Below are positions 1-64,000 of a DNA stretch of 64,000 nucleotides, one piece after another (position 1 is the first letter of the stretch; each line of letters starts with the position of its first letter). This DNA comes from Williamsia herbipolensis. GTDB lineage: Bacteria > Actinomycetota > Actinomycetes > Mycobacteriales > Mycobacteriaceae. The notes beneath the pieces were generated by a model that made no database searches, had not been told where the DNA came from, and saw nothing but the letters and a program-made list of their open reading frames with translations. Location: contig NZ_JXYP01000029.1 in the NCBI RefSeq assembly GCF_000964005.1, forward strand, positions 1 through 64,000, given 5' to 3'. Made by a program: the position numbers and the translations under genes.

Positions 1-1
1 G

Positions 2-1945
2 CCCACCCTCCCGCTTGGCGATCCCACCGGCGGCGCCGACGCGCTGCGGTGGAAGCACCTCGTCGACGGCCCGCTCCGCTACCCCCACGTCAGCATCGAC
101 CGTGACGTCGAGATCCGGATGTCCGACGGCGTCCTGTTGCGCGCCACGGTGATCCGGCCGGCCGATCACCACCGTCGCGCGGTGTCGACGGCGTACCCGG
201 CCGTGGTCAACATCAACCCGTACAACCGGGCGCTGCTCGACGTGATCGACACCGCCCTCCACTCGCCGGTGGTCGGGCGCGGTGTCCGCGGCCTCGCGGG
301 CACCGTCAACATCATCGGCACGCCGCTCTCGGGGGCCACCGACGACACCCGCATCCTCTCCGGCGGCGTTCTCGACGTCTTCGGCATCAACCGCAACCTG
401 GTGCGCAGCGGTTACACCCAGGTGATCGTCGACGTCCGGGGAACCGGTGCGTCGCATGGGAAGTGGCAGATCCTCGGCGCCCGCGAGCAGCAGGACTCGG
501 TCGAGATCTGTCGGTGGGTGGCCGCGCAACCGTGGTGTGACGGCACCTACGGCATGGCCGGCTGGTCGTACTCGGCCATCAACTCGCTGCAGGCCGCCGA
601 CAAGCGACCCGAGGGACTCAAGGCGGTGTTCGCGGTCGAGGGGTGCGAGGACATCGTCCGCGACATCTACATCACCGGCGGACTGCCCTCGGCGTTCATC
701 CCGATGTGGCTCTCGATCGTCAACGTCCTCAAGTGGATCCCGAACCCGGCGACGTCGGTGCGGGACATCCTGCGCGGCAACGCCGTCAAGTGGTTCGCCG
801 ACCGTGTGGCCTCACCGGCGACCGAGGTCGGTTCGCTCGCGTGGGGTTTCCTCACCGGACACGACGACCGCGTGTACGACGACCCGTACTTCGACGAGCG
901 CGATCCCGTGGTCGACCGCATCGACGTACCGACGTTCCTCTTCGGCGGATGGCACGACCTGTTCGGTCGCAGCGCCACCTCCATCTACTCCCACCTGGAC
1001 ATGGAGCCCGGCCGCAAGCAGCTCGTCGTCGCCGACGGCTATCACGTCGACGCCGGATCGGGCTTCGGTGGACCGACCCATCCGCCGCGGGTCGATGTGC
1101 TCGAGCGCGCGTGGTTCGACAAGTGGCTCAAGGGGATCGACAACGGTGTCGACAACTACGGCCCGGTGACCCTCGAGCAGCAGGGCGGCTCGTGGACCTC
1201 CGGTGACTGCTTCCCGCGCGCCGGCGCCACGGTGCGTCGCCTCTACCTCGACGACAAGCGTTCGGGCACCGCGTCGCACGCGGTGCACGACGGCACCCTG
1301 GGTGGATCACCGGTCGCGACAGGCCGATCGCTCGGCATCCGCCCCGACATGCGTGGGCTGAAGTCACGCGACATGACCCAGGTGACCGCGGGTATCACCG
1401 CGATGTTCGGCAAGGACTTCACCACCGACGCCCGCCACCAGGAGGGCGGGGCGCTCGCGTTCACCACGCCGCCGGTCACCGAGTGCACGCAGATCAGCGG
1501 TGCGATGAACCTGCGATTGCACGTGTCGACCTCCGGACAGGAGGGCATCTGGGCGGTCACCGTCAACGACGTCGCCCCCGACGGCACCTCGCGTGTCCTC
1601 ACCAACGGCGCGCTGACCGTGTCGAACCGCGCGATCGACCACGACCTGTCGGAGTACGCCGACGACGGCACGCTGCTGGTGGCGCACCACTACCTCAGCC
1701 GCAAGCGCAAGCTCCCGGTGCCCGCCGACGTCGCCCTGCCCATCGACGTGGACCTCGTCCCCACCGACGCCGTCCTCGACATCGGGCACCGACTCCGCGT
1801 CGACGTCTACGCCGGCAGCGTCCCGCGCTACCTCACGGTGATCCCCGACCTCATCCGCGCACACGGTCGCAGGCAGGACCTCGTCCTCGATCCGAAGCAC
1901 CCCAGCTACCTGACCTTCCAGGCCATCGGCTCCCCCGGCTGGTGA
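2..1945 (+). CDS. CocE/NonD-type alpha/beta hydrolase, 5' end outside window
   Basis: Likely a serine hydrolase of the CocE/NonD (X-Pro dipeptidyl-peptidase S15-like) family, acting on ester or amide bonds; the substrate cannot be told from sequence. The frame is open from base 2 with no stop, and the internal ATG at 119 lies inside the conserved start of the fold (VEIRMSDGVLLRATVIRP), so the real start is left of the window. About 647 residues are visible. The serine nucleophile is in GWSYSA (codon 566-568), the acidic residue is probably the Asp of GGWHD (codon 956-958), and the His is in DGYHVD (codon 1043-1045). The last ~220 residues look like the jelly-roll C-terminal domain typical of the family. 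It ends just before a tandem repeat array. The family assignment is firm; the physiological role is unknown. Confidence 0.85.
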   Translation, partial: PTLPLGDPTGGADALRWKHLVDGPLRYPHVSIDRDVEIRMSDGVLLRATVIRPADHHRRAVSTAYPAVVNINPYNRALLDVIDTALHSPVVGRGVRGLAGTVNIIGTPLSGATDDTRILSGGVLDVFGINRNLVRSGYTQVIVDVRGTGASHGKWQILGAREQQDSVEICRWVAAQPWCDGTYGMAGWSYSAINSLQAADKRPEGLKAVFAVEGCEDIVRDIYITGGLPSAFIPMWLSIVNVLKWIPNPATSVRDILRGNAVKWFADRVASPATEVGSLAWGFLTGHDDRVYDDPYFDERDPVVDRIDVPTFLFGGWHDLFGRSATSIYSHLDMEPGRKQLVVADGYHVDAGSGFGGPTHPPRVDVLERAWFDKWLKGIDNGVDNYGPVTLEQQGGSWTSGDCFPRAGATVRRLYLDDKRSGTASHAVHDGTLGGSPVATGRSLGIRPDMRGLKSRDMTQVTAGITAMFGKDFTTDARHQEGGALAFTTPPVTECTQISGAMNLRLHVSTSGQEGIWAVTVNDVAPDGTSRVLTNGALTVSNRAIDHDLSEYADDGTLLVAHHYLSRKRKLPVPADVALPIDVDLVPTDAVLDIGHRLRVDVYAGSVPRYLTVIPDLIRAHGRRQDLVLDPKHPSYLTFQAIGSPGW

Positions 1946-1953
1946 CCCGCCCC

Positions 1954-2016
1954 CGCCAGTTGGGCACGTAACGACGCCACTTGGGCACGTGACGACGCCA
2001 GTTGGGCACCTCGACC
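1954..2016. repeat. Three tandem 21-bp units, intergenic
   Basis: Three consecutive 21-bp units start at 1954, 1975 and 1996, each beginning CGCC(A)(G/C)TTGGGCAC. They begin nine bases after the hydrolase stop codon and end before the convergent gene at 2030. The same core with the same 21-bp period recurs at 20132-20194 and once at 21759-21779, so this is a dispersed family rather than chance. Confidence 0.8.
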
Positions 2017-2029
2017 GGGCGTCGACCCC

Positions 2030-2533
2030 TCAGCTCAACGCGATGCCGCTGTCGGTGAGGATCACGCGGTAGACGAAGCCCGCCTCGGGACCGAGAACAT
2101 CCGCGACCAGGTCGACGAGCGTGGTCGCGAACTCCGGTCCGTGGGGAACGACACCGGGTTCGGTCAGGTGATGCGACACCTCGTGCAACACGACGAGTTC
2201 CCGCAGCGCCCAGCGACCCTCCGCTGATTCGGGGACGGCGATCACCGGCGCCGGCGCCGATTCGTAATGCGCACTGCGGTGTCCACGACGGGGCCGGACC
2301 GCGACGGGGAGATGCGCACGCGGGAACCGCTCCCGCACCGACGGGCGCGCCAGCACCCGGTCGACGTAGACGCGCACCGACCCGACCGACCCGAATCGAC
2401 CCTCCGGCGGGAGGGTGATCGAGGTGCCCGCGAGTTCCACCGTCGGCTGCTCCGCGGCGAACAGCGACAGCACCATCGCCTCGGCGGCATACAGTGCCGA
2501 CCGTTGGGTGTCACGGCCCCTCGGGGGGCTCAC
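2030..2533 (-). CDS. TIGR04338-like putative zinc metallohydrolase
   Basis: A 167-residue protein with the zinc-binding helix HEVSHH (HExxH type) around residue 118 and a downstream HGPEF segment that may give a further ligand. It resembles the small actinobacterial putative metallohydrolases grouped as TIGR04338; that assignment is from memory of the family and no substrate is known. No signal peptide or membrane segment is visible, so it is probably cytoplasmic. Its start codon overlaps the stop of the upstream DUF2786 gene by four bases (2530-2533), which implies translational coupling and a shared task. The repeat array at 1954-2016 lies just past its stop. Confidence 0.7.
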   Translation of the reverse strand: MSPPRGRDTQRSALYAAEAMVLSLFAAEQPTVELAGTSITLPPEGRFGSVGSVRVYVDRVLARPSVRERFPRAHLPVAVRPRRGHRSAHYESAPAPVIAVPESAEGRWALRELVVLHEVSHHLTEPGVVPHGPEFATTLVDLVADVLGPEAGFVYRVILTDSGIALS

Positions 2534-3351
2534 CCCGATTCCAGTGCGCCGCGGCTCCCGTCGAGGTGGCCCTGCTCACCGAGTCGGGCACGACGCCCCG
2601 CGGAGTCCCCCGCGCGCCGCGCGGCCTCGGAATACCCGGCACTCGCGCTGGACCCCCGCCACGTACCGCGCGCCGTCGACTCCGCACGATGGAAGTCGAC
2701 GACCGCGATCTCCTTGTCGCGCAACGCGATCTGGGTCGACGACGACCGTGCCGATGTCGCCGCCACGGCCTCGGCACGCGCCTCGTCGCGCGCCTCGGTG
2801 AGGCGGAGGCCGATCCGTTCGGCGAAGGCCGACTGGAAGTTGAGTCGCGCGGTGATCGGCGACAGCGGCGTCTGCTCGACCACACGCCGGGTGCGCCACC
2901 GCGAATGCTGGGTGACCACCTTGTGCGCGACCTCGTTCTTGTAGCCGCCGGCCTTCAGATAGGCATCGCTCGCGGCGACCATCTGCACCACCAGCGAGCT
3001 GTAGAGCGCCTCGGTGCTGTCGATGTCGCCGGAGAACCCGTAGGCGAGGACGAAGGTCGAGTTGCTCGCGACGTCGACCTTCACGTCGTTGGCGTGGGCG
3101 ATCGCCACGAACAGCGCCACGTAGGTGCGCAGACCACGCTTGCCCTTCGTCCCGATCGCGATCTGCCGTGCCACCGGCGCGGTGCGGGCCGCGGCCGGAT
3201 CGTGTGCCCGGGCGACCGCCAGATCGATCGACGCCGCCGTCGCCAGACGCTGCGCGGCCTGCATGAAGGTCTGCGCCTCGTGCTCGTTGTCGGTGCCCTC
3301 GGCCTGGCGGAGCAACCCGGCGATCCGGGTCAGCAATTTGTCGTCGCGCAT
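2530..3351 (-). CDS. DUF2786 domain protein
   Basis: A 273-residue protein whose first ~45 residues (KLLTRIAGLLRQAEGTDNEHEAQTFMQAAQ) match the DUF2786 pattern of a short helical domain with a conserved E-A-x-x-F segment. The C-terminal half is basic and Ala-rich with several long helices and probably binds nucleic acid or a partner, which is only inference. The ATG at 3349-3351 starts directly at the DUF2786 domain, so the start is well supported. It is the first gene of a two-gene unit with the metallohydrolase downstream (ATGA-type overlap). Function is not established for this family. Confidence 0.7.
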   Translation of the reverse strand: MRDDKLLTRIAGLLRQAEGTDNEHEAQTFMQAAQRLATAASIDLAVARAHDPAAARTAPVARQIAIGTKGKRGLRTYVALFVAIAHANDVKVDVASNSTFVLAYGFSGDIDSTEALYSSLVVQMVAASDAYLKAGGYKNEVAHKVVTQHSRWRTRRVVEQTPLSPITARLNFQSAFAERIGLRLTEARDEARAEAVAATSARSSSTQIALRDKEIAVVDFHRAESTARGTWRGSSASAGYSEAARRAGDSAGRRARLGEQGHLDGSRGALESG

Positions 3352-3400
3352 ATCCCTCAGACTATCGAGACCGCGATTCGGTTCCGCCGCAGCGCAGAAA

Positions 3401-3438
3401 GAACTCCCCGCGACGATCGTGATCGTCGCGGGGAGTTC
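3401..3438 (-). terminator. Intrinsic terminator of the rplK-rplA unit
   Basis: A perfect inverted repeat with 18-bp arms (GAACTCCCCGCGACGATC and its complement) and a two-base centre lies 19 bases past the rplA stop. On the minus strand it is followed by a T-rich stretch (TTCTTTC). This is a textbook rho-independent terminator for the ribosomal protein unit and also separates it from the DUF2786 gene on the same strand. Confidence 0.9.
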
Positions 3439-3457
3439 GTGTACAGCTGTGACCTGA

Positions 3458-4180
3458 TCAGGCCTGGGCGTCGGCGGGTACCGCGTAGTTACGGGTCACG
3501 GCCGGATCGACCGGGATGCCGGGGCCCGAGGTGGTCGAGACGGTGACCTTCTTGAGGTACCGGCCCTTGGCTGCGGACGGCTTCGCACGGAGGATCTCGT
3601 CGAGCGCGGCGCCGTAGTTCTCGGCGAGCTGCTCGGGCGCGAACGACGCCTTGCCGATCACCAGGTGCAGGTTCGAGGCCTTGTCGACACGGAAGTTGAT
3701 CTTTCCGCCCTTGATCTCGTTGACGGCCTTGGTGACATCGGGGGTCACGGTGCCGGTCTTCGGGTTGGGCATGAGACCACGCGGGCCGAGGACGCGTGCG
3801 ATACGTCCGACCTTCGCCATCTGATCCGGCGTCGCGATCGCGGCGTCGAACTCGAGCCAGCCGCCCTGGATCTTCTCGATGAGATCCTCCGCGCCGACCT
3901 CGTCGGCACCGGCGGCGGTCGCCTCGGCGGCCTTGTCGCCGACGGCGAACACGATGACGCGGGCGGTCTTGCCCGTGCCGTGCGGCAGGTTCACGGTGCC
4001 GCGGACCATCTGGTCGGCCTTGCGGGGATCGACGCCGAGACGGATGGCGACCTCGACGGTGGCGTCGTACTTCGACGAACCGGTGGCCTTCGCCAACGCT
4101 GCAGCCTCCAGCGGGCTGTACAGGTTGTCCTTGTCGATCTTCTCGGCCGCGGCCAGATATGCCTTGCTCTTCTTGCTCAT
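3458..4180 (-). CDS. rplA: 50S ribosomal protein L1
   Basis: L1 builds the mobile L1 stalk of the large subunit, binds 23S rRNA, helps release the E-site tRNA and in many bacteria represses its own mRNA. The 240-residue protein carries the family landmarks: [15 protein letters not shown] at the N-terminus, the [25 protein letters not shown] block (about 47-70), and [18 protein letters not shown] around 130-147. Length is normal. The gene follows rplK in the usual secE-nusG-rplK-rplA order and has a purine-rich ribosome site (GGAGAAGGAA) eight bases before the ATG. A strong terminator lies just past its stop. Confidence 0.97.
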
Positions 4181-4194
4181 GTGTTCATTCCTTC

Positions 4195-4283
4195 TCCGCA
4201 GCTACTGCGGATGGGTGGTGTGCGGACCGAGCCGGTCCTCCCACGCTTGCTGATTGATTGGTGGAGACGGCTCAGCCGTCTCC
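4195..4283 (-). promoter_or_regulatory. Two hairpins in the rplK-rplA spacer
   Basis: The 124-bp spacer between rplK and rplA holds two inverted repeats: a ten-base-arm hairpin at 4263-4283 (GGAGACGGCT / AGCCGTCTCC) and a seven-base-arm hairpin at 4195-4211 (TCCGCAG / CTGCGGA) just upstream of the rplA ribosome site. They could attenuate transcription, set the mRNA processing point or act as a translational control element. No comparison with a known L1 site was made, so function is inference. Confidence 0.45.
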
Positions 4284-4304
4284 GGGTCGTGCGACGTCGC
4301 GAGC

Positions 4305-4736
4305 TCAGTCGACCGTGATGCCCATCGACCGGGCGGTGCCGGCGATGATCTTCGCGGCCTGCTCGACGTCGTTGGCGTTGAGGTCTTCCTGCTTGGTCTT
4401 GGCGATCTCACGGACCTGGTCCATGGTGACCTTGCCGACCTTCTTGCTGTGCGGCTCTCCCGAGCCCTTCTGCAGACCGGCCGCCTTGAGCAGCAGCTTG
4501 GCCGCGGGCGGGGTCTTCAGCTTGAAGTCGAACGAACGGTCCTCGTAGACCGAGATCTCGACCGGGATGACCGTGCCACGCTGCGACTCGGTCGCGGCGT
4601 TGTAGGCCTTGCAGAACTCCATGATGTTCACGCCGTGCTGACCGAGCGCCGGACCCACGGGCGGGGCGGGGTTGGCCGCACCGGCCTGGATCTGGAGCTT
4701 GATGATCCCGGCGAGCTTCTTCTTCTTGGGGGGCAT
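4305..4736 (-). CDS. rplK: 50S ribosomal protein L11
   Basis: L11 forms the GTPase-associated centre with 23S rRNA and is needed for factor binding and for RelA-type stringent signalling. The 143-residue length is standard. Diagnostic segments are [35 protein letters not shown] (residues 10-45, with the proline-rich switch) and the C-terminal rRNA-binding [23 protein letters not shown]. It is second in the nusG-rplK-rplA order. A seven-base-arm inverted repeat (4769-4775 with 4794-4800) sits in the spacer before it and may separate it partly from nusG. Confidence 0.97.
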
Positions 4737-4838
4737 CTCTCTTTTACCTTCGTGTTGTCTTCGTGTGTGTCCGACGACCCGGTCGCACCCGGTGTCGGAC
4801 GTCCCGCGTCCGCTGGAGACGCGAAGTCGTGGAAAAAA

Positions 4839-5663
4839 TCAGATCTTCTCGACCTGGGCGAAGCCGAGTTCGACCGGGGTCTCGCGACCGAAGATCGACA
4901 CCAGCACCTTCACCTTGCGCTGCTCGGCGTTGACCTCGGAGATCGAGGCGGGCAGCGTCGCGAACGGTCCGTCCATGACGGTGACGCTCTCGCCGACGGT
5001 GAAGTCGACCTCGATGATCGACGCCGACGAGGTCTCGCCGCCCTCGGAGGTCGCGCCCGTCTTGCCGGCGACGGGCTTCTTGGCCTCGGCGCGCGGCAGC
5101 AGGAACTGCAGGACTTCCTTCATCGACAGCGGCGACGGCTTCGAGGTCATGCCGACGAAACCGGTGACGCCGGGGGTGTTGCGCACCGCGCCCCACGAGT
5201 CGTCGTTGAGCTCCATGCGCACCAGGATGTAGCCGGGCAGCACCTTGCGCTGCACCTTCTTCTGCTGGCCGTTCTTGACCTCGGTGACCTCTTCGGTGGG
5301 GACCTCCACCTGGAAGATGTAGTCGCCGACGTCGAGGTTCTGCACGCGGGTCTCGAGGTTGGCCTTCACCTTGTTCTCGTAGCCGGCGTAGGAGTGGATC
5401 ACGTACCAGTCACCCGGTGCGCGACGCAGTTCCTTCTTCAGCTCCTCGACCGGGTCGACCTCCTCCTCGGGCTCGGCAGGGGTCTCGTCGGTGGTTGCCT
5501 CGTCGGTGCTCGGGGTGTCGTCGACGATGGATCCGGCGACGGCCTCGGTCAGCTCTTCGGTCGCGGCGACGTCGACCGGCGCGTCCAGGACATCACTGCC
5601 CGACTCGATCGCCTCGAGGTCGGCATCCTGGATGCTCTCGGTGTCGTGCTCAGGGGTGCTCAC
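4839..5663 (-). CDS. nusG: Transcription termination/antitermination factor NusG
   Basis: NusG binds RNA polymerase at the clamp, controls pausing and Rho action, and couples transcription to translation. The protein is 274 residues, longer than the ~180 of enteric NusG because of an acidic Glu/Asp/Thr-rich N-terminal extension (about residues 1-90) typical of actinobacteria. The NGN domain starts near [19 protein letters not shown] (about 97-115) and contains [10 protein letters not shown]; the C-terminal KOW domain has [19 protein letters not shown] and ends with [13 protein letters not shown]. It follows secE as usual. Confidence 0.97.
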
Positions 5664-5765
5664 TGCAGCCCACGCTCCCTTTCATTGCTTACCGTGTGTG
5701 CCGCTGCGCGACGCACACCATTTTTGGCGCGAACGCCCGCCGTGATGTCCTCCGACCGGTCGGTG

Positions 5766-6218
5766 TCAGCCGAACAGCCAGAGCACGGCCTTGGCGAAGC
5801 CGAGGTCGATGCCCGAGATGAACGCTGTCATCACGACCACGAAGATCAACACGATGATCGTGTAGCGGACCATCTCCGACCGGGTCGGCCAGATGACCTT
5901 CTTCAGTTCTCCGACGACCTGTCGCAGGAACGTCCACAGTCGGACGAACGGGTTGCGGCTGGTGGCCGTCGAGGTGTCGGTCCGGGTGGACCGTTCCTTC
6001 AGGGCGACGCCGCCGGCGGTGGTCGCACCGTCGGTGTCGGCGGCGGCCGAACGCTTGCCACGCGGGGTGGACGAGCGCTTGCCGCTGGGCCGGGCGTCGG
6101 AGTCCGCGGAGGTGGCGTCGGCGCTGTCCGCGCCGGCGGTGGTGTCGGCGTCGGTTGCCTCGGCGTCGGGGACCGACCCCTTCGCACGGGCAGCTCTGTC
6201 GCGTCTGCTCACCTTCAT
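5766..6218 (-). CDS. secE: Preprotein translocase subunit SecE
   Basis: SecE clamps the SecY channel and is essential for protein export. The 150-residue product has a long Ala/Thr/Asp-rich cytoplasmic N-terminal extension (about 1-85), common in high-GC actinobacteria, then the conserved amphipathic helix (FVRLWTFLRQVVGELKKVIWPT, with the W-P-T mark) and a single C-terminal membrane helix (TIIVLIFVVVMTAFISGIDLGFAKAVLWLF). It lies between tRNA-Trp and nusG, the arrangement known from mycobacteria. Confidence 0.95.
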   Translation of the reverse strand: MKVSRRDRAARAKGSVPDAEATDADTTAGADSADATSADSDARPSGKRSSTPRGKRSAAADTDGATTAGGVALKERSTRTDTSTATSRNPFVRLWTFLRQVVGELKKVIWPTRSEMVRYTIIVLIFVVVMTAFISGIDLGFAKAVLWLFG

Positions 6219-6309
6219 CCTCTCGTCGAACGTGTGTCCGTCACGTGGCCGGGCCGCGTGATGTCCTGCGGTTCACCGAGAGCCGTGATGACACCGTTCT
6301 CGGCGAGGG

Positions 6310-6382
<73 letters not shown>

Positions 6383-6609
6383 CTGGGCCGGTGACTGCAC
6401 CGACCCGGTGGACACGACTCGCCCGTGCACGACCATCGTCGCACCGGAGGAGTCGATTCCATCTTCGTTCCACACAATCAACGCGCCACCCGTGGGCAGC
6501 GCGCAGCTCGGTGAACCTCAGACAACCGAGTGTACGACACCCGATCGTGCGAACTCCAATTCGCTCCGAGGTCACGGGCCGAAAACGCCTACCGGCGCCG
6601 TGGGCCGGA

Positions 6610-7695
6610 TCAGGAGAACTGGACGCCGGCCAGCGCGCGGCCGAAGATCTTCTTGCCGTTCGACTTGGCGGTGAGCGCGATCTGTCCGCGCCGGGTCTCG
6701 GGGTCGAGCGACTTCACCTTGGCGGTGAGGTCCATCTGGCCGTAGCCGTCACGCGGGACGTAGACCGGCGCGGTGAAGCGCACGTTGTACTCGTAGACCG
6801 CGCCCGGGTCGCCGACGAAGTCGGTGACGTAGCCCGCGCTGATGCCCATGGTCTGCATGCCGTGGGCGACGACGGTGTCGAGGCCGACGATGTCGGCGAT
6901 CTCGTCGCTGAAGTGGATCGGGTTCGGGTCGCCGGCCACACCGGCGTAGTTGATGAGGTTGCCGCGGGTCAGCTTCACCGTGCGCGGCTCGAGCTCCTGG
7001 CCGACGGTGAGGCTGTCGAAGCTGATCGCACCGTACGGCTTGGGCTCGACGGCCGGATCGGGCTCGGTGAAGAAGCCGCTGTGGTCGGGGATGGTCTGAC
7101 CGTGGTCGTAGGTCGCGCCCTCGACGAGCATCGTGTGGGCGACGGTCTGCATGAACGACGGCGCCGGGGACTCACCGGCGCGGGCCACCAGCGTGGTCCA
7201 GGTGGTCATCACCGGCACGTCGTGCTGGTTGTGGATCTGGTTCTTGGTGACGAGCACGTCCGCGCCGCCCATCTGGCGGTACGAGTCGAGCGACACGACG
7301 CAGATCAGGCGGTCGCCGACCTCGACGGGCTTGTGGAACACCAGGCGCTGGTCGGTCTGCAGCATCTTCCACAGATCCCAGCCCTCCACCATCTCCTCGA
7401 AGAGACGGCGCTGGGCGATCATGCCGGGTATCGCGACGAACGACAGCGGGGCGATCAGCGTCGAGTGTCCGTTCGCGGTGGCCGCGGCCTCGTTCCAGTG
7501 CACGGGGTTGCCGTCCTGCACTGCGCGGGCGTACTCGCGGACCTTCTCGCGGCCCACCTCGTAGTAGTCCTCGACCGTGTAGTGGAAGCCGACCTGAGCC
7601 GCGGTGCGCTCGGCGATCTCCTCGGGCGACAGGCTCGTCTGGTTGGCCATGATCGCGAGGCGTTCCTCGACCGAGGCAATGGACTGATCACTCAT
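6610..7695 (-). CDS. hadAB: Fused (3R)-hydroxyacyl-ACP dehydratase HadA-HadB
   Basis: Catalyses the dehydration step of FAS-II chain extension that makes meromycolic acids; in mycobacteria HadA and HadB are separate chains of a heterodimer. Here one 361-residue protein holds an N-terminal HadA-like hotdog domain (about 30-170, starting VGFHYTVEDYYEVGREKVREYARAV) and a C-terminal HadB-like MaoC hotdog (about 215-361). The HadB half carries the hydratase-2 active site in VAGDPNPIHFSDE, with Asp and His five residues apart, and the HadA half has the matching structural site DGNPVHW. It lies between rpmG and tRNA-Trp where hadA-hadB-hadC sit in mycobacteria; no hadC follows. This supports a mycolate-containing host. 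Confidence 0.9.
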   Translation of the reverse strand: MSDQSIASVEERLAIMANQTSLSPEEIAERTAAQVGFHYTVEDYYEVGREKVREYARAVQDGNPVHWNEAAATANGHSTLIAPLSFVAIPGMIAQRRLFEEMVEGWDLWKMLQTDQRLVFHKPVEVGDRLICVVSLDSYRQMGGADVLVTKNQIHNQHDVPVMTTWTTLVARAGESPAPSFMQTVAHTMLVEGATYDHGQTIPDHSGFFTEPDPAVEPKPYGAISFDSLTVGQELEPRTVKLTRGNLINYAGVAGDPNPIHFSDEIADIVGLDTVVAHGMQTMGISAGYVTDFVGDPGAVYEYNVRFTAPVYVPRDGYGQMDLTAKVKSLDPETRRGQIALTAKSNGKKIFGRALAGVQFS

Positions 7696-7828
7696 GTGTC
7701 ACCGACCTGATCTGTGTTGGTTCTCGACCGTGGGGGCGACCGTCGCGGCACACGCGCCGTGGTCGCCGGATCGCCGACTCCCGCGGGCGGTCGGGCACGC
7801 GGCCCGATCGAGACTCAGGAGATGGCGC

Positions 7829-7853
7829 GTCCCGCCGGTGCTACCGGCGGGAC
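7829..7853 (-). terminator. Hairpin after rpmG
   Basis: A perfect 11-bp stem (GTCCCGCCGGT / ACCGGCGGGAC) with a three-base loop begins eight bases past the rpmG stop on the minus strand. There is no clear U-tract, which is common for high-GC actinobacterial terminators. It would partly or fully separate rpmG from hadAB. Confidence 0.75.
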
Positions 7854-7860
7854 GGGTGGG

Positions 7861-8028
7861 TCAGCGCGATTCCTTGTGGCCCTGATGCTTGCCGCAGTTC
7901 GGGCAGAACTTCTTGATCTCGAGCCGGTCGGGATCGTTGCGGCGGTTCTTCTTGGTGATGTAGTTGCGGTGCTTGCAGACCTCGCAGGCCAAGGTGATCT
8001 TGGGGCGCACATCTGTTGAGGAGGCCAC
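7861..8028 (-). CDS. rpmG: 50S ribosomal protein L33
   Basis: A 55-residue ribosomal protein of the large subunit near the E site. It starts with GTG at 8026-8028 and reads [20 protein letters not shown] and so on to GHKESR. It keeps both zinc-ligand pairs, CEVC (15-18) and CPNC (42-45), so it is the zinc-binding C+ form; many actinobacteria also keep a zinc-free paralog used in zinc starvation, which is not in this window. The position next to tRNA-Met, tRNA-Thr and the had gene matches rpmG2 of M. tuberculosis. Confidence 0.95.
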
Positions 8029-8111
8029 GGGGCTGCCTTTCGGGTGGATCGTTCTCGGGTACGGATGCCGGCACCGGTGGGCGCCGCGTCCGCTGAGCTT
8101 GTCTCTCGCAG

Positions 8112-8185
<74 letters not shown>

Positions 8186-8223
8186 ATGGCCGCCCAGGCC
8201 GGTGACGGTCTGGGAGTCCAGCG

Positions 8224-8296
8224 AGCCCCCTAACGGAATCGAACCGTTGACCTTTTCCTTACCATGGAAACGCTCTACCGACTGAGCTAAGGGGGC
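8224..8296 (-). tRNA. tRNA-Thr (GGT anticodon)
   Basis: A 73-base cloverleaf on the minus strand: acceptor GCCCCCT with AGGGGGC, D-arm AGCTCAGTCGGTAGAGC, anticodon loop ATGGTAA giving GGT, and T-arm ACGGTTCGATTCCGT. CCA is not encoded. It is 38 bases upstream of tRNA-Met and probably cotranscribed with it and rpmG. Confidence 0.96.
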
Positions 8297-8422
8297 GGGA
8301 CCCGAGGCGTTGTTCGACGCCCCGAGAGCCTTGTCGAGGTTACACAGCAGCCCCGAGTGTCGCCAAATCGCTGGGGTCCGATGCGCTCTGCGGGCTGGTC
8401 GAGCCCGTATAAGCGCAGCTCA

Positions 8423-8444
8423 CAAGGACTTTCAGAAGTCCTTG
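8423..8444 (-). terminator. Hairpin downstream of tRNA-Tyr
   Basis: A nine-base-arm inverted repeat (CAAGGACTT / AAGTCCTTG) with a four-base loop starts five bases past the encoded CCA end of tRNA-Tyr on the minus strand. It is probably the terminator of that single-gene tRNA transcript. No strong T-run follows. Confidence 0.7.
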
Positions 8445-8449
8445 ATGAG

Positions 8450-8533
8450 TGGTGGCACGTGTAGGATTCGAACCTACGTAGCTTTCGCGACGGATTTACA
8501 GTCCGCTCCCATTGGCCGCTCGGGCAACGTGCC
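8450..8533 (-). tRNA. tRNA-Tyr (GTA anticodon)
   Basis: A class II tRNA of 84 bases including CCA on the minus strand: acceptor GGCACGT with ACGTGCC, anticodon stem CGGA/TCCG with loop CTGTAAA giving GTA, a long variable arm (GTCGCGAAAGCTAC region) and T-arm GTAGGTTCGAATCCTAC. Unlike the other three tRNAs here, its CCA end (8450-8452) is encoded. Confidence 0.96.
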
Positions 8534-8824
8534 GTGTGTCGGACCCGCGCTCAGCGCGATTTGGCGACGCGATGAAGATTACAACGTCACCCCCACGGTT
8601 GCGAAAACCGGTGGTCACGGGCTGTTCGAGGCCTGCCGCCCCTCGTCCGCAGGCCTGATCACCGTGCGCATGCTCGATCACCTCGCGCGTGCCGCCGAGA
8701 GCATGCGGATCGTCACCGAGCATGCCGGTCGCCTCGATCAGCTCACACGCCGTAGGGCTCGGGCCCGGTTGATCGCGCGCTCGATGCGGGCGAGCACGAC
8801 ATCGGGCCGCCGGAGGAGCTCATC

Positions 8825-9679
8825 CTAGCTCCACCGCACCACGATGTACCCGAGGTCGACGAGTTCCTGCGCACGGAACTTCTCCTCGTCGAGGACCTCA
8901 CGCAGCGATTTCTCCGAGTACTCGCCGAAGTACTTCCCCATCCCGTCGCACTCGCCGACGACGCCGAACTCCTCCCACCAGAAATCCACCCGCGCGACGA
9001 GCCGGCCGCGATCGCGGATCTCGTGCTGGAGCTCGGGGCTCGGGAGATTCGAGCGGCCGACGACGAGCCTGCTCCACGATTCCAGCGGGCTCTCGGCGCG
9101 GCCGTCGAGCATCGCAACGATCTCCCGCGCCCGGCGTGCACCGCGCATCGGTCCCGCGGCGGCGAGCCGATGCTCGAGCTCATGAAGCGTGGCCAGCCCG
9201 CGATGCAGGGCCGCATCGCCGACGACCACCGCGGTACGGACCGAGTCACGCCGGGCGAGATCGACGACCGTGCGAGGGACGGTCGTCGTGAGGCAACCGT
9301 CGACGAAGACGAGCTCGTCGTCGGTGACGTTGCGGGTCAGCACGCTGACCGAGGTGCGCTGCGTGCCCGATGCGGTGCCGCCCGGGCGCACCAATCGCAC
9401 ACGTGACAGGTCGGCGCCGACCACGGGCAGTCCGTGGTTGATCGCGGCCGCGACCTCGGCGAGCGCGGTACCCGGCGACATCCCGGCCAACACCGCCCGG
9501 GCGAGAGCGAGGTGTTCGTGCGCGGGGAACGCACCGATCGATGCGGGCCGCATGTAGTAGCCCGGCGCCACCGACACCAGCGAGCCGCTTCGCAGCGCCG
9601 CGGTGATCCGGTCGCGCGACACCCCCATCCGCTCGAGGTCGCGACGTGTGGCCACCGTTGTCAGGTTCGACAGGTCCAT
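8825..9679 (-). CDS. AbiEi-like N-terminal domain protein, truncated by in-frame amber codon
   Basis: The 284-residue product begins with a winged-helix segment ([37 protein letters not shown]) like the N-terminal DNA-binding domain of AbiEi-type antitoxins. Its C-terminal part ([24 protein letters not shown]) resembles the PD-(D/E)xK-like end of many actinobacterial hypothetical proteins of this type. No toxin partner gene is next to it. The chosen ATG at 9679 is where the domain starts; an upstream in-frame extension is weak. The frame stops at TAG (8825-8827) right after VVRWS but continues without a break for 28 more codons (DELLRRPDVVLARIERAINR and onwards) to TGA at 8738-8740. Related proteins are expected to carry such a helical tail, so this looks like a Trp TGG-to-TAG nonsense change. 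Confidence 0.65.
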
Positions 9680-9821
9680 CCGTCCACCCTGGGACCGGCG
9701 GGTGACGGAGGTCGCGGCCAACAGGGGCCCGACGGCACCTGTCCACAGGTGGCGCACCATCCCCACCTCGGGCGGCCCGCGCACCGTTCGCGAGTCCGCG
9801 CACTGTTCGCACGCTGGCGAC

Positions 9822-9868
9822 GGCACGCGAGCCGGGAGGCGGCATGCGAGAGGTTCGACGGCGTGCGA
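9822..9868. repeat. Three short direct repeats, 19-bp spacing
   Basis: GGCACGCGA, GGCATGCGA and GGCGTGCGA start at 9822, 9841 and 9860, exactly 19 bp apart, in the spacer before yajQ. The spacing places them on nearly the same face of the helix, so a protein-binding site is possible; no regulator is identified. Confidence 0.5.
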
Positions 9869-9928
9869 ACGACACGAGGCGAAGCGAACCGAATCGGAAA
9901 TCCGCGCGGGGCTGACTACCCTGGCGAC

Positions 9929-10420
9929 ATGGCAGATTCATCATTCGACGTGGTCAGCAAGATCGATCGACAAGAGGTCGACAACGCTCTCAACCAGGCC
10001 GCGAAGGAACTCTCGCAGCGCTACGACTTCCGTGGCACCAACACCAAGATCGACTGGTCGGGCGACGAGACCATCGTGATCACCTCCGACACCGAGGAGC
10101 GCACCGAGGCCGCGCTCGAGGTGTTCAAGGAGAAGTTGATCCGACGCGACATCTCGCTCAAGGCGTTCGACGCGGGCGAGCCGGCGTCGTCGGGCAAGGG
10201 CTACCGCCTGTCCGGCACCCTGGTCCAGGGCATCGACTCCGAGAAGGCCAAGAAGATCACCAAGGCCATCCGCGACGAGGGACCCAAGGGCGTCAAGGCG
10301 CTCATCCAGGGCGACGAATTGCGGGTGTCGAGCAAGAAGCGCGACGACCTGCAGGAGGTCATCTCGCTGCTCAAGGGCAAGGACTTCGAGATCGCCCTGC
10401 AGTTCGTGAACTACCGGTAG
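9929..10420 (+). CDS. yajQ: YajQ family nucleotide-binding protein
   Basis: A 163-residue protein of the normal family length, beginning [23 protein letters not shown] and containing the hallmark [13 protein letters not shown]. YajQ proteins have two ferredoxin-like folds; homologs bind nucleic acids or cyclic di-GMP, and the exact role in actinobacteria is unclear. The start was placed at the ATG matching the conserved MADSSFD beginning rather than at longer open frames upstream. It ends three bases from the stop of convergent htpX. The same gene neighbourhood exists in M. tuberculosis (Rv0566c near htpX). Confidence 0.93.
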
Positions 10421-10423
10421 CGG

Positions 10424-11290
10424 CTAGCGCGGGCCGCGGGCCATCTCCTCGAGGCGCGCGATGCGCTCCTCCATCGGCGGATGCGTCGAGAACATCCGAC
10501 CGATGCGCTCGCCGCCGCGGAACGGGTTGGCGATCATCAGGTGGCTCTGCGCGGCGATGTCGGTCTGAGGCGGCAGCGGCGCGGCCTGCACCCCGCCGGA
10601 GATCTTGCGCAGCGCCGAGGCGAGTGCGAGCGGGTCGCCGGTGAGCTCGGCGCCCGACGCATCGGCTTGGAACTCTCGCGACCGCGACACCGCGAGCTTC
10701 ACCACGGTCGCCGCGATCGGGCCCAGCAGCGAGATGAGGATGAGCGCGAACGGGTTGGGGCCGTTGTCGCGGTTGCCGCCGAACATCCCGGCGAACATCG
10801 CGAAGTTGGCCAGACCGCTGACCACGGCGGCCATGGCGCCGGCGATCGAGGAGATTAGGATGTCCCGGTTGTAGACGTGGCTCAGCTCGTGTCCGAGCAC
10901 CGCGCGCAGCTCCCACTCGTCGAGGATCTGCAGGATGCCCTGCGTGCAGCAGACCGCGGCGTTCTTCGGGTTGCGACCGGTCGCGAAGGCGTTCGGCGCC
11001 TCGGTGGGGCTGATGTAGAGCTGCGGCATCGGCTGGCGCGCGGTGGTCGCGAGCTCACGCACGATGCGATAGATGACCGGCGCCTGCACCTCGGTGACGG
11101 GCTGCGCGTGCATCGCTTTGAGCGCCATCTTCGCGCTGTTGAAATAGACGTAGGCGTTCATGCCGACCGCGAACAGGACCGCGACCAGCAGGATCGCCGG
11201 GCTCCGGAAGGCGGCGCCGATGGCGACGATGATCGCCGACATGGCGCCCAGCAACAGCACCGTCTTCAAGCCGTTTGCGTGCCCGTGCAT
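10424..11290 (-). CDS. htpX: Membrane zinc metalloprotease HtpX
   Basis: HtpX degrades misfolded membrane proteins. The 288-residue protein has two N-terminal membrane helices (about 10-52), the zinc site HELSH in [12 protein letters not shown] (about residue 134), two further hydrophobic segments (about 148-195) and the third-ligand Glu in [15 protein letters not shown]. Length and order match the M48B family. It is next to the polyprenyl synthase gene on the same strand, as in the mycobacterial grcC1-htpX arrangement. Confidence 0.95.
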
Positions 11291-11374
11291 GGTGGTCGTT
11301 CTCCTCGGGGTGAGCGGCGGGATTCACCTGCTCAACGGTCGAGGTGGCCTCGTGAGTTCCGACGGTCGGAGGGC

Positions 11375-12463
11375 TCAGCCGATGCGGTCGACGGTGTAGG
11401 TCACCAGCGACGTGAGCGCGTCGGTCGACGGGCTGGCCGGCAGCGCGGCGAGCTCGGCGAACGCCTTGTCGGCGTAACCGCGCAGCGTCTCGCGTGCGCG
11501 ATCCATACCCGGCGAGGCGTTGAGAAGGGTGAGCGCCTCGGTGACGTCGGCGTCGTCGACGAGCGGGATGCGCTCACCGGAGTCGCTGACGAGCAGGGCG
11601 CGCAACCGGTCCGCGTCGGGACCGGAGTCGCGCAGCGCGTACAGCACGGGCAGCGTGTGGACGCCCTCACGGAGGTCGGTGCCCGGGTTCTTGCCGGAGT
11701 CGTCGGACTGCGAGCTGATGTCGATGATGTCGTCGGAGACCTGGAACGCGGTGCCGATGGCGTCGCCGAGGCGCGAGAGCCGTTCGATGTCCTCGGAGGC
11801 GGCGCCCGAGGTCATGCCGCCGAATCGTCCGGCCGCGGCGATCAGCGACGCCGTCTTCTCCCACACCACACGCAGGTAGTGGTCGACGGGGTCGGTGCCG
11901 GCCTGGTTGCCGATGGTCTCGCGCATCTGACCGGTGACCAGTTCGGCGAAGGTGTCCGCGATGATGCGTACCGACTCGGGGCCCAGGGTCGAGACGAGAC
12001 GCGAGGCGCGGGCGAAGAGGAAGTCGCCGGCGAGGATGGCGACGCTGTTGCCCCACCGCGAGTTGGCGCTCACCGTGCCGCGCCGCATGTCGGCCTCGTC
12101 CATGACGTCGTCGTGGTAGAGCGTCGCGAGGTGGATCAGCTCGACGACGGTGGCCGCGGTGATGACCTCGGTCGCGTCGGGGCGCGGCCCGAACTGCGCG
12201 GCGAGCAGCGCGAACAGCGGGCGGAAACGTTTGCCACCGGCCTTGGCGAGGTGCGTGGCCGCCTCGGTGAGGAAGTCCTCCCCCGAGGAGAGTTCGGCGA
12301 GGAGCAGCTCCTCGATGCGGGCGAGTGAACCGCCGATCTCGTCCGAGAACTGCTCGGAGCCCATGTCCAGCCCCATGAACGTCGTCTTCACGACGCGACT
12401 CCCGTGAACCTCGTCCGCACGACTCGGCGCTCCACTTCCCACTGGGTCCCCGACTGATGTCAC
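11375..12463 (-). CDS. grcC: Polyprenyl diphosphate synthase (GrcC-like)
   Basis: A trans-prenyltransferase that adds isopentenyl diphosphate to an allylic primer; the position next to menJ suggests it makes the long isoprenoid side chain of menaquinone. The protein carries the KAGGKRFRP substrate site (about 74-82), the first aspartate-rich motif DDVMDEAD, and the second motif DDIID in QVSDDIIDISSQSDDSGK. The first ~25 residues are poorly conserved and a GTG before KTTFMGLDMG is an alternative start, giving about 339 residues. It is transcribed divergently from menJ across a 43-bp spacer that must hold both promoters. Confidence 0.92.
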   Translation of the reverse strand: MTSVGDPVGSGAPSRADEVHGSRVVKTTFMGLDMGSEQFSDEIGGSLARIEELLLAELSSGEDFLTEAATHLAKAGGKRFRPLFALLAAQFGPRPDATEVITAATVVELIHLATLYHDDVMDEADMRRGTVSANSRWGNSVAILAGDFLFARASRLVSTLGPESVRIIADTFAELVTGQMRETIGNQAGTDPVDHYLRVVWEKTASLIAAAGRFGGMTSGAASEDIERLSRLGDAIGTAFQVSDDIIDISSQSDDSGKNPGTDLREGVHTLPVLYALRDSGPDADRLRALLVSDSGERIPLVDDADVTEALTLLNASPGMDRARETLRGYADKAFAELAALPASPSTDALTSLVTYTVDRIG

Positions 12464-12506
12464 CGGACCGTCTACGACCGAGCGTAATCGTTGCGTCGAA
12501 CGTTCG

Positions 12507-13796
12507 GTGATACTGGATCAGGTGACCTCTATCGCCGACGCGGACCAGCCGTCCCCCGCGCCCCTCCCGACCCACGCCGACGTGCTGGTGGTGGGCGCCG
12601 GGCCGGGCGGTTCGGCCACCGCCGCGCACGCCGCCGCGGCGGGCCATCAGGTCGTGCTGCTCGACAACGCCGTGTTCCCGCGCGACAAGACCTGCGGTGA
12701 CGGACTGACCCCGCGCGCGATCGCCGAGATGGAGCACCTGGGCCTCGGCGCCTACCTGTCGTCGCGGCCGAAGATCGTGGGACTGTCGATGCGCGGGTGG
12801 GGCGCCTCGCAGCAGATCCGCTGGCCGTCCGGCCGCTTCCCCGCACACGGAAGTGCGGTTGCCCGAACCGAACTCGACGATCGCATCCGCGTCGCCGCAC
12901 TCGATCGCGGCGCGACGATGGTGCAGGGCGTCAAGGCGGTCGGCGTGGTCCGCGACGGTGATCGCGTGAGCGCGGTCGAGGTCGTCGGACCAGATGGTCC
13001 GGCGCAGATCACGGTCGGTCAGCTCATCGTCGCCGACGGCGTGCGCTCACCGCTCGGACGCGAACTCGGCCGAGAGTGGCACCGCGACACCGCCTATGGC
13101 GTCGCGGCACGCGCCTATGTGCGATCCGACCGCGCGGGCGACGAGTGGATGGGGTCCGATCTCGAACTCCACGACGGCGACGGCGGACTGCTCCCCGGAT
13201 ACGGATGGGTGTTCCCCCTGGGTGCCGACGACGGGCTGGTGAACATCGGTGTCGGCGCGTTGGCGACCGCGAAACGACCGGCGCACATGGCGTTACGGCC
13301 GATCGTCGAGCACTACACGAATGCACAGCGCGAGCGCTGGGGGCTGCACGGCGCACCGATGCGGGTCACCTCGGCGCTGCTGCCGATGGGTGGCGCGGTG
13401 TCGGGGGTGGCCGGTCGCAACTGGATGCTCGTGGGCGACTGCGCAGCGTGTGTGAACCCGCTCAACGGCGAGGGCATCGACTACGCCATGGAGACCGGCC
13501 GCTTCGCCGCGGCGCGCCTCGGCGAACGCGATCACACCGCCGACTGGCCCGCCCTGCTCGCCGACCACTACGGCGCCTCTTTCTCCGCGGCCCGTCGCCT
13601 CGCCGGGGTGCTCACCGTGCCGAAGGCGGTGCCGGTGCTGGGACGGCCGGGCATCCGCTCGGCGGCATTGATGTCGATGGTGGTGCGCGTGATGGGCAAC
13701 CTGATCACCCCCGACGACACCGACCTCGTCGCACGCCTGTGGCGCACGGCCGGTCGCGCATCGACGACGATCGACTCCCGACCACCCTTCCGCTGA
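12507..13796 (+). CDS. menJ: Geranylgeranyl reductase family flavoprotein, menaquinone reductase MenJ
   Basis: Reduces one double bond of the menaquinone isoprenoid side chain in mycobacteria (Rv0561c). The 429-residue protein has an N-terminal FAD-binding Rossmann motif VLVVGAGPGGSATAAHAA (about 29-46), the family PRDKTCGDGLTPRA segment, and the second FAD site LVGDCAACVNPLNGEGIDYAMETG. The GTG at 12507 is used as start, with another GTG five codons downstream also possible. The opposite-strand neighbour is the polyprenyl synthase and menG and menD lie nearby, so menaquinone function is well supported by context. Confidence 0.9.
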   Translation: MILDQVTSIADADQPSPAPLPTHADVLVVGAGPGGSATAAHAAAAGHQVVLLDNAVFPRDKTCGDGLTPRAIAEMEHLGLGAYLSSRPKIVGLSMRGWGASQQIRWPSGRFPAHGSAVARTELDDRIRVAALDRGATMVQGVKAVGVVRDGDRVSAVEVVGPDGPAQITVGQLIVADGVRSPLGRELGREWHRDTAYGVAARAYVRSDRAGDEWMGSDLELHDGDGGLLPGYGWVFPLGADDGLVNIGVGALATAKRPAHMALRPIVEHYTNAQRERWGLHGAPMRVTSALLPMGGAVSGVAGRNWMLVGDCAACVNPLNGEGIDYAMETGRFAAARLGERDHTADWPALLADHYGASFSAARRLAGVLTVPKAVPVLGRPGIRSAALMSMVVRVMGNLITPDDTDLVARLWRTAGRASTTIDSRPPFR

Positions 13797-13853
13797 CCGT
13801 GCCGATAACCGCTGCCCACCGTGCCGAACTGCCCGCCGAATGCGGCGACGCCC

Positions 13854-13882
13854 TGTCCGGACCGAACCGGGTCCATCGGACA
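13854..13882 (+). terminator. Hairpin downstream of menJ
   Basis: An inverted repeat TGTCCGGACC / GGTCCATCGGACA with a short loop and a two-base bulge begins 57 bases past the menJ stop. It lies between menJ and the convergent glycosyltransferase gene and is a plausible terminator for menJ. There is no U-tract. Confidence 0.5.
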
Positions 13883-14007
13883 CGGTTGATTCAACGTCAG
13901 TCCAGGTCCGGGCCGAACAAGTCGCCGTGGACCATCCTCGTCCCTCGTGTCACGAACACGATCACTTGCAGCCGTTCGCAACCATGGGTTTTCTTCGCCT
14001 CATCCCA

Positions 14008-15255
14008 TCAGCGCTCTGACCGAGAAGCACCATTCGCGTCGTCCTCCATACCCTGCAGAATCTCGTTGTAGAGTTGCGCGACACGTGCCTGCAAGGCATC
14101 CGAACCAAACTCACGACTTGCCGCTGCTTTCAGTTGTTCGGCCTCGGCCCACGCCCGACCGCGTTCATTGAGCGCGGAAACAATTGCAGAAGCGAACTTT
14201 GCCGCGTCGTCCGCGACACACCAGATGTCGCCTGCAAAAGGTATTCCTTCTATCCCGCATGTCGTACTGACAAGGGGCACTCCCGACAGAATCGCGGAAG
14301 CAGACTTGAACTTGAGGCCGGCCCCGAGTTGCAGAGGCGCAACACACAAGGAGATTCCGGCATAGGCGTCTGCCATATTTGCCAGGCGGCCAGTTGCATG
14401 AATTGACGGGTGAGCTTCAAGAAGATCATTCAGGTCTTCCGGTGCTCCCGAGCCGGCAACTCGCAAAATCGCGTCGGGTCTCGCTCGCAGGACATCGGGC
14501 CAGATGGTTCCGACCAGGAAGCGCACGGCGTCCACATTCTCCGGTCGGGAGAGGGCACCCTCGAACAAGACAATATACTTCTCGGTGGGCGAAACTGCGT
14601 AACTCGGAACCTCCGGAGGAATTATGTGGCATACAGCGTCTTTGCAAATATCCGAAACCAGCGATTGGTCTTTCTCACTGAACACCACTACATGATCAAG
14701 ATATGAGAGGAGACGCCTTTCACGCCGGCTATACATTTTTACTCTCACATGACCCGCACTACATCTGTAAAGAAATCCCCTCCTCGCCACCTCGCGCTCG
14801 ATTCGTTGCAGAACCACGTCGTGAACAACACCCACCACAGCAGCCTGTCGATTCATGTTTCTGACAAGGGGCGCCAAACCAAAGTACTCAGTCCATTGAA
14901 GTTCTACGATTGACGCGCTTCTGATCGTGGACACGAAGTCGGAGTCGGAGCGGATACCATGAATAAATCCTCGGTCGAGAGAAATCAGACTGAGCTCGCG
15001 CAACCGCGTCTGAACAAAATCGCCCACGAGCGTGCGACTCCAATGCGCTCGCGGAATGATACGTGATTCGAATGGCTCATTAAGATTCGCCCTTGCCGCG
15101 TCAGGGCTGACATGAAAACCATCGGCGAAGGAAACCACCGACAAAACCTTGCTCGTAGCCAGCGAAAAGCGGTAGTAGTACAGGCCCCCAGCGGTCTCCA
15201 GACGTGATGATGGCGCGTACATGCCCACCGTCACCAGAGTTCTTTTATGGTTCAT
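14008..15255 (-). CDS. GT4-like glycosyltransferase
   Basis: A 415-residue GT-B glycosyltransferase with sugar donor and acceptor unknown. The C-terminal half has the typical pattern: VLFEGALSRPENVDAVRFLV, RPDAILRVAGSG, IHATGRLANMADAYAGISLCVAPLQLGAGLKFKSASAILSGVPLVST (about 275-370). The ATG at 15253-15255 begins MNHKRTLVTVGMYAPSS and overlaps the stop of the decayed gene upstream by 11 bases, so the pair was probably translationally coupled. The DNA is visibly richer in A and T than the flanking menJ and menG genes, which suggests acquisition of this small insert by transfer. It is far from the main polysaccharide locus. Confidence 0.8.
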   Translation of the reverse strand: MNHKRTLVTVGMYAPSSRLETAGGLYYYRFSLATSKVLSVVSFADGFHVSPDAARANLNEPFESRIIPRAHWSRTLVGDFVQTRLRELSLISLDRGFIHGIRSDSDFVSTIRSASIVELQWTEYFGLAPLVRNMNRQAAVVGVVHDVVLQRIEREVARRGFLYRCSAGHVRVKMYSRRERRLLSYLDHVVVFSEKDQSLVSDICKDAVCHIIPPEVPSYAVSPTEKYIVLFEGALSRPENVDAVRFLVGTIWPDVLRARPDAILRVAGSGAPEDLNDLLEAHPSIHATGRLANMADAYAGISLCVAPLQLGAGLKFKSASAILSGVPLVSTTCGIEGIPFAGDIWCVADDAAKFASAIVSALNERGRAWAEAEQLKAAASREFGSDALQARVAQLYNEILQGMEDDANGASRSER

Positions 15256-15835
15256 GATCCGCCACGGCCAGCCTGTTGTTGGTTCTTCCGACGCGAACGG
15301 CGTCGCCGATGCAGTCCCCTGGAGCCTCAGACCACTTCTTGTCATTGAGATGATCATCCGCGAACTCGAGGGCCGACTCTGAAACTTTGTCTCTCAACTG
15401 TCGATGTCTCGCCACACTCAGCTGAGCCTGTTTCAGCATCTGTGCGTCGTCATGGGGGACCACAGTGCTCCGAGAACTTTTCAGCAAGTCCGTGACACCC
15501 CCGACGTCCGTTCCGAGCGACAGGAGGCCCGCGCCCGAAGGGCCTCGTCAATCACGAAGGGACGCACCTCGCGCCCAACAGAAGGAGCCACAAAAGCAAA
15601 GCCCTGTCCGTGTACGGTTCGATACTCTGATACGGAAGGTTACCAATGAACGAGACGTCGGCGTCGGCGTCGAGATCATCTGCAAGACGCCTCAGCGCCT
15701 GTTCCTCGCCGCCCGGATCCGACGACGTCGAGTGCCAAGTGGGATGCCGGCGCCGCTCTGAGCAGAGTGTCAACACTCTCGATCGGGCACTTATCTGTAT
15801 CGAGTGGCCAGCTTCTCGGAACGAGCGTGCATCTG
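15245..15835 (-). pseudogene. Frameshifted remnant of a GT4 glycosyltransferase
   Basis: No single frame is open, but the minus strand read across three frames gives the C-terminal half of a GT4 enzyme in the right order: SVDTLLRAAPASHLALDVVGSG, then a frame change, GGEEQALRRLADDLDADADV plus SFIGNLPYQSIEPYTDRA, another change, FAFVAPSVGREVRPFVIDEAL, and a third change to GLLSLGTDVGGVTDLL and VVPHDDAQMLKQ. The last frame ends at TAA 15245-15247, overlapping the next gene's ATG. The N-terminal half is missing; the remnant stops about 20 bases before the repeat pair next to menG. At least three frameshifts and a 5' deletion make this non-functional. Confidence 0.8.
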
Positions 15836-15853
15836 CTGCCGGGATTCGTGGAG

Positions 15854-15895
15854 GTGCCCGATCGACGCGATTAAGTGCCCGATCGACGGGGCGGC
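15854..15895. repeat. Two tandem 21-bp units abutting menG
   Basis: GTGCCCGATCGACG starts at 15854 and again at 15875, exactly 21 bp apart, and the second unit ends on the last base of menG. Read on the minus strand the unit (GTCGATCGGGCAC, then TTAATC) is a variant of the other 21-bp repeats here: it shares the period, the GGGCAC core and a following TAA. The same GTCGATCG core occurs in the 21-bp units inside the NRPS gene (35437-35520). Confidence 0.6.
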
Positions 15896-16584
15896 TACTT
15901 GACGGCGCGGTGGAGCGCGGCGATGCCGCCGGTGAGGTTGCGCCAGCGGACGCTGTCGAATCCGGCCGAGGCGATCTTGGCCGCCAGACCCGCCTGATCG
16001 GGCCAGGCGCGAATCGACTCGGCGAGGTAGACGTACGCCTCAGGGTTGCTCGACACCTTCGTCGCGACCGACGGCAGCGCCTTCATCAGGTACTCCATGT
16101 ACACCGTGCGGAACGGTCCGAACACCGGCGTCGAGAACTCGCAGATCACCAGTCGCCCAGCAGGTTTCAGCACGCGGTACAGCTCGGCGAGTGCCGTGTC
16201 GACCGAGGCGACATTGCGCAGACCGAACGAGATCGTGGCCGCGTCGAAGCTCTCGTCGGCGAACGGGAGGGTCAGGGCGTCGGCCGCGACCTTCGGCACC
16301 GGCCGCTTGTATCCGGCCTTGAGCATCCCCAGCGAGAAATCGGCGGCGATGCAGTGCGCACCCGACTGGGCGAGTTCCTCGGTCGAGACGGCCGTACCGG
16401 CGGCGAGGTCGAGCACGACATCACCCGGTCCGAGACCGAGCGCGTGGCGGGTCGCGGTGCGCCACCCACGGTCCTGACCGAAGGAGAGCACGGTGTTGGT
16501 GATGTCGTAGCGGCGCGCGACGCCGTCGAACATCGCGGCGACATCGGCGGGTGCTTTGTCGAGGCCGGCGCGGGTCGAGGTCAT
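15895..16584 (-). CDS. menG: Demethylmenaquinone methyltransferase
   Basis: Methylates demethylmenaquinone using S-adenosylmethionine in the last core step of menaquinone synthesis (UbiE/MenG family). The 229-residue protein has [21 protein letters not shown] near the N-terminus, the SAM-binding loop [13 protein letters not shown] (about 58-70) and the family motif [20 protein letters not shown]. The ATG at 16584 was preferred to an upstream in-frame codon because homologs begin just before [11 protein letters not shown]. The gene order menD - DUF3592 - mgtA - menG matches M. tuberculosis Rv0555-Rv0558. Confidence 0.95.
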
Positions 16585-16659
16585 GGCGTCAACGTTACGT
16601 GGCCATCGGCGCCGAACGCACCGAGAGGCCCACCACAGACGGGCCACGCAGCCCGTGGA

Positions 16660-17805
16660 TCAGGCAGAACGACGCACGCCGAGGCTGCCGGCGCGGCCGA
16701 GAACGGCGTCGTAGTGGCCGAGAAGCTGATCGCAGATCGACGGCCACGTCTTGCCCGCGACACCGCGCCGCGCGGCCGCACCGAACTCGGTGCCCACGGA
16801 CGAGTCGACGAGGGTGTCGACGGCATCGGGCAGGCGCTGCGAGAAGGTCGGCACGTCCAGCAGGTAGCCGGTGCGGAAGTTCGCGATGAGGTCCTTCGGG
16901 CCGCCGGCGTCGGGGCCGATCACCGGGATGCCGCTGGCCTGCGCCTCCTGCACCGCCTGGCAGAAGGTCTCGTGCTCTCCGGGGTGCACGAAGACGTCCA
17001 TGCTGGCGTAGGCGCGGGCGAGTTCGAGACCGCCGAGTTCGCCGGTGAATACCGCATCGGGCATCAGTTTCTCGAGGCGGGCGCGCTCGGGGCCGCCACC
17101 GACGATGACGAGTTGCCGGTCGCGCCGGCCCGAGAGCACCGCGAGGCGCTCGACGTGCTTCTCCGGCGCGAGCCGTCCGACGAACCCGACGATCGGCACA
17201 CCGTTCGGGCTCCACTGCGCACGCAGGTCGTGGTCGCGACGGTCGGGGTGGAAGCGCTCCGCGTCGACACCGCGACCCCAGCGGAACACGCGCGGAACCC
17301 CATGGTCCTGCAGCGCTTTCACCGACACCGTCGACGGCGCGAGGGTGCGGTCGCACGCGGCGTGGAGGCGACGGGTCCACGACCACGCGGCACGCGTCCC
17401 GATCCCGATGCCGTAGCTGGCGGCGAATCCGGCGACGTCGGTCTGGAACACCGCGACGGTGGGGATGCCGAGTCGGCGCGCGGCGTGGGCAGCGACGGCG
17501 CCGATCACGAACGGCGAGGCGAGGTGGACCACGTCGGGCGCGAAATCGGCCATAGCGCGGTACAGCGAGCGATGCGGCACGCCGACCGGCAGGCTCGACA
17601 CCTTCGGCACCATCAGCGACGGTACGAGATGTACCGGCACACCGTCGATCTCGCGGGGAGCCGCCGGCATCCCGCGAGGGGTGTCCGGGGCGAAGATCAT
17701 CGCCTCGTGCCCGTGCGCCGTGAGGTGCTCGCAGACGCGCAACACCGAGTTCACGACACCGTTCATGTTGGGCAGGAAGCTCTCTGCCACTATCGCCAAT
17801 CGCAC
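16660..17805 (-). CDS. mgtA: GDP-mannose-dependent alpha-mannosyltransferase MgtA (PimB-like)
   Basis: A GT4 enzyme of 381 residues that in mycobacteria and corynebacteria mannosylates a glucuronosyl diacylglycerol to start a second lipomannan-like glycolipid; it was earlier called PimB. The sequence begins [23 protein letters not shown], has [16 protein letters not shown] (donor site start) and the EX7E motif in [25 protein letters not shown]. The assignment rests on family likeness plus exact synteny with Rv0557 between the DUF3592 gene and menG. It acts at the cytoplasmic face of the membrane. Confidence 0.88.
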
Positions 17806-17887
17806 GCATTCAGTGTGTGTAGCGCACCTGTCTCCTGCGGCACCTCGACGTGACGCCGGCCGTAATGCCCGGTGAACGTCGCGCGGG

Positions 17888-18370
17888 TCAGTTCACCGGT
17901 TGTTCGTCGGGTGCTCGCACGGAATCCGGTGCGGCGGCGGCACCGACGACCCGTCCGCGACGGCGCGTGATCTCGGCGAGCAACACCATCACCACCACGA
18001 TGAGCAGCCAGGTGTAGCCCACGATCGACACCGCCGGGATGATCGCCAGGCTCGCGTCGCGTCCGGCGACACGCACGAGATCGGGGTTCGTGCTGTCGTA
18101 CTCGACGCTGATCCGTTGTCCGGCAGTGAGTTCCGTCGGGTAGAAGATGCCGAGGCGAGGGCTGCGGAGTTCGCCGCTCTCGGTGTAGAACCGCACCGTC
18201 GACTTCGTGGCGCCCGCGGTCACGACGTCGGCGGTGGCGGTCGCCCTGTGGGCGTCGATCGAGGAGTCGTCGCGGTAACAGCCGGCCACCACCACGATCA
18301 TCATGATCGTCACGATCGCACCGATCAGCAGCAGCGTGATCTGCGTGCGTCGCAGGGCGGTGGCGGACAT
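17888..18370 (-). CDS. DUF3592 membrane protein
   Basis: A 160-residue protein with an N-terminal membrane helix ([20 protein letters not shown], about 10-29), an extracytoplasmic DUF3592 domain ([64 protein letters not shown]) and a second helix near 115-135. It corresponds in position to Rv0556 of M. tuberculosis. The ATG at 18370 was chosen because the residues upstream do not continue the membrane helix. Its conserved place between menD and mgtA suggests an envelope role, but no function is known. Confidence 0.8.
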
Positions 18371-18427
18371 GCGGGCCAGACTACCGACGCCGCCGGCGCA
18401 CGGCGGCCACACGCGCGACGGGCAGGG

Positions 18428-20071
18428 TCACAGGCCTGCGCCGATGGCGGCGTGGAGGTCGCGGAGCCGATCGCGGTCGGTCGACACCTCGATCACCCGG
18501 ACCCCGCCGTCGGAATCGGCCGCCAGGGCCGACGGCAGCTCCGCCACCGACACCTTCCGGTGCGGCACGGAGAACCCGGCGCACACCGCGGCGAGGTCGG
18601 TGCGGTGCGGGGTGCCGAAGACGCGTTCGTAGGCGCCGTCGTACTCGGGTCCGCTGAATCGACGTTCGGCCTGCTCGAGCAGCGCGAAGATGCCGCCGCC
18701 GTCGTCGTTGGCGACGACGATCGTGAGGTCGCGCGGACGCGGTTCGGCCGGTCCGATCAGCAGCCCGGTCGCGTCGTGCACGAAGGTGAGGTCGCCCATG
18801 AACGCGACCGTGCGGCGATCGTCGGCGCTCAGCGCGGCACCGATCGCGGTCGAGACGGTGCCGTCGATACCGGCCACACCCCGATTCGACAGCACCCGGA
18901 CCTCCGGCGACACGCGCCCGGCCAACGCGACGTCGCGGATGGGGTTCGACGCCCCGACGACGAGCTGCTCGCCCGGATGCATCGATGCACTCACGACCCG
19001 CGCCACGTGCAGACCGGTGACCGGGCCGGGCCCGTCGAGTTCGGCGTCGACGGAGCCGACCGCGCGCTGGTGGGCGTCGGCGCAGTCCTTCAGCCACTGC
19101 TCCGACGGCGTGCCCGACACCACCGCGCGGGTACCGGTCGCGAGCACGTTGCCCGAGACGTCGGGCCAGCGCGGTCCGGTCGTCAGTGCGTACACCCGCA
19201 CTGTCGGGTCGGCCAGCAGCCGCGACACCCCGCGGTGCAGCGTCGGACGACCGCAGATGATCGCCTGCGTCGGACGCACGAGTCCCAGCGCGAGCGGGTG
19301 CAGCGCGGTCTCGGGCGCCGGCGCGGTCGGTTCGGCGACCGTCGGGATGCCGGCGAGCTCGGGGCGTACGCCGGCGCCGTGCCCCGACACCACGACGGTC
19401 GGTTCGGTCAGGTCGATCTCGATCGGGACGTCGAGGTGACCGAGGGCGGCCGTGGTCCACGGCGCGCCGTTGTCGCGGCCGGCGAATCCGTCGAGCGGGT
19501 CATCGGGTCCCACCCCCGCCTCGGGGACCAGCGGCTCGCGCAGCGGGATGTCGAACTGGACCGGCCCGGGGTTGCCGGTGCGAGCACCGCGTGCGGCGGC
19601 CAGGGCGCGACCGACGCCCGACCGCCACTGGCTGTTCGTGTCGAGGTCCTGCTCGGCGAGCCCGAGGCTGATGGCGAGTCGGACCTGCGTGCCGAAGATG
19701 CCGAACTGCTCGATGGTCTGGTTCGCACCCGATCCGAGAAGCTCGTACGGCCTATTGGCACTCACCACGACCAACGGGACGCGCGCGTAGTTGGCCTCGA
19801 AGACCGCCGGGCTCACGTTGGCGACGGCGGTGCCGCTGGTCATCACGATCGGTACCGGCTGCCCGGACGCCACGGCCAGTCCCAGCGCGAGGAAACCCGC
19901 GGTCCGCTCGTCGATCCGGACGTGCAGGCGGATCCGCCCTGCGGAGTCGGCGGCGTGCAGCGCGAAGGCGAGGGGCGCGTTGCGCGACCCGGGGCACAGG
20001 ACCGCCTCGCGTACGCCGCCTCGGATCATCTCGTCGACGATCACGCGGGCCTGCACGGTGGACGGGTTCAT
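18428..20071 (-). CDS. menD: SEPHCHC synthase MenD
   Basis: Thiamine-diphosphate enzyme that joins isochorismate and 2-oxoglutarate at the first committed step of menaquinone synthesis. The ~547-residue protein has the N-terminal [17 protein letters not shown] block, the catalytic Glu in [13 protein letters not shown], the [13 protein letters not shown] segment and the thiamine-diphosphate/magnesium site [21 protein letters not shown] 20069-20071 directly follows a GTG that could also serve as start. menB lies 7 kb away and menG is close, giving an almost complete late pathway in the window. Confidence 0.95.
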
Positions 20072-20131
20072 CACACCAGGTTAACGACAGATCACCGGTG
20101 GTCGACGCGATGTCGGCCACACCCCCCGCCT

Positions 20132-20194
20132 CGCCAGTTGGGCCGTCGTTCCCGCCGGTTGGGCCTTTGTTCGCGCCACCTGGGCCGTTGTTCG
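20132..20194. repeat. Three tandem 21-bp units, intergenic
   Basis: Units start at 20132, 20153 and 20174, each of the form CGCC(A/G)(G/C)(T/C)TGGGCC followed by a GT-rich end (GTTC). They fill most of the spacer between menD and the cytochrome b gene. The core and 21-bp period are the same as at 1954-2016. Confidence 0.8.
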
Positions 20195-20206
20195 CCCGCC
20201 GGGCGG

Positions 20207-20845
20207 CTACGTCCGATCCGGTCCGTTCCCGACGCCCATCTCGTCGGCCCACTCGCCGTGTTCCTTGCGGGCCCAGCTCGCCGAGACGCGACCGGTGCGC
20301 ATGCCACGACGCGCCTCGGGGTCGCCGAAGGCGAAGGCCATGTGTCCGAGGACGAGCAGTCCGACGCCGAACGCGAACCAGTCGTGGGCGAAGGTCGCCC
20401 CGGTGCGATACGAGAGACCCACCAACGACGGGAAGTACATCAGCACCCCGGTCACGAACAGCACGATGATCGACCCGGCCGACAGCGCGCCGTTGAGCTT
20501 CTGACCGGCGTTGAACTTCCCCACCGGGATGGTGCCGTCCCGACGCGTCTTCGACCGCAACCACCGACGGTCGGTCGGCGCGAAGCGGTTCAGCCGACGC
20601 AGGTCGTCGCGATACGACCTCGACGCCAAGCCCACCAGGATCGGCACCGGCAACGCGAAACCCGCGTAGACGTGCACGATCTCGACGATCTGTCGGTGCC
20701 CGACGAGCACCGCCAACGACGAGACGTAGAGGATCGCCGCGGTCACGATGCACGCGATCATCAGCACCGCGACCGTGCGGTGCACCCAGCGGGCGGTCGG
20801 GCCGAAGCGGGGTATGTCAGTCGTCGATGGTGCCGTCGAGGTCAT
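20207..20845 (-). CDS. Cytochrome b561-like membrane subunit
   Basis: A 212-residue integral membrane protein with about four membrane helices and His residues suited to bind b-type haem (RWVHRTVAVLMIACIV, IVEIVHVYAGFALPVPILVG, FAHDWFAFGVGLLVLGHMAFAFG). It belongs to the formate dehydrogenase gamma / cytochrome b561 group that passes electrons between the quinone pool and a periplasmic oxidoreductase. The upstream molybdopterin oxidoreductase gene overlaps its start by about 29 bases, so the two very probably form one complex. A PTDRRWLRSKTRR cytoplasmic loop is basic, as expected. Confidence 0.75.
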   Translation of the reverse strand: MTSTAPSTTDIPRFGPTARWVHRTVAVLMIACIVTAAILYVSSLAVLVGHRQIVEIVHVYAGFALPVPILVGLASRSYRDDLRRLNRFAPTDRRWLRSKTRRDGTIPVGKFNAGQKLNGALSAGSIIVLFVTGVLMYFPSLVGLSYRTGATFAHDWFAFGVGLLVLGHMAFAFGDPEARRGMRTGRVSASWARKEHGEWADEMGVGNGPDRT

Positions 20846-21548
20846 ACCCGCGCCTTTCCCAGTAGCCGGGGATCTCCTGGGTCGTCAACTCGATGCCCGA
20901 CAACCACTTCGTGCTCTTGTAGCCGTACTGCCCGCCGACGTACATGCGCACCGGGCCGCCGTGGTCGTGCGTGACGGGGGCGTCGAGCATCCGCAGCGCG
21001 ACGATCACGTCGTCGCCGCGCGCTTTGTCGATCGGCAGGCTCTCGGTGTACGTCCCGTCGAACGAGCGGAAGCGCACCGCGGTCGCCGTCCGCTTCGGGT
21101 CGGCTCGGTCGAGCAGCGTCGACAGCCGCACGCCACTCCAGGCGACGTCGGGCACGGTCCAGCCGGTCACGCAGTGGAAGGTCTGGGTGAACGCCGTCTG
21201 TGGCAGCTGCGCGAGTTGCGCCATCGTGTACTCGGCCGGTGTCGCCACCTCGCCGCCGACGCTCAGCCGATAGTCGGTCGCCGACTTCTCCTGCACCGAT
21301 CCGACGACGGAGTAGAAGCGGAAGTTGTTGCCCAGCGGCAGCAGCGCGAGCAGGCCGGTGGGGTCGCGAACCTGTGCCGGGGCAAGCAGTTTCGACAGTC
21401 CACCCTGGGCGGCGGGTCCGGCGACGATGCCCAGTCCGCCGAGTCCGATCAGCCCGAGGATCACCCGGCGACCCACCGGCGTGCCGGTGGTGCGGGTGTC
21501 CCGATCGGGCGAGTCCACGACGTCGCTACCGGAGCTTGCCGCGCACAC
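20817..21548 (-). CDS. Molybdopterin-dependent oxidoreductase (sulfite oxidase/MsrP-like)
   Basis: A 243-residue protein with an N-terminal twin-arginine-like signal (GRRVILGLIGLGGLGIVAGPAA) followed by the sulfite-oxidase-fold molybdopterin domain. The cofactor-ligating Cys is in TFHCVTGW (residue 126), followed by WSGVRLSTLL and VTHDHGGPVRMYVGGQYGYKSTKWL, which are typical of the family. It is probably exported and anchored outside the membrane, taking electrons through the cytochrome b encoded downstream, like MsrP/MsrQ pairs that repair oxidised methionine; that role is inference. The GTG at 21548 overlaps the small membrane protein gene by 23 bases; a GTG at 21518 is an alternative start. 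Confidence 0.8.
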   Translation of the reverse strand: MCAASSGSDVVDSPDRDTRTTGTPVGRRVILGLIGLGGLGIVAGPAAQGGLSKLLAPAQVRDPTGLLALLPLGNNFRFYSVVGSVQEKSATDYRLSVGGEVATPAEYTMAQLAQLPQTAFTQTFHCVTGWTVPDVAWSGVRLSTLLDRADPKRTATAVRFRSFDGTYTESLPIDKARGDDVIVALRMLDAPVTHDHGGPVRMYVGGQYGYKSTKWLSGIELTTQEIPGYWERRGYDLDGTIDD

Positions 21549-21717
21549 CGACCACCACGAGCGCGAGACCCACGATCACGATGATGGGCCCGAGCACCGA
21601 CCACAGCACGGTGTCGCTCATGGCGCTGCCCTCGAGCACGCCGAAGCCCTGCAGGGCGAACACGAGTCCGAAGAGCGCGAGGACCACTCCGACGACGGCG
21701 ACGATGGGTTTGCGCAT
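21526..21717 (-). CDS. Small two-helix membrane protein
   Basis: A 63-residue protein (ATG 21715-21717, TAG 21526-21528) with two hydrophobic helices, PIVAVVGVVLALFGLVFALQ (about 4-23) and VLWSVLGPIIVIVGLALVVV (about 37-56), and short polar ends. It resembles small DUF membrane proteins common in actinobacteria. It lies directly before the molybdopterin oxidoreductase gene in the same direction and overlaps its first codons, so it may be part of that unit. No function is known. Confidence 0.6.
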   Translation of the reverse strand: MRKPIVAVVGVVLALFGLVFALQGFGVLEGSAMSDTVLWSVLGPIIVIVGLALVVVGVRGKLR

Positions 21718-21758
21718 GTCGTCGAGGGTACGCGTGCGCCGCAGGGGCTCAACCGATG

Positions 21759-21779
21759 TGAACGACGGCCCAACTGGCG
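21759..21779 (-). repeat. Single copy of the 21-bp intergenic repeat
   Basis: On the minus strand this spacer between marR and the small membrane protein gene carries CGCCAGTTGGGCCGTCGTTC, which matches 20 of 21 bases of the first unit at 20132. It lies only 1.6 kb from that array and in opposite orientation. Confidence 0.75.
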
Positions 21780-21794
21780 GGGTGGGGTCGGGCG

Positions 21795-22232
21795 TCAGCG
21801 ACCGCGGTCGCTGGCAAGGCGTTCGAAGAGGGGGACGCAGAGCATCATCAGGCCCCGTTCGGTGTCGTCGAAGTTGTCGGCGAAAGACTGCGCCAGCCAG
21901 GCGTCGCGCTGGGCGCGGTCGTCGAGGATCAGGGCGCGGCCAGCCTCGGTGAGTTCGACGAGCTGCCGCCGACGGTCGACGGGATCGGTGCGACGGACGA
22001 TGAGACCGCCGTCGTCGAGTTTGTTCATGCTCACCGTGAGCGACTGCACGCGGACGTGCATGCGGTCGGCGAGTTCGGCGACGGTGGTGGTGCCCGATCG
22101 ATCGAGATAGCCCAGCACGGTGATCTGTGTGAGCGGGAGGCCGTGGTCGGGTCGATGGGTTCGCGCGGCGCGCGCAACGGACATGATCGCCTCGCGCAGA
22201 CGGGTCGCCGCGGCGACGTCGATCGTGGTCAT
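21795..22232 (-). CDS. MarR family transcriptional regulator
   Basis: A 145-residue winged-helix dimer protein. The DNA-binding region reads LPLTQITVLGYLDRSGTTTVAELADRMHVRVQSLTVSMNKLDDGGLIVRRTDPVDRRRQLVELTEAGRALI (about 32-102), with the wing motif DPVDRRRQLVELT. It is divergent from the AbrB-type membrane protein gene across a 75-bp spacer that holds two similar CAAG-N6-(G/C)TTG palindromes, so it probably represses itself and that gene in response to a small ligand. Confidence 0.88.
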   Translation of the reverse strand: MTTIDVAAATRLREAIMSVARAARTHRPDHGLPLTQITVLGYLDRSGTTTVAELADRMHVRVQSLTVSMNKLDDGGLIVRRTDPVDRRRQLVELTEAGRALILDDRAQRDAWLAQSFADNFDDTERGLMMLCVPLFERLASDRGR

Positions 22233-22234
22233 GG

Positions 22235-22302
22235 CAAGACAATAGTTGACATTTACCCGACAGTCACGGGTTTACATCGCGGTATTACCAAGCTTAGTCT
22301 TG
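22235..22302. promoter_or_regulatory. Probable MarR operators and divergent promoter
   Basis: Two 14-bp palindrome-like sites, CAAGACAATAGTTG (22235-22248) and CAAGCTTAGTCTTG (22289-22302), lie at the two ends of the 75-bp spacer between marR and the divergent membrane protein gene. Both share CAAG at the left and TTG at the right. A TTGACA hexamer at 22246-22251 lies between them, and the second site sits five bases before the ATG of the plus-strand gene. The layout fits repression of both genes by the MarR protein; this is inference. Confidence 0.5.
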
Positions 22303-22307
22303 GCATC

Positions 22308-23471
22308 ATGATGTGGCGCTGGCTCGGACTGATCGTGGTGACCGCGGCGGCGACCGTGGTTCTGGACGAACTGTCGGTGCCGTCGGCGGCCCTGTTCGCG
22401 GGGCTCGTGGTGGCCGCCGCCCTCGCGCTCGCGGGTCTCGCCCCGCGCGAACGACACCTCTCCGACGGCGCGGGGACGAAGCCGCCGCTCCCCCGCCCTA
22501 TCGGCATCGCCGGGCAGGGCGTGCTCGGCGTCTACATCGGCACGATGGTGCAGCCGTCGGTGCTGGCCGGCCTCGCCGACTCATGGCTCCCGGTGATCGT
22601 GATCGCACTGGGGACACTGGTGTTGTCGGTCGCGGGCGGGGCGCTGCTCGGCCTGCACCGCCGCGTCGACCCGCTCACCGGGTCGCTGGCCCTCGTCGCG
22701 GGCGGCGCATCCGGTCTGGTCGCGCTCACCCGAGAACTCGGCGGCGACGAGCGGATGGTCGCCGTCGTGCAGTACGTCCGCGTCGGTCTGGTCACCGTGA
22801 GCCTGCCGATCGTGGCGACCACCGTGTTCGGGGCGCACACCGGTTCGGCGACGTCCACGCACTCGGCGTCGGCGGGCGATCAACTCTGGGGCCTGCTCCT
22901 CTGTGCGGGTGCGATGGCCGTCGGCATCACCGTGGGTCGTCTGATCCGGCTGCCGGCCGCCGGTCTGCTCGGGCCGCTGATCGTCACCGTCGTCGCCGAG
23001 CTGACCGGCGTCGCGGGCAGCGCGGCGGTCCCGGTCGTGCTGGTGACGGCCGGGTACGCGGTCATCGGGTGGCAGGCCGGTCTCGGTTTCACCCAGGAGA
23101 GCCTGCGCGCAACCGGTCGCGTCCTCCCCCACGCCGTCGTCCTCATCGTCCTCATCGGCGTCGGCAGCGCGGGACTCGGTGCGGCACTGAGCGTCTGGAC
23201 CGGCGAGTCGATGTTCGACGGGTACCTCGCGACGACACCCGGTGGCATCTACGCCGTGCTGGCCGCGGCCGCGGCGTCGGGATCCAACATCACCTTCGTG
23301 CTCGCATCGCAGATCGTGCGCGTGCTGCTGATGTTGTTCGTCGCCCCGTTCGCCGCGCGGCTGTACAACCGCTGGCGGCTCCGACGCGACAACCGCCGGC
23401 GCCTACGCGGACCCGGGCAGCCCGCACCGGTGCCTGCGGCCGACCAGCCGGTCTACCCTCGTGTGTCATGA
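22308..23471 (+). CDS. AbrB family membrane protein
   Basis: A 387-residue membrane protein with about ten hydrophobic helices, in two internally similar halves, as in the AbrB family (PF05145, formerly ammonia monooxygenase-like). Marks are GIAGQGVLGVYIGTMVQPSVLAGL, ALVAGGASGLVALTRELGGDERMVAVVQYVRV and the second-half counterpart FDGYLATTPGGIYAVLAAAAASGSNITFVLASQIVRVLLMLF. Substrate is unknown; transport or regulation at the membrane is inferred. Two adjacent ATG codons (22308, 22311) follow the operator region. Its stop overlaps the next gene by four bases (ATGA), so the two are coupled. Confidence 0.8.
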   Translation: MMWRWLGLIVVTAAATVVLDELSVPSAALFAGLVVAAALALAGLAPRERHLSDGAGTKPPLPRPIGIAGQGVLGVYIGTMVQPSVLAGLADSWLPVIVIALGTLVLSVAGGALLGLHRRVDPLTGSLALVAGGASGLVALTRELGGDERMVAVVQYVRVGLVTVSLPIVATTVFGAHTGSATSTHSASAGDQLWGLLLCAGAMAVGITVGRLIRLPAAGLLGPLIVTVVAELTGVAGSAAVPVVLVTAGYAVIGWQAGLGFTQESLRATGRVLPHAVVLIVLIGVGSAGLGAALSVWTGESMFDGYLATTPGGIYAVLAAAAASGSNITFVLASQIVRVLLMLFVAPFAARLYNRWRLRRDNRRRLRGPGQPAPVPAADQPVYPRVS

Positions 23472-24724
23472 CCGATTCTTCTCGTGAGTTCGATGTCGTC
23501 GTGTTCGGTGCCACTGGTTTCGTGGGCGTCCTCACCGCCGATTACCTGGCCCGGCACGCTCCCGCAGGCACCCGCATCGCGCTGGCCGGTCGCAGCCAGG
23601 ACAAGTTGACGAAGGCACGCAGCACCCTGCCCGCCTCGGCGCAGGACTGGCCGCTGATCGTCGCCGACGCCGATTCCGCATCGTCGCTCGATGCGATGGC
23701 CGCCCGCACCCGCGTCGTCTGCACCACCGTCGGCCCGTACCTGAAGTACGGCGAGCTGGTGCTGGCCGCCACGGTGAACGCCGGATCCGATTACGTCGAC
23801 CTCACCGGCGAGGTGCCGTTCGTGCGGTACTCCATCGACAAGTTCGGCGAGCAGGCCGAGGCGAACGGTGCGCGCATCGTGCACTCGTGCGGGTTCGATT
23901 CGGTGCCGTCCGACATCGGCGTCTACCTGCTCCACAAGGCGGTGTCCGAGGCCGGCGAGGGCGAGCTCACCGACACCACCCTGGTCGTCAGCTCGTTCGC
24001 GGGCGGCGTCTCCGGCGGCACCGTCGACTCCATGCGCGTGATCGCCACCGAGGCCCGCAACCCCGAGACGCGCCGCATCCTGCTCGATCCCCAGGCGCTG
24101 TCCACCGGGCCGGGCGAGCACCGACTGCGCACCGCGGTCAAGCAGCCCAGCGACGCCATGCTCGTCAAGGGCTCGAGCATCGACCCGTCGATCAGGGGCA
24201 CGCTGGCGCCGTTCGTGATGGCCGCACACAACACCCGCATCGTGCGCCGCACCAACGCACTGCTCGGCAACGCCTACGGGGCGAATTTCCGCTACGGCGA
24301 GGCCATGGCGGTCGGCAAGAACCCGGTGCTGTCCGCTGCGACCGCAGGTCTGGTCAGCGTCGGGCTCGGCGGGTTCCTCGGCCTCATGGCGATGGCCCCG
24401 ACCCGTAAGGTCCTCGACCGCATCCTGCCCAAGGCGGGTGACGGACCGAGCGAGAAGACCCGCGAGAACGGCCATTTCACCGTCGACGTCTACACCCGCA
24501 CCACCACCGGCAAGCGATTCAAGTCCCGCGTGAAGGCGAAGGGCGACCCCGGCTACAAGGCGACCGCGGTCATGCTCGGCGAGAGCGCACTCACCCTGGC
24601 CCTCGACCGCGACAAGCTGCCGAACCGCACCGGTGTGCTCACCCCGGCCGCGGCCATGGGTGACGCCCTCGTCGACCGACTCCGCGACGCGGGCCTCACC
24701 CTCGAGGCCGGTCCGCTCGCCTGA
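23468..24724 (+). CDS. Saccharopine dehydrogenase-like / trans-acting enoyl reductase family protein
   Basis: A 418-residue protein with an N-terminal Rossmann nucleotide site (DVVVFGATGFVGVLTADYLARHAP, about 9-32), then VVCTTVGPYLKYGELVLAATVNAGSDYVDLTGEVPF and the HSCGFDSVPSDIGVYLL motif. This pattern is shared by mycobacterial trans-acting enoyl reductases such as Rv2953, which serve polyketide synthases in phthiocerol lipid synthesis, and by related lipid-linked reductases. No polyketide synthase is in the window, so its partner is unknown. A hydrophobic stretch near 277-300 may bind the membrane. It is coupled to the upstream membrane protein gene. Confidence 0.8.
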   Translation: MTDSSREFDVVVFGATGFVGVLTADYLARHAPAGTRIALAGRSQDKLTKARSTLPASAQDWPLIVADADSASSLDAMAARTRVVCTTVGPYLKYGELVLAATVNAGSDYVDLTGEVPFVRYSIDKFGEQAEANGARIVHSCGFDSVPSDIGVYLLHKAVSEAGEGELTDTTLVVSSFAGGVSGGTVDSMRVIATEARNPETRRILLDPQALSTGPGEHRLRTAVKQPSDAMLVKGSSIDPSIRGTLAPFVMAAHNTRIVRRTNALLGNAYGANFRYGEAMAVGKNPVLSAATAGLVSVGLGGFLGLMAMAPTRKVLDRILPKAGDGPSEKTRENGHFTVDVYTRTTTGKRFKSRVKAKGDPGYKATAVMLGESALTLALDRDKLPNRTGVLTPAAAMGDALVDRLRDAGLTLEAGPLA

Positions 24725-24739
24725 GACGGCGCGCGGTGG

Positions 24740-26314
24740 TCAGTACGCGCCCGAGCGACCGATCACCGCGCGCACGGTCCGCCACACGATCATCGCGTCG
24801 GTCATGGCCGACCAGTTCTCGACGTAGGTGAGATCGAGCCGTACCGACTCCTCCCACGACAGGTCCGATCGTCCCGACACCTGCCAGAGTCCGGTGATCC
24901 CCGGTTTCACCAGCATGCGGCGGACCACCGGTCCCTCGTACCGCTCCACCTCGGCGGGCAGCGGCGGCCGCGGGCCCACCAGGCTCATCGATCCGCCGAG
25001 CACGTTGAACAGCTGCGGCAGCTCGTCGAGGCTGAAGCGACGGATCACCTTGCCGACGCGGGTCACCCGCGGGTCGTCGCGGATCTTGAACAGCAGACCC
25101 TCGCCCTCGTTGAGCACCGAGAGGTCGGCGAGGCGTGTGTCGGCGCCCACCTCCATCGACCGGAACTTCCACATGCGGAACGGCACGTTGTTGATGCCGA
25201 TGCGCTCGGCCTTGTAGAACACCGGCCCGCGGGAGTCGAGCTTCACCGCGACCGCGCAGGCCAGCATCACCGGCGCGGCGAGCACCAGGGCGGTGAGCGC
25301 ACCGGCCTTGTCGACGAGTACCTTGGCGAGTCGGTTCGCGCCGTGATAGCTGGGCTTGTCGACGTGCAGGAGCGGCAGTCCCGCGACCGGTCGCACCAAC
25401 ATCCGCGGTCCGGCGACGTCCATCACGCCCGGGGCGACCAGCATGTCGACGTGGAGACCCTCGAGTTCCCAGGACAATTCGCGCATGGCGGAGTGTCCGA
25501 GCACCTCGGCCGAGGTGACCGCGACGGTGGTGGCACGCGACTCCACGACCGCTCGGCGCGCGTCGGTGAACTCACCGAGCACCGGCACGCTGCGCTCGCC
25601 CACGTCGATGGTCTCGTACCGCGAGGTCTCCTCGGGCGACACGCACACTCCGACCACCTCGAACCCCAGCGACGGGTTCCGGTCGAGGTGGGCGATCAGC
25701 GGACGCGCCGAGACGGCACTGCCGACCACCACCACGTGGCTCATGCACTTGTGGTGGCGACGCTCGCGCATCAGGGCGACACGCAGCAGGAGATGGGTCA
25801 GCAGCAACAGACAGGTGCCGAGCGGGAACGCGATGGCGATGAACCCGCGGGCGATGTTGAGCTTGAAGAGCAGATCGATGATCGCCAACACACCGAACAC
25901 CAGGAAGCTGGCCTTGATCACCCGGCTGAACTCCGCGGGCCCGGATCCGAGGATGCGGAGGTCGGCGACGCGACACACGTTGAGCGTGGCGATCCAGAGG
26001 AAGCTCACCAGCCCCGAGACCATGAAGACCGGTGCCTGCGTCGACGCGACGGGCACGGTCGGGCTGATGCCGAAGCGGATCACCTGGGCGGCCACCACCG
26101 CGATCACGACGACGACGGCGTCGGCCCACAACAGGCGGGTCCGATGCCTATCGGCCCATGTCTGCATCCGTTGACGAGTCTGCATCCGCTCGCGGGACCC
26201 GATGTGCGCCGTCGACCGTGCTCGTTCGGATCCCGTCTTCACGTCCGACGTCACTTGTCTCCCCCCAGACACCCGCTCGCGCGAATCGCTTGTCCCACGC
26301 AATTCACCGACCAC
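24740..26314 (-). CDS. Polyprenyl glycosylphosphotransferase (WbaP/WcaJ-like), copy 1
   Basis: Probably transfers a sugar 1-phosphate from a nucleotide sugar to undecaprenyl or decaprenyl phosphate, the first step of repeat-unit assembly at the inner face of the membrane. The 524-residue protein has four N-terminal helices (about 64-190), a middle Rossmann-like domain ([32 protein letters not shown]) and the catalytic bacterial sugar transferase domain: [63 protein letters not shown] and the C-terminal GRSGAY. A paralog with nearly the same catalytic domain lies at 28883-30412. The first ~50 residues are basic and variable, so the exact start is uncertain. Confidence 0.9.
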
Positions 26315-26376
26315 GGTATTTCACCGGGCCGCCGATGTCGCGTCGACGAATGTCGATTGGAACGATCGGATGAAGG

Positions 26377-27012
26377 TCAGGGTTGGCCGGGGTTGAGGGC
26401 GATGAACAACCCGTCGGCCTCGGCGCAGAGCCGGTCGCCGTCGTGCATCTGGGCGGCGACGAAGATCTTGCGGCCGTCGACCTTCGTCACCTGCGTCGTC
26501 ACCGAGAGATCAGTGTAGAGCGGTGTGATCGACCGGTAGTTGACCGTGAGATAGGCGGTGCGGGTGACCTTTCCGGTCGCCAGGGCACCGGTCATGCCGA
26601 GCAGGTCGTCGAAGGCGGTGCCGATGTAACCACCGTGCGCCGCGTTGTTGCCGCCGAGGTGGAAACGCGTGAACCGCAGTGTCGCATCGACTCCCGTCGC
26701 GTCGGCACGGTTCACCAGATACGGCGGCAGCGTGATGTTCCCGCGGGCGGGCAGGTCGATCCGCGTGCCCGAGGGCGAATTCCACTCGTCGATGGCGACC
26801 GCCTCGAGCTTGGCGTTGATCGCCGCCAGCTCGTCGATGAGGTCGTCGACCAGCTCCTCGGTCGGCATCGCCGCCCGCACACGGTCCATGAACAGACGCG
26901 CCGACTCCACGAACTCGCCGTAGCGGGGTCCGCCCTTGTCGACGCTGATCGCCATGTCGGTGCGGAAACCGCCCTCGTGCTGCTCATCGGTACCCGGCTG
27001 TTCAACGGTCAT
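26377..27012 (-). CDS. PaaI-type hotdog thioesterase
   Basis: A 211-residue hotdog-fold protein. The C-terminal half carries RFHLGGNNAAHGGYIGTAFDDLLGMTGALATGKVTRTAYLTVNYRSITPLYTDLSV (about 113-170), the pattern of PaaI/YbgC-type acyl-CoA thioesterases, in which the Asn/His-Gly segment and the Asp of FDDLLG form the active site. It is divergent from menB (63 bp between starts). A role in hydrolysing 1,4-dihydroxy-2-naphthoyl-CoA made by MenB is a reasonable guess from position; the N-terminal ~65 residues are not typical, and the substrate could be another acyl-CoA. Confidence 0.75.
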   Translation of the reverse strand: MTVEQPGTDEQHEGGFRTDMAISVDKGGPRYGEFVESARLFMDRVRAAMPTEELVDDLIDELAAINAKLEAVAIDEWNSPSGTRIDLPARGNITLPPYLVNRADATGVDATLRFTRFHLGGNNAAHGGYIGTAFDDLLGMTGALATGKVTRTAYLTVNYRSITPLYTDLSVTTQVTKVDGRKIFVAAQMHDGDRLCAEADGLFIALNPGQP

Positions 27013-27075
27013 CTGCGCAACGTTATCGACCCAGGTGAGAGAACCGGACACGGGCCACCACTAAGCTCGGAACCC

Positions 27076-28011
27076 ATGAGCGATGACGCCGTGAACCCTT
27101 TCACCCCTGAGCACTGGAGCGTGGTGAGCGGCTTCGAGGACCTCACCGACATCACCTATCACCGCCATGTCGGTCCGGGTCGCGAGAACGGCATCGTACG
27201 AATCGCTTTCGACCGCCCCGAGGTGCGCAACGCGTTCCGACCGCACTCGGTCGACGAGCTGTACCGCACCCTCGATCACGCGCGCCGCAGCCCCGACGTG
27301 GGCACCATCCTTCTCACCGGCAACGGCCCGAGCGCCAAGGACGGCGGATGGGCGTTCTGCAGCGGCGGCGACCAGCGCATCCGGGGCCGGTCGGGCTACC
27401 AGTACGCCGGGGGCGAGACCACCGACACCGTCGACACCGCCCGCGTGCAGGCCGAGGGCGGTCGGCTGCACATCCTCGAGGTGCAGCGACTCATCCGCAC
27501 CATGCCGAAGGTCGTCATCGCCGTGGTCAACGGCTGGGCCGCCGGTGGCGGTCACTCGCTGCACGTGGTGTGCGACCTCACCATCGCCTCGCGCCAGCAC
27601 GCGCGGTTCAAGCAGACCGACGCCGACGTCGGCTCGTTCGACGCCGGCTACGGCAGCGCCTACCTCGCCAAGCAGGTCGGTCAGAAATTCGCGCGCGAGA
27701 TCTTCTTCCTCGGCCGCGCCTACGACGCGGAGACGATGCAGCGCATGGGTGCGGTCAACGAGGTCGTCGACCACGCCGACCTCGAGGACACCGCGATCGA
27801 GTTCGCAAGGGCGATCAACGCCAAATCGCCCACGGCACAACGCATGCTGAAGTTCGCGTTCAACCTCACCGACGACGGTCTGATGGGCCAGCAGGTGTTC
27901 GCCGGCGAGGCCACCCGCCTCGCCTACATGACCGACGAGGCCGTCGAGGGCCGCGACGCCTTCCTCGAGAAGCGCGACCCGAACTGGGACCCGTTCCCCT
28001 ACTACTACTGA
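27076..28011 (+). CDS. menB: 1,4-dihydroxy-2-naphthoyl-CoA synthase
   Basis: Crotonase-fold enzyme that cyclises O-succinylbenzoyl-CoA in menaquinone synthesis. The 311-residue protein shows the oxyanion-hole segments RPEVRNAFRPHSVDELYRTL and CSGGDQRIRGRSGYQYAGG, the VVNGWAAGGGHSLHVVCDLTIAS block, and the MenB-specific TDADVGSFDAGYGSAYLAKQVGQKFAREIFFLGR, ending with the aromatic WDPFPYYY. Length and motifs match actinobacterial MenB. The ATG at 27076 is the first codon that matches the family start. It lies among polysaccharide genes, away from menD/menG. Confidence 0.95.
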   Translation: MSDDAVNPFTPEHWSVVSGFEDLTDITYHRHVGPGRENGIVRIAFDRPEVRNAFRPHSVDELYRTLDHARRSPDVGTILLTGNGPSAKDGGWAFCSGGDQRIRGRSGYQYAGGETTDTVDTARVQAEGGRLHILEVQRLIRTMPKVVIAVVNGWAAGGGHSLHVVCDLTIASRQHARFKQTDADVGSFDAGYGSAYLAKQVGQKFAREIFFLGRAYDAETMQRMGAVNEVVDHADLEDTAIEFARAINAKSPTAQRMLKFAFNLTDDGLMGQQVFAGEATRLAYMTDEAVEGRDAFLEKRDPNWDPFPYYY

Positions 28012-28335
28012 CGAGCTCGCGCCGACTGTGTGGAAACGGCCGTCGAGTGTGCTGACAGCACCCCGGACACCGACGGCGTGACGGCGCACACTCGGCGTGG
28101 CTTTCGGCACGGTCAGCGGTCTTTCAGAACCAACGACGTCATCAAACTGGCTGCCGACGCCCGGCCCCATCTCGCGGAGTTCGACGATGTCCCCCACGAG
28201 CGCCGCTTCGACGCTCCGTGAACGCGGGGTGATCCGGCGAACGCGGGTTCCCGGGCGCCCGCGTTCACCGATTCGCCCCGCGAACGCTGCCATCGAGGTC
28301 CGGGAAGCCGATAGGCGCGGCGACCCCGACGCCGA
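28012..28335. other. 324-bp spacer with hairpins between convergent genes
   Basis: No gene is supported here. It holds a perfect nine-base-arm hairpin GAACGCGGG / CCCGCGTTC (28239-28266, ten-base loop), preceded by a direct copy of GAACGCGGG at 28219, and a second inverted repeat CGAGTGTGC / GCACACTCG (28044-28052 with 28086-28094). Lying between convergent menB and the phosphatase gene, the hairpins can serve as bidirectional terminators. Confidence 0.6.
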
Positions 28336-28854
28336 TCAGCCGCGCAACCACCCCGCCAATCGGTCGATCAGTGGATCGAGTTCGGCGGCGAGGGTGTCGA
28401 AGGCTGCCGGGGGTTGATGCATGGGATCGGCGATGTCGAGGTCGTCGCGGTTGCGGTCGGCGGCGATCTGCGGGGTGGAGGTGAGCGCTCCCCCGCCGGC
28501 GATGTAGGTGTCGAGCTCGCGCAGAGTCACCACGCGGCGCCACGACATCGGCGCCGAGGCCGACGCGTGGTCGCGGTGTTCGCGCGACAGCCCGATCACG
28601 AGGTCGGCGCCGGCCACGAGGTCGGCCGTGAGATAGCGGGCGCGGAAGTCGTCGAGCGACGCGATCCCGCGCTCGCGCAGTACCCGCTCGGTCTGGACGT
28701 GCATCGGATAGTCGGTCAGGGCCGCGGTTCCGGCGCTCGTCACCGAGAATCCGGCGCCCAGACGGTCGGTAAGGAAGTACTGGGCCATAGGTGACCGGCA
28801 GATGTTGCCGGTGCAGACGAACAGGATTCGGGTCGGGACCACCGGCGCGCTCAT
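28336..28854 (-). CDS. Low-molecular-weight protein tyrosine phosphatase (Wzb-like)
   Basis: A 172-residue phosphatase with the CX5R active-site loop FVCTGNICRSPM (Cys14, Arg20) and the acid Asp in DIADPMHQPP near the C-terminus. In polysaccharide loci such enzymes (Wzb) dephosphorylate the tyrosine tail of the Wzc/BY-kinase copolymerase, which is needed for polymer export; the BY-kinase at 52638-54116 is the obvious partner here. It is 28 bases upstream of, and on the same strand as, the second sugar-phosphate transferase, so the two are likely cotranscribed from a promoter near it. Confidence 0.88.
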   Translation of the reverse strand: MSAPVVPTRILFVCTGNICRSPMAQYFLTDRLGAGFSVTSAGTAALTDYPMHVQTERVLRERGIASLDDFRARYLTADLVAGADLVIGLSREHRDHASASAPMSWRRVVTLRELDTYIAGGGALTSTPQIAADRNRDDLDIADPMHQPPAAFDTLAAELDPLIDRLAGWLRG

Positions 28855-28882
28855 GCCCGCGACAGTAGCCGTCGCACCGCAC

Positions 28883-30412
28883 TCAGTACGCGCCCGAGCG
28901 GCTCACCACCGCACGTAACGTCCGCCACAGGATCATCGCGTCGCTCATCGCCGACCAGTTCTCGACGTAGCTCAGGTCCAGTCGCACCGATTCCTCCCAG
29001 GTGAGGTCCGAGCGGCCCGACACCTGCCAGAGGCCGGTCATGCCGGGCCGCACCAGCATCCGGCGGGCGATCGCACCGTGGTACCGCTCCACCTCCTCGG
29101 CCAGCGGCGGTCGAGGACCGACGAGGCTCATCGACCCGCCGATGACGTTGAACAGCTGGGGCAGTTCGTCGATGCTGAACCGCCGGATCACCTTCCCGAC
29201 CCGGGTGACGCGCGGGTCGTCGCGGATCTTGAACAGCGCACCTGCCCCTTCGTCGAGGCCGGCCAGGTCGGCCTTCATTCGATCGGCGCCGGTCACCATC
29301 GACCGGAACGTCCACATCAGGAACGGTTCGTTGCCGAGCCCGATGCGTTCGGCGCGATAGAACACCGGGCCACGGGAGTCGACGCGGATCGCGATCGCGC
29401 AGATCAGCAGTATCGGTGCGGTGAGGACCACCAGCAGCGCGGCGCCGACCCGGTCGAGCATGCCCTTCGCGAGCCGATTGGCGCCCTTGTAGCCCGGCTT
29501 GTCGATGTGCAGCAGCGGCAGACCCGCGACCGGCCGCATGCTCATGCGCGGCCCGGCGACGTCGAGCAGGCCCGGCGCAACGACCATGCTGACGTCGAGA
29601 CCCTCGAGATCCCACGAGAGTTCGCGCATCGCCGAATGTCCCAGCGCCTCGGCGGAGGTGACCGCGACGGTGCTCGCCCCCGAGAGCTCCACGACGGCGC
29701 GGGCGTCGGCGAACTCCCCGAGGATCGGCACCGACCGCGCGTTGACAGCGACGGGGCCGATCACCATCGACTGCGTGGGCGGCACGCACACCCCGATCAC
29801 GTCGTACCCGAGTTCGGGGTTGCGGTCGAGGTGCTCGATGAGCGGCTGCGCGGTGGCGAGCCCGCCGATCACCAGCACCCGATCGAGATCGAGTCGGCGA
29901 CGCCGACGATGGGTGAGCCGCGATCGCCACAGCCAGTGCGACGCGAGCAGCAACAGGGTCCCGACGGGAAATGCGAGCGCGACGAACGACCGCGCGATGT
30001 TCAACACGAACAGGAGATCGACGATCGCCAGCGTGGCGAAGGTGAGGAAGCACGCCGAGACGATGCGGCTGTATTCGGTGGGCCCGGCCGCGATCACGCG
30101 ACGGTCGAGACACTGGCGCATCCGCAGCATCACCAGCCACGCCGCGACGATCCCGAGGCTCACGAGCCCGACGGGCACGTGCGCGCGCCCGACGCGATCG
30201 TCGAACGAGATGGGGCCGTAGCGCAGCACCTGCGCGCCGAACACGACGATCACCACGATCAGCGCGTCGGTGATCATGACGCGCCGGATGTAGCCGTCGA
30301 TCCACGGCGTCTGACGGGCGGCGCTGCGGGCGACACGCGCCCGGGCGTTGCGTCGTGCGCGGGCGCGGCCCTTCACGGGGACGGGCGCGATCTCGACCCT
30401 GCCCTGTGACAC
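28883..30412 (-). CDS. Polyprenyl glycosylphosphotransferase (WbaP/WcaJ-like), copy 2
   Basis: A 509-residue paralog of the protein encoded at 24740-26314 with the same layout: basic N-terminus, four or five membrane helices (about 46-175), Rossmann-like middle domain ([34 protein letters not shown]) and catalytic domain with [65 protein letters not shown] and GRSGAY. Both copies keep all core residues, so both should be active; they may load different sugars or feed different polymers. It begins 24 bases right of the phosphatase start on the minus strand, i.e. upstream of it in transcription. Confidence 0.9.
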
Positions 30413-30508
30413 GCGTACCTCCGGTCGGTGCCCCCATCCGTCAGCCCAGGATAGGCCCGCCGGCGGCGCGAGATGAGAGCTTTCAACGACTTTCGCGCTG
30501 CTGGACTC

Positions 30509-31354
30509 TCATCGAGCGGCCGCCCGTCGCAGCAGTCGGGCGGTCACCGGCACCATCACCGCCACGATCATCGCCGAGCAGATCAGCGTGTAGGCCTGGG
30601 CGTGCTGCGACGCCCACGTGACCGGCTCCCCGACGAGGGGGTTCACCGAGATCGGGTTGCCGAACCCCTGCCGGAAGCTTCGCGCCACCGCCGACACCGG
30701 GTTCCAACTCGCGATCACCTCCAGCGGACCGGGCAGCAGGCGCGACGGGATGAACGCCGACGACACGAAGCACAACGGGAACACGATGGTGGTGAGCAGA
30801 CTCTGGGCCGCCTCGGCGGTGGTGGTGACCAGGCCGATGATCACCGCCGCCCACGACAACGCGTACCCGAACACCAGCGCGGTCGCGTACGAGCCGAGCG
30901 CGAACCAGGCGCCGTCGGAGATCCGCCAGCCGACCACCAGGCCCGCCAGCGACATCACCGTCAGGCCGATGAGGTTGATGGTGAGATCGGAGATGGTACG
31001 GCCGACGATCAGACCCAGCCGCGACATCGGCAGAGCTCGAAAGCGTTCGGCCATACCGGAGTTGAGGTCGGCGTTGAGCCCCAGGGCGGTGAAGCCCGCG
31101 TTGAACACCACCGTCTGCGCCATGATCCCGCCGATGAGGAACTCGCGGTAGCGGTCGCCGCCGAGGGCATCACCGAACACATACGAGAACAGCAGGACGA
31201 ACATCAGCGGCTGCACCACCGCGCCGAGAAGCATCTGCGGGGTGCGCAGCAGTGTCGTCAGGTTCCGCCGGATCATCACCTCGCAGTCCACGGCGAACGG
31301 GATCGGGCCCCGGCCGCGCGGAGGCAGCGGCCGCGCCTGGGCTGTGGCGGTCAC
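30509..31354 (-). CDS. ABC-2 type permease (DrrB-like)
   Basis: A 281-residue integral membrane protein with about six helices, typical of the DrrB/ODR family of ABC-2 exporters (IRRNLTTLLRTPQMLLGAVVQPLMFVLLFSYVFGDALG at the N-terminus; FVSSAFIPSRLLPGPLEVIASWNPVSAVARSFRQ near the C-terminus, the family EAA-like region). Its ATG overlaps the stop of the ATPase gene by four bases, so the two form one transporter. In mycobacteria DrrABC takes part in export of envelope lipids; here the cargo could be the NRPS product, which is inference from proximity only. Confidence 0.85.
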   Translation of the reverse strand: MTATAQARPLPPRGRGPIPFAVDCEVMIRRNLTTLLRTPQMLLGAVVQPLMFVLLFSYVFGDALGGDRYREFLIGGIMAQTVVFNAGFTALGLNADLNSGMAERFRALPMSRLGLIVGRTISDLTINLIGLTVMSLAGLVVGWRISDGAWFALGSYATALVFGYALSWAAVIIGLVTTTAEAAQSLLTTIVFPLCFVSSAFIPSRLLPGPLEVIASWNPVSAVARSFRQGFGNPISVNPLVGEPVTWASQHAQAYTLICSAMIVAVMVPVTARLLRRAAAR

Positions 31355-32337
31355 GAGGCCGCCTGCTCGCCGGCGCCGGTGAGGTGGACGAACACGTCGT
31401 CCAGCGACGGGGTGGCCGTGCGGGTGTCGACGACGTCGATACCCGCGACCGCCAACGCACCGACGAGCTGCGCCGTCACCGGGCCGGGGTCGTCGGTGGC
31501 GACGGTGACACAGGTCGGGTCCGCCTCCGGGCCGTGCAGCACGATCCCGCGGTCGGCGAGTACCTGTTGCGCACGGTCGCGCTCGGCGGGGTTCGCCAGC
31601 ACCACCGTCACCGTCGCGGTGGCGAAGTCGGCCTTCAGTTGCGTGGGCGTGCCGCGCGCGATGACCGTTCCCCGGTCGATGACCGTGGCGGCGTCGGCGA
31701 GCTGATCGGCCTCCTCGAGGTACTGCGTCGTGAGGAGCACGGTGCTACCTGCGGCGACGAGGTCACGCACCGCGGCCCACAGCCCGATCCTGCTCGTGGG
31801 GTCGAGCCCGGCGGTCGGTTCGTCGAGGATCACCACCGGCGGGTTCGCGACCAGGGCGCCCGCGAGGTCGAGGCGTCGTCGCATCCCGCCGGAGTAGCCC
31901 GCGACCCGTCGACCACCGGCGTCGGCGATGTCGAACTGTTCGAGCAGGTCGAGGGCACGTCGGCGGGCGGCGCGGCGGGTGTAGCCGGCGAGACGAGCCA
32001 CCATGGTGAGGTTCTCGACGCCCGTCAGGACCGGGTCGACGGCGGCGAACTGACCGGAGAGCCCGAGGAGTCCACGCAACCGGTGCGGATCAGTGGCGGC
32101 GTCGACCCCGGCGACGGTCACCGTCCCCGAGGTCGGGGTCAGCAGGGTCGAGATGATCCGGACAGCGGTGGTCTTGCCCGCGCCGTTGGGGCCGAGCAGG
32201 GCCATCACCGTCCCCGGCGCGACGTCGAGATCGATCGACCGCAACGCCTCGACCGCACCGAAACGCATCACGAGGTCACGCACCTCGATGCCCCCGGAAC
32301 CGGTCGGCGGGGCGCCGTCGGTGCTCACCTGTGACAC
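31351..32337 (-). CDS. ABC transporter ATP-binding protein (DrrA-like)
   Basis: A 328-residue ATPase with Walker A LLGPNGAGKTTAVRII (about 51-66), Q-loop, signature GYSGGMRRRLDLAGAL, Walker B VVILDEPTAGLDPTS and switch His in LLTTQYLEEADQLAD. The C-terminal ~100 residues are the DrrA-type regulatory extension ending TPSLDDVFVHLTGAG. It is coupled to the permease gene. Its start region is only 47 bases from the divergent DUF218 gene, so promoters for both lie in a very short spacer. Confidence 0.9.
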   Translation of the reverse strand: MSQVSTDGAPPTGSGGIEVRDLVMRFGAVEALRSIDLDVAPGTVMALLGPNGAGKTTAVRIISTLLTPTSGTVTVAGVDAATDPHRLRGLLGLSGQFAAVDPVLTGVENLTMVARLAGYTRRAARRRALDLLEQFDIADAGGRRVAGYSGGMRRRLDLAGALVANPPVVILDEPTAGLDPTSRIGLWAAVRDLVAAGSTVLLTTQYLEEADQLADAATVIDRGTVIARGTPTQLKADFATATVTVVLANPAERDRAQQVLADRGIVLHGPEADPTCVTVATDDPGPVTAQLVGALAVAGIDVVDTRTATPSLDDVFVHLTGAGEQAAS

Positions 32338-32384
32338 CGGTCATGCCCGCGGCGAGGGGTCGGAGGAGTCGATACGCTCGGCCC

Positions 32385-32927
32385 ATGAGGCGACGGTGGC
32401 GCAGGATCGTGCTGTGCCTGATCGTTCTGATGGTGGTGATCGGCGGTGCGGGTCTGCCCGTCTACGTCTTCCCGCAGGACGCCCAGAGCCCCCGCAAGGT
32501 CGACGTCATCATGGTCCTGGGCGGTCGGCAGGACGGGCGCGAGGACTACGGTATCTCGCTGGCCGAGCGTGGCTTGGCCTCGACCGTCCTCGTGTCCAAC
32601 CCGTACGACGAGCCCGATGACTACATGGACGCGATCTGCGATGCGCCGCATCGGGTTCGGGTGATCTGCTTCCGTCCGTCGCCCAAGACCACGCGGGGTG
32701 AGGCACGGTTCCTGCGCGATCAGGCGAAAGCCAACGGGTGGCGTTCGGCGATGGTCATCACCTTCACGCCACACGTCACGAGATCGGACTACATCATCTC
32801 GCGCTGCTTCACCGGCGACCTGGTGATGGTCGACTACCAACCGCACATCCCGCTGTTCTACTGGGCGTACATGTACCTCTACCAGACCGGCGGTTTCATC
32901 CGCGCCGTCGCCCAGGACGGCTGCTGA
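32385..32927 (+). CDS. YdcF/SanA/ElyC-like DUF218 membrane-anchored protein
   Basis: A 180-residue protein with a basic N-terminus and one signal-anchor helix (RIVLCLIVLMVVIGGAGLPVYVFP, about 7-30) followed by a DUF218 domain: KVDVIMVLGGRQDGREDYGISLAERGLA, RPSPKTTRGEARFLRDQAKANGW and a late THVTRSDYIISRCF-like segment (TPHVTRSDYI). ElyC and SanA relatives affect envelope polysaccharide and peptidoglycan precursor use in other bacteria. It is on the plus strand, convergent with the DUF4012 gene (20 bases apart), inside a minus-strand envelope locus. Confidence 0.75.
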   Translation: MRRRWRRIVLCLIVLMVVIGGAGLPVYVFPQDAQSPRKVDVIMVLGGRQDGREDYGISLAERGLASTVLVSNPYDEPDDYMDAICDAPHRVRVICFRPSPKTTRGEARFLRDQAKANGWRSAMVITFTPHVTRSDYIISRCFTGDLVMVDYQPHIPLFYWAYMYLYQTGGFIRAVAQDGC

Positions 32928-32947
32928 CGGCGTGATTCCCGTGCCGA

Positions 32948-34732
32948 TCAACGGCACTGGGGCACGTTCACGGTCACGGCCGGTTGATCGACGAGCGGTT
33001 GCACCGGGACCACGGCGGCTCCGCGGGCCGAGGTCGGCTCCAGGAAGGTGTACTTCACCACGGCGGTGGCACCGGGCTTGATCCGCAGCTGCGTCATCAC
33101 GTGCAGATGCCCCAGCTCGGTGCCCGTGCCGTACAGCGGGGCCTCGCCGTCGACCGTGATCGTCTGCAGCACCGCACCATTGGTGAGGTTGGCGGTGAGG
33201 TTCGCGTAGTTCGTGCCCGGCTTGATCCGCTTGTCGGGGTTGCCGAGTCCGCCGATCACGTACGCCGGGAGCGAGAGATCGGTCGCGGTGTTGGTGAGCG
33301 ACACCGTCAGCGTGCTCTGGCGCATGTCGCCGGTGCACGCTCCCGATTCGTAGCGCACCTCCCGGCGCAGGTAGTAGTCGATCTTGTTGCCGGCAAGGTT
33401 GCCGACGGTCACCTCGGCGTACGGGGCGTCGGTCTGCTGCACCTCGTGGGCGAGGCCAGATTTCACGAGGAGTGCCTGCTCGTCGGCGCGGGTGCTGTAC
33501 ACCATGAGTCGGCGCTCGTGGACCGCGCGACCCAGCGCCTCCAGCACGCCGCCGGTGTTGCCGCGGGCGGTCGTCAGGGTGGTGATCGCCCTACTGGCGA
33601 TCTCCTGCAGGTAGGCCTTGCGGGCGGGGTTGTCGCCGCCGAAGCGCTTGTACGAACTCGACAGCGTGACGTCGACGACGTTGTCGCCGGTGATCTGTTC
33701 GCCGTCGGCCAGCGTGATCGGTCCGGTCGCCTTCAGCAGGTAGCTCAACGCGATGGGGTCGGTGGCCAGGGCCCCGTCGAGCCGCGCCCCGGTCTGCTGG
33801 CGCCACATCGACATCCAGATCTGCGCCGCGTACGGGAAGTGCGGGCTCACGTTGCTGTTCCGATCGTCGACATACGGTCGGTTGATCGCGTAGTTGCTGT
33901 CGAACTCGGCGCCGAGGTCGATCGGTCGCGACGGCGCTTTCAACGTCGAGTTGGGACCGAGATTGTCGACGTTCACCCGGCCATCACGCGCGCTGATGAC
34001 AGCGAAAGCGCCCAGAAGCCCACCGGTGGAACGGGATTCGGCGGGCGTCTGGAAGGCGAAGAAGTAGCGGCGGACGCCGTCGTTGCCCAGCATCGGCGGC
34101 AGCAGTTTCGCGGCGGTGTCGGTGCCGCGGATGAACCGGCTCGTCTTGGTAGTCTGGCCGACGAGCTGGTCACGTGCGTCGGAGACGGTGGAGAACCACG
34201 AGCCATCGATGGCCGCGGCGCGGGTGTCGATGCGTTCGGCGGCGTCGGCGATGGTGCCCAGCTTCGCCTCGTTCTGGGCGAGCAGCATGGTGTTGATGCC
34301 TTTGTCGCCCGCGCGCAGAGTCGTCGGGTCGAGCGTGGTCGCGAGATCGGCGATGGGGCTGAGCACCTCACGCGACAGGTCAGCCACCACGTCGGAGATC
34401 TGTGACACCGAATCGAGCGGATCGCCCAGCCACGGGATCGCCGCCGCGGCCGACCACACGATGTTGTGTGTCTTCGACCGCGCCGACGCCGACGACGACT
34501 GCGCCTGCGCGGCAGCGGCCTTCGCCTTCGTGATGTCGCCGTCGAGCACCGCGGCGCGGGCCGCGGTCGCCTGCGTGCGCGCGGTCTCGAGGTCGCCCTT
34601 GGCCTTGTAGGCGAGGTAGCCGAGGTAGAGACCCACGACCACGAGCAGCGCGATGACCACCGCGATGACCCACAGGATCCGGCGGCGCCGTCGCCGCGGG
34701 CGAGCGGGTGCGTCGGCAGCTGGTGCGGTCAT
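32948..34732 (-). CDS. DUF4012 membrane-anchored protein coupled to the NRPS
   Basis: A 594-residue protein with an Arg-rich cytoplasmic start, one membrane helix (ILWVIAVVIALLVVVGLYLGYLAY, about 19-42), a coiled Ala-rich helix (about 45-90) and a large outer domain of the DUF4012 type: FFAFQTPAESRSTGGLLGAFAVISARDGRV and PHFPYAAQIWMSMWRQQTGARLDGALATDPIALSYLLKATGPI. DUF4012 proteins are frequent in actinobacterial exopolysaccharide loci but their job is unknown; the outer domain recalls LytR-type partners and could help place polymer on the wall. The ATG at 34732 overlaps the NRPS stop by four bases and has AGGGGA five bases upstream, so translation is coupled. Confidence 0.8.
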   Translation of the reverse strand: MTAPAADAPARPRRRRRRILWVIAVVIALLVVVGLYLGYLAYKAKGDLETARTQATAARAAVLDGDITKAKAAAAQAQSSSASARSKTHNIVWSAAAAIPWLGDPLDSVSQISDVVADLSREVLSPIADLATTLDPTTLRAGDKGINTMLLAQNEAKLGTIADAAERIDTRAAAIDGSWFSTVSDARDQLVGQTTKTSRFIRGTDTAAKLLPPMLGNDGVRRYFFAFQTPAESRSTGGLLGAFAVISARDGRVNVDNLGPNSTLKAPSRPIDLGAEFDSNYAINRPYVDDRNSNVSPHFPYAAQIWMSMWRQQTGARLDGALATDPIALSYLLKATGPITLADGEQITGDNVVDVTLSSSYKRFGGDNPARKAYLQEIASRAITTLTTARGNTGGVLEALGRAVHERRLMVYSTRADEQALLVKSGLAHEVQQTDAPYAEVTVGNLAGNKIDYYLRREVRYESGACTGDMRQSTLTVSLTNTATDLSLPAYVIGGLGNPDKRIKPGTNYANLTANLTNGAVLQTITVDGEAPLYGTGTELGHLHVMTQLRIKPGATAVVKYTFLEPTSARGAAVVPVQPLVDQPAVTVNVPQCR

Positions 34733-37700
34733 CGGTGTCCCCTGTTCGCGGTCGGTTCGTCGGTCGGTCCGCCCGGGCGATCTGCGGCGGCGGCGATCTC
34801 GGACATGGCCATCGAGAGCATCCCACCGATGGCGCGCATCGTCGCGGGCTTGCCCATATCGGCGTGTACGGCGTCGACCCGCTCGACGGTGACCCGGCCC
34901 GGACCGGTGCGCCATCGGTCGATCGCCGCGTCGGTCGTGTTCGACGCCGCGACCATCACGAGGTCGGCGATCGGTGCGGGCTGCGGAGCGAATGCTGCCG
35001 CCGAGGCGGCGATCTCCTCGACACGGCGGGTGTACTCGGCGAACCGTCTTGCGTCGGCGGCGCGCAACGCCTCGGCGGTGTCGGGATCGATGGTCAGTGC
35101 CTCCGCACCGGCCTCGGCCACGTCGACACCGACGCGCGCGTCGAGCAACACCACGATGTCGACGGACTCGCCGGCCGCGGTGGCCAGATGGGCCATCTCG
35201 TGCGCGATCTGCCCTCCCACCGACCAGCCGCCGAATCGGTACGGTCCGTGTGGTTGTCGTGACCGAACGGCATCGAGGTGCGCCGCGGCGAGCGCCGACA
35301 CCGTCCCGGGTGAAGTGGGCGTCGTGTCGAGCAGGTCGGGCAGTTGCAGTCCGAACACCGGCGCGGTCCCGGTGAGCGCCTCGGCGAGCGGTCGGTACAT
35401 CGACGCCACCCCGCTCGCCGGGTGCACCATCCACAGCGGCGTTTCTGCCCGCTCGACGGCGTTACCTGCACGATCGACGGCGTTATCTGCACGATCGACG
35501 GCGTTTTCTGCACGGTCGACGGGGGTGAGGTCGATGACGTGGGTCAGCAGGGCGGCGATCTCCTCCGGGATCGTGGTGCCCGCCGTGTCACCGGCGTCGA
35601 TCACCGCGGCCAGCGACCCCGCCGTCGGGTGGGTGAGCACCACCGCGAGTCCGATGTCGACGCCGGCCTCCTCCCGCAGGGCCGTGACCAGCGGGATCAG
35701 CTGCAGCGAGGTACCGCCGACGGCGAAGAAGTCGTCGTGTATCCCGATCGACGTCTGCCCGGTCGCGGCACGGAACGCGCCGAGAACGGTCTCCTCGATC
35801 CGGGTCAGCGCGGCGTCTCCTGCCCCGTCCCAGGTGGGGGTGGGCAGGGCGGCGATGTCGAGCTTGCCGACCGGCGTCACCGGCAGTTCGTCGACCAGGA
35901 TCACCTGCGCCGGCACAAGGTGCGCGGGCAGACGGTCGGCCATCGCGGCGCGGATGTCGGCGCCCGGCCGGTCGCTGACGGCATAGGTGATCAGGGTGTC
36001 GCCGGCCGGCCCGGCTACCACCGCCGTCGCCGCGTGCACCGCACCGACCGCCCGCGCAGCGGCGTCGACCTCGCCGGGCTCCACGCGCACACCGCGAATC
36101 TGGACCTGACGGTCGCCGCGACCCACGAAGGTGAGTCCCGATGGCGTTCGTCGCACCAGGTCACCGGTGCGGTACATGCGCTCGCCGTCGTCGGCGGCGA
36201 CGAAACGACTCGCCGTCAGCGCGGCCTCGCCGTAGCCCTGCGCGAGAACCGGGCCGAAGAGGTACAGCTCGCCCACACATCCGTCGGGAACGGGCCGCAT
36301 CCGACGGTCGAGAACGGCGACCCCCACGCTGTCGGCCTGCCGACCCAGCATCGGTCCCACCGCGGTGCCGGCGTCGAACCACGCCCAGCACACCATGATC
36401 GTCGCCTCGGTGGGCCCGTAGACCGTGGCGACATCACGGCCGGTCGCCCAGGGCTGCAACACTTCCGGTGCGACCGCCTCACCGCCCACCTCGACCAGAC
36501 GCAGGGCGGGCAGCGCGGAGGGGTCCAACGTCGCGAGCACCGTCGGCGACGTGAACAGGGTCGTCACGCCGAGGCGGGCGAGCTCGGCCGTTCCCTCGCC
36601 ACCACCCACACGGTCGGGTGCGATGACCGCCAACCGTGCGCCCGCCCCGGCTGCGCGCACGAGCTCCATGATCGAGGCGTCGAAGCTCGGCGAGGAGTGA
36701 TGGGCGACGCGGTCGGCGGCCATCAGCCGCGAGGCGACCGCGTCGGCGAACAACGACACCCCGCGGTGGGTGACGGTGACGGCATTCGGTGTCCCGGTGC
36801 TCCCCGAGGTGAAGATGATGTAGGCGGGCGCGTCGATCAGCATCGTCGCCCACCCGATGTCGGGACTGTCCTCGGCGCTCGGATCCCCCACCCCGATCAC
36901 CGTGACCCCGGGCGCACTCTCCGCGCCGATCGCCACGGGCACGCCGGTCATCGCCAACATGCGTGCGACCCGATCGGCCGGGTAGCCCGGATCGACGGGA
37001 ACGAGCACCGCCCCGACGCGCACGATCGCCCACGTCGCGATCACCGACTCCACCGATCTCGGCAGCATCATGGCGACCCTGTCGCCCGGGCGGACTCCGG
37101 TGTCAACGAGACGCGTCGCGACCTGCGCCGATCGCCGATCCAGCTCGGCGTAGGTGAGTACCTGAGTCCCGTCGTCGATCGCGACGTCGTCGGCGAACAC
37201 CCCGGCTGCGCGGGAGAACACCTCGCCGAGCGTCATCATCGACCGGCTTGCCAGCACCGACCGCTCCACCGCGTCCCGTGCCGCCTCGGCCGGGTCGCGC
37301 AGGTCGAGTGCGCCCAGCGGTGTGTCGCCGTCGAGAGTGACCAGCGCCGTCACCGCGCGGATCCACCGTTCTCCCAGCCCGCGCGGGGTGTGGGCGTCGA
37401 ACAGATCGGTCGAGTAGGTCACCGTCGCGGCACCGTCGGGCGAGACGGTGAACTGCAGATCGAATTCCGATGGCGCACTGAGCTGATGCTCTGCGGATTC
37501 TGCGCCGGTCCACGGCGCGGGTGGCAGGGTGTCGGCCGCCCACGACAGCAGTACCTGCACGAGCGGATGGCGTCCGGCCTCGCGCGCCGGGCGGATCGCG
37601 GCGATCACGTCGTCGAGGCCCACGAGCCTGGCCCCGATCGCCGCGATGTCGACGTCACGGACCGTCGCCAGCAGCGCGTCGATGGTCATCGGATCGTCGC

Positions 37701-40700
37701 CGCGCGCACCCAGGTGCGTGCGCAGCACCGCGGTCGAGACGAACATGCCTGCGACGGAATCGATCTCCGGGAGCGACCGCACCGACACCGGCGTTCCCAC
37801 GGCGACGTCGTCGGTGTCGGCGGCACCGGCGAGGACCAGCACCAGCGCCGCATGCCACACATGGAACGGTGTCACCGCGGCCGCACGGGCCCGGGCACCG
37901 ATGGCGGCGACCACGACCGGGGGCGGCGCCACCGGCACCGCGCCGGTGGCCAGGGATCGCGTCGCGGTGCGCGCGCGGTCGGTCGGGATGTCGAGGATGC
38001 CGGAGTATCCCTCGACCGCGGCGACGACGCGGGCGCGTTCGGTCGCCCACTGCGCGGCGGGCACGGCGTTCTCGGCCAGCGCCCACTGCGGGTAGGTCAC
38101 GTCGAGCGGCGCCAACCAGTCCCCGGCGAGCGCGGCGGTGAGGTCGGCGGCGATCAGCGGGACCGACTGGCCGTCGAGCGAGATGTGGTGGACCAGCAGC
38201 AGGAGGAACCGTCCGTCGCGCCCCCGCACCGACACCGCGCGCACCGGGGGCTCGGTGGTGATGTCGACGGGCGCGGCGAGATGGCCCCGGAGCGCCGCAG
38301 GCGGGTCGGCCAGGGCGTCGGCCCACGATCGGTCACCGAGGTCCACCGCCAACACCGAAGGCCGACATGACGGCAGCACGTGCTGATACGGCTGGCCGGC
38401 GTCGGCGGGATAGACGGTGCGCAGCGGAGCGTGGCGATCGACCACGGCGCGCACCGCTGCGGCCACGGCGGTTTCCGACACGTCGCCTTCGAGCGGCACC
38501 ACCACCGGCACGGCGTACATCGCGGTCGCCGATCGATCCCGGGAGAGCCGGTCGGCGAACCAGATTCGACGCTGCGCGGTGGTCAGAGGGATCCGCGCCG
38601 ACCGCGTACCCGCGGGCCCCTCGGCCATCACGCGGGCCAGCGCGTCGGTCATCGGATCTGCGGTCGATGCGGTGACAGCGCCGAGACTCGTCGCGAGTCC
38701 CGCGGCGGTGGGGTGGGCGAACACCTCGGCCACCGGTACCCGGCGGCCGGTACGGCGCGCGAGTGCGGCGACGACCTGGGTGGTGGCCAACGACGTTCCG
38801 CCGAGGCCGAAGAAGTCGTCGTCGGCGCCGATGTGGTCGACCGCGATGTCGAGGACCTCGGCGAAGACGGTGCGCACCGCGTCGACGTCGACGTCGAGAT
38901 CGGCGACCGCGTTCGCCGCGGTCTCTGTGGTCTCTGCGGTGGTCTCGGGTGCGGGCGTCTCGGCCCGGAGGCCGTCGTCGATCAGCGGGAACGGCTCGTG
39001 CGGGGCGCCTGTCGCCGCGGTCAGCAGAATCAGGAGCTGATCGGCCATGGCCTGTGCGGTGGCCCCGGGTATCGCCGGTGCGTGCAGGACGATCAGTTCG
39101 AGCGCGCCGCCGGGGGCCGGGGCGATGACGACCTCGAGGTCGAACTTCGCGGACACCAGGTGATCGATGTCGCCGATCGGCTCGATTCGGCTGTCGCCCA
39201 GCGATATCCCACCCGAGGGATCGTCGGGGTCGCCGAGCGCCGGATCGAGCACGGCGCGCGCCTCCTGCGTCACGACCAGCACCGACACCAGCGGGTCGTG
39301 GCGGCCGCGGTGGTCGGGGCGCACCGCGCGGGCCACCGCGTCGTAGGGAACGCCGTCGTGCGCCATCGCGGCGAGGTCGGTGTCACGGACGGTGCGCAAC
39401 GAATCGTGCACCGTCGCTGCAGGGTCGAGCGCAGTCCGGAGCACCACCGTGTTGACGAACATGCCGACGATCGGTTCGAACGCCGGATCGGGGCGGCCCA
39501 GCACTGGTGCCCCGACCACGACGTCGGTGCGGCCGGTCCACCGGGCCAGCACCGTGGCGACGACAGCGTGCACGGCGTGGAAGACGGTCGCGCCGGCGTC
39601 ATGGGCGATCGCGGTGACCGACGCCGCGAGGTCGGCCGGCAGCACCGCGGTCACCCGCCCTCCGATGGAGCCCGAGCCGTGGCCGGGCAGACGCGGCGGT
39701 TCCCCGAGCCCGGCCAATTCCTCACCCCAGAAGGCCATCTGGCGTGCGTACTCCGACTGTGGATCGCCCGCGTCGCCGAGACGCCCGAGCTGCCAGCGGG
39801 TCACGTCGATGTATGTCAGCTCCGGCACCGGCAGGTCGGTGTCGGAGGTGTACGCGGTCGCGAGGTCGGCGAGCAGCGTGCGCAACGACCACCCGTCGAC
39901 CGCCACGTGGTGCATCGCCACGGCCAACAACCATCGCGGACCGTCGGGGGTGACCACCTCGAACACCGCGGCCCGGAACGCCGTCGCGGCGGTGAGATCG
40001 ATCCGGGTGGTGACGAAGTCGCGGACCGCGTGCTCCGCGTCACCGGTGTCGACGCGGATCAGCGCCGGCACCGCGACGTCGGAGGACGGCAGCACCACCT
40101 GTCGGGGCCCGTCGGGGGTGTCGGGGTACACGGTGCGCAGGCTCTCGTGCCGCTGCGCGACCCGGCGCACCGCACGCCGGATCCGTTCGACGTCGACCGG
40201 TCCCGAGATCCACGCGATTACCGGCACCGTGTAGGCCGTCGACTCCGGATCGAGTCGGTTGAGGAACCACATGCGACGCTGCGGGTAGGCCAGCGGGACG
40301 CTCGCCGGCGTCGGCAGGTGCACCGGGCGCACCCCGCGTACGTCGGTGGCGGGCATCGCGTCGAGATCGGCCGCGAGGTCGGCGACGGTCCGCGCATCGA
40401 ACAGCTGTCGCACGGCGACGTCGCGGCCGGTGGACTCCCGAAGCCGCCCCACCACCCGCGTGGCGCTGAACGATGTCCCGCCGAGGGAGAAGAAGTCCGA
40501 TGCGGTGTCGATGGTCTCGGCGTCGACGCCGATCACCTGGGCCCATACCGCGACGATCGCGAGCTCGGTGGGTGTCTGCGCGGGTCGACCCGACGGCGTG
40601 GCCGGGACCGGCAGTGCGCGTCGATCGAGTTTGCCGTTCGCCGTGCGAGGCAGCTCGTCGACCACGGTGATCAGCGCGGGGACCATGCCACGCGGCAACA

Positions 40701-43700
40701 CCTCTCGTGTGGCACGGCGGAGGTCGTCGGCATCCATCGGGTCATCCGCAGTCTCGAGGACCACCCATGCGGCGAGCACATCGACACCCGATGGCGTCGC
40801 ATACAGGTCGCAGACCGCGTCGCGCACACCGGGGATCGCGACCAGCGCGGCATCGACCTCGGCCGGTTCCACACGCAGGCCGCGGACGGCGAGCTGGCTG
40901 TCGGTGCGGCCGTGGGTGACGACGGTGCCGTCGGAGCGGCGGTGCGCGAGGTCTCCGCTGCGGTACATCCGTCCGCCCGGGGTGTTCGGGTCGGCGACGA
41001 AGCGTTCGGCGGTGAGGTCGGGGCGTCCGAGGTATCCGCGGGCGAGTGACTCACCGCGGATGTACAACTCGCCGACGGTGTCGTCGGGGACTGGCCGCAG
41101 CCGCGCGTCGAGCACGGCGACCGACGATCCGGCGACGGCCGTCCCGATGTGCACCGGGCCGGTGTCCATCCGCAGTGATGCGGTCACGACGATCGTGGTC
41201 TCGGTGGGCCCGTACAGGTTCGCGAGCTGCCGTCGCGGTGACCAGGCGGCCGCGATGGCGGGCGGTATCGCCTCCCCACCGACCGTCATCCGCGTGACGT
41301 GTGGCAGAGCAGCCGGATCCATGGTCCCCAGCACCGCGGGTGTGCTGTAGACGGTGTTCACGCCGTGGCGGGTTATGATGTCGCGCAGTTCGTCTCCGCC
41401 GATCACCTCGGGCGGGCAGATCACCATCTGCGCGCCGGCGGCGACGGCCATCATCACCTCGAGGATGTGGGCGTCGAACGACGGCGCGTAGTTGTGCAGC
41501 ATCACCGACGACTCGTCCACCGACAGACCGTTCAGCAGTGTCGCGAGCATCGGCCCCACGCCCCGATGCGACACGGCAACACCTTTCGGCGTACCGGTGG
41601 ATCCCGAGGTGAAGACGACGTAGGCGAGATCGTCGAGACCCACCGCGACCGGCGCGACGATCGGGTCGTGCGTCATCGCGTCGGTGAGGGCCAGCACCGG
41701 CGCGTCCAGGGGGATGTCGGTGACCGGGTGTCCGGGTGCGGTGAGGATCGCCGCGGGCGCCGCGTCGGCGAGGACGCGGGCGCGTCGGGTAGGTGGATCG
41801 GTGGGGTTCACCGCGAGGAACGCCGCACCGGCATAGCTGATCCCCCACGTCGCGAGGACCGACCACCGCGACCGCGGCGCATGCGAGACCACGATGTCGC
41901 CGCGCCCGACCCCGGCCGCCCGGAGCGCACCGGCGATGGCCCGCGCGTGGGCATCGGCCTCGGCGTAGGTGATCCGCTCGTCTCCGTCGATCAGCGCGAT
42001 CCGATCGGCGTGCCGTCGCGCGGCGACGGCCAGGATCCCGCCTACCGTGCCGTCGGCCACTCGGGGCTCGCCCCGCCCCTCCCCCGCCGACCGTGCCACA
42101 GTTTCCGTCGAGCGTGCCGACGTGTCGACCAGAACGTCCCCGACGGCCACATCGGGCCGCGAGAGAACCGCGTCGATCACGGTGGCGACGTCGTCGACCA
42201 TCCCCTGCGCGACGGCCGCGTCGACCGTTGAGGGCCGGTACACCAGTGCGATCCGCAGGTCGTCGCCGTGCCGCGAGACCGAGAAGTCGAGCCCGAAGAC
42301 GGTGCGCAACAATCCCGATGCCGCGAGCGCGTCGACATCGGTGGAGAGCGCGGCGCTGCCCGGCCTATCGGTCAGCAGGTCCGACAGCACGACCGTGGTG
42401 AGTGCACGCCCGGCGGTGGTGCGGTCGGGATCGGCGATGGCGGTGATGGCGGCGGCGGGGAGGTCCGCGTGGGCGAAGGCGTCGAGGTCGGTGGCGGTCA
42501 CCGCGGCGAGTACGTCGGTGAACGGTGCGTCCACGTCGATGTCGTTGCGCAACGGCACCGTTCGCGCGAACATCCCCACGGTGTCGGCGAGCGCCGCGGC
42601 GTTGCGGCCCGACGTCGCCGTCCCGACGATGATGTCGCGGGTGGCGCCGCGCCGCGCGAGCACCGAGGCGAGCGCGGCGTGCACGGTGATGAACACCGTG
42701 GTGTGCCGCTCGATCACCCACGCCGCCAAGCGCGTCACCGTCTCGGCGGGCAGGAGCGCGACGGCCACCACCGCGGGTTCGGGCGCCCGTTCTCCCACCG
42801 TCGCCGCGACACCGGGAAGCCGGATGGGCTGCACCGGTTCCGCGAACACACCGCGCCAGAAGCTCTGCAGATCCGCATCGCGCGCGGTGAGCATCGAGCG
42901 GTACCACTGGGTGTACGAGGCGAAGTCGAGTGACGGCGCCATCGGAGGCGTCGCGCCGTCGATGAACGTCGCGATCTCCCTCTCCAGTACCGCGATCGAG
43001 CGTCCGTCGGCGGCGATGTGGTGCCCGGCGGCGCCGATCACCATGCCGTACGGGGTGTCGGCGACGCGGACCCGCCACGGTGGCTGCGCGGCGAGATCGA
43101 ACGGGGCGAGCAGATCCGCGACGATCGCTGCCGCATCGTCGACCACCACCGGGGTCAGATCGATGGTGATGGAGTCGAGGTCGACGAGTTCCTGGCGTGG
43201 TCCGAGGTCGTCGACCGGGTAGCAGGTGCGCAGGGCGTCGTGGCGTTCGATGAGTGCCCGGGCCTGTCGGGCGATCCGCTCACGGGAATCGGGATCCCGC
43301 AGCATCGTTGCGACACCCTCGTCGACGGGTACCGCGGTCACGAGGTGATAGCCGGTGTCCTCGGGATGCAGCGTCCACTCGAGCCAGATCTCTTCCTGCT
43401 GCGGGGTGAGCGGCAGTCGGTCGGGGCGGGGCATGGCGACGGGACCGGGCACGGTCACACCCACGTCATGCGCGGCGTCGACCACCGCGGCCAGCATCGC
43501 GACGGTGGGGTGGTCGAACACCGACCGCACCGTGATGGCCGCGCCGGCGACGTCGGACAGGGCAGCCGCCAGACGTGTTGCCGACAGGGATGATCCACCG
43601 AGCGCGAAGAAGTTCGCGCCCGCGCCGATGCGCGCGTTATCGGTTCCGGTCACCTCCGCGACGACGGCGGCGACCACCTGCTCCTGCGGCGTCAGCGGCC

Positions 43701-46700
43701 GCGACACCGTCGAGGCCGTGTCCGCGGTTGCCAGCAGAGCTGCGGTGTCGACCTTGCGGGTCGGGGTCAGCGGCCAGCCGGGTACCGCCAGGATCGACGA
43801 CGGCACCGACTGCGCGGGGAGCACTGCAGCGCAGCGGGTTCGCAGTGCGTCGGTGTCCACGTCATCACCGATCACGAAGCCGAGCAGCGTCTCGTCGCCC
43901 GCGAGGGGTCCAGGTCGCACCACCACCCGGGCATCACGCACGCCGGGAAGGGCGCGCAGGGCGGAGACGACCTCGCCGAGTTCGACACGGAATCCCCGGA
44001 TCTGCACCTGGTCATCCGTGCGTCCCAGGTAGACGAGGCGGTCGGCGTCGATGCGACGCACGTGATCGCCGGTGCGGTACATACGGGCGCCGTCGGGGGC
44101 GGCGACGAACCGTTCCGCGGTGCGGCCCGGTTGGTCGAGATACCCGGCCGCGAGTTGCGGGCCGAGGACGTACACCTCGCCGCGTGCGCCGACGGGCACG
44201 GGCCGCAGGCGCGAGTCGAGCACCCGCAGCGACATCCCCGGCAGCGGTTGGCCGATCACACTGCGCTGATCGGCGACGTCGAGGATCTGCTGGGTGAGAT
44301 GCACGGTGGTCTCGGTGATCCCGTACAGGTTCACCAGCTGCGTCGCCGGATGGCGTGCAGCCCAGGCCGCCAGGGTCGCGGGCGCCACCGCCTCACCGCC
44401 GAACACCACCCATCGCAGAGCGGGATGCAGGGCGGCGCTGTCCGCGATACGCGCGAACGCGGTCGGTGTCTGGCTCAGGATCGTGACGCCGGTGTCGTCG
44501 AGAAGCCGTGCCAGCACCGTCGGATCCCGCGAGGTGTCGGTGTCGACGATGACGATCGCACCGCCCGTGGTCAGCGGCCCCCACGTCTCCCACACCGAGA
44601 AGTCGAAAGCCGGCGAGTGCGACCACGTCCACACATCGGCCGGGCGGGGGGCGATCCGCGGAAGCGTCGCCGACAGCATCGACGCGAGATTGTCGCGCGT
44701 GACCACAACGCCTTTCGGCGTCCCGGTGGACCCCGAGGTGTGCACGATGTACGCCGGCAGATCACCGGGCAGCGACCGCACCACAGCCGGGCCCGCACCG
44801 ATGGCGGTGTAGGTCAGCACCCGCGACCCGAGGATGGTGTCGCCGTCGTAGTCGGTCGCGGGCTCGATGGTGATCGGGACGGCCGGCCACACCGCGTCGA
44901 GGATCGCCGCGGCACGCTCCGCCGGATAGGACGGATCGATCGGCACGTACGTCGCGCCCAGGTCGTGCAGCGCCACCGTCACCGCGAGCAGCGCCGCCGA
45001 TCGGCCCGCGGTCACCACCACACGGGTCCCGGCACCGACACCACCGTCGGACAGCGAGCGCGTCAGCTGATCCACCGCGGCGAACAGCTCGCCGTAGGTG
45101 ACCGAGCGACCCGCGTCGATGACGGCCACCGAATCCGGCGAGCGCCGTGCGTGTTCGGTGAAGGCGCGTCCCGGGTCACGGAGCGGTGCACGCGGCGGCC
45201 CGACGAGCGCGGCGCGATCGGCCGGTGGGAGCGCCTCCCGAACCATGCGATCCGGACCGCCCTCGGCCAGTGTCTCGAGCATCGAGGCCACGCGGTCGAG
45301 AATCTGCTCCGCGGCCGTTGTGTCCACGGTTCGTGTACCGACGGTGAGGACCAGCTCCAGCCCGCCGTCGCGGCGGTCGGTGACGGTGAACTCGAGCGGC
45401 ACGCGGGCGTGCGGCACCCGGATCGGGGTCAGTGCGTGCACGATCTCGCTGTCGCCGGTGGGTAGCGACTCGGCGTCGAGGGTGTCCTCGGCGTAGGCCG
45501 CGATCACGTCGAGGAACGGTTGCCGGTCACCACCGTTCGTGGGTGCGACCGCCGCGACGAGATCCTCGTACTCGATCGCGAGATCGCCGGTCGCCCCGGT
45601 CAGCGCCCGTGCACTCGCCGACACCGCGTCCGGCACCGACACGTCGGTGCCGACGGGGCTGCGCAGCACGACCATCCGGACGTACATGCCGACGCCGGCG
45701 AGGTCGGCGGCGGTGTCGCGACCGGCGGTGGGCACCGCGATCACCACATCGTCTGTTCCGGCGATCGAGGCGATCACCCGGTTCACCGCGACGTGCACCA
45801 CGTGGAACGGTGTGGCCCCGCACGCGTCGGCGAGCGCGACCACCCGATCACGCACTGTCGGCGACAACGTGGTCTCGAGATGGGCTGCGGGCTCGGGACC
45901 CGATCCGTCGACACCGACGGCCGGTTCCGGCAGCGACATCTGTGTGGGCGCACCGTCGAGCACCCCGCGCCAGTGATCGATCACCGCGTCGGCCACGGCA
46001 CCGCGGGCGGCACGCCGACGGGCGAACACGCTGTACGGTTCGGCCGGCGCCGGCCACACCGGTGCGACACCCTGCATCCGAGCGGTGATCGCGGTCAGCA
46101 CGTCACGCCCGAGGATCTGTACCGACCACCCGTCGGCGACGGCGTGGTGGGCGACGATCACCAGGACCCGGTCCGGCTCGTCGGCGTCTCTACGGCCCGA
46201 ACCCTCCTGCCCACGCGCATCGAAGAGATGCATGCGCCAGCCGGGCGCGGTCCCGAGGTCGAACGGGCTGCGGGCGGCGAGAGTCGCGGCGGCGTCCACA
46301 TCGGACACCTGCTGAGAACCGCTGATCGCTCGGTCGACGAACGCGGTGACATCGGCGACCGACAGCACACGAGCCCTCGGCGTCCCGTCCGAGTCGACGA
46401 GAACGGTCCGCAGGATCTCGTGCCGGGCGATCACATCGATGGCCGCAAAACGCAGAACATCGACGCCCACAGCAGCATTCAGGTCGATGCGCAAGGGGAG
46501 GTGATAGACCGTCGAGGCCGGCGACACCCGATGCAGGAACCACAGCCCACGCTGTTGCGCAGTGGGGATGTACTCGACCGGATCGTCACCGCCACCGTCG
46601 ATCGCTGCGACGGGTGAGAGGGCAACGGGTGATCGGGCGACCACCCGGCTCAACGCGGCCACCGTCGGCGCGGCGACGATGTCGCGCACCGCGGGTTGGC

Positions 46701-49700
46701 GGCCGGTTGCCGCGGCGAGCCCGACCGCGATGTGCATGTACGACAACGAATGTGCGCCCAGGTCGAGCAGCGACAGACCGGTGTCGAGGTCGCTCTCGGC
46801 CAGCCCCAGCACGCCGGCGACGACTGCTCGGACCGCCGGGAGGTATCCGTCGACGTCTCGGCCGGTGTCGACCGCCTGCCCGGACGTCGGCTGCGGGAGG
46901 GCAGCGATGTCGATCTTCCCCGACGGCGTCAGTGGCCACGCGTCGACGAGAACCACGCGCGTCGGCACCGCGTGCGCGGGCAGCGTCTCGGACACCGCGG
47001 CGCGCAGGGACGCGGGGGTGATGTCGTCGCCTGCCGCGATCACGTGGGCGACCAGCGTGCCGCCATCGACGCGATCGCGATCGGCCACGGACACGACGGC
47101 GTCGGTGACGCCGGGCACCGCGCGCAGGGCGGCGGCCACCTCGCCGGTCTCCACCCGGAACCCCCGCAGTTGCACCTGGTCGTCGGATCGTCCGAGGTAC
47201 TCGAGCTCGCCGTCGTGGGTGCGTCGGACCATGTCTCCGGTGCGGTACATCCGCACGCCGCCGGGCGCCGCCACGAATCGCTCCGCGGTCTGCGCGGCGG
47301 GCCCGAGGTAGCCGTCGGCGAGATGCGCACCGGCGATGTACAACTCGCCCCACACGCCGGTGGGGACCGGCGCCAGGGTGGTGTCGAGGACGCTGATCGC
47401 CATCCCCGGCAACGGGTCACCGATCAGCGAGCGACGTTCCGACGTCACCGCCACCGGTGTCGAGGTGACGTGCACTGCCCCTTCGGTGATCCCCCACATG
47501 TTGGTGAACGCAGTGGTGTTGCCGACGGTCGCGGCGAAGCGCCAGAAACGGTCGAAGTAGAGCGCCGAACCGCCGAACACCACCCGCCCGAGAGCGGTCG
47601 TGCCCTCGCCCACGCGGATCGCCTCGGCCGCCAGCGCCGCGAACGCCGCCGGCGTCTGCGACAGCACAGAGATCCGCCTGTCCTGCACGAAACGCCACAG
47701 AGCAGTCGGGTCGCGCACGGTGTCGACGTCGGCGAGCACCACGCTCGCCCCGACACGCCACGGCGCGAGGATCTCGAACACCGAGAAATCGAAGGCGAGC
47801 GAGTGCACGCAGCTGAACACATCGTCGCGCGTGTAGCTCCCGGCCACGCCGTCGAGCATCGCGACCACCGCGCCGTGACTCACCGACACCCCTTTGGGTC
47901 GGCCGGTCGATCCCGAGGTGAAAATGACGTACGCCTCCGCGCCGGCGGGAACACGTACCGGAGTCCACGCGGAACCGTCGGCCTCCAGCTCGTCGAGCGA
48001 CACCGTCGTATGCGCACCGAGGTCGGGAGTGTCGCCGTCGACCACCACGAGGGCGGGCACAGCCGTGTCGAGAATCGCTGCGACCCGCGCCGCCGGAAGC
48101 GCGATGTCGATGGGGATGTAGGCCGCACCGGCCATCTGGGTTCCCAGCTGCGCGATCACTGCGCGGGCGCCGCGCGGGAGAGCGATAGCGACCCGATCGC
48201 CGGCACGCACACCGCGGGAAGCCAGGTCTGCACCGATCGCGCGCGCCTGCGTCATCAGTTCGTCGTAGCTGTAGCGCGTGTCGCCGTCGATCAGCGCCGG
48301 CGCAGTGCGGAACGCGTCGGCGGTGGCCGCCACCACGTCGACGACGGTCCGCTCGTCCACGGAAGCAGGTATGACCTCGAAACCAGCGCCCGATCCCGGA
48401 ACGAGCTCGTGCAGAGGCGACTCCGGGTTCGCTGCCGCACGACCGAAGGCCCCGACCACGGCGTCGACCATGGCGGCGGCGGTCTCGTCGTCGATCAGCG
48501 CGGCGTCGTGGGTGAGCGCCACCCGTAGCCCGTCGGTGGTCCGATCGAGGTTCCACTGCAGCGGGACCCGCGCGTGACGTGCCGGCTCCTCGGACACCTC
48601 GATGTCGAGCCCGAATGTTTCGGCGGCACCGTGCGCGCGGTCGGTGGCGCGGTAGCTGATCAGCACATCCGACAGCGGGGCGATGGTCGGCGAACGCCGG
48701 GGTTCGCAGATGCGGGCGACATCGGCGACGGGGAGGTCACTGTGCAGCAGGGCGTTCCGGACCGTGGTCTCGGTTGCCTCGAGCACGGTGGAGAACGGGG
48801 CGCCGGGGTCGAGCCGCGTACGGATGGCGACGGGGTTGACGAACATCCCGGCGGCAGGTCGTGCGGGCAACAGGTCGCGGCCGGAGTGCACGGTGGCCAG
48901 CGTGAGGTCGAGGCTCCCGGTGAAGCGGGCGATCACCGCGGCGACGATCGTGTGCGCGACGGCGTAGGTGTCCCCCGCGAGGTCGGTGGTCGCCACCGTC
49001 GCCGAGACCTCGCGGGCGCCCGTCGCGCGGCTCGCCGAGGGCGACGGCAGCCGCGGCCGCGGCGGGAGGTCACGCAGCTCATCACGCCAGAACTGGAGTT
49101 GCGCAGCGTATGTCGACCCCGGGTCGGATGGGCTGCCCAACGCAGCGGCGATCATCGCCGTGGCGTCGGCGTACTGGATCGGGTTCTCGGTCCAGTCCGG
49201 TGCCGCGCCGCGGAGTCGCGCTGCGCATGCGGTGGCGAGGTCGGTGGCGAGCACGTCGATCGACGCATCGTCGATCAGTGCGTGATGGACCGCGATCGCG
49301 AAGACGAGTGCGTCCGCGTGCTCCCGCACCGAGATCTGTGCCGGCACAGACGTGGTCGGGTCGGTCACCGCACGCGGGTCGGGCAGGACCATCTCCACCA
49401 GGATTCCCGCGATCACGTCGTCGGTGGGGAGCACGTCCTGCCAGAGCTCACCGGACACCCCGACCCGCACCACGGTGCGCAGGATCTCGTGGCGCTCCAC
49501 CACATCGGCGATGGCCGCGCGCACCGCACCCGCGTTGCCGGCGGCGCCGCGCAGCGTGACCGATCCGACCAGCACCTCGGCCGTCGAGGTGGGGTCGAGC
49601 CGCGCGGAGACGACCATCGCCGTCTGCTGGGCGGAGGCAGGCGGATGGTCGGGCCGCTCGGGCACATCGCTCGCCGCCAACGCCGAATCGATGCGGGCAG

Positions 49701-52626
49701 CCAACTCCCGCAACGACACCGACGTCAGCACGTCGCGCACGGTCACCGACACACCCGTGCGCTGCACCAGCGCGGCCGCGACCTCCACCGCGTTCAGCGA
49801 TGTCGCCCCGAGGTCGACGATGTCGGCGGCCACCGACGGCGCGTCGACCCCGAGCACGTCGCTGACCACGGAGGCCACCACGAGTTCCGCCGGTGTACTG
49901 GGCGCGACGTACGGCACGTCGGGGTCGAGCCGCGGAAGGGCGGCGACGGCGTCGCGATCGATCTTGCCGGTCGGGGTGAGCGGGAGGTGATCAACGATGG
50001 AGATCCGTGACGGCCACATCGCCGGTGGCAAGCGTTCGGCGAACAGGCGGCGTAGCGCGGGTCGCACGGTGACGGGATCGGAGGTGACCACCGCGAGCTC
50101 GAGCGTGCCGTCGTCGACGACGGCGACCGCTCCGTCGACCGCGTCGATCAACGACGCCACCGATTCGATCTCGGCGAGTTCGACACGGACGCCGCGGATC
50201 TGGACCTGGTCGTCGCCGCGACCGAGGTAGGTGAGGCCGGTCAGGTCGTGGTCCCATGCGACGAGGTCGCCCGTGCGGTACATCCGTTCGCCGGGCGCGG
50301 TCGGGTCGGCGACGAATCGCGCGGCGGTCGAGGGGGTGTCGGCGAGGTATCCCAGCGCCAGCGACGGGCCCGACACGTACAGCTCGCCGGGTGCACCCGG
50401 CGGCACGGGACGCAGCCGGGCGTCGAGGACGTGCACGCGGGTTCCGGTGATGGGCGCACCGATCGGCGGCGCGAGCGCGGTGTCGGCGGAGGGCTCGATG
50501 CACGCGGCGGTGGCCATGATGGTGGTCTCGGCCGGGCCGTACAGGTTGTGCAGGGTGCGCCCTGTGGCCCACCGAGCAGCCAGGCCCCCGGGGAGGGGCT
50601 CGCCGGCGGTCATCAGGGTGGCCAGCACACCGTGTTCGAGGTGGTCGGGATCGATCGTCGCGAGCACGCTCGGGGTGATGACGGCGTGGGTGATGCTGTG
50701 GTCGTTGAGGAATCGGGTGAGGTGCGCGCCGACAAGCGTGCCGGGTGGTGCGGGCACGATCGTTCCGCCGATGGCGTCGGCGAGGATGTGCTCGAAGATC
50801 GACGCGTCGAATGATGCGGCAGCGAGTTGCGCCACGCGCGCTGCGGTGTCGATCCTGAAGCGCGACCGCAGGTCGGCGCTCAGGGCCCCGATCCCCCGCC
50901 TCGGCACCACCACGCCTTTCGGCTCACCCGTGGTGCCGGAGGTGAACACGATGTAGGCCGGTGCGTCGAGCGGGGCCGCCGAGGGGCCGACTCCGGATTC
51001 GACCGAGGGTGTCATCTCGTCCGCGGTGACGATGGTCCGCGGGCGAACCCGGTCGAGGATCTGCTGTCGCCGGGTCGCGGGAAGGTCGGGATCGAGGATG
51101 AGCATCGTCGCCGGGCTCGACAGGCCCGCGCGGATGGCGCGGCTCAGTCCGGCGCCGCGTGGGATCTCGATGGCGATGGTCTCGCCGAGTCGCGCGACGC
51201 CACCCGGGGGTGGCGAGGTGTCGATGGCGGGCGCAGGCTCGGGCGCCCACGTCGGGCCCGATACTGATGCGAGAGCGGCGTGTTCGGTGTCGGTGAGCAG
51301 GGGGATGTCGCCGACGAGGGTGTCGGGGGCGTCGAGCAGTTCTCGGCAGACCGTGTCGAGAAGGCGGAGGAACCGCGCGTGGTGGTCGCGGGCCTCGGCG
51401 AGGGTGTAGCGGTGCGGGTTCGCGTCGAGGTCGATCTGGGTGGCGACCGAGCCGTCGGCTGCGACGCGCGGATAGACGGTGAACGCGAGATCGTCGACGG
51501 GGCCGGCGCTCACGATCTGCACGCCGCCGACGGCGTCACCGAAGCGGATGGTCGGCTCGGCGAGCATGAGGTTCAGGACCGGGCCGGTGACACCGGGGGT
51601 GGTGGGCACAGGGGTGCCGGCGGCGGCGAGGTCGCGCCGGATGTCCTCGTATCGGTAGCGCTGGTGACGGAGGGCGCCGAGCATCGCCGACTGTGTCGCG
51701 TGCAGTGTGTCGCGGGCCGTCGCGGTGCGGGTCAGGTGGGTGCGGATGGGGACCACGTTCGAGACCGGAAGACGGGTGTGTCGGAGCGCCGCGACGGCGC
51801 GGGCGGCGACCGGGAGCGCGAACTGGATGTCGTGGTGGCCCGTCATCCGGGCGAGGTAGATCGCGAGTGCGGTTCCGACGACCGCGGGCATGGTGGTGGT
51901 GTGTGCGGCTTGCACCTGCCGGAGGAGTTCGGAGGTACCGGGTGCGACGACCTCGGTGAGGTGATGAGTGCGCGTCGACATCGCGCCGGCTCGGCGGCTG
52001 AGGGTCGGCGGTGGTGGTGCGCCGGCGAGGGTGTCGAGCCAGTAGCTGCGATCACGCTCGCGCCGTGTGGATGTCAGGTAGTCGGCGTCGGCGCGCAGCG
52101 CGGGGCCGAAGTCCTCGGCAGGCGGATAGTCGGGGGTGCGGCCCTCGACGGCGTCGGTGTAGCACTGCCCCCACTCGGCGAGGAGTCGTAGTGCGGCAGC
52201 GCCGTCGGCGACGAGGTGGTGGCCGCGCATGTAGATGAGGTGGCGGTCGTCGGCGATCCGCAGGACCGCGAACAGGGCGGTGCGGTCGCGGGCGGGGTCG
52301 ATGGGGGTTGCCGCGTCGGTGGCCATCCAGTTCTGCGCGGCGGAAATGGGGTCGGGTTCGGCACGGAGATCGAGGTCGACCTTGGCGTCGGTCAGAGTGG
52401 GGTCGTACACCGATTCCACCGACTCGCCCGTGGTATCGAAGCGCAGATACAGCGTCGGTACCCGAGCGACGAAGGCACGGCCGACGTCATCGAGAAGCCC
52501 GGCGTCCAACGGGCCGACGAGATCGAGGTAGTAAGCGACGTTGACCGACCCGTCAGGCAACGCCCCCTGCAGATCCCACAGCGCCTGCTGGGCCCGGGTC
52601 AGCGGTTGCCGCTGCGCGCCAGGCAC
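34729..52626 (-). CDS. Six-module nonribosomal peptide synthetase, C-T fifth module, TE end
   Basis: A 5,965-residue NRPS. Order and key residues: C1 (GHHLVADG 135-142), A1 (TSGTTGEPKG 562), T1 (Ser943), C2 (HHALIDD 1114), A2 (TSGSTGRPKG 1570), T2 (Ser1960), C3 (HHAVADG 2160), A3 (2630), T3 (Ser3013), C4 (HHIAADG 3202), A4 (3673), T4 (Ser4052), C5 (HHVAVDG 4239), T5 (Ser4612), C6 (HHISLDG 4813), A6 (5273), T6 (Ser5640), TE (GWSVGG, Ser5802; His5921). C5 is followed directly by T5. No epimerase or methyltransferase domain is seen. Specificity residues read by hand: A1 DAFVMALIMK, A2 DFFSVGMVHK, A3 DFWSVGLVHK, A4 DALYTGLIVK, A6 DAMFEGVIMK; A2 and A3 are Thr-like, the others unassigned. C1 resembles the EntF-type first C domain, so the chain may start with an acyl group. 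The GTG start has GAGGAG overlapping the stop of the BY-kinase gene. Confidence 0.95.
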   Translation of the reverse strand: MPGAQRQPLTRAQQALWDLQGALPDGSVNVAYYLDLVGPLDAGLLDDVGRAFVARVPTLYLRFDTTGESVESVYDPTLTDAKVDLDLRAEPDPISAAQNWMATDAATPIDPARDRTALFAVLRIADDRHLIYMRGHHLVADGAAALRLLAEWGQCYTDAVEGRTPDYPPAEDFGPALRADADYLTSTRRERDRSYWLDTLAGAPPPPTLSRRAGAMSTRTHHLTEVVAPGTSELLRQVQAAHTTTMPAVVGTALAIYLARMTGHHDIQFALPVAARAVAALRHTRLPVSNVVPIRTHLTRTATARDTLHATQSAMLGALRHQRYRYEDIRRDLAAAGTPVPTTPGVTGPVLNLMLAEPTIRFGDAVGGVQIVSAGPVDDLAFTVYPRVAADGSVATQIDLDANPHRYTLAEARDHHARFLRLLDTVCRELLDAPDTLVGDIPLLTDTEHAALASVSGPTWAPEPAPAIDTSPPPGGVARLGETIAIEIPRGAGLSRAIRAGLSSPATMLILDPDLPATRRQQILDRVRPRTIVTADEMTPSVESGVGPSAAPLDAPAYIVFTSGTTGEPKGVVVPRRGIGALSADLRSRFRIDTAARVAQLAAASFDASIFEHILADAIGGTIVPAPPGTLVGAHLTRFLNDHSITHAVITPSVLATIDPDHLEHGVLATLMTAGEPLPGGLAARWATGRTLHNLYGPAETTIMATAACIEPSADTALAPPIGAPITGTRVHVLDARLRPVPPGAPGELYVSGPSLALGYLADTPSTAARFVADPTAPGERMYRTGDLVAWDHDLTGLTYLGRGDDQVQIRGVRVELAEIESVASLIDAVDGAVAVVDDGTLELAVVTSDPVTVRPALRRLFAERLPPAMWPSRISIVDHLPLTPTGKIDRDAVAALPRLDPDVPYVAPSTPAELVVASVVSDVLGVDAPSVAADIVDLGATSLNAVEVAAALVQRTGVSVTVRDVLTSVSLRELAARIDSALAASDVPERPDHPPASAQQTAMVVSARLDPTSTAEVLVGSVTLRGAAGNAGAVRAAIADVVERHEILRTVVRVGVSGELWQDVLPTDDVIAGILVEMVLPDPRAVTDPTTSVPAQISVREHADALVFAIAVHHALIDDASIDVLATDLATACAARLRGAAPDWTENPIQYADATAMIAAALGSPSDPGSTYAAQLQFWRDELRDLPPRPRLPSPSASRATGAREVSATVATTDLAGDTYAVAHTIVAAVIARFTGSLDLTLATVHSGRDLLPARPAAGMFVNPVAIRTRLDPGAPFSTVLEATETTVRNALLHSDLPVADVARICEPRRSPTIAPLSDVLISYRATDRAHGAAETFGLDIEVSEEPARHARVPLQWNLDRTTDGLRVALTHDAALIDDETAAAMVDAVVGAFGRAAANPESPLHELVPGSGAGFEVIPASVDERTVVDVVAATADAFRTAPALIDGDTRYSYDELMTQARAIGADLASRGVRAGDRVAIALPRGARAVIAQLGTQMAGAAYIPIDIALPAARVAAILDTAVPALVVVDGDTPDLGAHTTVSLDELEADGSAWTPVRVPAGAEAYVIFTSGSTGRPKGVSVSHGAVVAMLDGVAGSYTRDDVFSCVHSLAFDFSVFEILAPWRVGASVVLADVDTVRDPTALWRFVQDRRISVLSQTPAAFAALAAEAIRVGEGTTALGRVVFGGSALYFDRFWRFAATVGNTTAFTNMWGITEGAVHVTSTPVAVTSERRSLIGDPLPGMAISVLDTTLAPVPTGVWGELYIAGAHLADGYLGPAAQTAERFVAAPGGVRMYRTGDMVRRTHDGELEYLGRSDDQVQLRGFRVETGEVAAALRAVPGVTDAVVSVADRDRVDGGTLVAHVIAAGDDITPASLRAAVSETLPAHAVPTRVVLVDAWPLTPSGKIDIAALPQPTSGQAVDTGRDVDGYLPAVRAVVAGVLGLAESDLDTGLSLLDLGAHSLSYMHIAVGLAAATGRQPAVRDIVAAPTVAALSRVVARSPVALSPVAAIDGGGDDPVEYIPTAQQRGLWFLHRVSPASTVYHLPLRIDLNAAVGVDVLRFAAIDVIARHEILRTVLVDSDGTPRARVLSVADVTAFVDRAISGSQQVSDVDAAATLAARSPFDLGTAPGWRMHLFDARGQEGSGRRDADEPDRVLVIVAHHAVADGWSVQILGRDVLTAITARMQGVAPVWPAPAEPYSVFARRRAARGAVADAVIDHWRGVLDGAPTQMSLPEPAVGVDGSGPEPAAHLETTLSPTVRDRVVALADACGATPFHVVHVAVNRVIASIAGTDDVVIAVPTAGRDTAADLAGVGMYVRMVVLRSPVGTDVSVPDAVSASARALTGATGDLAIEYEDLVAAVAPTNGGDRQPFLDVIAAYAEDTLDAESLPTGDSEIVHALTPIRVPHARVPLEFTVTDRRDGGLELVLTVGTRTVDTTAAEQILDRVASMLETLAEGGPDRMVREALPPADRAALVGPPRAPLRDPGRAFTEHARRSPDSVAVIDAGRSVTYGELFAAVDQLTRSLSDGGVGAGTRVVVTAGRSAALLAVTVALHDLGATYVPIDPSYPAERAAAILDAVWPAVPITIEPATDYDGDTILGSRVLTYTAIGAGPAVVRSLPGDLPAYIVHTSGSTGTPKGVVVTRDNLASMLSATLPRIAPRPADVWTWSHSPAFDFSVWETWGPLTTGGAIVIVDTDTSRDPTVLARLLDDTGVTILSQTPTAFARIADSAALHPALRWVVFGGEAVAPATLAAWAARHPATQLVNLYGITETTVHLTQQILDVADQRSVIGQPLPGMSLRVLDSRLRPVPVGARGEVYVLGPQLAAGYLDQPGRTAERFVAAPDGARMYRTGDHVRRIDADRLVYLGRTDDQVQIRGFRVELGEVVSALRALPGVRDARVVVRPGPLAGDETLLGFVIGDDVDTDALRTRCAAVLPAQSVPSSILAVPGWPLTPTRKVDTAALLATADTASTVSRPLTPQEQVVAAVVAEVTGTDNARIGAGANFFALGGSSLSATRLAAALSDVAGAAITVRSVFDHPTVAMLAAVVDAAHDVGVTVPGPVAMPRPDRLPLTPQQEEIWLEWTLHPEDTGYHLVTAVPVDEGVATMLRDPDSRERIARQARALIERHDALRTCYPVDDLGPRQELVDLDSITIDLTPVVVDDAAAIVADLLAPFDLAAQPPWRVRVADTPYGMVIGAAGHHIAADGRSIAVLEREIATFIDGATPPMAPSLDFASYTQWYRSMLTARDADLQSFWRGVFAEPVQPIRLPGVAATVGERAPEPAVVAVALLPAETVTRLAAWVIERHTTVFITVHAALASVLARRGATRDIIVGTATSGRNAAALADTVGMFARTVPLRNDIDVDAPFTDVLAAVTATDLDAFAHADLPAAAITAIADPDRTTAGRALTTVVLSDLLTDRPGSAALSTDVDALAASGLLRTVFGLDFSVSRHGDDLRIALVYRPSTVDAAVAQGMVDDVATVIDAVLSRPDVAVGDVLVDTSARSTETVARSAGEGRGEPRVADGTVGGILAVAARRHADRIALIDGDERITYAEADAHARAIAGALRAAGVGRGDIVVSHAPRSRWSVLATWGISYAGAAFLAVNPTDPPTRRARVLADAAPAAILTAPGHPVTDIPLDAPVLALTDAMTHDPIVAPVAVGLDDLAYVVFTSGSTGTPKGVAVSHRGVGPMLATLLNGLSVDESSVMLHNYAPSFDAHILEVMMAVAAGAQMVICPPEVIGGDELRDIITRHGVNTVYSTPAVLGTMDPAALPHVTRMTVGGEAIPPAIAAAWSPRRQLANLYGPTETTIVVTASLRMDTGPVHIGTAVAGSSVAVLDARLRPVPDDTVGELYIRGESLARGYLGRPDLTAERFVADPNTPGGRMYRSGDLAHRRSDGTVVTHGRTDSQLAVRGLRVEPAEVDAALVAIPGVRDAVCDLYATPSGVDVLAAWVVLETADDPMDADDLRRATREVLPRGMVPALITVVDELPRTANGKLDRRALPVPATPSGRPAQTPTELAIVAVWAQVIGVDAETIDTASDFFSLGGTSFSATRVVGRLRESTGRDVAVRQLFDARTVADLAADLDAMPATDVRGVRPVHLPTPASVPLAYPQRRMWFLNRLDPESTAYTVPVIAWISGPVDVERIRRAVRRVAQRHESLRTVYPDTPDGPRQVVLPSSDVAVPALIRVDTGDAEHAVRDFVTTRIDLTAATAFRAAVFEVVTPDGPRWLLAVAMHHVAVDGWSLRTLLADLATAYTSDTDLPVPELTYIDVTRWQLGRLGDAGDPQSEYARQMAFWGEELAGLGEPPRLPGHGSGSIGGRVTAVLPADLAASVTAIAHDAGATVFHAVHAVVATVLARWTGRTDVVVGAPVLGRPDPAFEPIVGMFVNTVVLRTALDPAATVHDSLRTVRDTDLAAMAHDGVPYDAVARAVRPDHRGRHDPLVSVLVVTQEARAVLDPALGDPDDPSGGISLGDSRIEPIGDIDHLVSAKFDLEVVIAPAPGGALELIVLHAPAIPGATAQAMADQLLILLTAATGAPHEPFPLIDDGLRAETPAPETTAETTETAANAVADLDVDVDAVRTVFAEVLDIAVDHIGADDDFFGLGGTSLATTQVVAALARRTGRRVPVAEVFAHPTAAGLATSLGAVTASTADPMTDALARVMAEGPAGTRSARIPLTTAQRRIWFADRLSRDRSATAMYAVPVVVPLEGDVSETAVAAAVRAVVDRHAPLRTVYPADAGQPYQHVLPSCRPSVLAVDLGDRSWADALADPPAALRGHLAAPVDITTEPPVRAVSVRGRDGRFLLLLVHHISLDGQSVPLIAADLTAALAGDWLAPLDVTYPQWALAENAVPAAQWATERARVVAAVEGYSGILDIPTDRARTATRSLATGAVPVAPPPVVVAAIGARARAAAVTPFHVWHAALVLVLAGAADTDDVAVGTPVSVRSLPEIDSVAGMFVSTAVLRTHLGARGDDPMTIDALLATVRDVDIAAIGARLVGLDDVIAAIRPAREAGRHPLVQVLLSWAADTLPPAPWTGAESAEHQLSAPSEFDLQFTVSPDGAATVTYSTDLFDAHTPRGLGERWIRAVTALVTLDGDTPLGALDLRDPAEAARDAVERSVLASRSMMTLGEVFSRAAGVFADDVAIDDGTQVLTYAELDRRSAQVATRLVDTGVRPGDRVAMMLPRSVESVIATWAIVRVGAVLVPVDPGYPADRVARMLAMTGVPVAIGAESAPGVTVIGVGDPSAEDSPDIGWATMLIDAPAYIIFTSGSTGTPNAVTVTHRGVSLFADAVASRLMAADRVAHHSSPSFDASIMELVRAAGAGARLAVIAPDRVGGGEGTAELARLGVTTLFTSPTVLATLDPSALPALRLVEVGGEAVAPEVLQPWATGRDVATVYGPTEATIMVCWAWFDAGTAVGPMLGRQADSVGVAVLDRRMRPVPDGCVGELYLFGPVLAQGYGEAALTASRFVAADDGERMYRTGDLVRRTPSGLTFVGRGDRQVQIRGVRVEPGEVDAAARAVGAVHAATAVVAGPAGDTLITYAVSDRPGADIRAAMADRLPAHLVPAQVILVDELPVTPVGKLDIAALPTPTWDGAGDAALTRIEETVLGAFRAATGQTSIGIHDDFFAVGGTSLQLIPLVTALREEAGVDIGLAVVLTHPTAGSLAAVIDAGDTAGTTIPEEIAALLTHVIDLTPVDRAENAVDRADNAVDRAGNAVERAETPLWMVHPASGVASMYRPLAEALTGTAPVFGLQLPDLLDTTPTSPGTVSALAAAHLDAVRSRQPHGPYRFGGWSVGGQIAHEMAHLATAAGESVDIVVLLDARVGVDVAEAGAEALTIDPDTAEALRAADARRFAEYTRRVEEIAASAAAFAPQPAPIADLVMVAASNTTDAAIDRWRTGPGRVTVERVDAVHADMGKPATMRAIGGMLSMAMSEIAAAADRPGGPTDEPTANRGHR
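35437..35520 (-). repeat. Four 21-bp in-frame repeats in the NRPS T6-TE linker
   Basis: Four tandem 21-bp units encode AVDRAEN-type heptads (VDRAENA, VDRADNA, VDRAGNA, VERAETP) between the last carrier domain and the thioesterase. The DNA unit contains GTCGATCGTGCA, close to the GTCGATCGGGCAC unit at 15854-15895. The peptide would form a charged, probably helical linker. Confidence 0.8.
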
Positions 52627-52637
52627 ACTCGTTCTCC

Positions 52638-54116
52638 TCAGTGCTTGGGCTTGCGTTTCGGTTCGAGAACCTGCTCGATCGCCTTCGGCTCCCGGTTCCT
52701 GCCGAACAGCGACTTCTTCTGCGCCGGGTTCACGGCGTAGTAGCCGTATCGCCCCTTCGAAGTGGGCGCTTCGGTGAGGACGAAACCGATGACCGCCGTG
52801 CCGCTGTTGGTGAGCTGATCGTGGGCGTCGGACAGGTCACCGAACCTGGTGCTCCCCGAACGGGCGACAAGCAGGATGCCGTCCACCCATTGGGCGAGAA
52901 CGGCGGCATCGGTGACCGGCAGCACCGGCGCGGAATCGACGATCACGTAATCGAACGAGGTGGCGAGTTCCGAGAGCGTCGTGCCGGCTCGCTTCGAGGC
53001 AAGTAGTTCTGCCGGGTTAGGCGGGCGCGGGCCGGACGCGAGGACCCACAACCCGTCCACGGCACTGGGCTGGACGAGGTCGGAGAGATCGCCGTCGCCA
53101 CGAAGAGCGTTCGTGAGACCGATGTCGCCGAGAAGCCCGCTGCGGGTGTCGACCTGAGGACGGCGCAGATCCGCGTCGACCAGTACGACTCGGTTGCCGG
53201 CCTCCACCAGGGCTGCCGCGAGATTCATCGCCGTGGTGGTCTTGCCCTCCACAGCGATCGGGCTCGTGACGAGGATGATCTTCGGCGGACTGTCCACGTT
53301 GGCGAACGCGAGATTCGTGCGGATCTTGCGGAAGGCCTCGGCCGATGGCGTGGCCCCGCCCTTGAAATCGATCAACCCGCGCTTCTTCAACAGCTCATCG
53401 GTGGGAATCGAGCCCAGGACAGGGGTATCGCTCACGCCCGCGATATCCGACTCATCGCGGATCTTGTTGCTGAATCGCGCCCGCGCTAAAACCCCGAAGA
53501 CACCCAGCAGCAAACCGACCACGACGCCGACACACACGTTACGAGTGGTTTTCGGTGTGACGGGCGAATCGCTGGCATCGGCCGGCGTCACGAGTGTGAG
53601 CTTGGCCAACGGCTGGCCACCCCCACTGGGTGTCTCGAGACGGGACACGTAGCTCGTCATGGCGGTCGAAATCGCATTGGCCAGCTTTTCCGCTTCGGCC
53701 CGATCCTTGTTCACCGCCGAGATGTTGAGGAGAACTGTTTCCGTTGTCGATGTGGCAGACACATCAGCCTTGGCGTCCCCAACGCTGAGGTCGAGGTTCG
53801 CGGTCTGTAGCGCTTGACGCACGACCGCATCCGAGTTCACCAGCTTGGTATACGAGGTGACCCTCTGCTGCGACGCCAGAGAGCCTTGATAGGCGGTCTG
53901 GGAGTTGTCGTCCGTCCCCGACGTCACATACAGCGTGGCGGTCGCCTGATAGATCGGTGTCTGCAGAAGGCAATAACCCAACGCAAGGAGGCCGACGACG
54001 ACCGCGCATGCCACGATTGCGAGCCATCCACGACGCAGTGCGCCGAGAACGTCCCGTACGGACTCACCTTCGGCTGTCGATGATCGAGAGTCCGACAAGG
54101 CCACCGAATCAGTCAT
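52638..54116 (-). CDS. Wzz-BY-kinase polysaccharide copolymerase (Wzc-like)
   Basis: Controls chain length and export of Wzy-type polymers through tyrosine phosphorylation. The 492-residue protein has a Wzz domain between two helices (WLAIVACAVVVGLLALGYCLL and VCVGVVVGLLLGVFGVLAR), then the BY-kinase domain: SAEAFRKIRTNLAFANV, Walker A SPIAVEGKTTTAMNLA, Walker A' VVLVDADLRRPQVD and Walker B DYVIVDSAPVLPVTDA. The tail has a short tyrosine cluster GRYGYYAVNP and a basic end. The ATG at 54116 overlaps the stop of the glycosyltransferase upstream by eight bases; an earlier in-frame start exists but lies deeper in that gene. It is 11 bases before the NRPS start. The Wzb-like phosphatase is 24 kb away in the same locus. 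Confidence 0.93.
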   Translation of the reverse strand: MTDSVALSDSRSSTAEGESVRDVLGALRRGWLAIVACAVVVGLLALGYCLLQTPIYQATATLYVTSGTDDNSQTAYQGSLASQQRVTSYTKLVNSDAVVRQALQTANLDLSVGDAKADVSATSTTETVLLNISAVNKDRAEAEKLANAISTAMTSYVSRLETPSGGGQPLAKLTLVTPADASDSPVTPKTTRNVCVGVVVGLLLGVFGVLARARFSNKIRDESDIAGVSDTPVLGSIPTDELLKKRGLIDFKGGATPSAEAFRKIRTNLAFANVDSPPKIILVTSPIAVEGKTTTAMNLAAALVEAGNRVVLVDADLRRPQVDTRSGLLGDIGLTNALRGDGDLSDLVQPSAVDGLWVLASGPRPPNPAELLASKRAGTTLSELATSFDYVIVDSAPVLPVTDAAVLAQWVDGILLVARSGSTRFGDLSDAHDQLTNSGTAVIGFVLTEAPTSKGRYGYYAVNPAQKKSLFGRNREPKAIEQVLEPKRKPKH

Positions 54117-55470
54117 AGCTAATGGAACCATCCTCGTCACCGGTGCGCAGACTGTCTGCACTTTCGTTGTGGGCGGGGGTACTAGTCGGCACCCCGAACA
54201 TCAGATCGCTGTAGCTGCGGCACACCGATTCCCAGCTGTAGTGACGCTTCGCGCGTTCCCGAGATGCTTCGGCCATCGCACTTTGCGCGGCATGGTCTGC
54301 AATCAACTCAGCGATCGAGTCTGCAATCGCACGCGGTGAGGGTTGCACAAATCGTCCGGCGTCGCCCAAGACTTCGCGATTGTAAGAGGTGTCGCGAGCG
54401 ATGGTGGGAGCTCCACATGCCATCGCCTGCACGAGAGCAGGGTTGGTTCCGCCCACACTGTGCCCGTGAAAGTAGACCCCGCAGTTCTCCCAGAGAGAGA
54501 ACAACAAGGCATCGTCTTTCACATGGCCGAGCCAGTGCACATTGTCGCGGCTCTCGTGCAACCGCTTGAGTGCCTCGTCGAACTCCCCGCCGTATCCCGA
54601 CGACCCCACCACCACGACAGGCTGGTCTTCCAGCATCTCCACCGCGTGGATGAACTCACGAATCGAATTTTCGGGAACGAAGCGGGCCACCATGAGCGCG
54701 TAGGTCCCGGGCTCGAATTTCGGCGCATCCAACGTCGGGTAGTCAGGCTCGCCACCGTAGGGGATGAACGTGCCCGATCGCCCAAACTCTCGAATCCAGT
54801 AATCCTTGATGGCCTCGGCGTCGAACACCAGCTCATCGGCGTAGCGAGCCGTCATCTTGGCGCCTAGCCGGAACACCCGGCGAGCTGACCGACCCCATTT
54901 CGCGCGCTCCCACTCGATCCCGTCAACATTAACCACGGTACGAATTCCTCGCGCCTTGAGAATTGGCAACCAGAAGCCGTTTGCGACATTCATGATGAGC
55001 GCGACATCGACACCAGCTAGAGCAGCGTCGATCGCGGCACTCAGACCATAGGAGATAGTACTCAGCGACTTGCTCTCGAGCCCGCGAGTCGTTCTTACCG
55101 TTACTCGCCAGTCGCGGTCCGGATCGTCGGCCCTCATGGCCCCTGGGCGACCATAAACAGTAAGATCCCATTGATTATCCACGAGGTAGGGACCTAGCCG
55201 CCGTACCAGCGTCTCGAAACCGCCGTAATAGCTGGGGTAGCCACGGGTGCCGATAATCACAGCACGCCCACTCCGCCCACTGTCGGACGGAACTGCTCGT
55301 GCCACGGACGGGCCGGCAGCCTTGTCGCTGCCTGCTTTCACGAAGTACACCCAGCTCTGGGCGGATCGCCGTCGGGGCAACCCAAGTCTATGTTCACGGT
55401 CGCCAACACCAATCGCGAACCCGACCAGCTGCGCGGCGACGCCGAGCGAGGGATTGCTTCCTCCGCGCAC
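54109..55470 (-). CDS. DUF1972-type glycosyltransferase (rhamnosyltransferase-like)
   Basis: A GT-B glycosyltransferase with the DUF1972 N-terminal domain (AVIIGTRGYPSYYGGFETLVRRLGPYLV) and a GT4 C-terminal domain (TYALMVARFVPENSIREFIHAVEMLE, FHGHSVGGTNPALVQAMACGAPTIARDTSYNREVLGD). Relatives such as WchF/Cps2T add the second sugar, often rhamnose, to a lipid-linked glucose made by a WchA-type transferase; that fits the two phosphoglycosyl transferases of this locus, but the sugars are not known. The first ~65 residues of the frame lack family likeness, so the true start is probably a GTG near 55340-55350. It is the first gene of the BY-kinase-NRPS unit. Confidence 0.85.
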   Translation of the reverse strand: MRGGSNPSLGVAAQLVGFAIGVGDREHRLGLPRRRSAQSWVYFVKAGSDKAAGPSVARAVPSDSGRSGRAVIIGTRGYPSYYGGFETLVRRLGPYLVDNQWDLTVYGRPGAMRADDPDRDWRVTVRTTRGLESKSLSTISYGLSAAIDAALAGVDVALIMNVANGFWLPILKARGIRTVVNVDGIEWERAKWGRSARRVFRLGAKMTARYADELVFDAEAIKDYWIREFGRSGTFIPYGGEPDYPTLDAPKFEPGTYALMVARFVPENSIREFIHAVEMLEDQPVVVVGSSGYGGEFDEALKRLHESRDNVHWLGHVKDDALLFSLWENCGVYFHGHSVGGTNPALVQAMACGAPTIARDTSYNREVLGDAGRFVQPSPRAIADSIAELIADHAAQSAMAEASRERAKRHYSWESVCRSYSDLMFGVPTSTPAHNESADSLRTGDEDGSISYD

Positions 55471-56160
55471 TCACGACTAGACAGCAAAGTCATCGGACCT
55501 CCGAGCAGACGAACTCGACGTATACCGAAATTGCGAAATGCCCCCAGCCAAACGAGAGCCGGCCACGCCTACAGTAATGCACAACGGCGAAACACGCGAC
55601 GGACAGTAATCTGCTAAATCAAACAATCAACAAATCACGCTTGTGCGCTAAAACGCATCTTCGCATATATGATATTAACACAACGGTCCGCCACCGCAAC
55701 ACGAAGTGCTACTTACTCTGACGAGAACCTCAACGCAAGTCGCACGTTCAGATGAATTAGCAATCCTCAAATCTCATCGAAACTGCTTAAGTGAACGAGG
55801 TCATTACATTTCAGATTTGCCAGCGTTGACGGCGATTCGAGATCCAAACACGCCAAGTCGCCGAGCGGACCGTTCAGTGGGACCCACCACGGCGCTCCGA
55901 GACAATCCCTCGAGACAACGGGTGGTCAGAGAATGTTCACTGATCCACGCGTTCGCCTTTACGCACCGATCCGACCTATCAGTGATGTCAGTTATCAAGC
56001 CACTGCCAGGGTAGTACGTTTACTCTGACCACCAGAGCTTAACGTCGAATCGCGCGCGCCGTGTCTCGCTGGTAGCTTTTGAACGGCGCACAGAACGACC
56101 ACAAGGCGCGGACGCAAGCCGGGATCCGACCACGAGCTACAAGCAGCGCGATCGACGTGT
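55471..56160. other. 690-bp AT-rich spacer, promoter region, no supported gene
   Basis: No open frame here looks coding on either strand. The stretch at about 55600-55690 is markedly AT-rich (ATATATGATATTAAC at 55664-55678) and lies between the divergent glycosyltransferase and acyltransferase genes, so it probably holds promoters for both, including the NRPS unit. It also marks the change from high-GC DNA on the left to lower-GC DNA on the right. A short inverted repeat CTCTG/CAGAG occurs at about 56022. Confidence 0.5.
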
Positions 56161-56736
56161 GTGCAGAGAGGACCGATACATTTGAAGCGCCGTCTTGGAA
56201 AGCCTCTTCTTCGCCAGCTTCGGGGAATGCGTCTCTACGTGGCATTTTTAGTAGGACGCGTACCCAATCATAGATTCCGATTATTCTTTTATCGCCACGC
56301 ACTCCGAATGACTATTGGAAAGGACTCTTCTTTCCATTGGCGTGCCGCCTTCTTCGAGCCGTCAGGAATCACGATTGGATTAAACACCATCATCGGTAAT
56401 GATGCCTTTTTCGATGGGCGTGGGGGGCTGTCTATCGGGAACAACGTAAATATTTCCGGACATGTACAAATATTTACGCGCGACCATGACCCGGCTTCAC
56501 CTACATTCGCAACACGGGACGGAAAAGTATCAATCCATGACTACGTCTACCTCGCCTCGCGAACGACTATTCTACCCGGGATTGAGATCGGCGAAGGGGC
56601 TGTCGTCGCCGCAGGCGCAGTCGTGTCGAAGAATGTTGAACCCTACACGATAGTCGGCGGTATACCCGCAAAGAAAATTGGCGAGCGAACCAGGGATTTA
56701 ACGTACAAGCTAAAGTTTCATCAGCCGTTCCAATAA
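56161..56736 (+). CDS. Left-handed beta-helix O-acyltransferase
   Basis: A 191-residue acyltransferase with hexapeptide repeats: SGITIGLNTIIGNDAFFDGRGGLSIGNNVNISGHVQIF, the catalytic-type His in TRDHDPASPTF, and the coil VYLASRTTILPGIEIGEGAVVAAGAVVSKNVEPYTIVGGIPAKKIGER. It is of the CapG/WcaF/maltose O-acetyltransferase group and would put an acetyl or other acyl group on a sugar. The start is either GTG 56161 or TTG 56182 (a GAGAGG lies 11 bases before the TTG). It is the only plus-strand gene in the right-hand cassette and has low GC. Confidence 0.8.
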   Translation: MQRGPIHLKRRLGKPLLRQLRGMRLYVAFLVGRVPNHRFRLFFYRHALRMTIGKDSSFHWRAAFFEPSGITIGLNTIIGNDAFFDGRGGLSIGNNVNISGHVQIFTRDHDPASPTFATRDGKVSIHDYVYLASRTTILPGIEIGEGAVVAAGAVVSKNVEPYTIVGGIPAKKIGERTRDLTYKLKFHQPFQ

Positions 56737-56748
56737 ATAGTTTCTGAC

Positions 56749-57669
56749 CTAAAATTGTTGCATCTGACCTCTTAGGCCCTGCTGAATGCCACGAAAGGAC
56801 GCGGTCATCTTTGCCCGGACGTCATGTTTCTCGCGACTGCACATCCGAAGCAGGCGGAGCGTAAATCTTAAACCGCGTACCGCGAGAATGTCGACTCGAC
56901 GCCAAAGACGTTTGCCACCGCATACCGCAAGTCGGTTTCGATTCATATAAAAGTAGTAAACGGCAGATTTTTCGCCACCAGCAGATCCGCCAACGCGGTG
57001 CCAGACCCTCGCTGGCTCTGCGACACCTAGCACCATTCCCAATTCCATCGCTCTAAGACACAGATCTGCATCCTCCCAGTAGAGAAAAAGGTCTTCTCTA
57101 AACCCGCCCAGTTTTCTCCAGGATTCTTCGCGAACCAGCAGCGCCGCCCCGGTCAAGAAAGTGCAAGTACTAAATCCGGAGACCTTCGACAGCTGAGAGT
57201 TCTCTGTTTGGGTAATATTGGTGAGATGTTCCGTTAGACCGACGACGGACTTGAGGTTGCCGCCCGCAAACCAAATACTCGAGCCGTCGTTTGTTGATAT
57301 TATTGGTGAAATGAGGTCGGCAGCGCTAGCCACCGCCACCGCCAGCAACTCATCTACAGCGGCGCGCGAAACAACAACATCTGGATTGACGATCCACACG
57401 TAGTCATAAGACTCAGTGTCTTCCAGCAGAAGATTGACACCCGGCCCAAAACCGATGTTCCTTAAAGCGCTACGTACCGAAATGATTTCTGGCGCGACTG
57501 CGATGATCTCCTCAGTAAAAGCGAGAGCTTGAATAGGGCACTTCAACCATTCGGCCGAGTGATTATCAAGAATCCTGATATAGGTGACACCCGACGCCGC
57601 GAGCGACCGGACGCATTCAATTAGGTCAGAGGTGCTGTTGTAGTTGACAACCGCCGCAAGTACCTTCAC
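56749..57669 (-). CDS. GT2 glycosyltransferase (rhamnosyltransferase-like)
   Basis: A 306-residue GT-A enzyme. It starts VKVLAAVVNYNSTSDLIECVRSL with GTG at 57669, overlapping the stop of the polymerase gene by four bases, which fixes the start. The nucleotide-sugar site is YDYVWIVNPDVVVS (the NPDV form common in rhamnosyltransferases) and the catalytic acidic pair is in LYWEDADLCLRAMELG. It ends close to the convergent acyltransferase (12 bases). Donor and acceptor are unknown; rhamnose is only a guess from family likeness. Confidence 0.85.
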   Translation of the reverse strand: MKVLAAVVNYNSTSDLIECVRSLAASGVTYIRILDNHSAEWLKCPIQALAFTEEIIAVAPEIISVRSALRNIGFGPGVNLLLEDTESYDYVWIVNPDVVVSRAAVDELLAVAVASAADLISPIISTNDGSSIWFAGGNLKSVVGLTEHLTNITQTENSQLSKVSGFSTCTFLTGAALLVREESWRKLGGFREDLFLYWEDADLCLRAMELGMVLGVAEPARVWHRVGGSAGGEKSAVYYFYMNRNRLAVCGGKRLWRRVDILAVRGLRFTLRLLRMCSREKHDVRAKMTASFRGIQQGLRGQMQQF

Positions 57670-59054
57670 TCCACAAGTCCCGCTTGAGTCACACTTTGAC
57701 CATTTACAATCATTCGACTGGCGGAATCGGTCTTTCCGGTGGTTCGCATCGGAAGCACCAGAGCAACAGCGAAGCAAACGAAATACAGATTTGAAGTAAT
57801 TGGGCCAAAGAAGAGATACCAGATAGCATTTAACGAACAAAATGCAGTGACCGCCGTAAGTCCGCCAAACGCCACACCCCGCAATAGGTGCCGCAACAGC
57901 AAAAATAGCATGTACAAACCAAATGCGAAGCCCGCTACTCCGAAACCAATCCAAAGGTCGGCGAGCACCGAGTGGAGATTAAAGTGACCGCCTAACATGT
58001 ATCCACGAACATAGTCACCGTCGCTGGTGTAACCGCCCCGAAGTAGCCCAGTCCGGGCTGTCGAAACGTCTGACGAGAGCGGAATCGCGCCCGGCCCCTT
58101 ACCAAAGGGCGACTGCAGTCCCAAATTTATCGAAGCGAACCACTCAGGTCGCGCACTCGAAATTAGATTGCCAGTAGCAGTAAGCTGCTGCGCAGTCTTT
58201 TCGCGATTTTGCGCACCCAACAGGCCGGAAAGTAGAAGTTGCACACCCGCAAGATAGAATGCGACTCCCAACGCAGCAAAGAACGCGCAAACGCCCATGA
58301 ACCGTATCTCGACCGACCTTACTGGGCGTCGTCCCCAAATTGCCGACACAAGGTGGAGAAGGGCAGCGGCAAGGCAGAACGCCGAGAAGCTTCTAGCGCC
58401 AAATGCCATACCGGTAGCGCCCAGTAGGAGATAGACAACCAGAACACTACGACGCTGCCAAAGCAGGCCGCCAAAAACTAGAGCCAAAGGCAATGCAAGG
58501 ATGAATTTGAAGCTCGCAAGACCCATATTATTAGCGAGCAAGAAGGAAAAAAATAGCCCGACTCCGTATGAAACCAACAGCTGCTTGTCAGCTAACCGGC
58601 TACGAATTGAATAAATCGCCAGTATTGAAAGGAGACCGCTTGCCACTAAAATTGTCCGATAAAGTGCTTGATGGAAAGAAAAAGGGGCGTCAGACCAATA
58701 TGTGAGGAATCCGGCGCTGAGAGCGGTAAGGGCGCCGAGTAGAACTAAGATTGCCACTGATCGGCACGCAAGTAATACCGACAGGTTAGTAACCACTACG
58801 ATAGACGAGATAACGAGCACCGAGCTTGTACCGAATCCTAGCGGGTAAGAAAGCGCAATGAGAAACACCGCGGCTAGGTCAAGGTAGCTCTTCTGGAAAA
58901 CTACATCGTACTTCTGACGGCCTCCCCTGACATGCCTTGTGCGACCGGCGGCGAGCGGTGGCCTATTCATGGAATCTAGCGACATTGCATCACCCGACTG
59001 CGAGTCTGAAGTAGAACCTGCAAGGAGGAAGTTGACGCCCGCGATTGCTCGCAT
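57666..59054 (-). CDS. Wzy-like O-antigen/exopolysaccharide polymerase
   Basis: An integral membrane protein (up to 462 residues) with about ten to twelve hydrophobic helices, for instance VFLIALSYPLGFGTSSVLVISSIVVV, LVVYLLLGATGMAFGARSFSAFCLAAALLHLVSAIW and FGVAGFAFGLYMLFLLLRHLL, and a long outer loop (about 280-360: TATGNLISSARPEWFASINLGLQSPFGKGPGAIPL) that carries an EWFASINLGLQSPFGKG segment typical of Wzy/WaaL proteins. It should join lipid-linked repeat units at the outer face of the membrane. The start is uncertain; ATG codons at 58985 or 58970 are closer to the first helix. It is coupled to the GT2 gene downstream. Confidence 0.8.
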   Translation of the reverse strand: MRAIAGVNFLLAGSTSDSQSGDAMSLDSMNRPPLAAGRTRHVRGGRQKYDVVFQKSYLDLAAVFLIALSYPLGFGTSSVLVISSIVVVTNLSVLLACRSVAILVLLGALTALSAGFLTYWSDAPFSFHQALYRTILVASGLLSILAIYSIRSRLADKQLLVSYGVGLFFSFLLANNMGLASFKFILALPLALVFGGLLWQRRSVLVVYLLLGATGMAFGARSFSAFCLAAALLHLVSAIWGRRPVRSVEIRFMGVCAFFAALGVAFYLAGVQLLLSGLLGAQNREKTAQQLTATGNLISSARPEWFASINLGLQSPFGKGPGAIPLSSDVSTARTGLLRGGYTSDGDYVRGYMLGGHFNLHSVLADLWIGFGVAGFAFGLYMLFLLLRHLLRGVAFGGLTAVTAFCSLNAIWYLFFGPITSNLYFVCFAVALVLPMRTTGKTDSASRMIVNGQSVTQAGLVE

Positions 59055-59077
59055 GTAGAGACACGATCAAAGCTGGG

Positions 59078-60367
59078 TCATTCGCCACTGCGTACCTCCG
59101 TACTCCATTTCGAACACACTGGCACGTTCAGCAAAGGCCGCACCTTCAGATACTGGTACAGGAGCACACACACTTCGGCGGCCGCAACAGAAATTGCCAC
59201 AGTATAACCTTGCCGAAAGACGGACACAGCGACGACGGCAGTCGCCGTCGCCACGACCGCTCCGATGACGGTACTAGCTACCGCGACACTCTGCTTGTTG
59301 AACGCCGGTAGAACAACGAGTCCAAAGAACTGGCTAACTACGATGCATGACAACGACACCGCCATCGGCACCACGAGTGCCCACGGGAGGGCAATCTGTC
59401 CATGTGAGAGCGAAACGCCAACGAACTTCGCGAGCGCGCAGAACAACACGCCGACTAGGACCGCCCAAACCGCTATGGCTCTCGCCGAGCGCGCGGATCG
59501 CGCGACAAGCTCGTCCATGCTGCGACTGGCCGGCACCCAGCCCTGAAGCACCTGAGTAACGATAGTTAGTCCGGCCGTTGCAAATCGGACCAACTTGTCG
59601 CCGAGCGCGTAAGCAGGAAGAGAATTCGGCGCTACGAGCGCTACTAACGCGACAGGGAGCGATACATACAGGCTAGCCGTTCCCGCAAGCAAGAATCCAC
59701 TGCTCTGATTTCGTAACGCATCCCAATAGTCGGACAGTGTCCTTATTTTTCGTTGGCTGACTTTATTCCTGCCAATCGCCACTGCGGCAGAAGCCGGAAT
59801 GGACAGGAATGATCCTAAAAGCTGAGCACCAACGAAGAACGCGACCTGCCCGCCCGCCATCGCGATGGAAAGGCCGACTACGACTCCACTTAGCCGGGGT
59901 ACCGCATCGGTCATAAACATGGCCACTGGCCGCGCTGAACCGATAAAGAACCAGTTTCCGTTCATACCAAATAGCAATCCTGCTACCGAGGCGCAGACGC
60001 CGACAGCTGGCGCGCTCGGCGCAAGAATCCACGCGGCGGCCGAGCACAAGGCGGTGGAAAGAACCAGGATCGGTGCGCGGATGATTAGCGAGTCAACATA
60101 GAGTGCTGGGCGCAGTGCGGGGTCTGCCGACGCGACGTACGAAGGCCCAAAGGCGCCGTACCCAAACGACACACATACCGCACCAAATGTTCCTACTGCT
60201 TGGCCCAATGCGATGGCCGCCCAGGTTTCGGATCCATAGGATGAAATTACGATTGGTAGGGATGCCAGACCGGCAAGAACGGTTAGTGCGAATGTCCACA
60301 GATAGGGAGACTTTCGCACGATCTGCTCAAAGCGCCTGCGCGCCATAGATAATCCACGACGGCGCAT
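59078..60367 (-). CDS. Wzx-like flippase (MOP superfamily)
   Basis: A 429-residue membrane protein with about twelve helices, the layout of polysaccharide flippases that move the lipid-linked repeat unit across the membrane: YLWTFALTVLAGLASLPIVISSYGSETWAAIALGQAVGTFGAVCVSFGYGAFGP near the N-terminus, and SDYWDALRNQSSGFLLAGTASLYVSLPVALVALVAPNSLPAYALGDKLVRFATAGLTIVTQVLQGWVPA in the second half. The ATG at 60367 begins one base past the stop of the upstream GT2 gene, giving strong support for this start over the longer frame. It lies next to the polymerase gene, as expected for a Wzx/Wzy system. Confidence 0.85.
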   Translation of the reverse strand: MRRRGLSMARRRFEQIVRKSPYLWTFALTVLAGLASLPIVISSYGSETWAAIALGQAVGTFGAVCVSFGYGAFGPSYVASADPALRPALYVDSLIIRAPILVLSTALCSAAAWILAPSAPAVGVCASVAGLLFGMNGNWFFIGSARPVAMFMTDAVPRLSGVVVGLSIAMAGGQVAFFVGAQLLGSFLSIPASAAVAIGRNKVSQRKIRTLSDYWDALRNQSSGFLLAGTASLYVSLPVALVALVAPNSLPAYALGDKLVRFATAGLTIVTQVLQGWVPASRSMDELVARSARSARAIAVWAVLVGVLFCALAKFVGVSLSHGQIALPWALVVPMAVSLSCIVVSQFFGLVVLPAFNKQSVAVASTVIGAVVATATAVVAVSVFRQGYTVAISVAAAEVCVLLYQYLKVRPLLNVPVCSKWSTEVRSGE

Positions 60368-60368
60368 A

Positions 60369-61244
60369 TCAACTCGGCCAGACCCGTGACGGTCGCTTAG
60401 CCACTCCCTGCCATACAGCCTTGAGGACCGAAGCAACGAAGAGACGCTTACTATCACTAGATTTGCCCCGGACCGCAATGTAACGGACAAGCGAATCCGT
60501 CAATTCAGCTCGGAGGGCTTCACTTCCAAGGAAAACGTTTCTTCGGATCCAGATTCGGTTTCGTAGATCGTATAGTAGACGTGCGCCCATATCGCCGTTC
60601 GAAACCTTATCTGGGTGACGAATTCTGGATGCGTCGACCAGAAATCCGCCGCCGAACTTCGTCAGCCGCGCTGTGTACTCAGCGTCATCATGATAGATAA
60701 AAAAGTCAGCTATCGGGAGAAACGTGTCGCGCGCAACTTCAAGTACAATAAACGCGCCCACAAAAGATCCTCTGCAGGTGGGGTAAATTTTCCCAAGTGT
60801 GTCGGAACCGTCAAGCGGGGGTGTTGCCCCGGCCGCGTTATGCGTTGCGATTGTGCGCCCGCCTTCATCGATTACACGGCTCGACAAAAAGGCGACTCTT
60901 TGCTTGGTCTCAGATAGATACTCTAGAGCGTCGTGCAATGCTCGGTGCGCCTCAGGTTCGGGACAGGCATCATCGTCCATTAGCCATGCGTAACTATGGC
61001 CAGCATCGAAGGCCAGCTCCAGGCCTTTGCTAAAACCCCCAGCTCCGCCAGCATTTGTTTCACTCAGATGAATTAGAAAAGTGGCTGGCTCAAGCTCGGT
61101 TAGCCAGGCACGAGTTCCGTCCGAGGATCCGTTATCCACTACGATCACCTGATCGAGCGGTTGTGACTGAACACGCAGGGCTTGGATTAGTTCCTTCAAA
61201 AGATCAAGCCGATTGTACGTTACGACCACTGCGCAGCTGCTCAC
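60369..61244 (-). CDS. GT2 glycosyltransferase (galactofuranosyl/rhamnosyl-like)
   Basis: A 291-residue GT-A enzyme: MSSCAVVVTYNRLDLLKELIQAL, VIVVDNGSSDGT, the metal site YAWLMDDDACPEPEA, and the base-type acidic residues in FFIYHDDAEYTARL. The MDDD form and the HPDKVSNG segment recall GlfT1-like and related galactofuranosyl/rhamnosyl transferases, but the sugar cannot be fixed. It precedes the flippase gene by one base and belongs to the same minus-strand unit. Its GC is low compared with the left part of the window. Confidence 0.82.
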   Translation of the reverse strand: MSSCAVVVTYNRLDLLKELIQALRVQSQPLDQVIVVDNGSSDGTRAWLTELEPATFLIHLSETNAGGAGGFSKGLELAFDAGHSYAWLMDDDACPEPEAHRALHDALEYLSETKQRVAFLSSRVIDEGGRTIATHNAAGATPPLDGSDTLGKIYPTCRGSFVGAFIVLEVARDTFLPIADFFIYHDDAEYTARLTKFGGGFLVDASRIRHPDKVSNGDMGARLLYDLRNRIWIRRNVFLGSEALRAELTDSLVRYIAVRGKSSDSKRLFVASVLKAVWQGVAKRPSRVWPS

Positions 61245-61288
61245 GATATTTTAAGCCCTCCTCTCAACGCAACTCTGGCGCTTTCTAG

Positions 61289-61993
61289 TCAAATCGAGCG
61301 AATTTTTTTGGCAGGAATTCCACCCAAAATTTCGTTGCCGGCGTGGGTCCCACTGACTACGGCGCCTGCAGCAACGATTGTTCTGGGCCCCAGACTCGTT
61401 CCGGCAAGCAGGGTTACTCGCGCGCCGAGCCAACAGTCGTTGGCAATCGTGACCTCCTGCTGTCGAGTACCTTGCTGACGAATCGGGATGTCGCGGTCGG
61501 CGTACAAGTGTTCTTGCGAATGAATAGTCAGATACGGTCCAATAATTACATCGCTCCCTATATCGACCCCCCCTGAGCAGCCGATATGGAAATAGTCGCC
61601 CACTCCGGATCTAGCGCCCAGACGAAACCCGACACCTACCAGAGACAATTTACTAGTAGTTGTGAGAATTCCACGCTTTCCAAGTCTTGATGCCTCCATG
61701 AGATGGACGCCCTTTGTGCTCCGGGCATCGATGTAGCAGTCGTCATCGATAACGCTAAATTCATGCATGCGTAATGATCGCTTACTTTTGATTTTCACTC
61801 GACTACCTATGAACGATGCAGACTTTGTCCTTATCATTCCGCGAACGAGTTGTGCCGCCCTTGTGATTGCCTCAGACGCCACGTCCCTGCTAGTCAAAGA
61901 AGGATCAACAACTGTTTGCCGCCCCACTTTCCGAAGAAGACTATTCACGAAGGTTCTCATGAAATCCGAGCTCTTTGTTTGGTTATTCGTCAT
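61289..61993 (-). CDS. Left-handed beta-helix O-acyltransferase (WcaF-like)
   Basis: A 234-residue hexapeptide acyltransferase. The N-terminal ~60 residues are helical; then come hexapeptide coils (MHEFSVIDDDCYIDARSTKGVHLME, LSLVGVGFRLGARSGVGDYFHIGCSGGVDIGSDVIIGPYLTIHSQEH) with the catalytic His in IHSQEHLYAD, and the final coil TIANDCWLGARVTLLAGTSLGPRTIVAAGAVVSGTHAGNEILGGIPAKKI. It probably acetylates a sugar of the repeat unit. The ATG overlaps the stop of the upstream glycosyltransferase by four bases. It is a second acyltransferase of the cassette, different from the plus-strand one. Confidence 0.85.
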   Translation of the reverse strand: MTNNQTKSSDFMRTFVNSLLRKVGRQTVVDPSLTSRDVASEAITRAAQLVRGMIRTKSASFIGSRVKIKSKRSLRMHEFSVIDDDCYIDARSTKGVHLMEASRLGKRGILTTTSKLSLVGVGFRLGARSGVGDYFHIGCSGGVDIGSDVIIGPYLTIHSQEHLYADRDIPIRQQGTRQQEVTIANDCWLGARVTLLAGTSLGPRTIVAAGAVVSGTHAGNEILGGIPAKKIRSI

Positions 61994-63096
61994 GAGGTAA
62001 TCCGTTTCTTAAGGAGACCAAGCAACTGTTTCTCGAAGTTCGATTGCCTGAACGGAGATAGTTCCACAGCCTGGATATCGACCCGTTCCAAGTTCGGCAT
62101 AGTTGAGAAATCGGACTTCGCCAGTGGAACTATATGCCCGAGACTCCGGAGCTCCGGCGGGAAACCCGCGAATGCGAATGGCGTCCCAATGACCGGCACT
62201 CCTCGGGAAAAGGATTCGATAACCTTCACTTTTGCGCCGCCACCGAGATGTACAGGAGCCAGCGTTACGTCGACTTTCGCGTAGAACTCGTCGACGTCCC
62301 CGACCGGCCCCAGACACTCGACTCCGACAGGGATATCCAGGTTTTCAGATTCGTGGCCGGCGACGACCACGGTCCATCCAGCGTCGAGAAGCGGGCTGAG
62401 CCAGTTTTCAACTAGGTGCCGATAGGCATCTCGATTCGGCCAGTAACGAAAGTTGGCGAGAAAGCCTGCAACTCGAGTGCCGTCACCTTGCCGCGCAACG
62501 GAACGAAACTCCTGATCCGGCAACGGATTAGGTAGCCAGATTGCATCAATTCCACGTTTACGCAATACTGCGCAGTCGGACCATCCAGCACACGTAACGA
62601 GGAGTGCGTGCTCGCATGCGTCACCTTCCAGCTTCTCCAGCCAGCGCGATTGGAGTTTCGATGTCGCGCGAGCTATACCGTGTCTGTCGCTTGCTTCTCT
62701 TTTTGCAAAGTCACTCCATAGATCCATAAAGTCGACCCACAAGTATCTTGGGTCGCTCGCGTGCGCCAGACCCATCTGAGAGAGAACACAAACTGCAGTG
62801 AGATCCGGCGCTTCAGACCTGCATCGTTGTCTGAGCTTCATATCGCGACCTGCAGCCTGTGTGGGCATTGGCAAGTAGATTTTTTTCAAACGTCTAAGTG
62901 CTGAGACTACTGCTTTACGATACTCGTTCTGCTTATGGCCTGACTGAGACATACCGTCCGGATAAACGCAGTGTGTTAGTTCAGCAACACTCTCGATTGC
63001 AGACACGATCCCGCGGGTTCGCAGTGTGCCTCCATGCCGAGACGCATAGGGGTCATCGAGAGATATCACGAGGGCTTTTCCGATCAGCGACGGCAC
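61990..63096 (-). CDS. GT4-like glycosyltransferase
   Basis: A 368-residue GT-B enzyme. The N-terminus reads KALVISLDDPYASRHGGTLRTRGIVSAIE, and the C-terminal donor domain has RVAGFLANFRYWPNRDAYRHLVENWLSPLLDAGWTVVVAGHE, VECLGPVGDVDEFYAKVDVTLAPVHLGGGAKVKVIESFSRGVPVIGTPFAFAG. The GGGAKVKVIE pattern is that of the same subfamily as the gene at 14008-15255. The product is coupled to the acyltransferase downstream (four-base overlap) and lies four bases after the next glycosyltransferase gene. Sugar specificity is unknown. Confidence 0.83.
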   Translation of the reverse strand: MPSLIGKALVISLDDPYASRHGGTLRTRGIVSAIESVAELTHCVYPDGMSQSGHKQNEYRKAVVSALRRLKKIYLPMPTQAAGRDMKLRQRCRSEAPDLTAVCVLSQMGLAHASDPRYLWVDFMDLWSDFAKREASDRHGIARATSKLQSRWLEKLEGDACEHALLVTCAGWSDCAVLRKRGIDAIWLPNPLPDQEFRSVARQGDGTRVAGFLANFRYWPNRDAYRHLVENWLSPLLDAGWTVVVAGHESENLDIPVGVECLGPVGDVDEFYAKVDVTLAPVHLGGGAKVKVIESFSRGVPVIGTPFAFAGFPPELRSLGHIVPLAKSDFSTMPNLERVDIQAVELSPFRQSNFEKQLLGLLKKRITS

Positions 63097-63100
63097 CTAG

Positions 63101-64000
63101 TCACCTTTCCCGAATCAGATTGAGTTTGCCGGCACGCTTCAATATCTCGTGCACATCGTTTAGATAACTGCTCATAGAAAATGTGGTTGACACGAAGTCT
63201 GAGCCGTTCTTTGCTATCCGGGCCGACAAATTAGTATCATCGAGGAGAACTTTGAGACCTTCGCTCAGGGCCTGGGCATTGTCGCGCTTCACGACGATTC
63301 CGGTGATAAGATGAGAAACAATTTCGCTGAGGCCATCTGCGTCCGTCACCACAACAGGTAGACCCGCTGCCATAGCCTCCGCAGCAACGGAGCCAAACGG
63401 CTCAATTCGGGATGGAACAACGGCTATGTCAGCTCCCGCAAGTGCGGCCGGGACGTCCTCAAGGTAGCCCCGAAAATTTACGCGGTTCTCAATTTTGAGG
63501 CGTCTTGCGATTTCGTGAAGATCATCTACAAACCATTCGTAGCCTGGAAATTCGTTACCAACGAGGTCAAGTGTGCAATCGTAGCCGTCGGCTAGAAGAT
63601 GGCTGAAGGATTCAAGTAAGACGTCTTGACCTTTTCGTGGGCTCAGACGCCCAACCGCAATCAGTCTTACTGATGCTTCGGTTCCCTTCGGCTGTACATC
63701 TGGGCTCAGCCTGTAGTCTTCCCACCGCTTTCCGTTGTAGACGACATTTGATTCTTTCTGCCACAGCAAGTTCCCGGCTACAAAACGCTGCGTTGCAGCC
63801 GAATTGCAAATGATTGATCCTGCGAGCAGCAGCGGGGCGGTTATAGCTAGGCGCGCGATCTTGCTGGCACTTGTCTCAGCCTCTCTAACGTGTACTACAC
63901 TAGGCCGTCGCGCGATGATGCTAGCGATAAGCCATACTGGCTGGATTATCGTGTTTACGTAAATGACATCGGGTTTCGTGTCGAGAATTAACCGAGTCGC
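63101..64000 (-). CDS. GT4 glycosyltransferase, 5' end outside window
   Basis: The frame is open without a stop from the right edge to TAG at 63101-63103, so the start lies beyond the window. About 299 residues are visible. The N-terminal part includes DTKPDVIYVNTIIQPVWLIASIIARRPSVVHVREAE and SIICNSAATQRFVAGN (the acceptor domain), followed by the donor domain IAVGRLSPRKGQDVLLESFSHLL, VNFRGYLEDVPAALAGADIAVVPS and the EX7E motif EPFGSVAAEAMAAGLPVVVTDADGLSEIV. A retaining GT4 enzyme is certain; donor and acceptor are unknown. It heads the visible part of the minus-strand cassette. Confidence 0.9.
   Translation of the reverse strand, partial: ATRLILDTKPDVIYVNTIIQPVWLIASIIARRPSVVHVREAETSASKIARLAITAPLLLAGSIICNSAATQRFVAGNLLWQKESNVVYNGKRWEDYRLSPDVQPKGTEASVRLIAVGRLSPRKGQDVLLESFSHLLADGYDCTLDLVGNEFPGYEWFVDDLHEIARRLKIENRVNFRGYLEDVPAALAGADIAVVPSRIEPFGSVAAEAMAAGLPVVVTDADGLSEIVSHLITGIVVKRDNAQALSEGLKVLLDDTNLSARIAKNGSDFVSTTFSMSSYLNDVHEILKRAGKLNLIRER

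Follow-up and report, generated by a model that had tools for sequence, protein, structure and literature searches.

A giant non-ribosomal peptide synthetase coupled to BY-kinase and DUF4012 genes in a polysaccharide locus of Williamsia herbipolensis

In the 64,000-nucleotide stretch of Williamsia herbipolensis DNA analyzed here (the window), the gene for a giant non-ribosomal peptide synthetase (NRPS) is tightly coupled between those for a Wzc-like BY-kinase and a DUF4012 membrane protein, among genes for a surface polysaccharide. A preliminary description of this DNA had treated the NRPS and the polysaccharide machinery as one functional unit, and this functional linkage is now well supported by its recurrence across genera in varied gene orders. 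Because a giant NRPS repeatedly and tightly adjoins surface-polysaccharide genes, the gene neighborhoods suggest that its peptide works together with the sugar coat; the peptide may also be joined to the polysaccharide.

Organization of the locus

The genes for a DUF1972 glycosyltransferase, the BY-kinase, the NRPS and the DUF4012 protein follow one another in the order first described, all on the minus strand (Table 1), and the 8-base overlap, 11-base gap and 4-base overlap reported for their junctions were all confirmed. The glycosyltransferase and kinase genes share 8 nt (ATGACTGA), which places the start of the kinase at 54116. Its stop codon is separated from the GTG of the NRPS by 11 nt (TGA-GGAGAACGAGT-GTG), and the NRPS and DUF4012 genes overlap by the 4 nt ATGA. 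In a weak, sigma-70-only test, no promoter-like or same-strand terminator-like site was detected between 52400 and 56300. The flanking DrrAB exporter, Wzb-like phosphatase and two sugar-phosphate transferases of the preliminary description are all present, but DrrAB lies outside the NRPS run, because an opposite-strand DUF218 gene separates DUF4012 from DrrA. The frames of DrrA, DrrB, the phosphatase and sugar transferase B were set by codon-position GC and Pfam matches.

Table 1. Features of the NRPS-polysaccharide locus in the window
Feature	Positions	Strand	Evidence and remarks
Polyprenyl glycosylphosphotransferase A	24740..26314	-	PF02397; TIGR03025 421 bits, over cut-off
Wzb-like low-molecular-weight tyrosine phosphatase	28336..28854	-	PF01451; CTGNICRS motif
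Polyprenyl glycosylphosphotransferase B (initiating enzyme)	28883..30412	-	PF02397; TIGR03025 403 bits, over cut-off
DrrB-like ABC-2 permease	30509..31354	-	PF01061; 4-nt overlap with DrrA
DrrA-like ABC ATPase	31351..32337	-	PF00005
DUF218 protein	32331..32927	+	PF02698; between DUF4012 and DrrA
DUF4012 membrane protein, 594 aa	32948..34732	-	PF13196, 148 bits; one N-terminal hydrophobic segment
NRPS, 5,965 aa	34729..52626	-	Pfam domains; domain order by purpose-built HMMs
Wzc-like BY-kinase, Wzz and kinase domains, 492 aa from ATG	52638..54116	-	PF02706, PF13614
GT4-type glycosyltransferase with DUF1972 and GT1 domains	54109..55470	-	PF00534, PF09314; first listed start codon used, real start may be further in
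Glycan-unit island, AT-rich (52-55% GC)	56749..64000	-	GT2s, Wzy/Wzx candidates, acetyltransferase, two more ORFs
Wzy candidate	57666-59054
Wzx candidate	59078-60490
Putative glycosyltransferase of the island	61990-63096	-	Called by eye
Putative glycosyltransferase of the island	63101-64000	-	Called by eye

The kinase is of the Wzc/CpsD type: it carries a Wzz domain, all three BY-kinase motifs (Walker A, A' and B) and a tyrosine-containing tail, albeit with only 3 Tyr within its final 60 residues, and scores above the cut-off of NCBIfam TIGR01007 (166 versus 108 bits). It shares its Wzz and kinase motifs, and its neighboring phosphatase the CX5R motif, with known pairs of BY-kinase and low-molecular-weight phosphatase (Wzc/Wzb, CpsCD), from which it differs in adjoining an NRPS gene. 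DrrA scored slightly below the cut-off of TIGR01188 (296 versus 312 bits).

The earlier designation of the locus as Wzx/Wzy-type stands as regards the initiating transferases, two genes for which exceed the TIGR03025 cut-off, but the flippase and polymerase candidates match no Pfam or NCBIfam model. Their assignment is suggested by their position and their hydrophobic segments, about 8-10 distinct ones each (raw counts of 13 and 14 include overlapping ones). Five of the seven ORFs of the glycan-unit island were run against Pfam, and three gave matches.

Domain architecture of the NRPS

The NRPS is multimodular, with the order C(starter-type)-A-T, C-A-T, C-A-T, C-A-T, C-T, C-A-T-TE, thus totaling six condensation (C), five adenylation (A) and six carrier (T) domains and one thioesterase (TE). 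The HHxxxD motif occurs in all six C domains (C2 has HHALIDD in place of HHxxxDG), and six carrier motifs and a GWSVG motif in the thioesterase were also found. Module 5 has no A domain, and such an A-less C-T module is shared by the Williamsia and Gordonia NRPSs compared.

The best PDB matches of the first C domain were 7c1k, ObiF1, CDA synthetase I and EntF, which we take to be starter C domains; the internal domains C3 and C5 matched other structures best. The first C domain is probably of the acylating starter type and thus lipo-initiating, judging from these matches. A predicted Thr-type code was present in all 13 linked NRPSs, as against 5 of 60 A domains in unlinked NRPSs (p = 0.012, uncorrected), the latter set being drawn from the surroundings of 30 high-scoring unlinked C domains and from two random regions; some A domains were counted twice in this comparison owing to overlapping stretches, and one A domain was misaligned on each side. 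Modules 2 and 3 are the candidates for Thr. The other A-domain codes of the NRPS gave no recognisable match, and product prediction stops at the Thr-type module. Among the 13 linked NRPSs, a model built from one sequence recognized a thioesterase in five (the window, G001, G004, G046 and YL-1).

Recurrence among related genomes

W. deligens and W. serinedens have the same gene order, again with an 11-nt gap and an ATGA overlap; the gap sequence differs after TGAGG. Across the GTDB family, stretches of about 9 kb on either side of DUF4012 (shorter at contig ends) contained an NRPS C domain at 50 of 60 sampled loci, within 1 kb in 48 of the 50; these loci are related, and were hand-picked, mostly as the best ones, from the listed DUF4012 matches (158 of 401 genomes matched). 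Three genomes were sampled twice, and counting each once gives 47 of 57. A C domain was present in 2 of 18 random regions, one from each of 18 sampled genomes (Fisher p about 3e-8), and at 0 of 20 DUF4012 loci from other families (p about 8e-12), both tests treating the loci as unrelated and unselected. A chance neighborhood is ruled out by the comparison with random regions.

The arrangement of the unit varies. NRPS-DUF4012-DrrAB was found in all eight loci of group g11, and NRPS-phosphatase-DUF4012 (18 of 24) and Wzc-DUF4012-(DrrAB)-NRPS (4 of 24) were found among the Gordonia loci; one of the former 18, L057, was counted as a miss above, its NRPS being evident by tblastn and no C domain being found. 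Divergent DUF4012 and NRPS genes characterized 21 of the 22 loci of groups g23, g27, g6 and g10. A Wzc-like gene was present inside 11 of the 60 short DUF4012 stretches, which mostly do not reach the far side of the NRPS. When linked NRPSs were read on both flanks, a BY-kinase gene was found in the unit of 12 of 14, in several gene orders: 3 of 4 in group g1 and 9 of 10 elsewhere, including the annotated Rhodococcus plasmids pDK1 and pYLL2. Genome G006 has NRPS and DUF4012 genes with no adjacent Wzc or DrrAB match, and in G201 no Wzc match was found within the 40 kb read around the NRPS.

The preliminary description had allowed for an order unique to this strain; the association recurs, in several orders, in Williamsia, Gordonia and Rhodococcus-type genomes, which rules out a strain-specific insertion. 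One Williamsia genome, G002, retains Wzc (74%), the phosphatase, sugar transferase B and the DUF218 gene in place, as an apparent empty site: neither an NRPS nor a close match to DUF4012 or DrrAB was found there. A remote DUF4012 gene (35%) lies about 16 kb away in the same genome.

The DUF4012 protein

Of 396 genomes sampled from the phylum, 109 contained DUF4012 (E up to 1e-15). In a Foldseek search with the AF2 model of the window protein (pLDDT 82), the top six PDB matches, 3pe5 among them and the other five classed partly by their titles, were of the LCP type (E 4.7e-3 to 1.2e-2, probability 1.00); the best match is weak, with E 4.7e-3, TM scores of 0.44 (by target) and 0.23 (by query), and an rmsd of 7. 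For a second, distant DUF4012 model, 3pe5 ranked third, below two unrelated matches, and 3nxh ranked 40th, both of which we take to be LCP structures. Comparison by hhalign with LCP, the LCP profile being built from 19 of 20 loci, gave probabilities of 0.8-2%. The Pfam LCP family (PF03816, LytR_cpsA_psr) matched neither the window protein nor two distant DUF4012 proteins at E up to 10 with HMMER filters on, and a search of PDB sequences with the DUF4012 profile returned unrelated proteins (best E 0.051). The protein is predicted, with weak scores, to combine an LCP-like fold with a C-terminal beta domain, and is a candidate glycopolymer ligase. In an alignment of 14 sequences, its invariant residues include R234, D319, D325 and R371.

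LCP enzymes attach capsules, and the DUF4012 protein is like the LCP transferases Cps2A, TagV and Actinomyces oris LcpA in its predicted core fold and capsule-locus setting, but differs from them in having no Pfam LCP match and in possessing two additional domains, a helical one at the N terminus and a beta one at the C terminus. An amino-acid acceptor is ascribed to A. oris LcpA as a "predicted role" in the abstract of its description (PMC7831098). The cps locus of Bifidobacterium longum 105-A likewise combines a priming sugar transferase, DUF4012, Wzz and glycosyltransferases, but no NRPS is mentioned in the available part of its description (PMC5412050), whereas the Williamsia locus has a giant NRPS coupled between kinase and DUF4012. 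Since DUF4012 also occurs without an NRPS in group g29 (NRPS at 0 of 6 loci) and outside the family, as well as apparently in B. longum, the peptide cannot be the general DUF4012 acceptor.

Proposed role and alternative explanations

A covalent joint between peptide and polysaccharide gains plausibility from three predictions: the starter-type C domain of the NRPS, its Thr-type module and the LCP-like fold of DUF4012. Our main reading, to which we assign a probability of roughly 0.4, is that two products come from the locus, a Wzx/Wzy-type polysaccharide and a dedicated N-acylated peptide; a Thr hydroxyl of this peptide would serve as the DUF4012 acceptor, so that the coat would be anchored in the mycolate envelope. 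The acylating C domain would start the NRPS, which would build a short acyl-peptide with at least one Thr-type residue; the thioesterase would free this product for export by DrrAB in those loci that have it. Polymer length and export would be set by the BY-kinase and phosphatase, and the membrane-anchored DUF4012 protein would move the undecaprenyl-linked polymer onto the Thr hydroxyl of the acyl-peptide.

A different, rather unlikely possibility is that a free lipopeptide is exported by DrrAB and resides non-covalently in or on the capsule, the kinase and phosphatase controlling both products, while DUF4012 attaches the polysaccharide to peptidoglycan like an ordinary LCP enzyme. The starter-type C domain and DrrAB fit this explanation, the thioesterase ending suits release of a free or cyclic peptide, and the acceptor of DUF4012 need not be a peptide, because DUF4012 occurs elsewhere without an NRPS. 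On the other hand, it leaves unexplained the pairing of the NRPS with DUF4012 and kinase/phosphatase genes instead of tailoring enzymes, and the stretches read around the divergent Rhodococcus-type NRPSs showed no adjacent DrrAB match.

It is improbable that the NRPS belongs to ordinary secondary metabolism and that the polysaccharide region is just a part of the chromosome where such a gene is tolerated. NRPSs are indeed common, with 21 C domains in the genome of the window and 88 in G237, and two of the 18 random regions also contained a C domain; against this stand the 50 of 60 DUF4012 loci, the kinase kept in 12 of 14 units and the conserved 11-nt and 4-nt junctions. Moreover, domains C4, C5 and C6 of the linked Williamsia and Gordonia NRPSs are orthologous module by module (clades 0.99-1.00), while the gene order around them varies. 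Least probable, by a little, is that the peptide, whole or in part, decorates the repeat unit through an amide or ester bond (giving an amino-acyl sugar), as known for amino acids on O-antigens and capsules: the conserved A-less C-T module might receive an unusual substrate in trans, but an acylated peptide of five or six residues far exceeds known sugar decorations in size, and no enzyme likely to accept a peptidyl substrate was apparent.

If the main reading holds, NRPS clusters without an assigned product would in part shift from antibiotics to envelope biology. Tentatively, several mycolic-acid genera might share an undescribed class of glycoconjugate, in which a Wzx/Wzy polysaccharide is joined by an LCP-like DUF4012 protein to a non-ribosomal acyl-peptide anchoring it in the mycomembrane. 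The conserved NRPS-kinase-DUF4012 unit is a concrete, deletable candidate for what retains capsules at the mycolate surface of Williamsia, Gordonia and Rhodococcus cells, and gives DUF4012 a predicted role.

Comparison with known systems

Mycobacterial glycopeptidolipid (GPL) loci (mps1/mps2, gtf, gap) also combine an NRPS-made acyl-peptide, with (allo)Thr as a sugar acceptor, and glycosyltransferases, to yield a surface glycoconjugate. GPLs, however, carry short sugars and no Wzy polymer, and we know of no BY-kinase, Wzb or DUF4012 in their loci. The Williamsia locus does not have the GPL layout as we know it: a single NRPS polypeptide ending in a thioesterase is located among Wzc, Wzb and initiating-transferase genes.

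In a literature search, no report linking an NRPS with a BY-kinase/DUF4012 locus appeared among the titles and abstract openings listed. The available parts of the retrieved papers treat NRPSs or polysaccharides, without that link (PMC5550956, PMC7358434, PMC2947987, PMC8877126, PMC7413640, PMC12298843). A table in the last of these assigns NRPS clusters to EPS because they resemble known clusters.

Organization of the locus

The window lies on contig C50 of a 4.74-Mb genome, which its relatives place in Williamsia. As in the preliminary description, the genes for a glycosyltransferase (GT), a Wzc-like BY-kinase, the NRPS and a DUF4012 protein were found to follow one another on one strand, with an 8-nt overlap at the first junction (ATGACTGA), an 11-nt gap at the second (TGA, GGAGAACGAGT, GTG) and a 4-nt ATGA overlap at the third. 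Downstream of the DUF4012 gene are a DUF218 gene on the opposite strand, the DrrA/DrrB exporter genes, sugar transferase B, a Wzb-like phosphatase and sugar transferase A. Upstream of the GT gene, an AT-rich island encodes glycosyltransferases, acetyltransferases and membrane proteins; the latter are positioned like Wzx and Wzy, and these candidates were matched by no Pfam or NCBIfam model. The composition of this glycan-unit island is as expected for a recently acquired, serotype-like region. Just right of the window, a second polysaccharide cluster has its own Wzz/kinase-like gene, a GT2, a weak Wzy-like match, a WecG/TagA-type GT, GT4s, an acyltransferase and epimerases.

Locations of the genes of the unit and of other features in Williamsia herbipolensis (G000) and a Gordonia genome (G329)
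Feature	Location	Strand	Remark
GT with DUF1972	window 54109-55470	minus	first of four in gene order
Wzc-like BY-kinase	window 52638-54116	minus	second in gene order
NRPS	window 34729-52626	minus	third in gene order
DUF4012 protein	window 32948-34732	minus	fourth in gene order
Glycan-unit island adjoining the NRPS	window 56000-64000		GC drops from about 70% to 52-55%
Four tRNA genes (Trp, Met, Thr, Tyr)	window 6308-8533	minus	
Second polysaccharide cluster	C50 64984-79535 (L112:984-15535)		just right of the window
Wzz/kinase-like gene of the second cluster	C50 66082-67509		
Open NRPS frame	G000 C21 about 17600-43700		11,405 aa
Two Gordonia units	G329 C1 1844624-1897264 (L114-L117)		one locus

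Conservation of the linkage

Some DUF4012 gene was present in each of the eight genomes of the genus that were searched: five, including that of the window, have a close relative of at least 62% identity, and three a remote one (35-36%). W. deligens has the order of the window, GT-Wzc-NRPS-DUF4012-DrrA-DrrB, and W. serinedens has Wzc-NRPS-DUF4012-DrrA-DrrB; in both, exactly 11 nt separate the Wzc stop from a GTG, and the ATGA overlap is present. In G006, NRPS-DUF4012 is present, but neither Wzc nor DrrAB was matched next to it; a Wzc-like match of 30% lies about 11 kb away. In G005 the contig stops inside the NRPS (L003). The equivalent site of G002 carries the phosphatase, sugar transferase B and DUF218 as well as a Wzc of 74% identity, but lacks matches to the NRPS, a close DUF4012 and DrrAB; about 46 nt separate the DUF218 match from that to Wzc. 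Judged from its gene content, this is an empty site, with genes missing on both sides of the retained DUF218; a remote DUF4012 (35%) lies about 16 kb away. In G003 and G007, the stretches read contained single weak adenylation-type matches only and no NRPS.

In the GTDB family, DUF4012 was detected in 158 of the 401 genomes searched, and 60 loci, chosen among the matches listed, were fetched. An NRPS C domain was found at 50 of these, no more than 1 kb from DUF4012 in 48, versus 2 of 18 random control regions. By group, the counts were 8/8 (g11), 21/24 (Gordonia), 9/9 (g23), 5/5 (g27), 3/3 (g10), 4/5 (g6) and 0/6 (g29). Outside the family, none of 20 DUF4012 loci yielded an NRPS C domain, and eight of the 20 contained a Wzc-like gene. 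The record named Kitasatospora arboriphila NRRL B-24581 (L007), which has a Williamsia-type locus (60% DUF4012, NRPS adjoining), is probably mislabelled or contaminated.

The gene order of the window is kept in W. deligens and W. serinedens; other orders occur elsewhere in the family, with the linkage retained. The order is NRPS-DUF4012-DrrAB in g11, and NRPS-phosphatase-DUF4012 (18 loci) or Wzc-DUF4012-(DrrAB)-NRPS (4 loci) in Gordonia, while DUF4012 and NRPS are divergent at 21 loci. Nothing else argues as strongly for the genes acting together as the fact that they stay linked when their order changes.

Since most of the 60 short stretches ended before reaching the far side of the NRPS, a Wzc-like gene was included in only 11. 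Longer stretches revealed Wzc directly upstream of the NRPS in W. muralis, directly downstream on the same strand in four genomes (G237, G134, G162, G042) and in the unit for both NRPSs of G329; none was present in the 40 kb read around the NRPS of G201. Four of 11 plasmid records with a match were examined. On the Rhodococcus plasmids pDK1 and pYLL2, DUF4012 is accompanied by a divergent NRPS (25.0 and 16.1 kb, respectively) directly followed by a tyrosine autokinase, together with a sugar transferase, glycosyltransferases and nucleotide-sugar enzymes. On the R. qingshengii and Streptomyces plasmids, DUF4012 lies in polysaccharide loci, with no annotated NRPS in the stretch examined. In total, the kinase was in the unit for 9 of 10 linked NRPSs from plasmids and longer non-genus stretches, and for 12 of 14 when the genus was added (the window, W. 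deligens and W. serinedens positive, G006 negative).

The Gordonia locus of G329 holds two units, Wzc-NRPS-phosphatase-DUF4012-sugar transferase followed by Wzc-DUF4012-NRPS, and both NRPSs have an A-less penultimate module.

Architecture and ancestry of the NRPS

Pfam and our own HMMs gave the domain order (C-A-T)x4, C-T, C-A-T-TE. The HHxxxD motif is kept in all six C domains (C2 ends DD, not DG), the Ser motif in all six carriers and GWSVG in the TE. By sequence, the best PDB matches of C1 were RzmA, ObiF1, CDA synthetase I and EntF, which we take to be starter C domains; unlike C1, C3 and C5 best matched PCP-C and internal domains. Among the 13 linked NRPSs compared, none had an epimerisation-like extra C domain in its domain order. 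The A-less module retains a canonical C domain and is penultimate in 8/8 Williamsia and Gordonia NRPSs examined (two from one Gordonia genome); it is absent from the five Rhodococcus-type linked NRPSs compared. The code D(F/V)(W/F)(N/S)(I/V/L)(G/A)(M/L)VH, presumably Thr-type, was found in all 13 linked NRPSs, and in 18 of their 71 A domains versus 5 of 60 unlinked ones (p = 0.012, uncorrected).

In a tree of 111 C domains (32 from unlinked loci), C4, C5 and C6 of Williamsia and Gordonia formed orthologous clades (support 0.99-1.00), so that their linked NRPS looks, by phylogeny, like a single inherited enzyme. Rhodococcus-type NRPSs formed separate clades (last C, support 1.00). The 13 linked starter domains clustered together with one unlinked domain (0.85), which belongs to the 11,405-aa NRPS (in L215); the only MbtH match of the genome shares contig C21 with that frame.

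The DUF4012 protein

The protein has one N-terminal hydrophobic segment, and the domain that follows presumably lies outside. When its AF2 model (pLDDT 82) was compared with the PDB by Foldseek, LCP proteins occupied ranks 1-6, 10 and 15 among the 50 matches listed (3pe5; 2xxq, 3tep, 3tfl, 3tel, 2xxp; TagV 6uf3; YvhJ 3nxh), with E-values of 4.7e-3 to 9.5e-2, 212-242 aligned columns and rmsd of 7-9; we take 3pe5 and 3nxh to be LCP proteins and 2xxq and 2xxp to be Cps2A. Most of the others listed were shorter, mainly M1 aminopeptidases, and are taken to fit the predicted C-terminal beta part. When a distant homologue (31% identity) was modelled (pLDDT 78.5), 3pe5 ranked third and 3nxh fortieth, behind unrelated proteins at ranks 1 and 2. 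In hhalign, the motif tG.xLDG.A.DPIAL.YLL.ATGP aligned to ltG..iD.y.ev...GF..lv.a.GGV of LCP, with E-values of 0.025-0.066 (0.44-0.6 for three unrelated controls) but 0.8-2% probability, and the Pfam LCP model did not match DUF4012. Together, these results make LCP-like working a fair prediction of function, which stops short of membership in the LCP family. The genome contains four ordinary LCP matches besides DUF4012.

Proposed role of the unit

In some Gram-positives, Wzy-dependent capsules are joined to peptidoglycan by LCP enzymes, and LcpA of A. oris is reported to act on an amino-acid acceptor (PMC7831098); an acyl-peptide acceptor is therefore proposed. Beyond gene content, we infer each step: the NRPS would supply an acyl-peptide, a Thr-type residue of which (the code common to the 13 linked NRPSs) would be the acceptor, DrrAB would act as exporter, and the BY-kinase and phosphatase would control the polymer. 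The main rival is that the NRPS makes a free lipopeptide under control shared with the capsule; the far-side reads strengthen the linkage to the kinase, but do not bear on a covalent peptide-polymer joint. A full-text literature search, with most subscription papers outside its reach, found, among the entries listed, no description of an NRPS linked to a BY-kinase/DUF4012 locus.

The g29 loci provide a natural comparison group for the role of DUF4012 alone: Wzc was found at five of the six, and in L082, L088, L097, L101 and L106 DUF4012 adjoins Wzc, with no NRPS C domain in the stretch.
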